A DNA stretch of 64,000 nucleotides from the NCBI GenBank assembly GCA_030272155.1, contig CP126205.1, positions 3,026,501 through 3,090,500 of the forward strand, written 5' to 3'. Position 1 is the stretch's first letter, and the number at the start of each line of letters is the position of its first letter. The notes below the pieces were generated by a model that was not told where the DNA came from, did not search any database, and saw only the letters and a list, made by a program, of their open reading frames with translations. This DNA comes from Tetradesmus obliquus. Its lineage: Eukaryota; Chlorophyta; Chlorophyceae; Sphaeropleales; Scenedesmaceae. Below, piece by piece: positions 1-64,000 of the stretch. A program made the translations under genes and the position numbers.

Positions 1-1285
1 AGCGCAGCACACCAGATCACCAGGATACTAGTATCAGAAGTACTTCTGTTCAAACTTGAACTCACCTGTAGCTTGTTGTGGCTTGCAGTCAGCCGAGTCA
101 AGCTGCTCATGCCAGACCAAGCAGCAGGCAGCTGGCCGCTGAAGTTGTTGGATGAAACATCCAACACCAGCAGCTGAGAAAGACCGCCAAGCACAGCTGG
201 CAGATCGCCCTGCAGGCGGTTCCTGCTGACATCCAAGACCTGCACGGCAGCAACACAAATCAGATAACATACTATGAATGGTTTGGCAGAGGCCGCCAAG
301 TGCAGCGGGCAGCTCGCCCTGCAGGCGGTTCCTGCTGACATCCAAGACCTGCACACCAGCAGCAACACAACATTGGCAGCATCCTGTGGCCAGCTTGAGT
401 CGAGGCTGCTGCTGGCTCTAGCAGAGGAGTGCAGACACCTGATTTTGCACATCAGTGTGATGGACTGGCGCTGGCAAACTTGCATGTGTGAAGTAAAGTT
501 GTGCAGTCCATCTCACCTGTAAGCTCGACAGTGCCGCCAAACCACCAGGTAGCGGCCCCTGCAGCCCAAACCCTGACACATTCACAGCCACCACTGCCAT
601 CCTGTCCTCACTGCACACCACTCCAGGCCAGGGGCGGCCAGGGATGCAGGGGCTGGCCCCTGTCCAGTTTGAAAGTGTGCTGTTGCTGTCTGTGAGCTGT
701 GCTTTCCAGGCTAGGAGTGCAGCAGAAGCAGCGAGGGCTGGGAGGCAGGTTGAGGCCTCGCTGGGCTTGCAGGAAGGCGGGGCAGTGAGCGGTGCAAGAG
801 AGCCGCAAGCCTTGCCTGCAAGCAGAACAGCCATGAGGGGGAAGTTACATGTGGGTCCTAGTGGCAAGGGCTGGCAGGCATGTGGATGCCTCGCTGGGCT
901 TGCATGAAGGCGGGGCAGACAGAGATGCCAGGTTCCCGCACGCCTTGCCTGCAATCAGGATGCACAGCCCCGAAAGGTGTCGTGAAAACAGCAAAGCACA
1001 GTTGATCATGAAGTAGCAGAGAATGTGCCCAGGAGCGAAGCAGAAGCAGCAAGTGCTGGGAGGCAGGTGGCGGCCTCGCTGGGCTTGCAGGATGGCGGTG
1101 CAGTGAGCCGTGTGAGGGAATTACACGCCTTGCCTGCAAGCGGAAATAAATATGTGTGCAGCCCCATAAAGTGCAGGTATGTATGTATGTCGCAATTGTT
1201 GAATATGTAACACAGCAGGCGGAGGCTTCGCTTGGCTTGCAGAAAGAAGGTGCAGTGAGCGCTGCAAGAGAGCCGCACGCCTTGC
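1..1285 (-). CDS. LRR ectodomain module F (3' partial at window edge)
   Basis: Plant-type leucine-rich-repeat ectodomain, read on the minus strand and cut by the left window edge. The first exon opens with GKAC after a CTGCAG acceptor near 825 and runs into an N-terminal LRR cap (ALLAWKAQL, then a C-x12-C region ending PGVVCSEDR) and a first repeat (LQGPLPGGLAALSSLQ) with a donor near 523. Below it, two near-identical exons (about 285-350 and 175-245) encode VLDVSRNRLQGELPAALGGL, and the second continues into another repeat ending at a GTGAG donor near 64. The GKAC exon start occurs four times (upper ends near 1,285, 1,132, 948 and 825), but only the copy at 525-825 carries the whole cap. It probably continues the same polypeptide as module E through a phase-1 intron. 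No kinase or membrane segment is visible. The LRR assignment is firm; exon use is inferred. Confidence 0.7.
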
Positions 1286-1484
1286 CTGCAAGCACATTTA
1301 ATGAGAACAATGATTGTTGCAGGCCCACACACTTTGAAGCACGCAACCGCTACTTCTGTAACACAGCAACTGTGCTATCCACAGGTATTATATGATATCA
1401 GGCAACAACACAGCCATCACAATCAACTGCAGGTGCCAAGCATGCAGCCCTGACATCCCGCTCTTTCAGCTGTCTCCCTTACCC

Positions 1485-2280
1485 AAGTGGTTCCAAATGT
1501 AGCATTGACCAGGCTGCAAGGCATGCTAGCATCCAGCTGCCCACACAAGCCTGCTGATCCATAAGCATGCATACTTTTTTTGCGATGGTAGGAGGTGTGA
1601 AGCCGCATGAGGTATCCTCATCGTCACACACACACCCCTCCCTTAACTTACGCGGGTGGCGAGTTTTAACACACCACGCGTAGCTCATTCATTCATTCAC
1701 TTTTCTGCCCGCTCTTCTGGCTATCTTGCTCACCTACGTTGGTGCCAAATGTAGCATTGACCAGGCTGCAAGGCATGCTAGCATCCAGCTGCCCACACAA
1801 GCCTGCTGATCCATAAGCATGCATTCTTTTCTGCCTGCTCTTCTGGCTATCTTGCTCACCTAGGTTGGTGCCAAATGTAGCATTGCCCAGGCTACAAGGC
1901 ATGCTAGTATCCAGCTGTCCACACAAGCCTGCTGATCCATAAGCATGCATACTTTTCTGCCCGCTCTTCTGGCTTTCACTCACCTAAATTGGTACCAAAA
2001 GTAGCGTTGACCAGGCTGCAAGGCATGCCAGCATCCAGCTGCCCACATAAACCTGCTGATCCATACGCCACCAAGCAGTTGAAATTCGGCCCCTGGCGTG
2101 ACATTCAGCCAGCACAAGGCAACGGCAGCTGCCAAGCATGCATGCTTTACTGCCTGTTCTTCCGGCTGTATAGCTCACCTAGGTTGGTGCCAACTGTAGC
2201 GTTGACCAGGCTGCAAGGCATGCTAGCGTCCAGCTGGCCACACAAGCCTGCTGATCCATACGCCACCAGGCAATTGAAAT
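1485..2280 (-). repeat. Five tandem copies of an LRR C-terminal cap exon
   Basis: The exon encoding AGLCGQLDASMPCSLVNAT, with its splice donor and part of the intron (reads AAGCATGCATACTTTTCTGCC on the plus strand), occurs about five times, near 2,185-2,275, 1,985-2,070, 1,862-1,950, 1,738-1,830 and 1,490-1,570. Spacing is roughly 120-200 bp, with a longer gap before the last. Four copies keep TNLG or TNVG plus GTGAG. The copy near 1,490 reads TTWVRE with GTAAG. Divergence between copies is low, which suggests recent local duplication. Confidence 0.8.
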
Positions 2281-4354
2281 TAGGCCCCTGCCGTGCCATC
2301 CATCCGGCATCAAAGCTGCCGCTGATGTTGGTGTTGGCGATGTGCAGCGCTTGCAAGCTGGTTGGGAGTTGCATGCTGCTGGCGTTGCCAGATAGGCCTG
2401 GGTTGTCACTGAGGATGAGGGTCCTGAGGGAGGCAGTGCCGTTTGACCAGACTGCTCACAACGACAAGAAAGCAAGAGAACAGAGGTGTAACACATCATT
2501 GACGGCAGAAGTGTGCCTGAGCAATTGTAAAAGGGAAGTCATCATGCTATGTATACGCCAAGGCGTGCCAAGCAAGCTTGCAGCAGTGCACGCCTCAGCA
2601 GCTGCAGATTGTTATAACGTGTTCTGATGGCACATTTTGACGTGCAAAAGAATGTCTTCCGTTGAACGTTACCTGCAGGAATGCTGCCGCTGAGCATGTT
2701 TTGTGCCAGGTTGATGTACTGCAGCTGCAGGTATGAACCTGCTGCTGGGTCCAGCCATGCAGGCGGCAGCCAGCCTGCAAGCTTGTTCTGTGCCAGATCA
2801 AGGAACTGCAGGCTGCTGGTGCCCCATCCTGCAGATAAGCAAGAAAACACAGACATGTTTGCACATAAAGCAGCGCAGCCATGCTATATTCCCGTACAAC
2901 TATTGCCAAACACGGAGAGGTAGCAGGGCGCTGTACACTTTATCCTGTGTACACCAAACCAGTCTGCATCCTGCAGACGACTCCTTGCATGGGCAAGAAC
3001 AGAACAAGCTGCTGACCAGCCATTGCCTGCTGTGCAGCTGAAAGGCAACAAGCAATGCAGCTGCACCGTCAGCATACACTTCCATCACATATGTCATTGC
3101 ACAACGAGAGGTCACTGGCGAGAAATTGGCGCAGCAGATGATGCACTGGACCAACTCATGCCTCTCACCTCCAGGCAGCGTGCCATTCAATGCATTGCCC
3201 CGCAGCACCAGCACCTTCACCGTCTTGGCATAGTTTGAAAAGTAGTCGCTCCCTGGTACCTCGCTCAGCTGGTTGTAGCTCACATCAACCGTATCTAACA
3301 CAGGCAGCCAAGCAAAGCTCTGAGGCAGGCCTCCACTAAAGCTGTTGTGCTGCAGCAGCAGCTGCTGCAGGAAAGGTAGGCTTTGCCAGCTGGGTAGTGG
3401 ATCGGAGAGGCCGCAGGAGGTGCATAGAAGGGTTTGGAGGCGGCTCATGCATTGCACACCAGCACTGCATTGGCCCCATTCCATTGGTAGGCCACCCTAC
3501 ACAGCAGCACACAGCGGAACACAAGTGGTGTCATATCACTGGCTTCTGGGTTGTCCGGGGATAGTTATGTGCCATTCGCTTCTGCAAGCACCTGGCACTT
3601 TGCTTGCATCTGTAAAAAGATATTGCATTGAGCTTTGAGTTGCTGCAAGTATACGAGCACGCCATAGTTATTAGAGTGGCGCAACAACTCACCGCAAAGG
3701 TGTTGAAGCTCAGGTCAAGCTTCTGCAGCTCGCCCAGCCCCCTCACCTTAGCAGGCAGCGGCCCCATCAAAAACGCTAAAACATTTCGCCCTGAACCCCA
3801 ACTGTAACAACTCACCGCAAACATGTTGAAGCTCAGGTCAAGCTTTTGCAGCTCCGTTAGCCCCCGCATCTCAGCAGGCAGCGGCCCAGTCAGTATGTTG
3901 CTGCTCAGATTCAACTCCCTCAAGCCTGCCAGTGTCCCATTGGACCCAAAAGCCCCAGGAATCGTCCCAGACAGCTTGTTGCGCGACAGATCGAGCGCTT
4001 TGAGGCTCCGCAGTAGCGCAAACTCCTGCGGCAAGTTTCCTGCAAGACCCATCTCAGGCCAGCGCAGCTCTGCGACATAACCTTCGGGGCTGCAGCTAAC
4101 CCAAGGCCAGCCAGGAGAGCCACAAGGCATTGCATATGGACCATCCCATGATGCAAGGAATGCAGGATGGCCTAATGCTGCTTTGATGGCCCGGAGTGTG
4201 TCCCTGTCAGCTGTGTTGTTGGGCTGCTGGAAAGGAGAGGGCTGTGGGGTGTAAGGGGAGGCTTGGGTGGTGGTGTTGGAGAGGGTCTGCGGTGTGCAGT
4301 TGGCTGGCTGCTGGCGGTCAGTTAGGGGTGGGCCAAAGTTGGTGCAGTTGTATC
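2180..4354 (-). CDS. LRR ectodomain module E
   Basis: Minus-strand LRR module. It opens with GYNC at a TTGCAG acceptor at 4,354, followed by a Thr/Pro/Ser-rich linker (QASPYTPQPSPFQQPNN) and an N-terminal LRR cap (DRDTLRAIKAALGHP, then GSPGWPWVSCSPEG). Three or more 24-residue plant repeats follow at 3,810-4,080 (LKALDLSRNKLSGTIPGAFG, LRELNLSSNILTGPLPAEM, LQKLDLSFNMFAV). More repeats lie at 3,690-3,780, 3,170-3,480, 2,680-2,850 and 2,280-2,420. The last exon carries the cap AGLCGQLDASMPCSLVNAT and ends TNLG at a phase-1 GTGAGC donor (2,180). The exon LQKLDLSFN.FAV is present twice (3,700 and 3,830), and the last cap exon has four more copies further down. Probably secreted or cell-surface, judging from the family; no signal peptide is seen here because the module is likely internal to a longer protein. 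Confidence 0.75.
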
Positions 4355-4560
4355 CTGCAAGGAAACACATGTGACTTGAATTAGTGCCAGTACATACAGG
4401 AGTTGCGTGACCAAGAGGAACTGCTCTATTTGAGAGAAGCACAGGCCTTGATAGCCAGGTTCACTGCTTTGCATATGAAGTGCAGCAGTGCAAATGGAAG
4501 CAGTTGACAGTCAAACAGTGTGGGTTGTGCATATACACAGCAACTACAGCACCTACTCAC

Positions 4561-5916
4561 CCAACCTGGTTCCAGTGGTGTCAAGGCAGAGCGAGCCCAA
4601 GCCACTAGCAGCCACAGGGTGCCTCCCACACACATTGCTGCTGCCCCACACAGTAAATGCTGTCACATTTGCAAAACCAGCGTGCCAGGCAGCCGGGATC
4701 TCCCCACTGATGCGAGTCCTGTGCAGGTACAGCTGCTGTAAGGTGCTGCGCAGCGTGCTGTTTGCACTCGCATCACCCCAGGTAGGAGGCAGGCCGCCTT
4801 GCACATTGGTGTTAGCAAGGGACATCACGCGCAACTGCAGCTGCGCCCAGCTCGCAGGCAGAGAGCCAGACAAGCCAAAGTTGATGTCCAAAAGAAGCAC
4901 AGTTAGCTTCGGCATGCTGCCATTGCCAAACGGCAATGCATCCAGGCTCCCTGAAAGACCTGCATTTATACCTCTCAGCTGCTCCAATGCACCCATCATA
5001 CCCCAGGCAGAAGGAATTGTCCTGCTGCCACCTCCGCTGCCACCACCACTGCTGCTGAAGCTGTTGATGCAGCTGATGTCCAAGGTTTTGAGGTGTGACA
5101 GCCACTGCCAAGAGGCGGGAAGGCTTGGCCCACACAGGTTGCTGCTGGAGATGTCCAGAACTTCCAGGCTTGACAGCTGGCTGAGTTCATAGGGAGGTGA
5201 GTTCTGCGTGGCGGCCCAGTCTTGGTAGAGCATCTGCAATTCGGCAGAGAGCATGCATTTTTCGGACATCTCCCAGGTGCATTTTAAACTATGGTCTTGC
5301 CGGCTCAAAAACGGGCATGGGTAAACACGGAAGCGTTCAAGGAAGCCGCCATCATACACAGGCACGGGCTAGGTGCACTGCTGCTGCAATGGCAAAGCTC
5401 GCAGCACGCTTTGTTGGCAACAAGGCAGCATAGCCTTAACATCCACAGCTTACCGGCAGCTCCAAAACACGAAGTGCCGTCAAGTTTGCGAGCGGCTGCC
5501 AATTGACTGGCCCATGATTGAACAGCTGCATGCCTTTGAGCCTCAAGCCCACAACTCTGCCGCTTCCATCACACTCCACTCCGACCCAGCCCCATGTGCA
5601 TGCGTTGCTGCCTGTCCAGCCTAGCAACGGTCCGGATGGCATGTTGGTGACAGTTGCCTTCCATGCCAGCAGCGCTGCTGTGTCAGGTGTAGGGGCTGGC
5701 ACTTGAAGTGTGTCACACTTTGCAAGAACTGGTTGCGGAGAGCAGGAGGTTGTGGTGTTGACTGGCTGCTGTGTATAGCAATCCAGGCCTGCAATGCGGG
5801 TTCAAACAGGACGTGTTGCTGGGTTGAGTTGTGAGAGGTATCACAGAGTAACATAGCTGGCTGTGGAGAGCAGGAGGTTGTGGTGTTGACTGGCTGCTGT
5901 GTAGAGCAGTCCAGCC
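4561..5916 (-). CDS. LRR ectodomain module D
   Basis: Minus-strand LRR module. The first exon starts GLDC at a GTTGCAG acceptor (5,916) and is duplicated at 5,788 with the same start. The N-terminal LRR cap lies at 5,440-5,700 (DTAALLAWKATVTNMPSGPL, then NACTWGWVGVECDGSGRVVG). Imperfect repeats follow at 4,570-5,260 (LEVLDISSSNLCGPSLP, LKTLDISCINSFSSSGGG, LTVLLLDINFGLSGSLPASW, LRVMSLANTNVQGGLPPTW, LQQLYLHRTRISGEIPAAW). The closing cap SNVCGRHPVAASGLGSLC ends TRLG at a phase-1 GTGAGT donor (4,561). That residue and frame join exactly to GYNC of module E. A Gly/Ser stretch sits inside one repeat. No stop codon is needed at either end of the module. Confidence 0.75.
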
Positions 5917-6093
5917 CTGCAACACGAAAACGGACAGCAGCACAGGCTACCTTCTTACTGAATTCCTGGTGTCGACTCTGTTTGACAGCCAGGCTACGCA
6001 CATGACGTGCAACAGCAGTTTTACTTTCGGTTGCTGCTGTTGCCTGCATGCCGTACACCTCTGGACCTGCACCCGTCTGCAACGCTCACACAC

Positions 6094-9000
6094 CTATGCT
6101 TGTGTTGGCTTGGTCGAAGCAGCGCGTCCCGCTCGGCAGCGCCCCACACACCCCAGGGTTGTTATGCAGGCTCCAACACCACAGACTCGGCTTTGCTCCA
6201 AATGCAGCCGGCACAGAACCAGTCAGTGCATTGTGGTCCAGGTACAGCTGCTGTAGTGTGTTTGGTGGGAAGATTGGGATGGGTCCTGTGAAGTTGTTGA
6301 AGCTTGCATCTAGCAGCTGCAGGGCAATGAAGCTCCCCCAGCCTGCAGCAGAAATAAAACATGTCAGAAGCACAGCCGCAGTTCGTGTGTGGAAGAGACG
6401 GGGATGATTGTCGGGCGACACATGTGCTCTGATGAGTGCGGTTTTGACATGGCGGGTGTTGGCTGGTGCCTGATCATTGTACACAAATGCACCCTCCAGC
6501 TGCCAGAACAAGCATATGAATTTAATTTGCAGCAGCTGTAGAATTCATGCAAGCAGAGCTCTAAAGTTTGCCCTCATGGCAAAGAAACGTTAGGCCTTGC
6601 TGCGTAAGCAACTCACTTGCAGGGACAGGTCCAGTCAGGTTGTTGCGTGCCACTTTCAATGTGCCTAGTCCATCCAGACTGCAGTGCGGAGTGCCAGAAA
6701 ACACTCCAGTCAGCTGATTCTCACTGACATCAAAGTGCTGCAGAGGCAGCCATCCTTCCATAGAGGCTGGCACAGCTCCAGTGAATGCATTGCCCCAAAC
6801 ATCAAAATGCTCCAAGATGCCATTGCAGGCAGTGGCATCGCCCCAATTTGGCAGAGGTCCTGACAGCCCGCATTCAGCGCAGGAGAAGGAGCGTAGAGAG
6901 CTCATAGCTGGGGTGGACATGACGCCCCAGTCTGCGGGCAGTCCTCCCTGCACACATGTTCAAGCGCATTTGCAGAGGAGGCGAGAATTCAGGAGGTAAA
7001 TCATCAGCAGCTTGAACCATGACACACATATGCACTGGCATGAAGACCAATGACAGCAGGAAACCTTGACCTGGATCCCGTGAGACGTGCTGCGCAGCAG
7101 GAAAGATGCTGACCATGATGACAATCGAGCAGCTGTTTGACTGAACAGTGCAGCGCAGCCGGTCAGCTCACAATGAAGCCGTTGTACGACAGACTAAGAG
7201 GGTGAGAAGTAAATTATGATACATACATGATGCTGAGCGGCACATACATAAGGTGCAGCAAAACGCCCTCCGTATTGCAGTAGGCCGTGTGACCAACGCA
7301 TGCATCACTGCAGCACAGCAAACAGCTCACGACGCAGCCGTTGCAGCAACATGCTGTCTACGTTGCACTAGGCTGTGTGGCTGATGCATCCAGCAACGCA
7401 GCACAGCCGGGCCGCTCACATTGAAGCTGTTGTATGAGAGGCTGAGCTTCTGCATGATGGTCATGTTGCTCCAAGCAATAGGCAGCTGCCCACTGAGCCA
7501 GTTGACAGACAGGTCCAGGGATGTTAACCCAACCAGGCCAGACCACTGCAGAGCGGAAGTGATAGCAGGAAGCAGGGATCAGGAGTGAGCAGATATGAAC
7601 CAACATCATGACATATGTGGAGCAGCTGCCCACTCTGCAGAGCAGAAGTGACAGCAGGAGGACAAATGGCACGCAGGAGTAAGAGAATTGCACGGAGAGA
7701 TAGGAGTAGGCAGGAAAGCTGGGTGAGAAGTGCTGAAAATGTGTTCAACATGCAGAGAGCCGGATGGGGTGGCATAGTGACTGCAAAAGGTAGAAGCCAC
7801 ACTGCAGCGTTCCTGTGCTTGCATTACACTGCCCGACATCCATCCGCAAGTAGCAGCGAGACACTCCTGGGCACTGTCTCCTGTCACACACCTCAGGCGG
7901 CAAACTGCCAGCAATGTTGTTGAAACATAGGAAATAGCATGCAGCATGCACAGCATGTCGTTACGTCTCGACACCCAGACGGTTGAACATCTATTCAAGC
8001 AGGATCTGAACGGTGTGCATGCAAGGACAAGGGCGGCTGATGCACCTAGAACAAAAACCAGCACTGGCACAAGGCAGCCATCTTCTAGATCGGCCTTCCT
8101 TGCAATGCACTATTTGCAAAGGCATCATAACATGACCCTGCCACACACCTCAGGCGGCAAGCTGCCAGAAATGTTGTTGTTGTTCAGCAACAGCGCTTTT
8201 AAACCACCCATTGACGCTGCCCACTCCGGCCTCAGCAGCCCAGTGAGATCATTATAGCTGGCATCAAACTCCTGCAGAACATTGGCACTGCTGTTGTATG
8301 CCGGCAGCGTCCCTGACAGCTTGTTGTTGTTGATCAGCAGGCGCTCAAGATTGAGTGGCAGAAAAGCCGGCAAGGATCCATTGAGTGCATTGTGGTGCAG
8401 CTCAAGCTCTTGCAGGGCAGTCAGGTTGCTGATGTCTGGGAGGGGCCCTGATAGGTTGGCAACGCTGAGCTTGAGAGACTGCAGTCGGGTGAGGGTGCTG
8501 AGGCCCGCGGGAATCGTGCCTGCAAAAGCAGTAGTAGGCAGCACACCGTTGCTGAGCATACGAGGTGATGGCGGCACACCGTTACTGAGCATGCGAGGTG
8601 AAGTGAGGTGAAGGTGCCTCACATGACATTCCAGGGCTGAGCAGAAGGGGTGTATCAGCTGTGAAGACAAAAGATGGTTGCCGGCATGCTTCATGCACTG
8701 TCGAACAAAGACAATGACAAGCAGCAGTGAAGCAGGAGTTTGAGCACGTGCATTGCAGCATCACCTGCACAAACACACAGCTGCATGATTTCCACTGCGC
8801 ATCATCATTGCACGCTGGCCCGAACTCACTTAGCTGCATGGATTGGCCCTCTGCACGCAGCAGCTCCAAGTACTGGAGCTGCACAACCTCAGGCACCAGC
8901 CTTAGCTTGTCGGTGGGTATCTTCCCTTTCACCACCAGCGCAGACAAGTCCAGCGCTGTCACACGCATGTGCAGATTGCCATCAATATCAATTTCCTTGC

Positions 9001-9318
9001 AAGCAAAGCCATGCTCTGCCAGAAATGCCACCGCTGCCGCCTCACTCCCTCCAGCTGCCATGTTGAAAGCAGCAGCAAAGAAGCTGCAAGGTGAAGCATA
9101 AGGCCAGATCTTGTCAGATAGGCCCAGTGCAATGCTGATGTCATCTAAGGCCCTGCCATCAGGTGTCCAGCCACTTGAGTATTGCAGGGTGGAGTTGGTA
9201 AGTGTGCCACCGTCCGGTGCACAGTCAGGCTGCGAGAGGGAGGGAATCCTGCATGTTATGTCCACTTTGCCGTTTGTTGACGTCTGGGCTGGCTGGGCAG
9301 TGTCAGCGCACAGCTTGC
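6094..9318 (-). CDS. LRR ectodomain module C
   Basis: Minus-strand LRR module. The first exon starts GKLC at a GTGCAG acceptor (9,318). The region before the repeats is unusually long (about 160 residues, 8,830-9,318); it includes YSSGWTPDGRALDDISIALG and a Cys-containing segment (PYASPCSFF). Repeats follow at 8,150-8,530 (LQSLKLSVANLSGPLPDISN, LQELELHHNALNGSLPAFLP, LERLLINNNKLSGTLPAYNS, LKALLLNNNNISGSLPPEVC), 7,420-7,550, 6,610-6,960 and 6,094-6,345. The cap NNPGVCGALPSGTRCFDQ ends TSIG at a phase-1 donor (GTGTGTGAGC, 6,094), matching GLDC of module D. A partial copy of the SLPPEVC exon end lies at 7,890-7,925 and further repeat fragments lie between 7,120 and 7,700. Confidence 0.72.
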
Positions 9319-9498
9319 CTGCAGGTGCAGAAACAACCGGAAGTCGGTCAAACCATGTTGTTACTTTGACCGATACGCACGACTTGCTTTACAACATATC
9401 AAGGACCGCATCGCACCTCGTAACTGTACAGTACAACCAGACAGCAGGTACTCAAGGTTTTGCACAGCTACCGTGCATAGTAATACCCCAAAGCTCAC

Positions 9499-10902
9499 CC
9501 AGGTTTGTGTTGCGGGTGTCAAAGCAAGGCAGGTTCTGCGGCACTGCACCGCAAAGCCCCGGGTTGTTCATCAGCCGCAGGCACTTTAACTGCAGCAGGT
9601 CTGCATAGGAGGCTGGGATCTCCCCAGTAAAGGTGTTGCCGTCCAGCCGAATCTGCTGCAGCATTTCTGCTGCGCTGCTGCTGTTGGTGAAGTCTGGCAG
9701 GGGGCCGGTGAAACCACTGCTTGATGCTTGCAGGATTGTAAGGGGTGCATCCAAGAGTCCTGCGCCAGGGAAACAAGGTGAAAGTGAGCAACGGTATTGC
9801 TGCCATTGGTCATACACATCATTGTAAGGGCCCGGGGCTTACCAAAACCACTCACGAAGCACCACAGCTGCTGGCTTTAGCACCGAACTTATGTCTGTTT
9901 CACCGGCAGGCACCCACCTGGTGGGAAGAATCCACTGAAGCTGACATTACTGAGCTTCAGAACAGTCAAGCTGCCCAGCGCTCCCCGATCAATGCCCTGC
10001 CAGCTTCCAGTCAATCCAGGGTTGTTACTCAGATCCAGCTGCTCTAGTATGCTTGAAAACACAGCAGTGACGCTCCCAGTCAGTGCATTGCTGCTGAGGT
10101 CAAGATGTGTGAGGTTGACCAGGTTCCAGGGGGTAGGCAGGACGGAGCTCAAGCCACACTTGGACAAGTGCAGCTGGACCATTGACTCCTGCCAGTGTAC
10201 GCTACTGCCCCACTGGGCAGGGATGCTGCCCTGTATAGGAAAAGGTCAGGCGAGTTGGTTATGTTGGAGCCATTGGCAGAGAAGCCTGGCGGTGTCTGGG
10301 CAGTTCATGTAAAACTACCAGCGACATACCCAAAGCATACTGTGTGTGCGCACATCGTGACTAACAGCAGATGTCATCAGCACTGCAGCTCGTGCAGGCA
10401 ACAGTTTGAACATATTGTTACCCCGCTCACCAGGTTTGTTGCGCCAGACAGGCTCAGCTGCTTGAGGTATGGCATCCAAGCCGGCCAGCTGGCACTCAGC
10501 TGCCCAGTCACACCGGGGCTGCCACTCAGATCCAGATCTTCCAGCATCCAGCTGCTCGACATGTCCAAGGTTGTCAGATCAGCTCCAATGTTTGCACCCG
10601 GTATCCTGAACACGATCAGTGCTGACAGTGTGCTGAAAAAGTCGGGCGCTAGCTGGCAGGGCGTAGGCGAGCAGAGAGGTGTGGAAAGAGTGAGAAAGGA
10701 CAGATCCACTTGTGTAATGCGGCCTGTGGCTGCATCACAGGTGACACCTTGCCAGGGGACAGCTGGGCAAAGGGATGCATCGGCTGGTGCTGGTGCTGGT
10801 GCTGGTGAGGGTGCTGGGGAAGGGGCTGGGCTGGGGGCAGGTGATGAAGCAGGGGCTGGGGCAGGGGTTGCCGCGGGATCTAGAGGCATATTGGCTGCAG
10901 CA

Positions 10903-10937
<35 letters not shown>

Positions 10938-11270
10938 GGACAGCACGGCAGCACAGTGCTACCTATCAGGCAAACTTTTCAAGAGCTACCAGGCTCATGG
11001 GTTCATAATAGTGACAATTTGCAACCTAGCGACATATGATGACATAATAAAGTGCCCCAGTGCCCCAGCAGTCATATGCTGCTGCTAGTAGCAAGCAGGT
11101 GTTGCACACAACACAGTTTAAAGAGCGCTGTGTGTATTTGTTACCTGGTTTCCATCCAGGCAGGGGGTTGCTGATGGTCCAGGTGGCTTGCCAGTCAAGC
11201 AGCGCTTGCCACTCATCAGTGGGGTCGGAGCGGCAGACGCTGTTGTCACTGGTGTCGATGGGCGCTTGCG
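9499..11270 (-). CDS. LRR ectodomain module B with Pro/Ala/Ser-rich linker
   Basis: Minus-strand LRR module. The exon beginning at the acceptor at 11,270 encodes DNSVCRSDPTDEWQALLDW, an N-terminal LRR cap ending near 11,150. The next exon (about 10,430-10,940) starts with polyalanine from a CAG run. It continues with a PAPSPAPSPAPAPAPA linker, like the hydroxyproline-rich spacers of algal wall glycoproteins, and then LCPAVPWQGVTC and repeats. More repeats lie at 9,930-10,230 (LTHLDLSSNALTGSVTAVFS, LEQLDLSNNPGLTGSW). The last exon (9,499-9,760) ends with NNPGLCGAVPQNLPCFDTRN and TNLG at a phase-1 GTGAGC donor. The position of the linker between two ectodomains fits an extended, cell-wall-associated protein; that role is inferred. 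Confidence 0.75.
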
Positions 11271-11546
11271 CTGCAGCCAGCAAAGCAGCATGCTGCTGAG
11301 TCGCATACATAGCAAGCTGTTGAGATGATGGCTGATGCTGCAGCGACTGACAGTGACGACACGCACAGTTACATGCACAACAGCAACAGGGCAGATACGA
11401 CAGAACAGACAGTAGGCTTGACGACAGGCACACTGTTGACAGGGCATATAGAACAGGACAGATAGGATATAGTCTTTCGCCGATTCACAACGCATGACGT
11501 CCACAGTCTGAGAGGATAAGCAGGCACAAGTCACAGTTTCTTACGT

Positions 11547-12652
11547 AGTTGGGTGTTATTGGAGGCTTCCAGAGTGCATGGCAGGTGGGGCCAGCCAAAT
11601 TGACCAATGCCCAGGCTGATTTGGGTGTCATCAATGTACCTGCACAAGGACACCGCACACGTTAGCGCTGTCAAGCAGTCATTCACCCAGATTCGACACA
11701 CACAAACATGACATTGCAGCATGGGCAGACAGGTGGCAAACCTATTTCTGCACTTCCATGCCTCCAGCCGCACGCGTGCACGGCTGTGTCTGAAGCATAT
11801 GCTCTGCGCCACCCATCTCACGCAAAAGCACAACTTGCATGTCACATGGCAACTCACAGCTCCCACAACCGCATTTGCCCAACAAACATCTCCTTCTGCT
11901 GCAGCTGCCGCATATGCTCTGCGCCGCATTATCGCACCACCAACTTCATGCCATAAAAAAAAACATAACAAGATATACACGGTAAATCACAACTCACAGC
12001 TCCCACAGCCGCATTTGCCCAAAAATCATCTCCATGTCTGTGAAAGACAGCTCAGGATTGTCCCCGATGTCCAGCACACGCAGCCTGTTGATCAGCCCCG
12101 TGTCTTGCGTCATATTTGTCCAGATGGCGAGCTCTGTGCTGGTTGCTGAAGTGAGGTTGCAGCCCCGCGCCTGCAGAAAGAAATACACAGCATAGTGTGC
12201 ACTCAATGTGTGCCGCAATGAGTGGTTACACCAGCTGGGATGCCCAGAAAGATTCATGTACACAGCCATGAAGAGGACACCTGATGCAGAACTTCATCCA
12301 GGCTGTCAAATTCCAGCACCTCTGTTTGCAATTTGTGATCGCAAGTAAGCAGCTGCCAGCGCATCTCACCCTGAGCACACTCAAGCTGAGTATCTCCCAC
12401 TCAGTCGGCAGCACATTGGTGGGGTTGCCGAGCCAGGTGAATGGCAGTCCAAGGTTATCAAGCGCAAACAGCCGGTTACCGCTGATGTCCAGATACGCCA
12501 GCTGTTGCCAAGCAGAGTAGCTGGCATCTGCTGCCATCACCCACTTGCAATCCTGGCATATGAATGCTCGAAGATTGCTTATGCCAGGGGCAGTGAACCA
12601 GGCCTGAGGCAGAGGATCTGGCAGCAGCAGCAGAAGCAGCAGCAGAAGCAGC

Positions 12653-12684
<32 letters not shown>

Positions 12685-15593
12685 GAAGTTTGGGTACCAG
12701 GTGTTGTTGACAGGCAAAGCAGCATGAGTGTTAGGGGAGCAGACACGCTTCGCACATTACAATGCAAGTTCTGCAAAAGGCAACAACAGAACCAGGATGG
12801 CCAATTGTACTGTACCACTTTTTGCTGATACAGGATGCATGTTCACCGCTATTCCTCTGTGCACCAGCGCACAGGGCTGCAACGCCTATCACCCATCCAA
12901 CCAGTCCAGTCACTTGAAGCTGGCCAGGATGCCCCAGGTGCTGACCACATGGAACAGCAACCTAGTGCTGCATCCTTGTCATGCGCACCTGTGATCAAGG
13001 TCGTGTAGCCTGTGGAACCAGATAAATCAAGCCACCTCAAGCTCGTCAGGTTGCCCCAGATATTCATCACACACAAAAGCAACCTAGTGCTGCATCATTT
13101 TCATTCGCACCTGTGATGAATGCTGTGTAGCCCGTTGAGCCAGAGAGATCCAGCCACCTCAACCTAGTCAGGTCACGTTGCCCCAGCTGTACATCGCATA
13201 CAAAAGCAACCTAGTCCTGCAATACAATATCAATATCTTTCACACCTGTGATCAAGGCTGTGTAGCCTGTTGAGCCAGAGAGATCCAGCCACCTCAGGCT
13301 CGTCAGGTTGCCCCAGCTAGCTGGCCAGCTGCCAGTCAGCTTTGGCTGCCAGCGTGTGCGTGCCAGCTCAATGCGCTCGATGGATGGCATGCTGCCCCAA
13401 GCATCTGGCAGGGTGCCTGTGGAGGACAGGACAAAGTGTAAACCACAAACGTTATTCAACTTTGTGGTACAGCCAGCTCAATCGCTCAATGGCTGCCATG
13501 CTGCTCCAAGCACATGGCAGGGTTCCTGCAAATTGATAGACCACGTGGAAGAGATGGTTGTCAAGCATATGTTATGTGTGCCAGCTCGATGCGCTCAATG
13601 GCTGCCATGCTGCTCCAAGCGTCCGGCAGGGTTCCTGTGCAGTGACATCGAAAGTGCAGTGTGTTCAATGACTATGCAGGGTGTCTGGTACGCGCTAGCT
13701 CAATGCGCTCTATGGCTGCCATGCTGCCGCCCCAAGCGTCCGGCAGGGAGCCTGTGGAAGAACACCGTTATACTACTACTGTAAAGATGGACAGTCTAGC
13801 ATGAAAACCGCAAGGCTGCGCACCTTCAAGCATTGCTTGGCCAGGAGAGCCCCCGCCCAAGGCCCCCCGGCACTGTATTGTGATGTTGTGCAGCATGTCA
13901 GGCAGCATGTTTCATGAGTGCTGGAATGCACATAGCAACGCTGCCAGATCTGGCTGGCTGACTTTGTGCTGTGAATCTACCTCCAGTGATGCCGCCCACC
14001 TGATAGCCTTGTGTTAGAGGCTTGTATGGTGTTGAGGTGGCTGAGCCCTCCCCAGCAGCCAGGCAGCGTCCCTGTCGGCATAGCAGCGCATGCACAGTCA
14101 GCAAGTAGAGTCAGCACAGTACAGTCAGCACCGTACAGTCAGCAAGTACAGTAGTGCATGCACAGTCAGCAGCCAGGCAGCGTCCCTGTTGGCACAGCAG
14201 CGCATGCACAGTCAGTAAGTAGAGTCAGCACAGTACAGTCAGCCAGTACGTCAGCACAGTACAGTCAGCACAGTACAGTCAGCACAGTACAGTCAGCACA
14301 GTACAGTCAGCAAGCACAGTAGTGCATGCACAGTCAGCAGCCAGGCAGCGTCCCTGTCGGCATAGCAGTGCATGCACAGTCAGCAAGTAGAGTCAGCAAG
14401 TACAGTCAGCACAGTACAGTCAGCAAGTACAGTAGTGCATGCACAGTCAGCAAGTACAGTCAGCACAGTACAGTCAGCAAGTACAGTAGTGCATGCACAG
14501 TCAGCAGCCAGGCAGCGTCCTTGTTGGCACAGCAGTGCATGCACAGTCAGCAAGGTCAACATTGGTGTGATTAATACTGCGGTGCATGACATGATCCCTG
14601 TGGCACAAGGGATTTTTCTGGGCAAAAGTAGTGATGCTGTGTGCTTTGTTTTGCAGGCCACTGCTGATAAACTGTTATGCTAGCTTACTACGTAATAATC
14701 CCAACAGAGATCCTGCAGTGCATACACAAGCAGGCACCTGCTGCAACTGCTGGCAGGCGGTCTTGTCAGCATCAACCAAGCAATGCTGCCGTTTCTTGCT
14801 GCTGCTGCGGCCCTCCTACTACTGCTGCAGTGCCTGTTGCTGCTGCTGCTACTGCTGATACTGCCTGCTCACCATTCAGCTGGAGGTTGCTGCTGACATC
14901 TATCACCTCCAGCAGCACCGATGAATTGCACAGCTGGGCCCATGCTGCTGTTGCATCACCTGCAGAGCAACGGCACATGCAACTGAACACTGAGATTGTG
15001 TGACGTGTGTTAGCTTGTCATACATGCGGCTGTAGCTTCTGTTCACAAAGAAAACTCATAGCGCGTGCAGCAATTTCAGCTGCCTTGTTGCTTTGTTGCC
15101 CTTGGCGGCTGGTTGGCACAATTGCTGCTGCTGGTGTTCGTGGTTTTGCTGGCAGTACTTGCACTACTGCCGCTGCTGCTGTCGCCTGCTCTGCAACGTG
15201 CACTGCGGCTTTCGTTTCGCACTCGCCTGCCAGGGCATTCTTTGCCAGCAGCAGCTGCTTCAATGATGGCCCAAAAGAGGCAGGCAGATTGCCTTGCAGC
15301 TGGTTGCCTGAGAGGTCTATCACCTGCAACTGATCGAGACCTGCAGCATGCAGCAAAAGAACGATTGTGTGTGCAAGCATACAGGGCATACTGGCTGTGT
15401 TATCTGTCCACCCTGTTCTCATTGCTTGTACGTGGCATGCGGCAAGGTGTCCCAAACTTGCGAATTCAAATCCACATTGAACATGCAGATGCTTCTCATA
15501 CGCTGTGGTGTAGGTGTAGGCTGCTGTAAACAATGCAGTTACACATGCAACTACCAGTTGTAGTCGCCTGCCTGATGCTGGCAGGCCTCCAAC

Positions 15594-15633
<40 letters not shown>

Positions 15634-15639
15634 AGCTGC

Positions 15640-15696
<57 letters not shown>

Positions 15697-16122
15697 ACTG
15701 CTCACCTGCTAGTGGCGGCAGCGTGCCTTGAAGCCCAGCTCCTGGCAGGTATATTCTCACCACACGCCCAGCTATGCATGTGATGTGCTGCCAGCCTGCA
15801 CGTCGCAGAAGGAAAGTAGAAAAAGAAACAAAAGCAAAATGTAAGGTGTTGTAGTGCGTGCAAGGGTAACATGTGTGCATGTCATGGCAGGCACCTCCAG
15901 GCTGGGAGCTGCGCAAATAACAAAGGGGTTGCTTCACAAACAGTAGCCGCAGCACTCACCATTGGTGCAAGGGGCCGTGCCTACCCAGCTTGACAAGTTG
16001 CTGTTTGTGGGGTTGGCAGTGACAAACTGCTGCAGTACTGCGGCGTCATCTGCTTCTGTCAGGACCACAGCAGCTGCTTGCTGCTGGAACGCCAACAGCA
16101 ACAGGCACGCCGCAGCAGCAAC
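11547..16122 (-). CDS. LRR ectodomain module A (5' part of the locus)
   Basis: First visible module of the LRR locus. The exon at 15,960-16,122 encodes a hydrophobic stretch (VAAAACLLLLAFQQQAAA) that looks like a signal peptide core, then LTEADDAAVLQQFVTANPTN and SSWVGTAPCTN, a typical N-terminal LRR cap. The next exon (15,706-15,794) gives WQHITCIAGRVVRIYL and GLQGTLPPLAG. Repeats follow at 15,226-15,340 (LQVIDLSGNQLQGNLPASFG), 14,866-14,960, 14,000-14,072, 13,250-13,420, 12,360-12,600 and 12,000-12,172. The final exon (11,547-11,640) has a cap-like HLPCTLEASNNTQL and a phase-1 donor that joins in frame to module B. The initiator is not resolved. An open stretch at 16,295-16,573 may be upstream coding or leader, but it has no in-frame ATG and its frame does not join cleanly. 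Confidence 0.65.
12870..13760 (-). repeat. Stuttered LRR exons (GTLPDAW and NLTSLRWLDLSGS copies)
   Basis: Two adjacent exon pieces are each present about four times. The first, encoding G(T/S)LPDAW..MAAIERIELA, lies near 13,690-13,755, 13,575-13,640, 13,470-13,530 and 13,360-13,425. The second, encoding NLTSLRWLDLSGSTGYT, lies near 13,245-13,315, 13,115-13,185, 13,000-13,065 and, partially, 12,905-12,945. Each carries its own splice signal and some flanking intron. Only the pair at 13,245-13,425 forms one continuous exon. Confidence 0.75.
14075..14565. repeat. Satellite-like AGTCAGCA array seeded with exon fragments
   Basis: A locally degenerate tandem array of CAGTCAGCACAGTACAGT and related units, interspersed with GTAGTGCATGCACAGTCAGC. 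Within it, the fragment CAGCCAGGCAGCGTCCCTGT, which is the start and acceptor of the adjacent LRR exon at 14,000-14,072, recurs near 14,168, 14,337 and 14,504. The array therefore seems to have grown from the intron-exon border of module A. Confidence 0.85.
15597..15695. repeat. CTG/CAG microsatellite
   Basis: About 99 bases of nearly pure CTG, interrupted once by CAGCTGCCG, inside the intron between the first two repeat exons of LRR module A. It is open in several frames, which is a composition effect and not evidence of coding. Confidence 0.95.
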
Positions 16123-16911
16123 CTGGATGCATCACATAAAGCCGATGCAGAAGTTTGTGTTTGGATGAACGTGTATGATCACAGTGGGGTGTCTGGCCCA
16201 TGTTTAGACATGATGACTTAGTGAGCAGGCTGCTACCAAAGCTCTGCAGGTAGAACACCGCTGCTGCTGCATATGCTTCAGCCAGCAGCACTCACCCTTG
16301 ATCTATAACTTCGACGTGCTTGCATTCCGGCAGAACTTCCACCACGAAGCATGCCTGATCAACGTGCATCTGTCGCACAAGAGGATGGCGCCATACTGCA
16401 GCCAGGCTGGTGCAGATGGCGCGAGCTGCTCTTGTGATCGCCTGAGAATACTCTTTATGTAGTGATAGTTCGCGATATATCGAAGATCGGCCCCACAAAT
16501 CAGAACACGCGAGCGATGTTGACAATCCCGCCACCAGGGTGAGTTGCAGAGCGTGATGAGGACAAAACAACAATCATATGTTCACATCAATAGTTGCTTG
16601 CACTTCTCAGCTTCCAAAAGTCAAACGGTGTTACACTCAAACCCTCCCTGCCCGGTGTCAGCGCCACTGGGCGATTCGCCATATCAAACATTGCTTGTTT
16701 GCTACATAAAAGATGTTGACGGGCTCACTGACTCATGTGCAAGCTCGGACTCCGCCAGTCCATTCTCTCCCCGCACTGTTTGATCGAATCACTTTGGTTG
16801 TGAAATCAAACGTCATCGACAGAAAGCGCAATGAACTCGGCTATGCAGGTGCTTGGCCGTGGCATTGTGAGCTGGCGCCAGGGCAGCAGCAGCAGCAGTT
16901 GTTGATCCTAC

Positions 16912-19900
16912 ATGGGGTCAGAGCTGCCACCTGACACAGTGTTTGTATCGTATGAAGAGGTGAGCAAAGTCTGCTGGGTCTATACAACGGAGTTACCCAG
17001 GCCTATGCTCCCGGACATCAAGATGTGTGCCATGTGCTGTGCGCCTTCAATGCTTTCAGCGTGAGGGTGCTGGCAGTTGCAATCAGCCCATGAAGCAGCA
17101 CACATCGTAATGCAACGAGTAAACCTGCTTTTGGTGAAGCCAATTGCAGCGGCAAAGGCTCCCCTGTTCGTGGTGCAAAGCAACCAGGCGCATATGGCCC
17201 CCAGCACAACGTGTCCTATTATAACAGTGCCTCTGCTGCTCACCTGGCACATGGCACGCTTGCAGGTGAAGCAGACAGTTGGCTCGGACAAGAAGGTGCT
17301 GAAGATATTCCTTGTAGATAGGGCAGGCGGCAAGCATCTAGCAGCAATAGGAGACGACCTGGGGGATGCCCACTATGCATACAGGAGCACCAAGCCCTTC
17401 ACAAAGTATGGCCGGCTGGAGTGCCACAACCGCAACGAGCTGCACATCTGGTGCGTGAAGCATGCAGCAGCAACAGCAGCAGCAGCAGCCTGTGGAATAC
17501 CAGTACGGCAGCAGCAGACACTGTGTGCAGCTGGCAGCACTTGGTGGTTGGGAGCGGATTCCAGCTGTTGTTGTTCAGCTGAAAGTCACCTGCAACAGCA
17601 AGGTACCAGCGTCCCTGCATGCCCACCAGGGCTCGTGACAGGTCTGCTGCATGCAGGGCAATGGCTGCAACTGCAGCTTTTGAGTGTCTGCTAGCGCTAG
17701 CTCTGTGCCTTCTGCAGCACTGCTGATTTCGCACCCTCTTGTGGGGGGTCGCAACCAGCCCATTCATCTCCGCTGCTGGATTGTACAACAACTGCACCAG
17801 CATCCCATCCACTAAGCACAGGTCATGCATGGTTGAGCTCCAGCAAGAGTTGCTGCTGCTGCTGCTGCTGCTGTGCGCTGCAGGCTTGAGATGGTGATTA
17901 GCGAGTCGGGCGGCCAGCTGCAGGCAGCCCACCTGGCTGCTGACGAGCACAACCCCGAGGGCATCTACTTCGTGTCACATAGGTGCGTCAGCACATCTAT
18001 TTTGTGTCACATAGGTGCGTCAGCACAATTATTTCGTGTCACATAGGTGCGTCAGCAAGCAGCCAGCAGGGTTTATTTTGTCAGAAATAGCAGTAACAGT
18101 AGCAGCCGCAGTAGCAATGGCAGGATACGTAGCAGCAGCTTACGCTGCAGGGCATGCACTGCACGCCGCGTAAGCACAGCAGCTGACAGCAGCAGCATCG
18201 CAGCAGCAGGAGGAGCAGAAGCAGCAAAACTGTGACAGCAGCAGCGCTTCTCAGGACATGTGTTCAAAGTCAAATAGGTGCGGCAACAGCGCTTCAGCAG
18301 TAGCAGCGGCCGCTTACCTGCAGATGTCGAGGGGGTTGCACATTGTGTTATCAGCTATGCCTGATCACAGCATTGCACTGTAAAAATGGCTTGAAAAGCG
18401 GACGCCGCTGCCTGCAGGTACGAGCGCGCGCACTACCCAGACGGCCGCCGCTGCAATCGCTGGTACTTGATGGACCAGCTGGGCGATAGCCACCTTGCTG
18501 TGATAGGCATAGAGAGGGACACCAAAGACGGGCACTACCACTACAGCGCGGTGAGTGACCGGCTTTTGTGTTGGTTTCCTCCCTTTTACACAGTGCCCTG
18601 CACTACAGCTGCCTTTCTGCTGGCGCTCGCACTGCGTCACATGCTTTGTGATGTGCGTCTGTATACAAACTGGTGTCTCCGCTGGTACCTGATGGACCAG
18701 CTGGGCGACAGCCACCTGGCTGTGATAGGCATAGAGCGGGACACCAAGGACGGCCACTACCACTACAGCGCGGTGAGTGGCGGACTTCTGTTTGTTTATT
18801 GTTCCTTCTTCTGCACGGTGCCCTGCACTGCAAAGCGGTAAGCTGGCTCATGGTGCAATGGCTGCCTTCTGCTGGCGCTCGCACTATGTCACATGCCATG
18901 TGCTGTGCTTTGGTAATGAGCGGGTGTCACCGCTGGTACCTGATGGACCAGCTGTGTGACAGCCACCTGGCGGTGATAGGCATAGAGAGGGGCACCAAAA
19001 ATGGGCACCACCACTACAGCGCGGTGAGTGGTCCGACATTGAGGTTCAAGGTTACCCGTGCCGCTGCATATTGCTGCGCTGCAAGCTTACTGCTGTCGGG
19101 AACAGGCTGTAGATGTTAACTTGAATGGTATTGACATCTGAAGTTCGTTGCTCGTATGTGTGCAGGAGGAGCCGTTTGGCGGCATCATGCCGCTGCACTG
19201 CAGCTGTCACTGGATGTTTACATGCTGAAACCCTGAAGCCTGATGTGTATGTCCTTGTGTGCACATCCGCATGCAGGCGGAGCCATCTGCTGGCATCATG
19301 CCGCTGCACTGTAGCAACCATGCTGGCGTGTGCAAGCGGCTACAAATGAAGTGATCTTTCATGCTGTCTATCTATCTGCATGCAGGAGGAGCCATTTGCC
19401 GGCATCATGCCGCTGCACTGCAGCAACCAGGCTGGCGTGTACAAGTGGCTGGAGAAAATGGTCACGCACCACGCAGGCAACGGCGACGCGCCGGCACCCG
19501 CTGCCAGCTACGGCGTCGCACCAACAGGTGCGATGCCTGCAGCTGGACGATTCTGCTGTGTCTTGCACGGTGTGCCTGCGCATATATGAGGATGGTTTCA
19601 GCTGTATGGCGTGGCTAAATGGTTTGGAGTGAAGTAAGCAGGCAGGATCGTAACCGGTGCATGTGTGGTGCTGTGGTGAAGTTTGACCGCAGTGGCGGGT
19701 CCCGTTCAATGACTGTGCACCTGATGTGTGCACCTGCAGCACCCACTACGCACGTTGCTGCCCCCCATTTCATCGCTTATGCCTCTTCCGTATATGATGT
19801 GGGTCGAAATTTGATTGTGTAACACCAGCAATGACGTTATAAATTGCATGTGCAGGCTCCACCACGAGGGCCCGCCCCTGCGCCCGCAGAATCAATTTTT

Positions 19901-22609
19901 TGTCGATTCGCATGCAATCCTATGCATTGGTACAACTTCCGCACTTGCGCAGGCTCCACCACTAGTGGCTTCTCAGGCGGCGACTTCAACGCCGCTGCCG
20001 GCGGCCGCAAGCCACCCCTAGTGATCGACCTCGCCACACTGCTCGCGGCACGCAAGAGCGTGGCAGCGCTCCACTCTTTGGAGCAGCACCCTCCACCCAC
20101 ATTATTTCTCACCCTCCCGCTCATGTGCCTGCGTCTATGCAATGTTTGTTATGCAATTCAAGTTGATGATAATCATTGCATGCGCAGGCTCCACCACGAG
20201 TGGCTTCTCAGGCGACGTCAACGCTGCTGCTGCCACCGGCGGCCGCAAGCCACCCCTAGTGATTGACCTCGCGACGCTGCGCGCGGCGCGCAAGAGCGTG
20301 GCAGCGCTGCACTCGCTGGAGCAGCACGCACCGCTCACGCTGCTTCTTACTTGCCCGCCCCTGTGCCCGCAGATTCGATCCTTTGTAATCATTTGATCTG
20401 ATGTATTGGACCAACTTTCGTGCCTGCGCAGGCTCCACCACCAGTGGATTCTCAGGCGGCGATTTCAATTCTCATTCAAGTGTATCAATTCTCCATGCTC
20501 AGGCTCCACCGCGAGTGGCTTGTCAGGTGGCAATTTCAACGCTGCCGCCGGGGCAGGCGGCCGCAAGCCACCCTTAGTGATCGACCTCGCGACGCTGTTC
20601 GCAGAAAAGAAGATTGCATCCATTCTTCATCCTTATACTTGTTCTTTATGTTGCGTGTGCAGGCTCCACCACGAGTGGCTTCTCAGGCGGCGACTTCAGC
20701 GCTGCTGTCGGCGGCCGCAAGCCACCCCTAGTGATCGACCTCGCCACACTGCGCGCAGCAAAGAAGATTGCATCCATTCTTCATCCAAATCCTTCAAACA
20801 AATATGTTTTCTGTTGCGTGTGCAGGTTCTACGACCAGTGGCTTCTCAGGCGGCGACTTCAACGCTGCCGCCGGGGCTGGCGGCCGCAAGCCGCCTTTAG
20901 TGATCGACCTCGCTACACTGCGCGCTGCGCGCAAGAGCGTGTCAGCGCTGCACTCGCTGGAGCAGTGCATTGTGGTTGAGGGGCAGCAAGTGCGTGCCAA
21001 GCCCAAGCCTAAGGCCCCTGCTGCGATGCCGCCGCTGCCGATGTCAGCAACTCAGAAGCACAAGTGAGTTTGGTGTTGCAAACACAATTGCAGGGTTGGT
21101 ATCTGGTCTCATCACGTGTTTACAGTGTAGAACTTGTGAGCGCACCGTTGTGTGCACGCGCACACATGCGGCATGTGCACGCACAAAGGAACATGTGCGT
21201 GCGTAGAGCGTGGCAGCGCTGCACTCTCTGGAGCAGTGCATTGTGGTTGAGGGGCAGCAAGTGCGTGCCAAGCCGAAGCCCAAGGCCCCTGCTGCGATGC
21301 CGCCGCTGCCGATGTCAGCAACTCAGAAGCACAAGTGAGTTTGGTATTTTAGTATGCAGTTGCAGACTTTGTGTCTGGTCTCTCTCTTGACCGGTTTCAC
21401 AGACTGCAAGCTGTTGGCATCACTTTATTGTTTGAGTGAACTAAGCAAGCATGATTGACAACGAGCATCCTTGGTCGCGCTCAAAGTGCATTGTGGTTGA
21501 GGGGCAGCAAGTGCGTGCCAAGCCGAAGCCCAAGGCCCCTGCTGCGATGCCGCCGCTGCCGATGTCAGCAACTCAGAAGCACAAGTGAGTTTGGTATTTT
21601 AGTATGCAGTTGCAGACTTTGTGTCTGGTCTCTCTCTTGACTGGTTTCACAGACTGCAAGCTGTTGGCATCACTTTATTGTTTGAGTGAACTAAGCAAGC
21701 ATGATTGACAACGAGCATCCTTGGTCGCGCTCAAAGTGCATTGTGGTTGAGGGGCAGCAAGTGCGTGCCAAGCCGAAGCCCAAGGCCCCTGCTGCGATGC
21801 CGCCGCTGCCGATGTCAGCAACTCAGAAGCACAAGTGAGTTTGGTATTTTAGTATGCAGTTGCAGACTTTGTGTCTGGTCTCTCTCTTGACTGGTTTCAC
21901 AGACTGCAAGCTGTTGGCATCACTTTATTGTTTGAGTGAACTAAGCAAGCATGATTGACAACGAGCATCCTTGGTCGCGCTCAAAGTGCATTGTGGTTGA
22001 GGGGCAGCAAGTGCGTGCCAAGCCGAAGCCCAAGGCCCCTGCTGCGATGCTGCCGCTGCCGATGTCAGAAACACAGAAGCACAAGTGAGTTTGGTGTTGC
22101 AAGTACAGTTGCAGGGTTGGTACCGTACCTGCATGCTGCCACAAGTCTCACTCACATGCTGCCGCGTGTCCCCCTGCCTTGCAGGTCTGTGGACATTGTG
22201 CTCTTTACACATTCACAGCGCACAGTTGCACCCTCCCACACACTGCATGTTCCTGCGTTTCTTCCTGCTTTGCAGATCTGTGGGCATTGTGCAGCAGAAT
22301 CAGATCAAAAAGGCACGCAAGTTGCAGGAAGACCTGCGCGCAGAGGAGGAAAAGCTCCAAGCAGCACACCTGGCCCGCCTGCGCAGGGCAGCAGCAGCGG
22401 AGGTGGCTGGCGACACTGCTGCCAAAGCAACGAGCCTCAGCTGGTTACACTGCAGTTTGAGTGAAGAGGAGGGAGAGCATTTGGAGCACTGGCTGGGACT
22501 GCTGAAAGCAGTGCTGGACATGCAAGAGCAGCAGCAGCAGCACCAGGATGCTGCTGCAGATCAGCAGCAGGGTGAGGAAGCAGGCAAAGGCGGCAGCAGC
22601 AGCGATGGT

Positions 22610-22647
<38 letters not shown>

Positions 22648-25600
22648 GGCTGGGGACATCATGGTGTGGATCAAGCAGCCTGCCAACAGGCAGCACCACC
22701 TGAGGGTGGCGCTGGAGTGCTTGAAGGAGCTGGGGGCACAAGACTTGCCTGCACGGGTGCTGCTTACGCGCAAGGTGAGCTGGAGGTTTGATTGATTGTA
22801 TTTGTGTATAATCGATTCTAGCTGCTCTGGAAAGTGCGCCAGAGCTGGTTGCACAAACAGCCCGCATCACCTGAGGGTGGCGCTGGTGTGCTTAAAGGAG
22901 AGCTGGGGGCACAGGACCTGCTGGCACGGGTGCTGCTCACGCGCAAGGTGCGCCGCCTGTGCATCTGCAGATGCTGGTTGCTCTGGCAGTTTGATACATC
23001 AAAGTGTTGCTCACTGCGCCTGCACGCCTTTCACTGGGCGTGCTCTTAGCTGGTTGGCTGCGCAGATTCAGGGCGCAAGCGGTGACATGATCTCTCGTCT
23101 GTGCACTTGCTGCCCATTCACATGCGCATTGTACGCGCAGGTGATCCCGCTGGTGCAGCGCTGCCTCAGCTGGCAGCACAGCGCAGTCAGCAGCATGGCG
23201 CAGCACATGCTGCGGCGCTGGCGCTGGCAGCTTGCAGGCCACATGCACGTGCTGGGTCACCCCAGTTACATGGAGGATCACTTGGGGGCGCTGGAGGAGG
23301 AAGTGCAAGCAGGCATGGTGCCGCTGCCGCAGTTGCCTAAGCACAAGCAGGTGAGAGGGTGAATATAGCGGTAATCTGCAAGCTACTTGTGTCTGTTATG
23401 GCGGGTTGTTCATGCGGCTGCGTTATGGGTGTGTGCATGGCAAGGCAGCTTGCGGGGCACATGCATGTGCTGGGCCACCCCAGCTACATGGAGGACCACT
23501 TGGGGGCGCTGGAGGAGGAGGTGCAGGCTGGCATGGTGCCGCTGCCGCAGCTGCCAAAGCACAAGCAGGTGAGCGCTGCTGCAGTGCTGTGAAGGACCTG
23601 CAAAGGTCGTGCTGGCGATGGAAGGATGCATCGGGATAGTTGAGATAGCGGGTGTTACTGTATATGCATATGGGTTGTTAGGTGTCGGTTGCTGCATGTG
23701 CTGGGCCACCCCAGTTACATGGAGGACCACTTGGGGGCGCTGGAGGAGGAGGTGCAGGCTGGCATGGTGCCGCTGCCGCAGCTGCCCAAAGCACAAGCAG
23801 GTGAGACAGTGTGGCGATGATCTGCATGCAGTTGCTTATCAAGCAGGGCTTCAGTGTTGTTTGGTTGCGTATGGGCAGATGCACGTGCTGGGCCACCCCA
23901 GTTGCATGGAGGATCACCTGGGTGCGCTGGCAGCAAAAGTGATGGCAGGCATTGGTGCCACTGCCACAGTCGCCACAGCACAAGCAGGTGAGCGCCGAGG
24001 GCCGCGCACATATGTGTGTTTTGTGCCCCTTTGGCGCATGTGTGGGTGTGTGCCTTGAGGTGTGCGCTCGCGCACAGGTGCGCATGGGTCCATGTTCTCC
24101 CATGTGCGTGCAGATGCACGTGCCGGCAATCGCGCATGCGCGTGGGTGGGTGGTAACGCGTGATGAATGTATGTGTGCCAGTAGTTGTGCGCAGTTGATC
24201 GCGTGTGCGTGTAAGACGCGCGCGCGTACACGCACATGCCTGCCTGCCTGGCGCCCCGTATAAAAGCCTTTATGAAAAAGAAATGTGTGCATGCATACTC
24301 AACAGCACGTGCATGTACGTGTGTGTGGGAATGTGGACGTGGGTGCGTGCGTGTGTGGCACGTGCGCGTGTGCAAATTTTAATGGCGATTGCGCGTGCAC
24401 GCACACAAGCATCATGTGCAGGCCTGCACATGGCGTACGCATGCGCGCGCTTGTGTGCATGCGCGCAAGGTCGCGTGCGCATGCGTACGCATGTGTGCCA
24501 CTATGAGCGTGTCCACACCCGCTGCGACCACGCGTATGGGAGTTTACGCATCAGCGGGTGCACATGTGTGCGGTTATAAACCGTGCTTGCGCGCGCACGT
24601 GGTACAGCATGCATGGGCCAATGTGGCGCGTGGCGTGTTTGTGTTTGTTAGGATGCACCCCTGTGCCGTTGTAGCTGTGCTGTGGTGGCATAAGTGCGCC
24701 TATTTGCACGTGTATTTGCAGCATGTGTGCGCATGCATGCCTGGGATGGCGTGTGCGCATTAGCGTCAGCGTGCGTTGAAGTGACACACAACTTGTTCAG
24801 TCCGCGAGCGATTTGCTATGTTGTTCGAACCCTTCGGGGACTCGTCACAAACATGGGCCACTATTGCTGGTTGCCACCCAGCAGGCGATGACATGATCAC
24901 TTTTATGAAGCAGTCACCTGCTTTGGTGGCTGCTTTTGTGCACTGCTGCTATCTGATGCGGTGTCACCCGGACACCGATCCTGAGGTCCTTCTGTCCTGT
25001 CAGGCTATTGCTCAAGTTATTGATGATGCTGATGAGTTTTTTTTCTGCGATTTCTTCTGACGGTTGGGATGATGATGAGTTGTTCTTCGATGTTTCCTCC
25101 CCCTTTGAGCCTCTCGTTGGCTCCTGACTGGGGTTCCCACTCCTCGTTGAGTGGAGCATGTAATGTAATGTAATGTAATGATGTGCATGCTGACATACGC
25201 GTCAACCGGTAGGGTTTAACGTCAACTGATGCTGACGTCAACGCGCGCGAGCACCCTCACAGGCATGTGTGCACACTCAGGCTAGTGATGACGCAAGCTT
25301 GGTGAGGTGCAGGTCACAGACAGTCAGTGAGCGTGCCATGGGTATATGTGCGCGTTGGTGTGTGTGTTAGGGCTGCGGGTCATCACGAAGGTCTTGGATG
25401 CTTGTGCACATGTTGTGTGTCGTACACATGTCATGGTGTGTGCGCGTACGCATGTTTGGGCCATGCCTATGTGGCCCCTTACGCGCTTGTGACTGCAAGT
25501 ATGTGTGTGCCCCTTGCGTCAAAGCTTGCGCGCGCGAGGCTGTGTGCACAGTAGGTATGTATGGTTGCACTGCATGCGCACCTGTCTGCTGCTTGCAGAC

Positions 25601-26945
25601 GCGCGCGCATGGCTTCTGGGCGTGTATTTCTGCAAAACCTGTATGCAAGCCGTTGGTTGCGCGTCAGCTTGCCGCAGCACATAGTTACAAGCGCGAGCAA
25701 GCATTCTTGTAACTGTGCGCGCTTATGAGTCTGCACAGCTATGCATGTTCCTGCAGAACGAATGCGCACTGCATGTGCGCGCCTGTCAGAGTGTGTGACA
25801 TGTTGGTAGCTTGCAATCTGTATGCATTCATGTTGGGCCGCCCCTCCATGAGGCCTGCGCTTGTGCATAAGGCGCATACGCGCTGATGCTGCGTCTCTTG
25901 CTTGGCTGCTCAGCAGCAGCACTGCTTTTGTGCGCATGTCGGCGCCTTACTATTTTATGTATATGAGCACACATTGGACGCCTCGGCTGCTGCTGCTCCT
26001 GCTGCTGCAGGCGCTGCTCAACACACCCATCCCCAATCTTCCTTTGACTCCTGTCCTGCTGCTGCTGCTGCTACAGGCGCTGCTCAACACAGCCATCCTC
26101 AAGCTGCCTTTGACTCCTGTCCTGCCGCTGCTGCTGCTGCTGCTGCTGCTGCTGCAGGCGCTGCTGAATACACCCATCCCCAAGCTGCCCCTGCCGAATG
26201 CAGCCACGCCAGCGCCAGCCAAATTCGGCACCTACAGCAACAGCAGCAGCATGCAGCACTACGCAATGCCAGGATCCGCACCTGCAATGCTCAATGCAGG
26301 CATGAGCATGCAGCAGCAGTACCCGGGGCAGCAGGCAGGGTTTGGTGCTGGCAGCGGTTTTGCGCCACACCCTATGGGCAGCTTAACACCTGGCATGCCT
26401 GGAATGAGCACGCCTGGAGGCTTCTACACCCCTATGGGAGCAGCAGCAGCAGCAGCAACGCCGGGTATGGCGGCTGCTGCTGCTGCTGCAGGTACGCCGG
26501 GAGCTGGCAGCATGCGGGGCACAGGGGCTAGGGGTATGCCTGGGATGTCAGCAGCAGCAGCCAGCGGGATGCAGGCAGCAGGGCTGGGTGGCGCTGCCGC
26601 TGCTGCTGCTGCTGGGATGTATGGCCAGCCAGGCGCAGCAGCAGCGGCGGGCTATATGGATCCTGCAGCAGCAGCGATGTTTGGTGGGGGGTGGCCAGTG
26701 TCTCAAGGCATGCAGATGATGGGAATGGATGGAGCAGGGGGCGCTGGTATGGCAGCTGGTGCTGCATCAGGCAGCAGCACTGATTTGGCTGCCTTGGCAG
26801 CAGGGGTTGGCAGCGGGGGAGCCTCGGCGGCGCAGCAGCAGCAGCAGATGGCGCTGTTTGCAATGCAGCAGCAGCAGCCGCAGCAGATGAATGCAAGCAT
26901 GCAGATGCAGTACGGGCAGCTGCAGCAGCAGCCTGGACTGCATGC

Positions 26946-26980
<35 letters not shown>

Positions 26981-27080
26981 TGACGCTGCAGTGGCAGCAG
27001 CAGCAGGCGGTGTACTGGCAGCAGCAGCAGCAGGTGCAGGCGGTGTGGGCGACTGGCCAGGGTGCGGCTGGCGGCTTGGC

Positions 27081-27113
<33 letters not shown>

Positions 27114-27165
27114 AGCCTCCAGTCAGCCGCAGCAGCAGTCGAGCAGTCAGGGCTTCCTGCAGTAG
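16912..27165 (+). CDS. TFIIS N-terminal-domain-like nuclear protein with Gln/Met-rich tail
   Basis: Multi-exon gene. Exon 1 (16,912-16,959) encodes MGSELPPDTVFVSYEE. It joins in frame to 17,266-17,450 (VKQTVGSDKKVLKIFLVDRA), 17,884-17,982, 18,418-18,550 (RWYLMDQLGDSHLAVIGIER) and about 19,386-19,530 (EEPFAGIMPLHCSNQAGVYK). This region has the look of a plant family with FVSYEE and a D-x-x-G...LAVIG-type fold before a TFIIS-like helical domain. Exons at 20,826-21,064, then 22,277-22,773 and 23,142-23,349, carry a charged coiled region (NQIKKARKLQEDLRAEEEKL) and a helical segment (HHLRVALECLKELGAQDLPA...VIPLVQRCLSW...AQHMLRRWRW) matching the LW/TFIIS N-terminal pattern. The final exon (about 26,156-27,165) is rich in Met, Ala, Gly and Gln, like many transcription co-regulators. 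Many exons are locally duplicated. Role in transcription elongation or Mediator contact is inferred from the family. Confidence 0.6.
17945..18060 (+). repeat. Three copies of an exon end plus donor
   Basis: The exon end TTCGTGTCACATAG with donor GTGCGTCAGCA recurs at about 32-bp spacing (ending near 17,992, 18,024 and 18,055). Only the first is joined to the full exon. It shows the smallest scale at which exon-border sequence is duplicated in this gene. Confidence 0.85.
18418..19030 (+). repeat. Three copies of exon RWYLMDQLGDSHLAVIG
   Basis: The exon is complete at 18,418-18,550. It is repeated from the CGCTGGTAC position at about 18,678-18,770 and 18,930-19,022. All three end in TACAGCGCG followed by a GTGAGTG donor. 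Protein differences are few (one copy reads CDSHLAVIGIERGTKNGHHH). The second and third copies have no obvious upstream acceptor, so they may be dead or cryptic exons. Confidence 0.85.
19165..19530 (+). repeat. Three copies of exon EEPF.GIMPLHC
   Basis: Short copies begin after a CAG acceptor at about 19,167 and 19,277 and are followed at 19,386 by the only long version. The long version continues through VYKWLEKMVTHHAGNG to a GTGCG donor near 19,530. The first two hold only about 40-50 bases of exon before diverging. Confidence 0.8.
19850..21064 (+). repeat. Six or more copies of exon STTSGFSGGDFNAAAGGRKP
   Basis: Copies start after a CAG acceptor at about 19,954, 20,190, 20,433 (short), 20,503 (variant STASGLSGGNFN), 20,664 and 20,826, with a partial one at 19,855. 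Most continue through RKPPLVIDLATL.AARKS. Only the last runs on through LEQCIVVEGQQVRAKPKPKA to the next donor (21,064). The introns between copies differ in sequence and length, so this is not one recent block duplication. Confidence 0.85.
21236..22084 (+). repeat. 250-bp tandem repeat of exon end plus intron
   Basis: The segment encoding CIVVEGQQVRAKPKPKAPAA...SATQKHK with its GTGAG donor and downstream intron recurs at 20,966, 21,236, 21,487, 21,737 and 21,987. The three units from about 21,335 have a period of exactly 250 bp and are almost identical (for example CCGG versus CTGG near 21,400 and 21,650). The last copy has a few changes and joins the exon-intron structure that continues to 22,277. 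Confidence 0.92.
22855..22960 (+). repeat. Partial copy of the TFIIS-like exon
   Basis: The stretch CATCACCTGAGGGTGGCGCT with downstream sequence to CTCACGCGCAAG repeats the end of the exon at 22,680-22,773. It contains changes that break the frame relative to the parent exon, so it is probably a dead copy within the intron. Confidence 0.75.
23228..23990 (+). repeat. Four copies of exon QLAGHMHVLGHPSYMEDHLG
   Basis: The exon part from QLAGHMHVLGHP to LPQLPKHKQ with a GTGAG donor occurs at about 23,228-23,349, 23,448-23,568, 23,690-23,806 and 23,876-23,987. Only the first is attached to the upstream VIPLVQRCLSW exon. The third has lost the frame near its end, and the fourth is more diverged (LAAKVMAGIGATATVA). 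Confidence 0.85.
24000..25980 (+). other. Long intron rich in alternating purine-pyrimidine DNA
   Basis: Roughly 2 kb between the last LPKHKQ exon copy and the tail exon. Much of it is TG/CA and CG alternation (GTGCGCGCATGCG-like), especially 24,030-24,760 and 25,200-25,800. Such DNA can adopt Z-form in vitro, and it leaves all frames open without coding signs. It also holds a retrotransposon-like fragment at about 24,780-25,185. No gene is seen. Confidence 0.6.
24780..25185 (+). mobile_element. Probable 3' end of a non-LTR (LINE) retrotransposon
   Basis: Base composition changes abruptly to a less CpG-rich, ordinary coding-like stretch with an acidic end (DDDELFFDVSSPFEPLVGS) followed by a short 3' untranslated part. 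It ends in a tail of four to five TGTAA units (25,158-25,183). Short pentamer tails of this kind are typical of 5'-truncated LINE insertions in green algae. No reverse-transcriptase motif is present, so the family is a guess from the tail and 5' truncation. Confidence 0.5.
25985..26165 (+). repeat. Triplicated exon start ALLNTPIPKLPL
   Basis: Three tandem units at about 26,010, 26,078 and 26,156 each read (CTG)n CAG GCGCTGCTCAA or GCGCTGCTGAA, followed by an LNTPIP.LPL-type sequence. The CTG runs act as polypyrimidine-like tracts in front of a CAG acceptor. Only the third continues into the long tail exon. Read through in one frame, the array would give artificial polyleucine. Confidence 0.8.
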
Positions 27166-27640
27166 CAATAGTAGCTGGCGGCCTGTGTGCGCAATAGGGA
27201 ATGCAGATGATGGGGGTGGATGAGGCAGCAGGTTCTGGCATGGCAGCTGGTGCTGCATCAGGCAGCAGTACTGACCTCGCTGCTATGGCCGCAGCAGTGG
27301 CAGGTGTTGGCAGCGGGGGAGCTTCGGCGGCGCAGCAGCAGCAGCAGATGGCGCTGTTTGCTATGCAGCAGCAGCAGCAGCAGCAGCAGCAGATGAATGC
27401 AGGCATGCAGATGCAGTACGGGCAGCTGCAGCAGCAGCCTGGTCTGAATGCGCAGCAGCAGCAGCAGCTGACGCTGCAGTGGCAGCAGCAGCAGGCGGTG
27501 TACTGGCAACAGCAGCAGCAGATGCAGGCGGTGTGGGCGACTGGCCAGGGCGCAGCTGGCGGCTTGCCCCAGCAGCAGCAGCCAGCCTCCAATCAGCCGC
27601 AGCAGCAGTCCAGCAGTCAAGGCTTCCTGCAGTAGCAATA
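26700..27640 (+). repeat. Duplicated 3'-terminal exon segment (TFIIS-like gene)
   Basis: The last about 460 coding bases (from GMQMMGMDGAGGAGMAAGAA to SSQGFLQ and stop at 27,163-27,165) recur at 27,200-27,635 as GMQMMGVDEAAGSGMAAGAA to SSQGFLQ stop, a period of about 491 bp. The second copy keeps an open frame and its own stop but has shorter polyQ runs. It could serve as an alternative last exon or be a dead copy. Confidence 0.88.
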
Positions 27641-27896
27641 ACAGATATGGCCCGCGTGCAACGGTATACAGTACGTTTCGATGCATTCTGCCTGCGTTTG
27701 CGCTGGTGCATACATGCACAAGTTGGTGCTCGCTTTGAATACCAGCGGTTTGGTGTGCGGATGCAGCAGATGCAGGTGTCTGTGCTAGGCTGGGCTGGCT
27801 CGTGCAGCAGTTCAGCGGCTGTGCTGGAGTTGGTACGTGTGGGCGGCTGTGCTACACTTGAACAAGAGGGCACGTGTGTGCTCGGTAACAGCTCTG

Positions 27897-27910
27897 TGTA
27901 AGTTCTGTAA
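27897..27910 (+). terminator. TGTAA polyadenylation signals
   Basis: Two TGTAA motifs, at 27,897-27,901 and 27,906-27,910, lie downstream of both copies of the terminal exon. TGTAA is the usual poly(A) signal of chlorophycean algae. Use of this site would include the duplicated exon in the 3' region of the transcript. Confidence 0.5.
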
Positions 27911-28208
27911 TCGTTCCGGTAAGAAGTGCACCCCGAACCCTTTACGGAACAGTTACAGACGTCGGCTGTAAGTGCAGTGCACTGCGGCGTGTACATGTGT
28001 GTGCTGCTATTGGATGCCTTGGTTGAATGCTCAGCTGTTCGTGCACAAAAAAAACCACGTGGGTTGTTGAGCATGCAGTGCCGTGGCTACCATGGTATAA
28101 CATCGTACTACGTAGTTATGCTTTGGTGTGATTAGTTTACCTATTGATTTGTCAGATTCATCATTGTAACAACATCACACCAGTGACGGTACAACAAACT
28201 GGCTGCAG
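27911..28208. other. Intergenic stretch between convergent genes
   Basis: Lies between the 3' ends of the TFIIS-like gene (plus) and the JmjC fusion gene (minus). No coding signs are seen. Confidence 0.5.
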
Positions 28209-28760
28209 GCGCCCTCACGCCTGTGCAACCCTGAATGTGACAGATGCAGAGCACCCTTACACGCTGCTGCTGCTGCTGCCACCATGACTGCTCTGCAAAC
28301 CAGCTTGCACATTGCCTGATGCTGTGCAGTCCGAATATGCATCACCGCACTCCCAGTGACTCTGTGTAGTGTGCCCAGCGGCTGGGGAAGAACACTGCAT
28401 CACCAGGACCCAGCAGCACTGCCAGCACGCCCACGCCAGCATGCTGGTTCTTTGCGCCAAACTGTGCCAAACCTTAGACGCCCTCAAGCCTGTGCGACCC
28501 TAAATGTGACAGACACAGAGCATCCGCACACGCCGCCGCTGCTGCTGCTGCTGCCGGCAGCAGGACTGCTGTGTAAACCCGCTTGCGCCCCGTTGCCTGC
28601 TGCTTCACTATGCGCAAAGGGATGTAAACACTCCCCCAGTGACTCTGTGTAGTGTGCCCAGCGGCTGGGGAAGAACACAGCGTCGCCAGGACCCAGCACA
28701 ACTTCAAGTACGCCCACGCCAGCAAACAGGGGGTGCTTGGTAAAGTCAGGGCTGCACACG
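28209..28760 (-). repeat. Duplicated 3'-terminal exon segment (JmjC fusion gene)
   Basis: The exon end with the distal His (FFPSRWAHYTESLG) and the downstream region are present twice, near 28,481-28,745 and 28,209-28,460, at a spacing of about 272-283 bp. The upstream copy keeps the longer open frame (stop near 28,484). The downstream copy is diverged but retains the ACTCTGTGTAGTGTGCCCAG block. Confidence 0.82.
28257..28261 (-). terminator. TGTAA polyadenylation signal (minus strand)
   Basis: TTACA on the plus strand is TGTAA on the coding strand of the JmjC fusion gene. It lies after the second copy of its terminal exon. Confidence 0.4.
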
Positions 28761-31476
28761 TTGACCCGGGATCTGCAGAGCAGCAGGAGATGTACAACGG
28801 TAGGTGGTCGCCGCCGCCTCGAACTGGTGATGCGGCATGTGCTGCATTCTATTGACAGATAGTATGCAGTTCTTGCATGTAAGCGTTCGGCCGAAGAGCA
28901 GTACAGCCAAAACAGCAGTACAGCAGTACAGGCAATCGACAGCACAGCAGTGCAGCCAGCTCACCTTCTGCGCAGCAGGTGCGTGTCGGGGTAGCAGTAC
29001 AGCCGGTAGCGCTGCTCAGGGCTGACGAACAGCATGCGCTTGCAGCCCCGCACCTGCAGCAGCAGCAGCAAGCCAACAGAGCAGCAGGCGATGCTGTTGC
29101 GTGCCTCAGTACGCTGATCCCATGCAACCTCCCGGCTTGGGATATGTGGCAGAGCTAATGCTCTGTTACTTGCTTTGATGCACTGTTGCATGCATGCACA
29201 ACCAAAACAACCGCTCGAATTACTGCCAGAACTGTGTATCAGCGCAAGCCAAGAAGTTGCTGGCAAAAATTTGGCTGCGCACCTGCAGCAGGAAGGAGTG
29301 GGAGGTGTCGCAGTGCAGCGGTGACACTGCCCCCGCAGGGCTCACCCACACCTCTACACATGAATGATGCTGTGCTGTATACAACGCGGCTCAACCTAAC
29401 ATTCTCAGTTGATGATCAAGGGCACGCTGTAGCATGCATGCATAACAGCTATGAGAGATCGCTCACAACCCCACTAACAATACCGCATTTCGTTGCAATC
29501 CACAATCCCTGGCGCATCCCCGCAGCTTCAACGTCACCTGCAGCAGGAAGGAGTGTGAGGTGTCGTAGTGCAGCGGTGACACTGCCCCTGCAGGGCTCAC
29601 CCACACCCTGGGGGCCTGGCTGAAGAACAGCCTGCAGTCATCCTCCTCCTCCTCTTCCTCTGCTGCTGCTGCTGCCGCTGCTGCTGCTGCTGCTGCTGGT
29701 GTTGGTGTATCTGCGCTAGCTGCGCTGCTGCTGCTGCTGGCCAGTGCAGCGCTGAGGCTACTGTTGCAGCCCCGTGCTTCCAGGACTTGCAGCAGGTCCT
29801 GCAGCAGCAGCTGCTGCTCCATGTGCGGCGGCAGCTGCGCCTGAAATGCAAGAATGGACATGTGCACCAGCACTGAGGGCACTGCACTTGCAGGAGCACA
29901 GCAGGTACGCAACAACTTGAAGTGCTTATAAAAAGCAAGCACACTGATCTAGACAGCTGTGGGCGCTGTGCTGTATGCTGCCACAAACATAAGAGCACTG
30001 TGTGCGCACCTGCATGCAGTACGGCCCAAGATATCTGGGCCTTTGGGCATGTATCAGGTTTTTAACTCCTATCAGGTTCCAAACTTTTCCCACCTGCATG
30101 TAGTAGTGCTCGTGCGGCTTGTACAGTAGCGGCGGCAGGTGGCACCCCGGCTGCAGCCGCGCCACAAACTCTGCAATGCCCATATCGACCACTTGGCTAG
30201 GGGCAGCAGCAGGCCCTGCACAAAATGAAAAGATAACAAAATAACATACATAACATATGCTGTTGATTGGCTGCAGCCCCGCCACAAACTCTGCTATGCT
30301 CATGTCCAGCACCTGACTGGGGGCAGCAGCAGGCCCTGAACAGCATGACAAATCAACATGACATGACATATCAGCTCTTGATGCATTGGCTGCAGCCTTG
30401 CCACAAACTCCCCGATGCCCATGTCGACCACTTGGCTGGGGGCAGCAGCAGGCCCTGCACAACATGACAAATAACATAAATGACATAAAACAACATAAAA
30501 ACATATTCGGGGGTTTAAGAATCTAATGCGGCCTCGCCACAAACTCCGCAAAGCGCATGTCGACAGCCTGGCTGGGTGCAGCAGCAGGCCCTGAATGATG
30601 TAACAGCATAGTGTGATGTGACACAGCACATCATGTCAAGACCGCAAGAAGACGGCTGTCATCTACAAGGCATCTTTAGAGGGAGAATGATAACCCGCGC
30701 ATGACGAAAAAGGTGCAATGCAACAAACATGTGCTTGAGTCCACTGCACGATGCAGTGGCAGTTGAAATACTTGCTGCAAAGCACACTGCATGGGTCAAA
30801 GCTGACTAGCCATGCAACCACACCTCACCTGCTATTTGGTCAAGGTACTGCACCAGTTGCGGCTCAACAAACGGGAACTGCAGCGACGGGGCCAGCCGCA
30901 CCCTGCCGCTAAACCCCTGCTGCGCAAGCCACCCTAAACCCCAGCCCTGCTGACTCACAGCCGGCCAGTCAGCAGCCAGCCCACGCAGCACAAGTGGCTG
31001 CTGCTCAGCTTGCAGAAGCAGCAGCCGCTCTGCTGCTACTGCTGCTGCTTGAGCATTAGCACTGCCAGCGTCCTGTTCCAAGAGTGGACCTACTTGGCTT
31101 GCTTTGATCATGCCGTTGCTGCTGCTGCTTCTGCCACTGCGGTTTTGGCAAAGCAGCACTGCACTGATAGCGTTGCATGCCGCAGCCCTATCTGCTTGAT
31201 TCGACCACTCGTGCTCTGTGACACTGCCCCACACAGGCAGCTGCACAGGTGGGGGTGCTGCTCCCATCAACATCTGTGGCTCTGGTGATGATGCTGACTC
31301 AGCAGCAGCAGCAAGAGTCCTAGCACTGCCAGTTGTTGCACCGGTGACTGCTGACAGCAGCCCCTGCATCTCCTCCTGTAGTGCAGTCCAGCCCCATTGC
31401 TGCTGCTGCTGCTGCTGTTGCTGCAGCTGATCTTGTTCTAGTGCCTGCTGCTGTGCTGCAAGCATACCACTGCTGC

Positions 31477-31514
<38 letters not shown>

Positions 31515-31735
31515 CTGCTGCTAAGTTGTGTGCTGCTGTTTGGGATGGGCCTAGCAATGTGCTTTGTGAGCCAGCCGGGCTCCTCAGCCAGCATCTGCTT
31601 CAGGAACAAGCCTTCTATGCGAGGCAGCAATGCATCTGTCAGCCGCCAGGCTGCATCTAACAACTGCTGCTGCTGCTGCTGCTGCGGGACTTGCGCTGCA
31701 CCTTGTTGCTGCAGCTGCTGATGTTGCGCTGAACT

Positions 31736-31778
<43 letters not shown>

Positions 31779-34207
31779 GGTATGGCATCGTCTTGCAGAT
31801 GCACATACAGTTCCAGTGCCTGCAGCTGCTGCTGCTGCAGCTGAGGCAGCTGCTGGCCCGCAAAGTGGCAGCACCAGTACAGGTCACGCGTGTACACGCC
31901 CGCCTGCTGCTGCACCAACTCAAAAGCAGCACGCAGCAGCCTCTTGAGGCACCAGCGGGCCACGGTAACTGCACATGGGCACAGATGTACAGCAGCATAC
32001 AGGGGCAGGTGGGTTGTTGCTCAGTGTGGCTTGGCGTGCAGCATGCATGCTGCTGTATCAGCTCAAAAGCAGCACGCCGCAGCCGCTTGAGGCACCACCT
32101 GGCAACTGTAACTACAGCGGCACACATACATAGAAAATTACATACATTAGCAGATACATTAGCACGCAGCAGCCGCTTGAGGGCACCACCTGGCTACTGT
32201 AAGTGCAGGGGCAAACATGCACAGCATTGTACAGGGGCAGGTAGGTTATTTCTTCATGTGGCCTTGCATGCATGTGGCATGCATGTGGCTGCACCAGCTC
32301 AAATGCAGCACGCAGCAGCCGCTTGAAGCACCACCTGGCTACGGTGACTGCATGCCAACACACGTTGCAACATTGTGAACAGGTGAGAGGGCGGTGAGTG
32401 GACTCGCCTGCTTTCTGTTGGCGGTTGATTGTAATTCATGCTGTTGGTGGAGCCCAGCCCATGTTGCACAGTCCCACCATGCTGGCTTAGATGGCTGGGT
32501 GTTGCCTTGCATGCATGCGGCAGTCAGCTGCTGCCAGATAACACAATGCACCATTCAGTCATGCACACAGAGCCAACACCTACCCTGTGTTTGAAGGTCG
32601 CCTGCCCGCGCTGCTTCAGCCGCTTTGTCCCTTGCTGCTGCCACATCCTCTGCAAGGCCTGGCAGCAGCTGCAGTCAACTGGTGTCAACACACATCACAT
32701 ACCGCGCTGAACCCCACGCCACATAGCCAAGCAACCATAGCTGGAATCCACTCACCCTGTGTGGACAGGTCTCTTGCTTGCGCTGCTTCAGCCGCTTTGT
32801 CCCTTGCTGCTGCCACATCCTCTGCAAGGCCCGGCAGCAGCTGCAGGCTGCTTGGCAGTGCTGCTGCTGCTGGCAGCAGCAAAGGCAGGTCCACACCTGC
32901 CAGGCACACTGACTGCGTCTTGAGCTCAAAAGCAGCTGGAATGGAGGACAGCATGGATGGAGTGAGGGCAGGCAATCCACTGCTGCTGCTGCTGCTGCTG
33001 CTGCTGGGTGCTGTCATATGGTGCTGCAGGGCGTGTGCTGCTGCACTGCCTGCAGCTAATGGCAGTACCTTCATTTCCAGCTGCAGCAGCAATAGCAGCA
33101 GCAGTAGCAGCAGTACCAGCATTGAGCAGCACTACAGCACCACAGCAATGCTTTTCAACAAGGTACAGGTTGTGCAGCAATACTTTGATGCAAAGCCACA
33201 GGGCCGAAGCACAGGTATGTTGCAGCCAGGGATGCTGTGTGGCATGCAGCATGCTTCTGCTGCTGTGGGAACACAAGTATCAGGCATGTCAGCCCCCTGC
33301 TGCTGCTGCTACTGATGTTGCTGCTGTGGTAGTGGTTGTGTTCGGTTGTAAGCAATATGATGCAGCCTAGATCGCTGCTGCAGCTATGGAGCTATGCTGC
33401 AGCTGGTGACTGCGTAGGCCAGATCAGTACCCACCTTGACAAAGGACAGCTGCGCGTGCTCAGCCATCAGAGCTGCAGCGGCATCCTTCACCTGCTGCTG
33501 CATCTGGCTAGCCAGCGTTGTACCGGCTGTACTGCCTCTTCTTCTGCTGCTGCTGCCGCCGCCATCTTCATCACTGCTGCTGCTGCTGCTTCTGCTAGAG
33601 CCAGTTGCTGTTGCTGGTGCCAGCACGAGGGCGAATGTATCCACATCGCTGACGTGTGGGATGAAGTAGCCCCTGGGTAGTGAGCCGCGCAAGTAAACCC
33701 CAACCAGGGATAACCCACATGCCTGCTGGTAGGCAGCTGTCACGGCATCCAGCAAGCTGTGCCACGCAGCTGGTATCTGCAGCAGCAGCAGCGGTAAGTG
33801 CAGCACAGAGTATATGATGACAGGCAGTGGTGCGTTTTTACAATCTTCATGGGTGCAACCATTAGGTTTTCAAGCGGGAAAGCGTGTGGTGCTGCGCCTG
33901 CCACTAGACACCAATGCTGTATCACATCACTCAGCAGGCGCACTGTTCAATTGCAGCACAGCACACAATGCAGGATAGCTATGATCACCTTCTCCAACGC
34001 AGCCTCGTTTGCCACAAACCCAGTGGCACGATCAATGGGGATTGGCTGGGGCGTGATGGGTTGCACCACTGCCTTGCTTGCAGCACCAATGGCAGTAGCG
34101 CCAGCCCTGCAGTGCCTGGCTGCAGCAAGATGAAGTCTCCTGCACGTGCTGCGTTGACCATCAGTACTACAAGCGTGTACAGATGGTTTTGGAGCCCGTA
34201 GCAGCAT
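28257..34207 (-). CDS. Nucleotidyltransferase-JmjC (cupin-8) fusion protein
   Basis: Minus-strand multi-exon gene. Exon 1 (33,989-34,207) starts MLLRAPKPSVHAC and is rich in Arg, Ala and His, possibly a targeting peptide. It joins in frame to 33,435-33,776 (IPAAWHSLLDAVTAAYQQ), which has the nucleotidyltransferase signature YLRGSLPRGYFIPHVSDVD (G-S-x11-D-V-D). Then come LKTQSVCLAGVDLPLLLP (near 32,900) and TVARWCLKRLLRAAFELV...YTRDLYWCCHFAG (31,860-31,968), a typical helical part of such enzymes. After polyQ/polyS spacers, AEQQPLVLRGLAADWPAV starts the oxygenase half. It has SPLHYDTSHSFLLQ (metal HxD, 29,562-29,570), GCKRMLFVSPEQRYRLY (candidate 2-oxoglutarate Lys, 28,965-29,055) and FFPSRWAHYTESL (distal His, near 28,650). 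Both active sites look intact. The substrate is unknown; cupin-8 relatives act on proteins or tRNA. Confidence 0.75.
29280..29620 (-). repeat. Two copies of the HxD metal-site exon
   Basis: The exon end SPAGAVSPLHYDTSHSFLLQ lies at about 29,541-29,610 as part of the long exon. It recurs at 29,285-29,350 with HCD in place of HYD (codons at about 29,307-29,315). Both copies have donor-like sequence after LLQ. Either could be joined to VRGCKRMLF, giving isoforms with the same ligands but a different middle residue. Confidence 0.8.
30095..30600 (-). repeat. Four copies of exon AAPSQVVDMGIAEFVARLQP
   Basis: The full exon (30,095-30,217) ends LPPLLYKPHEHYYMQ. Shorter copies with the same GGCCTGCTGCTGCxCC acceptor end lie at about 30,255-30,336, 30,385-30,455 and 30,525-30,592 and differ at a few residues (VLDMSIAEFVAGLQP). 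Introns between them are A/T-rich (ATAACATACATAACA-like). Confidence 0.82.
31880..32350 (-). repeat. Four copies of exon TVARWCLKRLLRAAFELV
   Basis: The parent exon start is near 31,968. Copies lie near 32,050-32,112, 32,160-32,205 (frame altered) and 32,290-32,347. Each is preceded on the minus strand by a TGCAGTTACxGT-type acceptor region. The parent continues into the polyQ-rich exon. Confidence 0.82.
32595..32860 (-). repeat. Two copies of exon end EDVAAARDKAAEAA
   Basis: The end of the exon containing LPSSLQLLPGLAEDVAAARD (donor near 32,758) is repeated at about 32,600-32,675 as EDVAAARDKAAEAARAGDLQTQ with its own GTAGG donor. Confidence 0.75.
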
Positions 34208-34574
34208 TGCAGACCGGCGTGATGGGGCGTGTATGGCCGGTCTGCTGCTGCGTTTCGTGCAATGCCCGGTGATCCTCTGCCGACCACTGCCCTCAACGCG
34301 GGTACAGCAACAGTAGCCTTATGCAAGGTGGTTGCTTTGGTGTGCGCCAACACGGGCCGCTTCGCTGACACAGTAGGGTTTGGTTGACATGTGTGCTACG
34401 CACTCAAAGGTGTTGTGACAGCTCAACGGGGGCCTGATAAGTGTTTCGGAATAAGAGTTCTTGAAGTTATGCGTGTGCAGTGAATGCAGCTTCGACAGCA
34501 ACGCGTCACTGCAGCTCCCGCCTTGCAAGCTTTGAAGACAGCCACAGCGGGAGAAGCAGTACAACGAAACCAAC
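34208..34574. promoter_or_regulatory. Divergent promoter region, JmjC fusion / ubiquitin-like gene
   Basis: 367 bp separate the two proposed ATGs on opposite strands. No TATA box stands out. A shared bidirectional promoter is inferred from spacing only. Confidence 0.4.
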
Positions 34575-36172
34575 ATGCGAATCATAGTCAACTGCACGGG
34601 TGGCGGCAGCCACTCAATGGTGTGTACCGCCAAGAGCAGCAGTGCTACAACAGCAGCACATATGCTGCCCAGACCAACCCACCCGCACTGCACTGCTGGC
34701 ACATGCAGATGCTGCTGGACAGCACCACTGTACATGACCTGAAGCAGCACATAGAGAGGAAGGAAGGTGGGGGTACTGCAACATTTATTTCACATGCACC
34801 AGCCGAACAGCTGCACATGCTGCGGCAGCAAGCGGCTCAGATAGCTATGCAGTACTGCTGGTGTTGCATCACGCCATGCCTGTCCTTCCTGCAAGCCAGC
34901 TTCATCTGCATGCTACTGTTTCTGACCTGCCTTGTTGCCTTCAGGCGTGCCAGTGCACCAGCAGCTGCTGCTGTTTGCTGGCCAGGTGCTGTGCCCCGAC
35001 TCAGCTCTGCTGCTGGACCACTTAGGCCTTGACAAGTTCAGCCTGGCGCATGAGGTGAGCTGCTGCTGACTGGTGTAACACAGTCGTATGGTGGCCCCTT
35101 GCAGGAAGAGCTTTTCAGCGGCTCCTGCAGGCAACCCCCTTGTGTGCTGGCTGATGTGCTGCAGGAAGTAGCAGCTGACCTGGACTCAGCATTAAATGCA
35201 AGAGTGGTGGTGCCACTGCTGCTGCTGCAGGTGGTGGTGTACATGCAGCGCCAGCTGGCGTGGCCAGTGCTGGTGCGCCTCTGCCAACTATGCTGCTGCT
35301 GCTGCTGCTGCTGCTGCAGGTGGTGGTGTACATGCAGCGCCAGCTAGCAGAGCCAGTGCTTGTTTATCTCTGCCAGCCAGGCCCAGCACCCTGCCAGCTG
35401 CACGCAGAGACAGTCGAGGCACACAGCACCCTGGCTAACATCATGGGCCTGCTGCAACAACGCAAGCTGGCCAGTAGGCCCTTCCCTGTAGCAGCTGGTG
35501 CGGCAAGCACACAGCGGCAAGGACCAGCAGCAGCACGTGCAAGCACACACAGCAGCCGGAGCAGTGTGGCGGATAGCAGCAGTGGGGGTGCTGGCACTGG
35601 AAGTGCAGGAGAGAGTGCTGCTGGCGGCAGTGTTATCTTGCCGAGCTGCGTGGTGGTGAAGCGGCAGGACGGCAGCTGCTGCAGCAGGGTGCGAGTCACA
35701 GAGGGCTGCAGCATTTCACAGCTGCAGGACACCATCCAGCAGGTGGAGGTGAGACGCCGGGCACTGTTCGGTTTATGGCAGCAGATTGCTTGACAGGTAC
35801 AGGGCAGCAGCTGCTTCATCTTGGCAGGCCACAAGTAGTCGCGGGAGCTGGACATGTTTGCTGCTGGCCAGGTACCCTGACCCTCTGTATGCCAGCGTGC
35901 ATTGCAAGAGGGCATCAGTGCCTTCGGCTGGAGTCTGTGACAGAACCCCTGCATGCTCTCTCTCGACTACAGAACACCAGCACCTCGTGATTCCTTTACA
36001 CTCCTTCTCACATGCACATGTACATATTGCAGGGCGTGGCCCCCAGCCACCTCAGCTTCTGTCAGGCGCAGGACGGCTGCCTGCACGTGGTGTGGGGCCC
36101 CAGCGCCGACAGCAGCAGCAACAGCCACACTGTGTACAACAGGAGCAGCATGCCGCAGACCACCATGCTGGT
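34575..36172 (+). CDS. Ubiquitin-like-domain protein, otherwise unrecognised
   Basis: Exon 1 (34,575-34,619) encodes MRIIVNCTGGGSHSM. Exon 2 (34,709-34,766) gives MLLDSTTVHDLKQHIERKE. Exon 3 (34,945-35,054) gives VPVHQQLLLFAGQVL and LLLDHLGLDKFSL. Joined in frame by GTGTGT, GTGGG and GTGAG donors, these make a complete beta-grasp ubiquitin-like pattern: a first strand, the T-V-x-x-L-K-x-x-I helix, and the Q-x-L-x-F-x-G-Q strand. Further exons at 35,103-35,230, 35,319-35,748 and 36,034-36,172 encode a second stretch of similar rhythm (VRVTEGCSISQLQDTIQQVE, then GVAPSHLSFCQAQDG), perhaps a second ubiquitin-like fold. The 3' end is not resolved. It could continue across 36.2-38.2 kb into the coding region at 38,357. 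There is no C-terminal diglycine at a domain end, so it is a domain protein and not a conjugated modifier. Confidence 0.6.
35200..35350 (+). repeat. Two copies of exon start VVVYMQRQLA
   Basis: (CTG)n CAG GTGGTGGTGTACATGCAGCG occurs at about 35,218 and 35,305, an 87-bp shift with one clear parent exon (the second, which continues to 35,748). The CTG run again precedes the acceptor. Confidence 0.8.
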
Positions 36173-36310
36173 GAGCAGAGAGGCGTGTGTGGTGGTGTAC
36201 TCAAGGTACTTAGTGATTTGACTTGAAGCGCTCTGCAGTACTGGCAGTGTGCAGCTGCACACCGTTGCCTGTGCATGCCGCAGACCACCGTGCTGGTGAC
36301 CACGGAGGCA
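36150..36310 (+). repeat. Two copies of exon end CCGCAGACCACC.TGCTGGTGA
   Basis: The exon end MPQTT(M/V)LV with its donor-like GTGA occurs near 36,152-36,174 and 36,278-36,300 in the ubiquitin-like gene. Confidence 0.7.
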
Positions 36311-36319
36311 CTTGCAGCG

Positions 36320-37815
36320 GCGGCAGCGGTACATGCTGCTTTGTGCTTTTGTGAAATGCGCTTCCTGCAACCTTGTTACAGTATACACGGCACTACAGGT
36401 GAATGCCTGTGCACGGCAGAGACAGCCGTTTGAGCGGCAGCTGCATAAGACACGTAGGTTTGCTTCCAGTGTTGTCGCAGAAGCAACCGTGCAGAATCAA
36501 CATGCGACTGTGCTGCTGTGCATGTTGCTGCTGCCGCAAATCGCAGGTGAAGAAGGACATTGGCAATCAAAGCATGCCTTTGAGCGCACTCGTGAAGGAG
36601 CAAGCAGTGATGCCATGATGTGCCACAGCGCAGCAGCACAGTGCTGAGTGCATGGCGGCATCACACAGCGGGTGTGATCAAACTTTTTGAAAGTGTATTT
36701 GCTGATGCACTGCTGCCAGGCAGCAACGCCAGTGTTGAGTTCAGCACTGGCTCCTCCTCATGTTCTCACAGTACAACTCTGTGTAATGACATGGTTTTAA
36801 TCCTGGATGATACCCAGCCTGGAGTAATGACTGTAAGCCTTGTTGCAGCGGCTGTGGATGCTGGCAAACAGGTCTCTGCCCAAGCGTTCAAGGGCGTTCC
36901 ACGCGGTTCTGTTTGTTTTGTTATCAGGGGAAGCAACATCCTACTGGCTGATCATACACAGCAATTCGAGCAGTTCCTGCGCGCATTAAACGGGTGTGCA
37001 ACAACGCTAATCAAAATAATTCGCAGATCAGTTTCTTTTAAAGTTGGGAGGGGACCTGCCAGGCACAGGCGTGGCCAACAGCTGGTACAGGGGCCATGTG
37101 TGTCGATTTGCTGAGCTGAAGGCAGCACAGCGCAGCAGAACAACAGCACAGCGCAGCAGAACGCAGCACAGCGCAGCAGTTTGATATGAGTACACATGTA
37201 GTAACTACAGTACAGGCCGGTTGCCAGCAGTTGCCGTTCTGAGAACCTGCCACGCCGTAAGTCAGGAAGGTGACTGCAGGGGTTGCCATTGATACCTACT
37301 TTGATTTTCTCAAATATACGTTCGATTTATGTAACGAGCTCCGCACCATGTGCAAGGCTGAGGTGTCCTGGGCCTGCATGACCTTCACAGTGAGACAGGT
37401 GTCTCAGATGGTGGGTGACTGGTAGTGATGCAATGCCCTAGGAAGGTCAACGCCACCTGCCAGCTGTTTACTTGGGTACATAGCGCCTATGATACGTTTT
37501 CAAAATTTCATTCAACCTTCAATGTGTTCGCTGTCCGCCTCGCAGAAGATGTTTGACCGTAAACACACCTACACCACAGCTGCTGCGAGGCAGGCGATCT
37601 GCATTGCTAAAGCATCTGGATAGGTTTAGAAATTGCAATTGATGACGGCCACCATTGACCGGTAACAGCCTTTTAGGGTAGGCTTCGCCTGCCTGTGTCT
37701 ACAACACGGTGTGTAACAAGTGAGACAACGCAGCACTGCTTAGGCAACAGCTAGGTACCTCGTGCTTCAATTTGAGTTTTATACCGAATTTTCTGTCACG
37801 CGTAAGGTCGTCAAC
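36320..37815 (+). other. Stretch without a recognised gene
   Basis: Contains one plus-strand open stretch (36,620-37,114) with a fairly protein-like segment (VAAAVDAGKQVSAQAFKGVP, VCFVIRGSNILLADHTQQFE) but no recognised family and no clear splice partners. The rest is less GC-rich than the genes around it. It may be intron, intergenic DNA or old insert. Confidence 0.4.
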
Positions 37816-38037
37816 ATGGCAGCATTGCACACTAGGACGCCCGCTCATGCAGATAGAGTGCTTGGCAAGAGCTGGGCAAGGCCTGGCAGCACTCGTACGC
37901 AGCGTGTAAGGCCTTTTAATGCCGCTGCAAACAGGATTTCTCTTCAGGTGCGGCAGGCGAGTCAAGGACAAGTAGTAGCATGTGCCACGTCTGCACATAC
38001 TATTCCAGCTCTGTCAGCTAAAGCGGTCCGGCGTTGA
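37816..38037 (+). CDS. Possible first exon encoding a chloroplast transit peptide
   Basis: The ATG at 37,816 follows a leader with no upstream ATG nearby. The peptide MAALHTRTPAHADRVLGK...ARPGSTRTQRVRPFNAAANR is rich in Ala, Arg, Ser and Thr, lacks acidic residues over most of its length, and ends in SQGQVVACATSA, close to the V-x-A cleavage motif of green-algal transit peptides. It stops at 38,035-38,037 if unspliced; a GTGCGG donor inside (about 37,947) would be an alternative end. It may be the first exon of the gene whose main coding part starts at 38,357. The join has not been established. Confidence 0.45.
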   Translation: MAALHTRTPAHADRVLGKSWARPGSTRTQRVRPFNAAANRISLQVRQASQGQVVACATSAHTIPALSAKAVRR

Positions 38038-38356
38038 CATAAACATAGATCAGAGCTTTTTGCAGTTGATTCTGATGGCAGTTGGGCATAGTGTGCCTCG
38101 GGAACAGAGTGCCATACCCTGGAGCGCGCCCCAAGCAATTCTGCAGCTATCAGGGGATTACCGCAGTCCGTGGCTCCGATTGAAATATATATATATATTA
38201 ATGCGGTTTATGTTTTTTAACAGCGCAGCTGATTTGCGAGGCGCTGACCGCGCCTTCATGACCCTGGCACTCCCCTTACTGCTGAAACTGGCAGGACCAC
38301 CTTCACGCAGATCCTAACCACCGCAGCTGCTGCAAACGTTTTACATTGCCTGCAGG

Positions 38357-39857
38357 ATGCCAACCTAGGCCCCTTCCCACGGCTGCAGGAGATCATCATC
38401 AGCGGCCCCACCTGGACCAGCAGCAGCAAGCAGACCAGCCCCAGCAGCCAGCCCCAGCAGTCCTCTTCATCAGCCGTGGAGCATGCAGCAGAAGCAGCAG
38501 CAGCAGCTGCACAGCAGAGCAGGGCAGAAGATGATCTTTTCCTTGAGCTGCCTCAGTGGGCGCAGCGCTTCATGCGCCAGGTGCCAGAGCTGCCCAATGG
38601 CCGCAGGATGCTGCTGCATCTGCTCAACTCCTTCGAGGCAGTCAAAGCCAAGGCAGCAGAGGCATCAGGGGAGCAGAAGGCAGCAGTGGAGGCCTACCTG
38701 CACCTTGCTTTGGTTGACATTGTGTCACAGGCGTGGCAGCAGCACATGGAGGAGCTCGAGCAGTCACTGGACATGACAGCTGCACAGGTGCGCAGCCGCC
38801 CCACCACCAGCAGCAGCAGTAGCAGCAGGAGCGTCTGAACATGGCAGAGTACCGCAGCAGCGGCAGCAGTCCACGTTGACAGCGTGATTCTCTCGTGTCT
38901 GAAAGGAAACCGTAGTACTCCCGCCAGCAAAAGCAAGCAGCAGGCGCCCGGCAGCACCTGCAGCAGAAGAGCCGCAGGTTTGCGGTGCCACCCGACACAC
39001 CGTCCGTCCTGCATCCTGCATACTGATGTTCACATATCGTCCCCCTACATGCATACATCTCACCCATCTTTCTCACCTGTTCCTGTCCTGCCCCGTCTGC
39101 CATTTCCTATTCTCCACTATCTCTCCTGCAGGGCCGTGCTAGCTGCACCAGCCAACTGGCGCAGCAGCACCTCAACGGACGCCTCGCACTCTGCGGCTGC
39201 CGCTACCTGCGCCTTGAGGCCTCTGCCAACCTGGCCAAGCAGGTCCACCTGCTACTGGATTGCCAGGGCTTTGAGCCAGCCATCAAGCTCTCTGCGCTGC
39301 CGCAGCCACACACTTTGGGCCTGAACTTCCCTCAGCTGCTGCAGCAGGGCTTAGGCCTGGACCTGGTGAACCCTAAGGTCCGCGCAGTGCCTGCGGAGCA
39401 GCTGCAGTGCCTGCAGGCGCTGCCTTTTGAGGAGTACCACGCAGTGGTAACCTCAGATGCGGCTCTGTCTGGCGAGTGCTGGGCGTTTGACTACTGGGGG
39501 AACTGCGCATCGCTCGCGCCGGCTCCTTTTGCAAAGTTTGGGACAGGGGAGCTCGCAGCGCTGCTGACACAGGAGACCACGCTTGCAAGCCTGGAGAACG
39601 GAGTGTGGGGCAGAGCCCTGGTGGCAGCAGCAACTGAGGCTGGGCTTGTCCTGCAAGTTGCTGCAAAGGAGCAGCAGGAGGTCGCAGTCATGGCTGGGGC
39701 AGGCAGTGTAGGCAGTGCGTCCGCCTGGCTGTTCCTGCAAGGCCAGCTGGCAGAGACGATGCAGCAGGGAGGGCTGCAGAGGATGCGGCAGTTGGCGCTG
39801 GCGGTTGTGGCGGCTGCTGTTACTGTGCTGCAGGTCGGGCAGCAGCAGCAGCAGTGA
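38357..39857 (+). CDS. Unrecognised protein, 3' part
   Basis: Two well-supported exons. The first (38,357-38,787) starts DANLGPFPRLQEIIISGPTW after a TGCCTGCAG acceptor, passes a Ser/Gln/Ala-rich stretch and continues with ELPQWAQRFMRQVPELPNGR, ending before GTGCGC. The second (39,132-39,857) starts GRASCTSQLAQQHLNGRLAL and contains KQVHLLLDCQGFEPAIKLSA, FEEYHAVVTSDAALSGECWA and a C-terminal hydrophobic helix (RQLALAVVAAAVTVLQVG) before polyQ and the stop. The helix could be a membrane anchor. No family was recognised. If the transit-peptide exon upstream belongs to it, the protein is plastid-targeted. Confidence 0.6.
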
Positions 39858-40165
39858 GCGCAGCAGCAGTGAGGGCAGCAGGGGCCTGTTATGCTGGGTG
39901 GCTGTAAAGTATTAGGAAGCAGCTGTGCGTTGGAATGTGGGCAGTGCATCGGCCTGGCTCTTCCTGAAAGGGCAGCTTGCAGAGACGATGCAGCAGGGAG
40001 GGCTGCAGAGGATGCGGCAGCTGGCGCTGGCAGTGGTGGCGGCTGCCGTGACTGTGCTGCAGGTCGGGCAGCAGCAGCAGCAGCAGTGAGCGCAGTGAGG
40101 CCAGCAGCAGATGTATGTGTAGCGCACTGGGTGGATGCAAAGTATTAGGAAGCAGGTGTGCGTTG
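39705..40165 (+). repeat. Duplicated 3'-terminal exon plus 3' UTR
   Basis: The coding end from GSASAWLFLQGQLAETMQQG to the stop, plus the following AAAGTATTAGGAAGCAG stretch, recurs with a period of 229 bp (39,711 and 39,940). The copy keeps the frame (GSASAWLFLKGQLAETMQQG) and a stop after polyQ. Both coding sequence and untranslated region were copied, so the source was genomic DNA and not a spliced exon. Confidence 0.9.
39903..39907 (+). terminator. TGTAA polyadenylation signal
   Basis: TGTAA 46 bases after the stop at 39,857 and before the duplicated terminal exon. The copy of this position near 40,135 reads GGATGCAAAG, so the signal is lost there. Confidence 0.55.
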
Positions 40166-43100
40166 GAGTGGTGGCTCATTATCGTATTGATCAGCATGGT
40201 CATACCGAGGAATGCAATCCGGCTGGGGCCTGGTGTTGCTAGTAATGCATGATTGGTACTTCACTGCACAGTTTGTGTATGGAAGGGGCTGGGCATCGCA
40301 GGCGGGTGGTGTCTCTGGTGCCTCTTGTATCTGGCCTTTGGCGGTTATACAATACACATCAGATGCCGCAGTGTGTTGGGTCTGTGCAGGGTGCTGGGCG
40401 GGTGCATGTGCATACGATCAGGCGCCTGGGTGTTCATTCGGGGATCAGCTGCGTCGTATCAGGCTGTGTTGCCCATGTTTGGTGGCCAATCAAACTGGCA
40501 CACACGAGCCAGAGGTTTTGTAGTATTAGGGTTCAGTTCAGGGCATGTGCTCTGCTGTTGGTGGTTTAGCCGCGTGGCTCATATGTGCATACACCACTGC
40601 CGTCCTTTCCCTGGTTCCTGGCGCTGTCTTTTCTGTGCGCATGCGGCGAGGTTTTGGGTGGGCGTGGCTGTGTTCAGGTGCTTGGTTGCTGTTCAGAAGC
40701 ATGTGTGCATCATGCGTCTGCTTTGATTCTGCGTGTGTTGAGAGGGTGGGGCTGGGTGCACCGGGCGGGTGGGTGGGGGCAGCAGCAGTGGCAGCCAATC
40801 GCGCACATTGCAACTGCGTAGAAAAAAAGCATGCGAGGAGCTGGGCTGTGCATTGCTGGGTGTTGGCTGCTGCTGCTGCTCTTGTTGCGGTACAGTTGGC
40901 GCGTATTAGGTTCAGGTGGTATCGCCGCATAGCTGTGGTTAGGTCATGATTCTGGCATGCTGTCATTGCTCTTGCGAGTGTGATGCTCTTGCGAGAGTTT
41001 GCTGTGCCTTCTGGCACGCTGTGAACAGGAAATCTGCAGGAGTTGACCTGTTGTTGACCTAAAGTCCTGGTCTGGGGGCTGCTGTGTGAGAGAGAGGGAG
41101 AGCTCTGTGTGGACTGGGGTCTACTGCAGTGTGCTGACTTGCTTGGCGCTGATGCGCATAAGGGGTGTGTTGCCTTTGCTTGGGCTTGAAGTAGACATAC
41201 ACGCCACTTATATGTATGCGCATACATATGTATGCATGCATCATGTGTGTTGTCATGTGATGTATGTATGTACTCGGGGGGCCTGTTCCCGCCTGCAGGA
41301 CAGGGTACAGACCGTGTATGGCGCTGACCGGGTGTGATAGGGCGGGTTGGGAGAATTGGAGGTGACCAGAGGACATGCTTCAAAGCAGCGATGGCTATGC
41401 TGAACCGCAGCATGTGACGAGTGCAAAAGAGCGGCTGCCACAGAACAGCCGTGGCCGGCGACGCACTGCACAGCAATGTGTGTACAGCAAGAGTTTGGAG
41501 CCTGGACAGCAGCACCATATATACGCATCATATATATGCTCCGCATCACAACCAGCGCAATTTTGCTTGGCGCCGGCTGCCCAATTCACGGCATGCCGGC
41601 GCCAAATCCTGCGCACTCCTGCTGACTGGACACTCTTGTATCTGGCGACCTCTGTGGTGCCTGTAGTGCCCCTCTGTGCTTTGCTGCAGCCTACTTTGTG
41701 CTGTGTTGCGGCACCCACTTTGTACTGCGCAGCAGCACTCGTCACTGTGCTTTGCTTGACCCTGCTGACCTGACCACCTTATACCCAAAAACCCTAAAAA
41801 GGCCAGCTTTGGCAGCAACTTGCGCGCCCGACCTGCTTTTGATTATGGGAGACCCACTTGGTTGACTGCTAGCACTCTTTGATGGCTTTTGTAGCCCCCT
41901 TGCTGACTTTAAATAGCCACCTTGTTGACTGCAATGCGTGTTTGGTGACTTGGATTTGGCACAGGCATGTTTGAGAGTTGAGCGCATGCTCAGCAACCGA
42001 CCTTGCTGGGTTTTAACTTGAGGGGAGAGAGGTTTAGGGTTCGCGCGATGGTGGCGTGGTTTTGGGTGCAGGCTTGAGACCCGTGTTGATACCTGTGATA
42101 GGCGCAGTATTTTTGGTAGTATGGCTGGTATTGGGCATCAAATTGTGCGGGGTTGTGGCTGTAGTCGCGCTTTTGCAGACGGTGCCAGCGCAACAGCACA
42201 GGCTTCTGTGTGTAGCACCTTCCAGTGCTGACAAAGATTGCAGCGGCTTTGGTCGCTCTCTTTGCTGCTGGTTGTGCATGCAGTGGTACGGCTGGCATCA
42301 GAAGGCAAGACAACAGAATGCTGCACCAGGCTGTATAGTATGTTGTGCAGTCTGTCATGCTTCTGTGCTATTCACAGTGCCTGTAGCTGGTTGCTGGTAG
42401 TGCTGTTGTGATGTAGCGCGACGATTGTGATTAGCCCTGTACCATATGGCAGGTGAGCAGCTGATTCGGTGCTGCTGTGACAGTGCTGGCAGTTCTAGTA
42501 GCTGGCAAGTGCTCTGCTGGACGATTGCAACACACCAGCAGTAGCACACATTGGGCATTGAACAGCCAGTCAGTCAACGCCATGCTACACTTGGCCAGAC
42601 TGGTTTGGACCCTTGTCGAGTTGACTTTGACTGTGGTCAACTGTGGTTTGACCACCAGCCTAAATGGGTTCCTTGCGTACAAGGTGGTGCTTGCAGGAGT
42701 GTGACCACCTGCTGGCTGGAAATCGTTATCATTTGTGTGCACCTGCGGCAGCAATTGATTCATTGTTGCATGATCACAGCAACAGACGGCATACCTATTA
42801 TGCGTGTTATGTGTGCCAGGAACCGAGCAGTGTGAGCTGACTTCGCGCACCTGCAGGTGTTGTTTGGTGTATGTAGGACTCGTGCTGGCAACCCTCTTCA
42901 GGTCTCTGCCAGGCAGTGCCTGTTGAACATGCATGCACGGGGCAGCAGGTCAGCAATGGTTTTGGTGGTTGTATGTTTCTGTGCGAGGATGGAACGCATC
43001 CCTTGAGTGAAGGTAACAGCTGCCATGTCCTGCAAACTTGTTCCTTGTCAGTCCTGCCGTTCTCTTACTTCAGTGACAGTGCCATGCTGTGCCTGATGAT

Positions 43101-43270
43101 CAGGCACACACACACCTCTGTCCTCAAAAGGAGGCAACAACTCAGGATTGTCGGGGTACCACGCTTGCCCTGCAGTTGCAGATGGCAAGGCTGGTGCAGG
43201 TGCCTGTACAGGTGGTTCTACAACAACAATGAGCCGGCGCTTTTCACCAAATCAACAACACAGCAACGGG
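40166..43270. other. About 3.1 kb with no convincing gene
   Basis: Open frames occur on both strands, the longest 40,538-41,518 on the minus strand, but they are Ala/Thr/His/Cys-rich, lack splice structure and resemble no family. A perfect 20-bp palindrome (ATATGTATGCGCATACATAT) lies at 41,210-41,229 beside further TATG/CATA repeats. Confidence 0.5.
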
Positions 43271-43274
43271 TGTC

Positions 43275-43990
43275 ACCATGGTCGGCGCCAGCCCCCCCCC
43301 CGAAGCAGGGTCCAGGGCCGGGGATAGGACCCAAGCGATGTCGATTTCTTGCAGCTGCCTGAATGAACTAGAACAAGAAGCTAGGATTGCAAAGACGAAA
43401 TGCTAATGATTATTTATTGCGCTTTTAATCAGAAATCGAGGTGGTCCAAAGGGGTCAAATCCGCCGTTGACTGCGATATGCTCACATATATTTGCGATTG
43501 TGGTCTCATAAGGAAATGAACCAGAACGAGACCTGAAATCATAGTTACAAAATATGACGGTTGAACGCTTTACATCAAAAAATAGGCAATCGAGGTGGTC
43601 CTAAGCGGTCGAATCGGCTGACGAGTGCCGGTACCGGAAAGTCTGCTCAGGGAAAGGGCCCGCAGCACCCAAAAAAGGCTCAAATGTCTTCCAATATACT
43701 GTATCAATGATTATACGGTGTTTTGGCGGCGAGCAGTTTCGTCACTGCCCCGAGTGCAGCCCGAGTGCACCCCACTGTGACACCCCCGACACCACTGCAG
43801 TGCTGGTGACTGAGGTCAAATTGCCCAAACCGGTTGGACACGAACGCGTCCCAGCAGCCTCACAATTGTTCATGAAGTAATATTGAACATAATAAATGCG
43901 ACTGGAGACATCGCTTGGCTCGTTCGTGTCAGCCCAGTACTGGGGTCCAGGGTGCTTTGGGGGGGGGGGGGGGGGGGGGGTCGGCGCTTG
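43275..43990. repeat. Diverged inverted repeat around an A/T-rich core
   Basis: The plus-strand stretch at about 43,275-43,345 (GGCGCCAGCC, poly-C, GAAGCA, ... CCAAGCGATGTC) resembles the reverse complement of about 43,905-43,990 (GCGCCGACC, poly-C, AAAGCA, ... CCAAGCGATGTC). The core is more A/T-rich and holds a direct repeat, AATCGAGGTGGTCC, at about 43,435 and 43,588. It could be a worn miniature inverted-repeat element. Terminal duplication of a target site was not found. Confidence 0.35.
43959..43980 (+). repeat. Poly-G tract (22 G)
   Basis: 22 consecutive G (C on the other strand) near the left end of duplication copy 1. It is a potential G-quadruplex and a place where base-calling and replication slip. 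The copy-2 counterpart at 55,460-55,484 has 25 G. Confidence 0.95.
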
Positions 43991-44200
43991 CTCCGCAGCA
44001 CCCGACAGTTTGCATCATGGTAGTGGCACCTGTACGGTACACCACACCAACCCGGATCGCTTCAACGTACATGTGCGCTCTTGCATTTTTTAAGCACATT
44101 GCAGTAGCGCCTTGTGCGACCTGTAACAGTCATGCTGTTGCAGTTTCACTAAACGCAGTTGTAGCTGAACTCCCATCTGTTCATCACCAGCACACCCCCT

Positions 44201-44205
44201 TTACA
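44201..44205 (-). terminator. TGTAA polyadenylation signal (minus strand)
   Basis: TTACA on the plus strand, about 230 bases past the stop of the terminal exon of the PHD-exon gene, copy 1. The equivalent site in copy 2 is 55,705-55,709. Confidence 0.4.
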
Positions 44206-44432
44206 ACTTGAAAGGAAAGCAAACAGACGGGCAAGCCATGCTGCTAAGGGCCAACTGTCAGCATCATGGCAGCGGACACCGCATTGCATACACACATTGC
44301 CAGCACCTGCCTGCCAGCTGGACTTCCAGCTGACGCTGATGCCGCTATCCCCGACCCATAGGCCGCAGCATGTCATGCAGGGTCCCAGCGCGTCAGCAGC
44401 TGTATAGAGAGTGTGGTCACCTGCGGGTGCAA

Positions 44433-47400
44433 TTATGCTGCCCGCACCCAATGGAACCTGAGTGCGTGGTCCTGCCCAGACACGGCAACCACGCGGCCCA
44501 CACAACCCTCTGGAGGGACAACAGACCTGTAGCTGAGGCTCCCCAGCAGCTGGTGCTCTGGACAATCAGGAATCCTTAGTTTTGTGTTGTCACTCTTGTG
44601 GAACACCACTTGCCTCACAAACTGAACGTCTGTCCTGAACACGTCATTGTTCATGCGGCCAATCACCACCTCTACTTTGACCACATCATGCAGGTCACGA
44701 ATCTCCAGTGGCTCCAAGTTGCTGAGCGCTGCTTCAGTTTGGTGGCGCAGTCGCTCCGAGAGCAAGGGTAGCCCAAGACCACACACGCCGATTATTGGGA
44801 GGCCGCTACGCACCATGTATGCAGTTGCCTTATTCAAGTACAGGTTCGGGCTGAAAGACGCCCGAGACACCCCGTGCATGTGGCTGATGGCGTAACCCCC
44901 TACAGCCCGTCTGCCCTCGCCACCACCCCAACATGGCACAATGCACTGCAGCTTCAGTGGCTCCCCAGCACGCATGTCCACACGCGCCAGGGGCCCAGAC
45001 GCCCGACTGCCAAACCATTCACTCGGCACTTCGGCTGCCAGCTGCCCCAGTTCTGCCAGCAGCTCCTGCTCCAGCTTGTCGAGTGCCTGCAGCAGGTCGT
45101 GGTGCAGCTCCTTGCCTGTCTTCCACAGGTCTGCGTCAACGCCGGCCTGCAGTGCCTGGTTTGCGCTGCGTGGGTAACAGATAAACGCGCCAAGCGCTGC
45201 GCAGCTCTGCGGCTTGCTGAAAGCGTCGCCAACCTGCATCCTGACAGACGTCAACTCCTTTTGCAGGCCACGCACGACCTCGTTGCGCTGCAGCCCATGG
45301 GGGCGCACCTCGGCTGTCAGCATCTGCATGCATGACCAGCAGCAGATGCATCTTGGTTCGCATAACGCAGTGAATATGCAGGCGCAGTGCCTGTGTGTCT
45401 CTATGTTGGCAGCACCACATTCACCACATGCGTAGTTGGAGGGGGCTCAGGTCAAACTTTGCGGCCAGCCCAGCCACTGCACACACCACCGTGAGGCGTG
45501 CAGCTGGTGCGAGTACAGGCGCATGCGGTGTTCGAGTTATGCAACAACTCATAGCATGGATGTGCTGCAACATAGTGTACATTGGTTGTGGTGTATCAGC
45601 ACATCATGCTGCAGGCCCATGTGGCAGCAAGCCCAGCGTCGGTGTTGAAACAGAGACATTATAATTGTATGCATGCAAGCAGGCTAGCAAACCGCTGTGC
45701 TGAGATAGCCAACTTAACACAAGCGACTGGGATCGCCAGACAAACCTTCGTTAAACCGCAAGGGTGGTGCTGTTTTGCGTCTGCAACAGTCCACATCGCC
45801 CCTCTCCCTCTCTCTCTGCATGCATTGTGCTGGATGCCTTGCAGGAGTATTCACTCACCTGCTCCAAGTACTTCAGCTTTTGTGCCGCATGCCACAAGCG
45901 CTTGCTCGCTTCATCAACTGCTCCGCTCGGCACTCCTGCCGCCACGTCGCTGGCGTGGCTGGCTGCTGCAGTGTGCGAGGATGCCTTGCCTGCACTGGGC
46001 CAAATATACCCCAGCAGCCACTGGAAATCTGACAGCTGGGATTTGTTGTACCTGCAGTGGAGGAAGTTCACAGCGTTCAGGAGCTTGAAGCAAGAGTGCA
46101 TGGGTGCTTGCAAGCAGCTACCGCACAATACAATCAGTGCCACCAACAGCGACAGCATGCGGCAGTGGTACAGTACCAGCAACACCAGCAGCAGCAGCAG
46201 CAGCAGCTACAACATGCCTCCCATCAACAGAGCCACACTGCGTGCCAATGACCGTCTGAGCAGTTCTCTGCAGCAATTGTGCAGGCTCCTTAAGCAGCTA
46301 CAGCGCATTGTTTGTTGCTGCTGCTGTCGGCCCAGGGGCAGCACAGCAATGTGCAGTCTAGAGATGTCTGAAAGTTTGCACAATGTGCTTACTGATCAAG
46401 TGCGCTGTGGTAGTCTTCCAGTTCTGTGTACTTGCCCAGCAGTGCTTCCAGCGGCTCCCCTGACTGTGTGTTCATAGCCTGTACAGCTTGCTGGAGCTGC
46501 TCAAGGGTCCTGGCAGACCTGTTGGCTGCCAGGACACTTGCTGTGGCGCAGCCAGCGGATGCATCAGCACCTGCTCCAGCTGTAGGAAGCTGGCCACCTG
46601 GCCAGCCTCGGCCACACAGTGACATGCGGCAGCTGTACTCCCTCTGGTGAGTCTGCATGGCACTGCCGAATGCAGAAGCCACTGCAGGGCCATTGAATCC
46701 CAGGCCACCCAGGCCGGCGTTGATGCTGGCACTGGCAGAGTCGGAGCGCTCTGCAGAGCTGAACTCAAGGGTGCAGATGCCTGCAAAGCAACCTGCCTTG
46801 TTGTAGCCTTTGATGAACCTGCCAAGGTGAAGGTGCAGCACAGGCAACAGGAAGGTGGTTGTGTCATGCACGCGTTGCTGCCGAAGATAATGTCCTGGCC
46901 AAGGTACTGGAGCATCACAGGAAAGCAGCCTACAAACCAGGACCCTGCACCTGCTGCTTCTGAGTGGCACCACTCACCAGCAGCCGCAAGGCTTTACATG
47001 CTGCATGCTTGTGCACACCACGTGGGTGTACATGTGCCTGTAGTGCACCAGGCTCAACTCTGCTAGGCAGTAGGCAACTTGGTGCTGCTTGAGCACTTGT
47101 TAAGGCTGATGTCGTGTACTGAGTAATTGCCTCATCATGCTGGTGAGCAGGCCAACCCCCTTCCCGCTACCTCCCTTCTTACCCAGGTCCCCCCCCTTAC
47201 CCCCCCCCCCCACCCCAAGAAGCTGCATAAGGTAACAAAGGCCCAGGCAGTGGCGTTTCGAGCAATGCTGTGACGTGACACATGCATTACTGAAATTAGT
47301 GTCTCATTTTCAGCTGGTCGTGGCGAACCTGGGCCGTGCTTGGCGTCACTTGCATGCTACAGATGGACGTACAAGTTCGGGCCGTGCAGTTGAGATGCAC

Positions 47401-49377
47401 ACATACTTCGCATGTCACGCAAGCTCTCTTAGCTCATAACACGGTGCACACGCACAGAGACAGCCCTGTATCCAGCACAGCTAGCAAACCCTGGTGAAAC
47501 CCACCACCATTGGTTTCTTACCTGTCGCCAAACAAACTTTGGAAAGCGGCTGGTCCCTCTGTAGCCAGCTTGCTGCGGGCGAGCGCGTTCAGTCTTGGCT
47601 CGGGCCCACGAAAGAAGCCTGCGGTCTGGTGCTTGGCCATCACCACTGCATGCACCGAGCGCCTGCTGATGGAAAGCTTCTGCGCCAGCTCTGAAGAAGT
47701 GTCCATCTTGATGTCGCTGGCAGAAAGCCCGGCGAAGCCGTACGCTTCCAGTGCAGTGACGTAGGAATCTGTGCTGTCTACCAGGTACCAGCTGCTCTGC
47801 ACTTGGGCTTGACCAGCAGCAGCACCAGTCACCGGAGCACCCGAAAAATGCACTGCTGGCGCTTTGAGTTCGCTGCTGATGATGTCGTACCCCAGACCCA
47901 ACTCGTAATCAGGCTGCCACCGCATCATGTTCTTATACAAGAGGGTATACTCTTGAACCAATACCAAGATCCAAACTGTTGATATTTGACCCAAGTAGTG
48001 CGCGTTGCGTAGATCTATGCACCACATGCCAATCATGCGTGACCCAGCCAGCCCTAGAAGCCTGGCAGGGTTTTCACGATGGTCGCAAGTGCATATGCTT
48101 ATGGCGGCCTATCCCCCTGGGAGTCGCTGGTACAGTGTACACCAGCGCCAAGAAGCTTTTGAAGGAAGCACTGGGCGTCACGTCCCCAGCCCTGGACACA
48201 CTCCTGCGCAACCTGCATCTCCAAGCCATTCGATCACTCACCAATGTGATAAGATACAGACGCATCAAGATGGGCACTCGTCTGGGCAAGCAATGGCGCC
48301 AACAAAACCCAGCAGCAGGTGCCACCTGTGTAACACAGCGAAACAGCGGCAGCGGCAGCAGCAGCAGCAATGCAGCTAAGAACGGCCAGAAGAGGCAAGG
48401 GCCCAGACTACCCAACTTCAAGCGCAAAAAACGCAAGAAAAAGAAGGGAGGATAGTTACCTCCAATGCATATGGCTGGGGCTGGGGGGACTTTGGGGAAA
48501 GGGGTGGCAGGGGTGCTGGATGTGGTGGGCAGCAGCAGCAGCAGCGGTGATGGGTTGATGCCTGCTAGCATGGCCTCAATGATGGGACGGCTCTACATTG
48601 TGGTCATTTGGTATCATTTGATCTTGTGTTTAGCGGAAGCAGCGAGAGGAGCGTGCTGGAACCACGACAGCACAGCAGGGGGCAGTGGAGACGCCTGCTG
48701 CTCTGAAGACCCAGAGAACTCGCAGCTTTTTAAGGAGGAAGTCATATGGTTTTAGATGGATTGCTGATGGCAGAGCTTGTCGTAGGGGAAGGGCGGGAGT
48801 CCCGTGACACTGTTACACGGTGTTAAGGCCCTGTCCTTTGCCCTCCGTTAATTCCGCTCCCTGCAAAGAGGGCGTAGACACTTTCAACTTTCAACTTTCA
48901 ACTTATGGCGGCCATAACAATCGTTACAAACGCCTGTGAGTGTATCAGCAACCCGCTCAAACCTAGTCGTGGGAGTGAAGGGTCGGAAGGGCTTGCATCA
49001 GCAGTGGAACCTGTTGTGATCCCCTGCAGGCCCTGCTGCGTCACCAGCCAGTCCATTACTGTCAGCTGACGCTTCAGAGTCCTGTTACTGTGCTGGCACC
49101 GGCTTCCTTGCCCACAGGCGTGTGCTTGCAGTGCCACTGCGGGACGGGGGCGGCCCCTGACTGGTGACAGCTGTGGCGCGCTGCGGTCACGAGTAGTCGG
49201 GTATGTTTGCAGCTGTAGTACAACAGTGGGCTGCTGAGTGACGAGCATGTATGCCTGCCACGCTCTGGCGTCTACAGCTGCTGCAACCGTGTTGTCAGTT
49301 CATCAATGTCTAGTTTGGTGGGCTTGCCAGCGCGCTCCGCAGCCAGCAACGCAGGCCACCTGCACTGCTTTGCTCTA

Positions 49378-49413
<36 letters not shown>

Positions 49414-49513
49414 TCGCAGCTGCTTTGAAGTTGCTGTGCCTCAACCTCATCCTGCTGGCTTGCACTGGAGATACATGGCCCTGGCTGTTGCCTGCTGCTG
49501 CAAGCTTGGCTTG

Positions 49514-49569
<56 letters not shown>

Positions 49570-50245
49570 AGCTTCTTCTTCACTGCAGGAGGTACTGTTG
49601 CAACCAAGTCCTTCATCGCCAGCTGTGCCGCAGACGGACCAGCCACCCATGCCTCTGTGTTGCTGCTCAGAACAGCTGCTGGCATGCCGAAGCCCGTGTA
49701 CCTGCTGCTGACAAGACGGTGCGTGCACACCTCTGTACCTGGCTGCTGATATAGAAGCGCCACTGGCTTCATGACCTCCCAGTGAAGACGCTTCAGCTGC
49801 TGGTGTGAGCTGCAACACTGTACATGCGCACGCTGTCCCTGACAGGTGCCTTGGGGCATAGCGCTTTGATGTTCCTGAAAGCACCACGGTCTGCCAGTGT
49901 GATGCCACCCATGCTGATGACGCTGTTGCATAACAGAGCCTGGCTTAGGTGTGGCTGTTTTTTCATCTGCATACATTGGCTGTGGCGCTTCAACCACTAC
50001 AACGCAGCCTGGCTGCAGAAGTGCCAGCTGCTTGCACCCCTCGCTGCAGTAGTAACACCAGCTGGCACGCCAGGCAGACCCAAGCAGTGTGTGTGGTTGC
50101 CTGTGTTGCATGTGCTGCACAGCAGCATGTGGTGTGCAGCATCTGTTTGCTTGCACACACTGCAGAAGGGATCATTGTCGTCAAAACCAGCTGCAGCTGC
50201 CATGCTGTTGCCTATATATCTGAGAGAGGTTACTGGTGGACGCTG
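44433..50245 (-). CDS. Unrecognised multi-exon gene with a PHD-finger exon (copy 1)
   Basis: Minus-strand gene in pieces. The 5'-most recognisable exon (about 50,035-50,210) encodes DPFCSVCKQTDAAHHMLLCS and TCNTGNHTHCLGLPGVP, the first zinc pairs and His of a PHD finger. The expected last ligands (WCYYCSEGCKQL) follow at once but in another frame. Later coding-like exons are: 49,793-49,990 (NSVISMGGITLADRGAFRNI); 49,272-49,600 (polyS and QLAMKDLVATVPPAVKKKL); 47,518-48,036 (SDIKMDTSSELAQKLSISRR); 46,389-46,800 (LEQLQQAVQAMNTQSGEPLE); and 45,866-46,052 (KSQLSDFQWLLGYIWPSAGK). The terminal exon (44,433-45,323) contains QALDKLEQELLAELGQLAAE and ELAPLEIRDLHDV-like text and stops with TAA. TGTAA lies at 44,201-44,205. 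PHD fingers usually read histone H3 tails; no other domain was recognised. It may be a chromatin protein or an element-borne gene. Confidence 0.5.
47145..47220 (+). repeat. C-rich tract
   Basis: Runs of C (CCCCCCCCTTACCCCCCCCCCCCACCCC) in copy 1. The copy-2 counterpart near 58,653-58,727 has one interruption moved (CCCCCCCCACCCCACCCC). Confidence 0.9.
48480..48905 (+). mobile_element. Possible retrotransposon 3' end with ACTTTCA tail (copy 1)
   Basis: A 3'-UTR-like stretch ends in three tandem CAACTTT units (about 48,884-48,904), like the short repeated tails of non-LTR elements. Immediately upstream, a plus-strand open stretch (47,979-48,455) ends in a very basic run (FKRKKRKKKKGG). It interrupts the exon order of the minus-strand gene, consistent with an insertion in an intron. 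No reverse-transcriptase or endonuclease motif was seen. The same sequence is at 59,988-60,413 in copy 2, so it predates the duplication. Confidence 0.35.
49503..49569. repeat. CTG microsatellite (copy 1)
   Basis: Pure CTG run. It reads as polyserine in the frame of the minus-strand gene and as Ala, Cys or Gln in others. The copy-2 run (61,014-61,080) is one unit longer. Confidence 0.9.
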
Positions 50246-50348
50246 CAGGTGGTTGTTGCAAGTCCACTGCAACACGCAAGGATCAGCAAGCAAGAAAATT
50301 TTCAATTATTATTGTGGGTACGTGTGATTCTTTTCCATTGGCTTGCCA

Positions 50349-50476
50349 GCAGGGCGCCGCAGGGTGCAACAGGGCGCCGCAGGGTGCAACAGGGCGCCGC
50401 AGGGTGCAGCAGGGCGCCGCAGGGTGCAACAGGGCGCCGCAGGGTGCAGCAGGGCGCCGCAGGGCGCCGCAGGACG
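50349..50476. repeat. 20-bp GC-rich minisatellite (copy 1)
   Basis: About six and a half units of CAGGGCGCCGCAGGGTGCAA, alternating with units ending GCAG. The unit length is not a multiple of three, so reading frames cycle through it. It lies upstream of the PHD exon on the minus strand and is probably intronic. The copy-2 counterpart is 61,860-61,987 with the same unit count. Confidence 0.9.
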
Positions 50477-50479
50477 CCA

Positions 50480-50988
50480 CCAGTGACTGGTTGCTTACAA
50501 TAATAGACCTGCTTGCACGTTTCAAGAGGTACCTTAATACTGGTGCCAACAGGCAGTCGGACTCTAAGGGTCCTCACTGACCCTGCGATGAGGCGGTTAC
50601 AAGCAGCTACGAAAGCAAGCGCAAACTAATTGTATACAAAGAAGTTACTGAGTGGGACTATCACACACTTTCACACGTACATGTGTTGCAAACTGGCAGC
50701 CTGGCGTCATGAGTCAACACTTCAGCGCCAAAACTCATGCCCTGCAGCAAAAGCTACGGCGTTCGGCGCATTTAGCGTGGATTGAGCACTTTCAGTCGTT
50801 TGCAAAAGTTCCGAGGCAAGATCACTTGGCGTCTGTGCATTGCTCAACGCTTGCTCAACTGGGGACGTCTCCTGTGATGCTGTTGTGATCTGCAATCTGG
50901 TATCACTGGGACTTTCGTCAGTCACCTATCGATAGTAAGCGGCTCTGCAAGCTCTGTTCGGACCGCGCAAGTAGGGCTTGCAGCGATT
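50480..50988. promoter_or_regulatory. Upstream region between PHD-exon gene and TMEM45 gene
   Basis: Between the minisatellite and the TMEM45 start. On the minus strand 50,722-50,925 is open and protein-like (TSPVEQALSNAQTPSDLASE) after a GATAG that could be an acceptor. It may be a 5' exon of the PHD-exon gene, but no initiator ATG is present. If so, the two genes are divergent and separated by very little DNA. Confidence 0.35.
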
Positions 50989-52198
50989 ATGGACGCACAC
51001 AGTCACGCTGGGCACGCACACGGGGCTTCTCACCCTGCTACGTCTATCAGCGAGCTACAACACCCTCCTCATGGCAGCTACGAGGGTCACGTGGTGCCAG
51101 GTACGAGCTGCTGCGCTTGCCAGCTTGCTGCTGCTGCTGCTACTGCCTCCAGAGTCCACACTGCTACGCCTGCTGCCTGCAACTCTCTACAAATGTAGCG
51201 CATTTGGCGGCGATTTTAACGTTTGTTGTTTGTTAGCATGAAGCCAGCTCTCTGTAGTCCAGCTCGTCTGCACGGCGCCAACAGCACCACCAGCAGCAGC
51301 TGCTGGATTGCTTTTCCCTTATGTTGCACAATCCTGCCTCAGGTTCCTCCAGGCGCATTCATGTGAACCCTATAAGTGCTGTGGTGTTTCCTGCAGGCGT
51401 CATGTTCATCATCTGGTCAACATACTGGATCTGGTCCGTGCTAGACATCCACCTACGCACTCGAGCAGCAGGCCTGCACACATACCTCCCCCTGCACACC
51501 AACTCCACCACCAGCAGCAGCAGCACCAAACAATCCGGCAGCAGAACCAGCAGCAGCCACTGCAGCAGCGGCCGCGGGGAGCCGTTTCGCTCCCGTGCTT
51601 GGTACCCCTGGCCTTACTGGCCTGCAAAGCCAATGGAGCCTATTTTCAAAGTGCTGTTCTGCCTGCTGGGGGTGTTTATCGAGCTGTATGTTGGCTTCCG
51701 GGGATGGCGGCCGCTGTACAAAGCTGATGGGCACTTTGCTGAGTTCCACGCAAACAACTGGCAGGTGAGGGGCGCTGTAGCAGCATTCTGGCGGCGGCAG
51801 CAGCAGCAGCATGCAGCGTTGTCGCTCATACACTTTGCTGAGTTCCATGAAAACAACTGGCAGGTGGGCGGCGCTGCAGCAGCATTCTGGCAACAGGATG
51901 CTGGGTGCTGCAGCAGCAGCAGCAGCAGCAGCAGACAGCAGACAGCACGTAGTAGTCTGAGCTATTCCTGTGCTGGCTCCGCACAGATACTTGATAGTGG
52001 AGAGGGGCAGTAGCACCATTTTGGCTGGCAGTGGATGAGACGCAGCAGCTGCAGCAACAGCAGCAGCAGCAGGTTAAAAAGCAGCAGTGGCAGCAGTGTA
52101 GTTGGAGAGTACGTCACAGCAGCAGCAGCAGCAGCGCAGTTGTGCATTCCATGTCAGTACGCTGTTAGGCAAGCATCCCCATCTCATTGCTGGTGTCG

Positions 52199-52238
<40 letters not shown>

Positions 52239-54643
52239 TTGCAGCATGCGCTGATGTACTCAAGCTTTGCTGTGAGTGGCGTGATCGACCTCATTGGATA
52301 CTTCACGCCTCTGCCGCCAGGCACTGAGCAGGTGGGAGGCAGTATACAGCAGCCAATCTGATCTGTGCTGTTGCTTTGTTTCTTTCAAGTCAAGGTTGTT
52401 TTCAAGCTTGCAATGAATATGGGCAACTCCGCTGCTGCCAGGCACTGAGCAGGTGAGCAGCAGTATACAGCAGTAACCTGCTTGACATGTTGCACGGCAG
52501 TGCATGTGCTGTGCCCCTGCCTGTGGCGCCATCACGTGCTGCGCCTGACGAGCTAAAGCAAGTTCGCAACACGACATGCGTTGCAACACCATCATGACCC
52601 TCCCTGCCTGTTTGTAACCATGTGCTGAAGTACCGATGGCTGTGGTCTGCTGTGTGACTGTGTGTTGCCCCAACAACAGCAATAACCAGTCCCTTGTTTG
52701 GTGTTTCCTGATTTGCCTGCAGTGCTTCCTGTCGCTGTCTTTTCTAGTGAAGACTCCTCATGGGCATGCACGCCAAGCCCTTCCTACCCTACCCAACAAC
52801 AACACAACACAACAACACAACCATGCATGTTTTCTGTGTTGCTCTGCCTGCAGGGCTTCCTGTCGCTTTCATTCCTTGTGGAGACGCTGCTCATGGGCAT
52901 GCACGCCAAGCCTAATGAGCTCGACCAGCTGGTGCACACGCTGCTGACCTGGATCATGATCGCCAGTCACAACCACGCTGCCTGTGTCTCTCGTCGCCTT
53001 CCTGCGTGCAGGGCTTCTTGTCCTCATAATATCTTAGTGGAGACTCTCCTCATGGGTATGCACGCCAAGCCCTTCCTTTCCCTTAACAATAACTGCCTGT
53101 CTTCTGTTTTCCTCTTCTGCCTGCAGGGGTTCCTGTCGCTGTCATTTCTGGTGGAGACCCTTCTGATGGGCATGCACGCCAAGCCTAATGAGCTCGACCA
53201 GCTGGTGCACACACTGCTGACCTGGATCATGGTTGCGTGCATCGTCATCAGCGCAGCTGAAATTGCTGCGCCTCAGAGCCTGCTGCTGGCGCTGCTGCGG
53301 GGCATGTTGGTGTTCTTCCAGGGGACGTGGTTCTGGCACGTTGGAGCAATCATGTTCAAAGGTGAGGGGATTGTGGTTTTGTAACTTTGTTGTCACTTTT
53401 GTTAGAAGCAGCAGTGCCTGGCAACCCCTGTTTTGTTGCTTTGTGGCGCTGCTGCGGGCCAAGCTGGTGTCCTTCCAGGGCAGCTGGTTCTGGCATGTGG
53501 GGGCAATCATGTTCAAGGGTGAGGGGTCACATGCAATGCGTTACTGTTGCGTTGCTGTATGTAGCTGGCAGCACTTCTCAGCAGGATCTAATATGCGCTT
53601 TATCGTGGGTGTGGAAATGTCACGTTGTCTGGACAGGCTTTAGAACGCTGGCGGTACGGTACGGCAGGCAAACCGCTCAGGGTGAATTGCCTGATACCTG
53701 GATGTCTGGCTCCCTCTTGCACTGTAACGGCCTAGTGCCTTAGGTCACGTGTTGGCACAATATGTATTTATCGTGTTCTCAGCCTATACTTGCTTCCATT
53801 GCCTGCCTGCCGCTTCACTGCAGACTCCATGGCCTGGGACATGAACGACATGGGCAGCGTGATGTTTGTGCCGGTGGTGTTCTGCCTGCACATGCTGCTC
53901 ATCTGCCTGGGCACATTCTCAGGTAAGCAGCGGTGTTAAGAGCAGTAACAACAGCACCAGGAAGCAGCGCTGCCAGCAACTGCTGTGTGACTATTGTTAT
54001 GTGTGTTCTGCCGCACATGCTGCTCATCTGCCTGGGCACCTTGTCAGGTTTGCTGCGTTACAACAGCACATGGGCGGTGATGTCAGCAGCGATTTCACCT
54101 ATGCATGCCTGTGCTTGCTGCTCATCTGCCTGGGCACCATATCAAGCCACCGCTGGGCCTGTGCATGCAACCTGCATGTACTGTACCAGCAAACACAGGT
54201 GCACCGCCAGCAGCTTATGTGTGTCGGCCCATGCATGTTCACGCATGCATGCTGCGCGTCCACACCGCGTAACTTGTACTCATCTATATGTTTGTGCGCT
54301 GCTGCTTTTTCTTCCTGCGCATCCGCCTGCAGCCTACCTGTTCATGCGCTGGCTATACGTGCGGCTAGGCATCAGCAGCAGTGCACACCTCACTGCGCAC
54401 CTCACTGGAAATCAGCTGGCAGCAGGCCCAGCAGGCAAAGCGTCACTGCTAGGCAGCCACCTCATAACCCATCATGATTCAGGCCCTGCAGCGCATGACC
54501 TGGCAGATTTGGATACACTGCTAGAAGGGCAGTTGGAGCTGACTGATATGTACGGCAGCAGCAGCAGCGGCGGCGGCGGCGTGGATGCGGCAGGCCATGG
54601 CAGGGATAGTGGTGTGAGGGGTAGCAAGCGCAGCCATGTGTGA
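50989..54643 (+). CDS. TMEM45 / DUF716 family membrane protein (copy 1)
   Basis: Multi-exon gene. ATG at 50,989; exon 1 (to 51,100) encodes a His-rich N-terminus (MDAHSHAGHAHGASHP) ending GHVVPG. It continues with 51,397-51,764 (VMFIIWSTYWIWSVLDIHLR; PIFKVLFCLLGVFIELYVGF), 52,245-52,331 (HALMYSSFAVSGVIDLIGYF), 53,127-53,361 (FLVETLLMGMHAKPNELDQL; ALLRGMLVFFQGTWFWHVGA), 53,824-53,922 (FVPVVFCLHMLLICLGTFS) and 54,333-54,643 (AYLFMRWLYVRLGI, then a hydrophilic tail and stop). The order H-A-L-M-Y, F-x-x-E-x-x-L-x-x-x-H and QGTWFWxxG is that of TMEM45/DUF716 proteins, which have about seven membrane helices. Their biochemical role is not settled. Several exons have tandem partial copies. Confidence 0.88.
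51725..51900 (+). repeat. Two copies of exon end HFAEFH.NNWQ
   Basis: The end of TMEM45 exon 2 (HFAEFHANNWQ, donor GTGAGG at 51,765) recurs at 51,828-51,865 as HFAEFHENNWQ with a GTGGG donor and a copied intron start (GCAGCATTCTGG). It is present in both segmental copies. Confidence 0.85.
52335..52475 (+). repeat. Partial copy of TMEM45 exon 3 end
   Basis: CTGCCAGGCACTGAGCAGGTG with AGCAGTATACAGCAG recurs about 115 bp after the exon-3 donor. It carries only the last few codons of the exon. Confidence 0.75.
52722..53245 (+). repeat. Four copies of exon GFLSLSFLVETLLMGMHAKP
   Basis: The parent exon starts at 53,127. Copies start after CTGCAG at about 52,723 (short), 52,854 (long, through NELDQLVHTLLTWIM) and 53,011 (altered). 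The copy at 52,854 is nearly identical to the parent over about 100 bases and still in frame, so it could be used in place of or beside it. Confidence 0.85.
53290..53530 (+). repeat. Two copies of exon end LLR..LV.FQG.WFWHVGAIMF
   Basis: The exon end with QGTWFWHVGAIMFK (donor at 53,362) recurs at about 53,447-53,520 as FQGSWFWHVGAIMFK with a GTGAGG donor. Both keep the frame and the QGxWFWHVG family motif. Confidence 0.85.
53870..54150 (+). repeat. Three copies of exon end FCLHMLLICLGTFS
   Basis: The parent ends at 53,922. Shorter copies lie at about 54,008-54,050 (LPHMLLICLGTLSG) and 54,113-54,148 (LLLICLGTIS). Confidence 0.8.
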
Positions 54644-54900
54644 CGTTGTGTCACTGGTTTGCATTTGCATCCTAGTGTCAAGGCCGTACAAATCGTTGCT
54701 GCTAGGCAGCCACCACGCAACCCATCATGATGCAGGCCCTGCAGCGCATGACCTGGCAGATCTTGATTCGCTGCTAGAAGGACAGCTGGAGCTGACAGAT
54801 ATGTATGGCAGCAGCAGCAGCAGCGGCGGTGGTGTGATGCATGCAGCAGGGCATGGCAGGGACAGCGGCGTGAGGGGTAGCAAGCGCAGCCATGTGTGAC
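54445..54900 (+). repeat. Duplicated 3'-terminal exon segment (TMEM45 gene)
   Basis: The coding end from LLGSHLITHHDSGPAAHDLA to SKRSHV stop (54,641-54,643) recurs with a period of about 251 bp as LLGSHHATHHDAGPAAHDLA to SKRSHV stop (54,897-54,899), including the post-stop CGTTGTxTCACTGGTTTGCAT. A further worn fragment (GGGCATGGCAGGGACAGC) follows at 54,957. Confidence 0.9.
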
Positions 54901-55300
54901 GTTGTATCACTGGTTTGCATCCTAGTTCAAGGTTGTGCAAATTGCTGATGCGACAGGGCATGGCAGGGACAGCAGCCTGCGTAGCAAGCGTATCAATGTG
55001 TGAGACGCAACGCCATGTCAACGTCATGTTGCAATTATTGTAGTGGGTGCATAAGGCTGCATGCAATCAGGCAAGCGTCCACACGTGGGGCTATGCAGCC
55101 TGGGGTCTTGTCAAGATGGGGCAGTTGATCGGCGTCTCTGTTCCTGGGGCTCGTGACTACGTGCTGCCACTTACAACTCTGCTGACACGAGGGTCGTGTG
55201 GCACTGGACACGACGTGTTATGTGACACGGGTCTGGGGCCATGCAGCCTGGGGTCGAGTTGGGGTAGCTGGGCAGCAAAACTAGTGGGAAGGGTCAGGAT
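54900..55300 (+). other. Downstream region of TMEM45 to duplication junction
   Basis: No gene seen. The pieces GGGGCTATGCAGCCTGGGGTC (55,086) and GGGGCCATGCAGCCTGGGGTC (55,236) form a diverged 150-bp direct repeat just before the junction at 55,300/55,301. Confidence 0.5.
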
Positions 55301-55459
55301 GTGCTGGTGACTGAGGTCAAATTGCCCAAACCGGTTGGACACGAACGCGTCCCAGCAGCCTCACAATTGTTCATGAAGTAATATTGAACATAATAAATGC
55401 GACTGGAGACATCGCTTGGCTCGTTCGTGTCAGCCCAGTACTGGGGTCCAGGGTGCTTT

Positions 55460-55484
55460 GGGGGGGGGGGGGGGGGGGGGGGGG
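55460..55484 (+). repeat. Poly-G tract (25 G), copy 2
   Basis: Counterpart of the 22-G tract in copy 1, three bases longer and in the same flanking sequence. Confidence 0.95.
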
Positions 55485-55936
55485 TCGGCGCTTGCTCCGC
55501 AGCACCCGACAGTTTGCATCATGGTAGTGGCACCTGTACGGTACACCACACCAACCCGGATCGCTTCAACGTACATGTGCGCTCTTGCATTTTTTAAGCA
55601 CATTGCAGTAGCGCCTTGTGCGACCTGTAACAGTCATGCTGTTGCAGTTTCACTAAACGCAGTTGTAGCTGAACTCCCATCTGTTCATCACCAGCACACC
55701 CCCTTTACAACTTGAAAGGAAAGCAAACAGACGGGCAAGCCATGCTGCTAAGGGCCAACTGTCAGCATCATGGCAGCGGACACCGCATTGCATACACACA
55801 TTGCCAGCACCTGCCTGCCAGCTGGACTTCCAGCTGACGCTGATGCCGCTATCCCCAACCCATAGGCCGCAGCATGTCATGCAGGGTCCCAGCGCGTCAG
55901 CAGCTGTATAGAGAGTGTGGTCACCTGCGGGTGCAA

Positions 55937-58900
55937 TTATGCTGCCCGCACCCAATGGAACCTGAGTGCGTGGTCCTGCCCAGACACGGCAACCACGCGG
56001 CCCACACAACCCTCTGGAGGGACAACAGACCTGTAGCTGAGGCTCCCCAGCAGCTGGTGCTCTGGACAATCAGGAATCCTTAGTTTTGTGTTGTCACTCT
56101 TGTGGAACACCACTTGCCTCACAAACTGAACGTCTGTCCTGAACACGTCATTGTTCATGCGGCCAATCACCACCTCTACTTTGACCACATCATGCAGGTC
56201 ACGAATCTCCAGTGGCTCCAAGTTGCTGAGCGCTGCTTCAGTTTGGTGGCGCAGTCGCTCCGAGAGCAAGGGTAGCCCAAGACCACACACGCCGATTATT
56301 GGGAGGCCGCTACGCACCATGTATGCAGTTGCCTTATTCAAGTACAGGTTCGGGCTGAAAGACGCCCGAGACACCCCGTGCATGTGGCTGATGGCGTAAC
56401 CCCCTACAGCCCGTCTGCCCTCGCCACCACCCCAACATGGCACAATGCACTGCAGCTTCAGTGGCTCCCCAGCACGCATGTCCACACGCGCCAGGGGCCC
56501 AGACGCCCGACTGCCAAACCATTCACTCGGCACTTCGGCTGCCAGCTGCCCCAGTTCTGCCAGCAGCTCCTGCTCCAGCTTGTCGAGTGCCTGCAGCAGG
56601 TCGTGGTGCAGCTCCTTGCCTGTCTTCCACAGGTCTGCGTCAACGCCGGCCTGCAGTGCCTGGTTTGCGCTGCGTGGGTAACAGATAAACGCGCCAAGCG
56701 CTGCGCAGCTCTGCGGCTTGCTGAAAGCGTCGCCAACCTGCATCCTGACAGACGTCAACTCCTTTTGCAGGCCACGCACGACCTCGTTGCGCTGCAGCCC
56801 ATGGGGGCGCACCTCGGCTGTCAGCATCTGCATGCATGACCAGCAGCAGATGCATCTTGGTTCGCATAACGCAGTGAATATGCAGGCGCAGTGCCTGTGT
56901 GTCTCTATGTTGGCAGCACCACATTCACCACATGCGTAGTTGGAGGGGGCTCAGGTCAAACTTTGCGGCCAGCCCAGCCACTGCACACACCACCGTGAGG
57001 CGTGCAGCTGGTGCGAGTACAGGCGCATGCGGTGTTCGAGTTATGCAACAACTCATAGCATGGATGTGCTGCAACATAGTGTACATTGGTTGTGGTGTAT
57101 CAGCACATCATGCTGCAGGCCCATGTGGCAGCAAGCCCAGCGTCGGTGTTGAAACAGAGACATTATAATTGTATGCATGCAAGCAGGCTAGCAAACCGCT
57201 GTGCTGAGATAGCCAACTTAACACAAGCGACTGGGATCGCCAGACAAACCTTCGTTAAACCGCAAGGGTGGTGCTGTTTTGCGTCTGCAACAGTCCACAT
57301 CGCCCCTCTCCCTCTCTCTCTGCATGCATTGTGCTGGATGCCTTGCAGGAGTATTCACTCACCTGCTCCAAGTACTTCAGCTTTTGTGCCGCATGCCACA
57401 AGCGCTTGCTCGCTTCATCAACTGCTCCGCTCGGCACTCCTGCCGCCACGTCGCTGGCGTGGCTGGCTGCTGCAGTGTGCGAGGATGCCTTGCCTGCACT
57501 GGGCCAGATATACCCCAGCAGCCACTGGAAATCTGACAGCTGGGATTTGTTGTACCTGCAGTGGAGGAAGTTCACAGCGTTCAGGAGCTTGAAGCAAGAG
57601 TGCATGGGTGCTTGCAAGCAGCTACCGCACAATACAATCAGTGCCACCAACAGCGACAGCATGCGGCAGTGGTACAGTACCAGCAACACCAGCAGCAGCA
57701 GCAGCAGCAGCAGCTACAACATGCCTCCCATCAACAGAGCCACACTGCGTGCCAATGACCGTCTGAGCAGTTCTCTGCAGCAATTGTGCAGGCTCCTTAA
57801 GCAGCTACAGCGCATTGTTTGTTGCTGCTGCTGTCGGCCCAGGGGCAGCACAGCAATGTGCAGTCTAGAGATGTCAGAAAGTTTGCACAATGTGCTTACT
57901 GATCAAGTGCGCTGTGGTAGTCTTCCAGTTCTGTGTACTTGCCCAGCAGTGCTTCCAGCGGCTCCCCTGACTGTGTGTTCATAGCCTGTACAGCTTGCTG
58001 GAGCTGCTCAAGGGTCCTGGCAGACCTGTTGGCTGCCAGGACACTTGCTGTGGCGCAGCCAGCGGATGCATCAGCACCTGCTCCAGCTGTAGGAAGCTGG
58101 CCACCTGGCCAGCCTCGGCCACACAGTGACATGCGGCAGCTGTACTCCCTCTGGTGAGTCTGCATGGCACTGCCGAATGCAGAAGCCACTGCAGGGCCAT
58201 TGAATCCCAGGCCACCCAGGCCGGCGTTGATGCTGGCACTGGCAGAGTCGGAGCGCTCTGCAGAGCTGAACTCAAGGGTGCAGATGCCTGCAAAGCAACC
58301 TGCCTTGTTGTAGCCTTTGATGAACCTGCCAAGGTGAAGGTGCAGCACAGGCAACAGGAAGGTGGTTGTGTCATGCACGCGTTGCTGCCGAAGATAATGT
58401 CCTGGCCAAGGTACTGGAGCATCACAGGAAAGCAGCCTACAAACCAGGACCCTGCACCTGCTGCTTCTGAGTGGCACCACTCACCAGCAGCCGCAAGGCT
58501 TTACATGCTGCATGCTTGTGCACACCACGTGGGTGTACATGTGCCTGTAGTGCACCAGGCTCAACTCTGCTAGGCAGTAGGCAACTTGGTGCTGCTTGAG
58601 CACTTGTTAAGGCTGATGTCGTGTACTGAGTAATTGCCTCATCATGCTGGTGAGCAGGCCAACCCCCTTCCCGCTACCTCCCTTCTTACCCAGGTCCCCC
58701 CCCTTACCCCCCCCACCCCACCCCAAGAAGCTGCATAAGGTAACAAAGGCCCAGGCAGTGGCGTTTCGAGCAATGCTGTGACGTGACACATGCATTACTG
58801 AAATTAGTGTCTCATTTTCAGCTGGTCGTGGCGAACCTGGGCCGTGCTTGGCGTCACTTGCATGCTACAGATGGACGTACAAGTTCGGGCCGTGCAGTTG

Positions 58901-60885
58901 AGATGCACACATACTTCGCATGTCACGCAAGCTCTCTTAGCTCATAACACGGTGCACACGCACAGAGACAGCCCTGTATCCAGCACAGCTAGCAAACCCT
59001 GGTGAAACCCACCACCATTGGTTTCTTACCTGTCGCCAAACAAACTTTGGAAAGCGGCTGGTCCCTCTGTAGCCAGCTTGCTGCGGGCGAGCGCGTTCAG
59101 TCTTGGCTCGGGCCCACGAAAGAAGCCTGCGGTCTGGTGCTTGGCCATCACCACTGCATGCACCGAGCGCCTGCTGATGGAAAGCTTCTGCGCCAGCTCT
59201 GAAGAAGTGTCCATCTTGATGTCGCTGGCAGAAAGCCCGGCGAAGCCGTACGCTTCCAGTGCAGTGACGTAGGAATCTGTGCTGTCTACCAGGTACCAGC
59301 TGCTCTGCACTTGGGCTTGACCAGCAGCAGCACCAGTCACCGGAGCACCCGAAAAATGCACTGCTGGCGCTTTGAGTTCGCTGCTGATGATGTCGTACCC
59401 CAGACCCAACTCGTAATCAGGCTGCCACCGCATCATGTTCTTATACAAGAGGGTATACTCTTGAACCAATACCAAGATCCAAACTGTTGATATTTGACCC
59501 AAGTAGTGCGCGTTGCGTAGATCTATGCACCACATGCCAATCATGCGTGACCCAGCCAGCCCTAGAAGCCTGGCAGGGTTTTCACGATGGTCGCAAGTGC
59601 ATATGCTTATGGCGGCCTATCCCCCTGGGAGTCGCTGGTACAGTGTACACCAGCGCCAAGAAGCTTTTGAAGGAAGCACTGGGCGTCACGTCCCCAGCCC
59701 TGGACACACTCCTGCGCAACCTGCATCTCCAAGCCATTCGATCACTCACCAATGTGATAAGATACAGACGCATCAAGATGGGCACTCGTCTGGGCAAGCA
59801 ATGGCGCCAACAAAACCCAGCAGCAGGTGCCACCTGTGTAACACAGCGAAACAGCGGCAGCGGCAGCAGCAGCAGCAATGCAGCTAAGAACGGCCAGAAG
59901 AGGCAAGGGCCCAGACTACCCAACTTCAAGCGCAAAAAACGCAAGAAAAAGAAGGGAGGATAGTTACCTCCAATGCATATGGCTGGGGCTGGGGGGACTT
60001 TGGGGAAAGGGGTGGCAGGGGTGCTGGATGTGGTGGGCAGCAGCAGCAGCAGCGGTGATGGGTTGATGCCTGCTAGCATGGCCTCAATGATGGGACGGCT
60101 CTACATTGTGGTCATTTGGTATCATTTGATCTTGTGTTTAGCGGAAGCAGCGAGAGGAGCGTGCTGGAACCACGACAGCACAGCAGGGGGCAGTGGAGAC
60201 GCCTGCTGCTCTGAAGACCCAGAGAACTCGCAGCTTTTTAAGGAGGAAGTCATATGGTTTTAGATGGATTGCTGATGGCAGAGCTTGTCGTAGGGGAAGG
60301 GCGGGAGTCCCGTGACACTGTTACACGGTGTTAAGGCCCTGTCCTTTGCCCTCCGTTAATTCCGCTCCCTGCAAAGAGGGCGTAGACACTTTCAACTTTC
60401 AACTTTCAACTTATGGCGGCCATAACAATCGTTACAAACGCCTGTGAGTGTATCAGCAACCCGCTCAAACCTAGTCGTGGGAGTGAAGGGTCGGAAGGGC
60501 TTGCATCAGCAGTGGAACCTGTTGTGATCCCCTGCAGGCCCTGCTGCGTCACCAGCCAGTCCATTACTGTCAGCTGACGCTTCAGAGTCCTGTTACTGTG
60601 CTGGCACCGGCTTCCTTGCCCACAGGCGTGTGCTTGCAGTGCCACTGCGGGACGGGGGCGGCCCCTGACTGGTGACAGCTGTGGCGCGCTGCGGTCACGA
60701 GTAGTCGGGTATGTTTGCAGCTGTAGTACAACAGTGGGCTGCTGAGTGACGAGCATGTATGCCTGCCACGCTCTGGCGTCTACAGCTGCTGCAACCGTGT
60801 TGTCAGTTCATCAATGTCTAGTTTGGTGGGCTTGCCAGCGCGCTCCGCAGCCAGCAACGCAGGCCACCTGCACTGCTTTGCTCTA

Positions 60886-60921
<36 letters not shown>

Positions 60922-61021
60922 TCGCAGCTGCTTTGAAGTTGCTGTGCCTCAACCTCATCCTGCTGGCTTGCACTGGAGATACATGGCCCTGGCTGTTGCC
61001 TGCTGCTGCAAGCTTGGCTTG

Positions 61022-61080
<59 letters not shown>

Positions 61081-61756
61081 AGCTTCTTCTTCACTGCAGG
61101 AGGTACTGTTGCAACCAAGTCCTTCATCGCCAGCTGTGCCGCAGACGGACCAGCCACCCATGCCTCTGTGTTGCTGCTCAGAACAGCTGCTGGCATGCCG
61201 AAGCCCGTGTACCTGCTGCTGACAAGACGGTGCGTGCACACCTCTGTACCTGGCTGCTGATATAGAAGCGCCACTGGCTTCATGACCTCCCAGTGAAGAC
61301 GCTTCAGCTGCTGGTGTGAGCTGCAACACTGTACATGCGCACGCTGTCCCTGACAGGTGCCTTGGGGCATAGCGCTTTGATGTTCCTGAAAGCACCACGG
61401 TCTGCCAGTGTGATGCCACCCATGCTGATGACGCTGTTGCAGAACAGAGCCTGGCTTAGGTGTGGCTGTTTTTTCATCTGCATACATTGGCTGTGGCGCT
61501 TCAACCACTACAACGCAGCCTGGCTGCAGAAGTGCCAGCTGCTTGCACCCCTCGCTGCAGTAGTAACACCAGCTGGCACGCCAGGCAGACCCAAGCAGTG
61601 TGTGTGGTTGCCTGTGTTGCATGTGCTGCACAGCAGCATGTGGTGTGCAGCATCTGTTTGCTTGCACACACTGCAGAAGGGATCATTGTCGTCAAAACCA
61701 GCTGCAGCTGCCATGCTGTTGCCTATATATCTGAGAGAGGTTACTGGTGGACGCTG
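55937..61756 (-). CDS. Unrecognised multi-exon gene with a PHD-finger exon (copy 2)
   Basis: Near-identical to the copy at 44,433-50,245. The terminal exon (55,937-56,827) encodes the same 298-residue open stretch without any residue change noticed. The PHD exon (about 61,546-61,721) shows the same split of zinc ligands between two frames. The serine run encoded by the CTG tract near 61,020-61,080 is one residue longer. TGTAA lies at 55,705-55,709 on the minus strand. Two intact-looking copies of the long terminal exon mean the duplication has not yet decayed. Confidence 0.5.
59988..60413 (+). mobile_element. Possible retrotransposon 3' end with ACTTTCA tail (copy 2)
   Basis: Same stretch and same three-unit tail as in copy 1, at the expected offset of about 11,508 bp. 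Confidence 0.35.
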
Positions 61757-61859
61757 CAGGTGGTTGTTGCAAGTCCACTGCAACACGCAAGGATCAGCAA
61801 GCAAGAAAATTTTCAATTATTATTGTGGGTACGTGTGATTCTTTTCCATTGGCTTGCCA

Positions 61860-61987
61860 GCAGGGCGCCGCAGGGTGCAACAGGGCGCCGCAGGGTGCAA
61901 CAGGGCGCCGCAGGGTGCAGCAGGGCGCCGCAGGGTGCAACAGGGCGCCGCAGGGTGCAGCAGGGCGCCGCAGGGCGCCGCAGGACG
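61860..61987. repeat. 20-bp GC-rich minisatellite (copy 2)
   Basis: Counterpart of the copy-1 array, with no unit gain or loss seen. Confidence 0.9.
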
Positions 61988-62499
61988 CCACCAGTGACTG
62001 GTTGCTTACAATAATAGACCTGCTTGCACGTTTCAAGAGGTACCTTAATACTGGTGCCAACAGGCAGTCGGACTCTAAGGGTCCTCACTGACCCTGCGAT
62101 GAGGCGGTTATCAGCAGCTACGAAAGCAAGCGCAAACTAATTGTATACAAAGAAGTTACTGAGTGGGACTATCACACACTTTCACACGTACATGTGTTGC
62201 AAACTGGCAGCCTGGCGTCATGAGTCAACACTTCAGCGCCAAAACTCATGCCCTGCAGCAAAAGCTACGGCGTTCGGCGCATTTAGCGTGGATTGAGCAC
62301 TTTCAGTCGTTTGCAAAAGTTCCGAGGCAAGATCACTTGGCGTCTGTGCATTGCTCAACGCTTGCTCAACTGGGGACGTCTCCTGTGATGCTGTTGTGAT
62401 CTGCAATCTGGTATCACTGGGACTTTCGTCAGTCACCTATCGATAGTAAGCGGCTCTGCAAGCTCTGTTCGGACCGCGCAAGTAGGGCTTGCAGCGATT

Positions 62500-63712
62500 A
62501 TGGACGCACACAGTCACGCTGGGCACGCACACGGGGCTTCTCACCCTGCTACGTCTATCAGCGAGCTACAACACCCTCCTCATGGCAGCTACGAGGGTCA
62601 CGTGGTGCCAGGTACGAGCTGCTGCGCTTGCCAGCTTGCTGCTGCTGCTGCTACTGCCTCCAGAGTCCACACTGCTACGCCTGCTGCCTGCAACTCTCTA
62701 CAAATGTAGCGCATTTGGCGGCGATTTTAACGTTTGTTGTTTGTTAGCATGAAGCCAGCTCTCTGTAGTCCAGCTCGTCTGCACGGCGCCAACAGCACCA
62801 CCAGCAGCAGCTGCTGGATTGCTTTTCCCTTATGTTGCACAATCCTGCCTCAGGTTCCTCCAGGCGCATTCATGTGAACCCTATAAGTGCTGTGGTGTTT
62901 CCTGCAGGCGTCATGTTCATCATCTGGTCAACATACTGGATCTGGTCCGTGCTAGACATCCACCTACGCACTCGAGCAGCAGGCCTGCACACATACCTCC
63001 CCCTGCACACCAACTCCACCACCAGCAGCAGCAGCACCAAACAATCCGGCAGCAGAACCAGCAGCAGCCACTGCAGCAGCGGCCGCGGGGAGCCGTTTCG
63101 CTCCCGTGCTTGGTACCCCTGGCCTTACTGGCCTGCAAAGCCAATGGAGCCTATTTTCAAAGTGCTGTTCTGCCTGCTGGGGGTGTTTATCGAGCTGTAT
63201 GTTGGCTTCCGGGGATGGCGGCCGCTGTACAAAGCTGATGGGCACTTTGCTGAGTTCCACGCAAACAACTGGCAGGTGAGGGGCGCTGTAGCAGCATTCT
63301 GGCGGCGGCAGCAGCAGCAGCATGCAGCGTTGTCGCTCATACACTTTGCTGAGTTCCATGAAAACAACTGGCAGGTGGGCGGCGCTGCAGCAGCATTCTG
63401 GCAACAGGATGCTGGGTGCTGCAGCAGCAGCAGCAGCAGCAGCAGCAGACAGCAGACAGCACGTAGTAGTCTGAGCTATTCCTGTGCTGGCTCCGCACAG
63501 ATACTTGATAGTGGAGAGGGGCAGTAGCACCATTTTGGCTGGCAGTGGATGAGACGCAGCAGCTGCAGCAACAGCAGCAGCAGCAGGTTAAAAAGCAGCA
63601 GTGGCAGCAGTGTAGTTGGAGAGTACGTCACAGCAGCAGCAGCAGCAGCGCAGTTGTGCATTCCATGTCAGTACGCTGTTAGGCAAGCATCCCCATCTCA
63701 TTGCTGGTGTCG

Positions 63713-63758
<46 letters not shown>

Positions 63759-64000
63759 TTGCAGCATGCGCTGATGTACTCAAGCTTTGCTGTGAGTGGC
63801 GTGATCGACCTCATTGGATACTTCACGCCTCTGCCGCCAGGCACTGAGCAGGTGGGAGGCAGTATACAGCAGCCAATCTGATCTGTGCTGTTGCTTTGTT
63901 TCTTTCAAGTCAAGGTTGTTTTCAAGCTTGCAATGAATATGGGCAACTCCGCTGCTGCCAGGCACTGAGCAGGTGAGCAGCAGTATACAGCAGTAACCTG
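62500..64000 (+). CDS. TMEM45 / DUF716 family membrane protein (copy 2, 3' truncated by window)
   Basis: Second copy of the gene, starting MDAHSHAGHAHGASHP at 62,500. It holds exons 1 to 3 (to about 63,851) with the same splice signals. The CTG run before exon 3 and the CAG run near 63,420 are slightly longer than in copy 1. The later exons lie beyond the window. If complete, the genome has two almost identical genes. Confidence 0.85.

Follow-up and report, generated by a model that had tools for sequence, protein, structure and literature searches.

Abundant local direct copies of exon ends in the introns of the green alga Tetradesmus obliquus and their probable origin in short duplications

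Introduction

In other organisms, short duplications that arise by staggered-end fill-in and end joining at breaks with overhangs have been documented, as set out in part of the published account (PMC8355091). In the potato RdRp gene, a tandem duplication over an intron-exon boundary was found to have made a new intron, according to the relevant portion of that report (PMC4974935). Models of intron gain, exon duplication and exonisation rest on rare single cases. A compact genome with partial copies near about a third of its predicted exon 3' ends, ranging from identical to decayed, would permit direct measurement of duplication rate, breakpoints, splicing outcome and selection. Among the open-licence papers listed by literature searches, none described such exon-end copying in a green alga.

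Here, a 64,000-nucleotide stretch of the Tetradesmus obliquus genome (the window) was analyzed together with a genome-wide sample of loci. A first-pass annotation of the window had described tandem copies of exon-plus-intron pieces in almost every gene.

Materials and methods

The window is part of contig 15 in an assembly of 17 contigs and 104,662,953 bases, with a GC content near 56%. The comparison set comprised 19 loci of 10 kb at fixed coordinates, taken at 1.0 Mb on each contig plus two at 3.0 Mb, covering all 17 contigs; locus L022, which adjoins the window, was kept apart from these 19. Window blocks are the five 10-kb pieces of positions 1-50,000. Copies were detected by self-BLAST with a single fixed search space throughout, so that counts are comparable. 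Gene models were obtained with a home-made HMM operating on the sequence only; splice sites are predicted, except in a few genes checked against solved homologues, and the gene finder itself may be attracted to copies. For the probe test, 45-nt probes were searched for a same-strand copy within 600 nt, leaving out L018; before filtering for low complexity and short flanks, the probes numbered 136 for exon 3' ends, 137 for exon 5' ends, 299 for exon middles and 711 for introns. Neutral spectra for the selection counts were derived from non-coding columns. Pairs within one array are not independent, and the selection counts are to be read as tendencies, not tests.

Results

Local direct copies across the genome

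Self-BLAST of the whole window yielded 92 pairs, every one direct, and no pairs remained after block-shuffling of two window blocks and of two loci from the sample, which confirms that the tandem exon-piece copies described in the first-pass annotation are real. The five window blocks contained 73 direct and no inverted local pairs, with a base coverage, in order, of 18, 23, 48, 14 and 0% (mean 20.9%). The block at 40-50 kb showed no local pair by self-BLAST, and the statement that almost every gene is affected proved too wide. In the 19 sample loci, 161 direct local pairs were found versus 3 inverted ones; direct copies occurred in 15 of these loci and covered on average 16.1% of bases, or 13.7% without the satellite-like L018. 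The duplication pattern occurs genome-wide, beyond the window.

Copy identity spans about 69 to 100%, in agreement with the mixed divergence reported earlier. Tandem Repeats Finder units of at least 60 bp amounted to 4.4% of window positions 1-55,300 and, in the 19 loci, to 8.0%, or 5.3% when L018 is excluded, so that a tandem-repeat program overlooks most copies. Distances between copies peaked at 100-160 bp, with 15 between 60 and 100 bp and none below 60 bp. The latter absence is a limit of the method, since simulated units were recovered in 11/12 trials at 80 bp, in 6/12 at 60 bp and in none at 50 bp or less. Because only 64 of 248 pairs abut, while 184 are spaced by at least 20 nt, the class is referred to as local direct duplication and not as plain tandem arrays.

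Other repeats were also observed in the sample. L018:1-3826 and L018:6649-10000 hold an extended array, the nearly identical units of which were modelled by the gene finder as a cysteine-rich repeat protein; the array adjoins a hAT-family transposase-like gene (Pfam Dimer_Tnp_hAT). At L019:640-10000, one long reading frame is present in three tandem copies and matches DDE_3 weakly, short of the curated cut-off.

Arrays within the window

Copies in the places named in the first-pass annotation were recovered, with 250-bp units at 21,235-22,095 and arrays at 18.4-19.0, 19.9-21.0, 23.2-24.0, 29.3-32.8, 39.7-40.2 and 52.7-53.2 kb. The arrays of the window are as follows.

713-2309, minus strand: LRR gene (LRR by Pfam match of a piece of the model), arrays of exon-intron pieces, with 126-bp units at 1699-2065
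12905-14554, minus strand: further arrays in the LRR gene model, with 122-, 110- and 168-bp spacings
18458-19031, plus strand: exon 3' end with donor, three copies spaced 222 and 251 bp apart, differences mostly synonymous
19161-19450, plus strand: acceptor and exon start, three copies
19870-20965, plus strand: exon start, about six copies of uneven length
20964-22122, plus strand: exon 3' end, donor and intron, five copies; 250-bp units at 21235-22095 are 99% alike
22685-22953, plus strand: exon 3' end, a single extra copy downstream with a 2-nt frameshift
23226-23995, plus strand: exon piece with a donor at its end, four copies
28207-28724, minus strand: JmjC gene model, diverged pair 269 bp apart, near-neutral
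29280-29607, minus strand: JmjC domain gene (Cupin_8/JmjC by Pfam), 73-nt exon piece with a copy downstream, 95.9% identity, introns unlike
30149-30595, minus strand: three copies at 120-bp spacing
31902-32846, minus strand: two arrays, at 31902-32352 and 32582-32846
39707-40170, plus strand: ubiquitin-like gene (ubiquitin family by Pfam), last exon in two adjacent copies, 229-bp unit, 11 synonymous differences and 1 nonsynonymous
51732-51891, plus strand: DUF716 (TMEM45) gene, exon piece in two copies 99 bp apart
52714-53231, plus strand: DUF716 (TMEM45) gene (DUF716 by Pfam), one exon start in four copies, two short and decayed, two long
53287-53526, plus strand: exon 3' end, copy downstream at 157 bp
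54436-54951, plus strand: last coding piece, two copies side by side with a unit of 253 bp

The 17-24 kb gene, labelled TFIIS earlier, gave no Pfam match at E 0.01. The gene models at 34709-40089 and 28257-34704, in opposite orientation, meet within 5 bp at 34,704/34,709, and the start of the ubiquitin-like gene may be incomplete, its Pfam match beginning at profile position 18. Furthermore, a near-identical tandem duplication with an 11.5-kb period joins 43800-52480 and 55301-64000, the second copy continuing into L022; over 43,800-52,480 the two copies are distinguished by 6 substitutions and, at short runs, by 6 length changes. A 20-bp GC-rich repeat (6.6 units) is present in both copies of this duplication, at 50347-50478 and 61858-61989.

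The near-identical arrays, together with the 11.5-kb duplication, are what an assembly error or merged haplotypes might produce. Such an artefact is nonetheless highly improbable as a general account, given the continuous divergence down to about 70% and the unlike spacers, and the first-pass annotation was right that it fits the spread of divergence poorly; the near-identical arrays remain candidates for it. Merged haplotypes are further opposed by the DUF716 exon, which has no second version outside the 11.5-kb pair, and by the description of Sphaeropleales vegetative cells as basically haploid in part of a published account (PMC5966456). A diverged second haplotype was rejected as the donor of the copies on the same DUF716 evidence and on that of 21,300-22,100, of which no second version was found elsewhere in the assembly.

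Excess and direction at exon ends

The first-pass annotation had proposed a whole-genome self-alignment to look for enrichment of copies at exon borders. Such enrichment was present among the pairs found here: 169 of 224 genic pairs spanned a predicted splice site, versus a shifted-control mean of 112.2 (sd 6.3, maximum 127). With exons and introns as short as these, chance alone would place about half of the pairs across a splice site. In the probe test on predicted exons, with L018 left out, a nearby copy was found for 38 of 110 probes at exon 3' ends and for 26 of 115 at exon 5' ends, compared with 33 of 220 in the middle of exons and 93 of 640 in introns. Against intron probes, the Fisher test gave 2e-6 for the 3' and 0.04 for the 5' ends, and inverted-strand matches, the control for the probe threshold, were seen for 9 of 1,085 probes.

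The copies lie outward of the exon. Whole or internal cases (19) and terminal ones (7) were set aside; among the pairs in which exactly one member overlaps a predicted exon end, the copy of a 3' end lay downstream in 53 of 56 pairs and that of a 5' end upstream in 52 of 55. The coding fraction was 0.31 for copy bases compared with 0.42 for genic bases. Most inspected copies are exon ends without their own donor or their own acceptor, and some have both (e.g., 23,449-23,568).

The copies are not restricted to exon borders, as had been implied, since intron probes carry them too and 42 of the 248 pairs contain almost no predicted coding sequence. This intronic share is also what would be expected of ordinary green-algal minisatellites that reach exons by chance, and a high density of tandem repeats in green-algal introns and near intron-exon junctions has been reported for units of 1-50 bp, the range covered in the part of the study used here (PMC3887541). 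The units found here, however, are mostly 100-300 bp long and usually occur in two to four copies with spacers, and chance extension is already disfavoured by the exon-end excess and its direction. An origin of this kind is therefore very unlikely.

Seeding by CAG/CTG runs, suggested in the first-pass annotation, found no support: a copy boundary lay within 25 nt of such a run in 26 of 248 pairs, a figure that BLAST low-complexity masking may lower, versus 68.2 in the shifted control (range 50-85). In 15 kb added afterwards (L029 and L030), copies were found for 1 of 6 probes at 3' ends, 0 of 6 at 5' ends and 5 of 51 in introns. The lack of an exon-end excess there counts against the pattern on its face, yet with so few probes it neither supports nor refutes it. 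At L030:1591-1742, near-identical repeats (98.9%) with 58-bp spacing reach a predicted exon 3' end on its downstream side.

Flanks, spacers and copy boundaries

Past the copy boundary, identity falls to the random level. Among spaced pairs, a like right flank was found in 1 of 16 at 95-100% identity and 3 of 41 at 90-95%, and a like left flank in none of either class. In many copies the match is confined to the exon end, beside unlike introns, and this holds even where identity reaches 95-100%. Plain age was rejected as the cause of the unlike introns, since flanks were unlike across all identity classes.

These nearly identical exon ends beside unlike introns suggest copying or homogenisation confined to exon ends. 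Two routes can be envisaged: template switching tied to splice signals (CAG|GTG or TGCAG microhomology) or breaks linked to transcription or splicing; and gene conversion between exon copies once their introns had drifted apart. The positions of the boundaries point the same way, as 20 of the 75 spaced pairs that have a donor in common end no more than 9 nt past it, and in 66 of 138 spaced pairs a boundary falls no further than 12 nt from a predicted splice site, where the control gives a mean of 40 and a maximum of 56. Three spacers searched genome-wide, moreover, matched only within their own array, as would suit exon-end copying; on that search, spacers as copies of other introns or introners were rejected, none of the three being found elsewhere. 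Spacing, however, is not a feature of exons, as 35 of the 42 almost non-coding pairs are spaced as well. In addition, 37 of 119 neighbouring spaced pairs retain some spacer similarity to adjoining sequence, often displaced by about one unit; this displacement points to nested rounds of duplication. Template switching often inverts, whereas nearly all copies here are direct. Altogether, confinement to exon ends is unlikely, if the rival most worth keeping in mind. Its strongest form, in which duplication or copy correction aimed at exon ends would start and stop at splice signals, write the exon end and its consensus into the adjacent intron and leave usable spares, is slightly more doubtful still. 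If it were true, a sizeable part of exons (to judge by the 3' ends with copies) would have a spare end nearby, available for new introns, new acceptors or repeated exons.

Selection on the copies

In 126 pairs, one copy lies outside the gene model. These pairs show 478 synonymous and 370 nonsynonymous differences, where 669 nonsynonymous ones are expected for a neutral copy and 99 under constraint on both copies; 13 stops were observed versus 26 expected for a neutral copy. The implied copy omega was 0.52 overall, 0.71-0.80 in the sample loci and 0.29-0.39 in the window genes. The copies tend to near-neutrality in most sample genes and to partial constraint in the window genes. Of the 105 pairs with at least 4 synonymous differences, 22 looked strongly constrained, 27 near-neutral and the others intermediate. 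Among the constrained pairs are that of the 39.7-kb exon (11 to 1) and that of DUF716, whose two long copies differ by 8 synonymous and 0 nonsynonymous changes over 35 codons; two of the 22 repeat DUF716 pairs, which recur in L022. Exon-limited copies were considered as the constrained class and rejected: for sample-gene copies outside models, nonsynonymous differences versus the neutral expectation were 81 vs 99 when exon-limited and 150 vs 204 when extended into introns, with no clear difference. In adjacent arrays, divergence was alike at third codon positions and in introns (medians 0.165 and 0.155; 44 pairs), and gaps were common in introns and rare in coding columns.

The deficit of nonsynonymous differences and stops, together with the strongly constrained pairs, would be expected if many copies were real alternative or repeated exons under selection. 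The near-neutral pairs argue otherwise, as do copies in L007, L010, L012, L016 and L021, with an implied omega of 0.74-1.56 (small counts), and the missing donor or acceptor of most inspected copies. As a general account, functional exons are quite unlikely. Of the two fates offered in the first-pass annotation, decay as pseudo-exons fits most sample genes, and alternative exons may apply to some window genes in which both copies look constrained.

Copies in conserved genes

Conserved genes indicate which copy belongs to the protein. The gene in L020 is SNU114 (best solved match 8xi2 chain C, E 5e-185). This match and that of plastocyanin (best solved match 2PLT/7ZQE) support a chlorophyte source; plastocyanin, which resembles that of Scenedesmus (Tetradesmus), was rejected as a marker of the species. 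Upstream of the P-loop exon of SNU114, the first 45 nt of that exon recur twice, in both cases with an acceptor; the 59-nt start of a later exon has two further upstream copies at 100% identity, and one exon 3' end has two further downstream copies. The solved homologue contains one of each P-loop segment, both query pieces aligning to the same chain residues, and a second P-loop should break the protein, which again speaks against the copies as functional exons. Similarly, in the glutamate-cysteine ligase gene of L007, an exon end is present six times and the homologue aligns to the first copy only. In these two genes the copies lie beside exons, within predicted introns, and the earlier statement that a single copy is joined to the rest of the exon holds. 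Copies also occur in the glutamate synthase small chain (L022) and in an old-yellow-enzyme-like gene (L013), and none were found in a MAP-kinase-like gene of L009, named from the look of its gene model alone. Gene models readily chain surplus copies into false-repeat proteins, including a doubled P-loop exon in SNU114. For gene predictors this is a warning that surplus copies enter models as false repeats.

Discussion

The copies occur genome-wide, in direct orientation, in excess at exon ends and within the adjacent intron, and they decay near-neutrally in most sample genes. The best explanation, held with moderate confidence, is that short local direct duplications arise at a very high rate and that copies which cross an exon end are tolerated in the adjacent intron. 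Duplication events of at least about 60-300 bp would arise in the same orientation in introns and exons alike, most likely through fill-in and end joining when staggered breaks or nicks are repaired, or through replication slippage. A duplication wholly within an exon would usually harm the protein and be lost. One that crosses a splice site could survive, as the surplus exon end would land, donor or acceptor included, in the neighbouring intron, where it would presumably be left out of the mRNA and then decay as a pseudo-exon. The surplus exon piece would stay recognisable for longer than an intron copy because selection keeps the original exon constant.

Some observations count against this explanation. 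Young simple tandem copies should keep like flanks, yet the spaced pairs, 184 of 248, have unlike ones; 20 of the 75 donor-sharing spaced pairs end just past the donor; and the window copies, by their implied omega, look more constrained than pseudo-exons should be. Beside the unlike flanks stand the hints of nested duplication and the spacing of non-coding pairs, and because of these, duplication followed by selective filtering is kept as the best model, with copying or conversion directed at exon ends as its main rival.

Mutually exclusive tandem exons are exon copies in tandem whose coding sequence is conserved. Such conservation is seen here too, in some genes, but most of the present copies are partial and lack one splice site. 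The turnover of algal intron sequence seen here is also a feature of introners, as treated in part of the literature on them (PMC9860276); unlike introners, the present copies form no dispersed family, the three spacers searched genome-wide being unique. Chlamydomonas and Volvox resemble Tetradesmus obliquus in having repeats that are abundant in introns and in excess near intron-exon junctions, although that study, in the part drawn on here, examined units of 1-50 bp only and did not have exon content as its topic (PMC3887541). In potato RdRp, as in the copies described here, the duplicated stretch crosses an acceptor and adds both exon and intron sequence; the potato example, as the consulted portion presents it, is a single case that yielded a new intron, whereas hundreds of intron-lodged copies are present in this sample (PMC4974935). 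The small tandem duplications of break repair, on the part of the account used here, are likewise short, direct, local and independent of starting repeats; those duplications are adjacent and occur at induced breaks, while many of the copies in Tetradesmus obliquus are spaced by unlike sequence and occur at very high density (PMC8355091).
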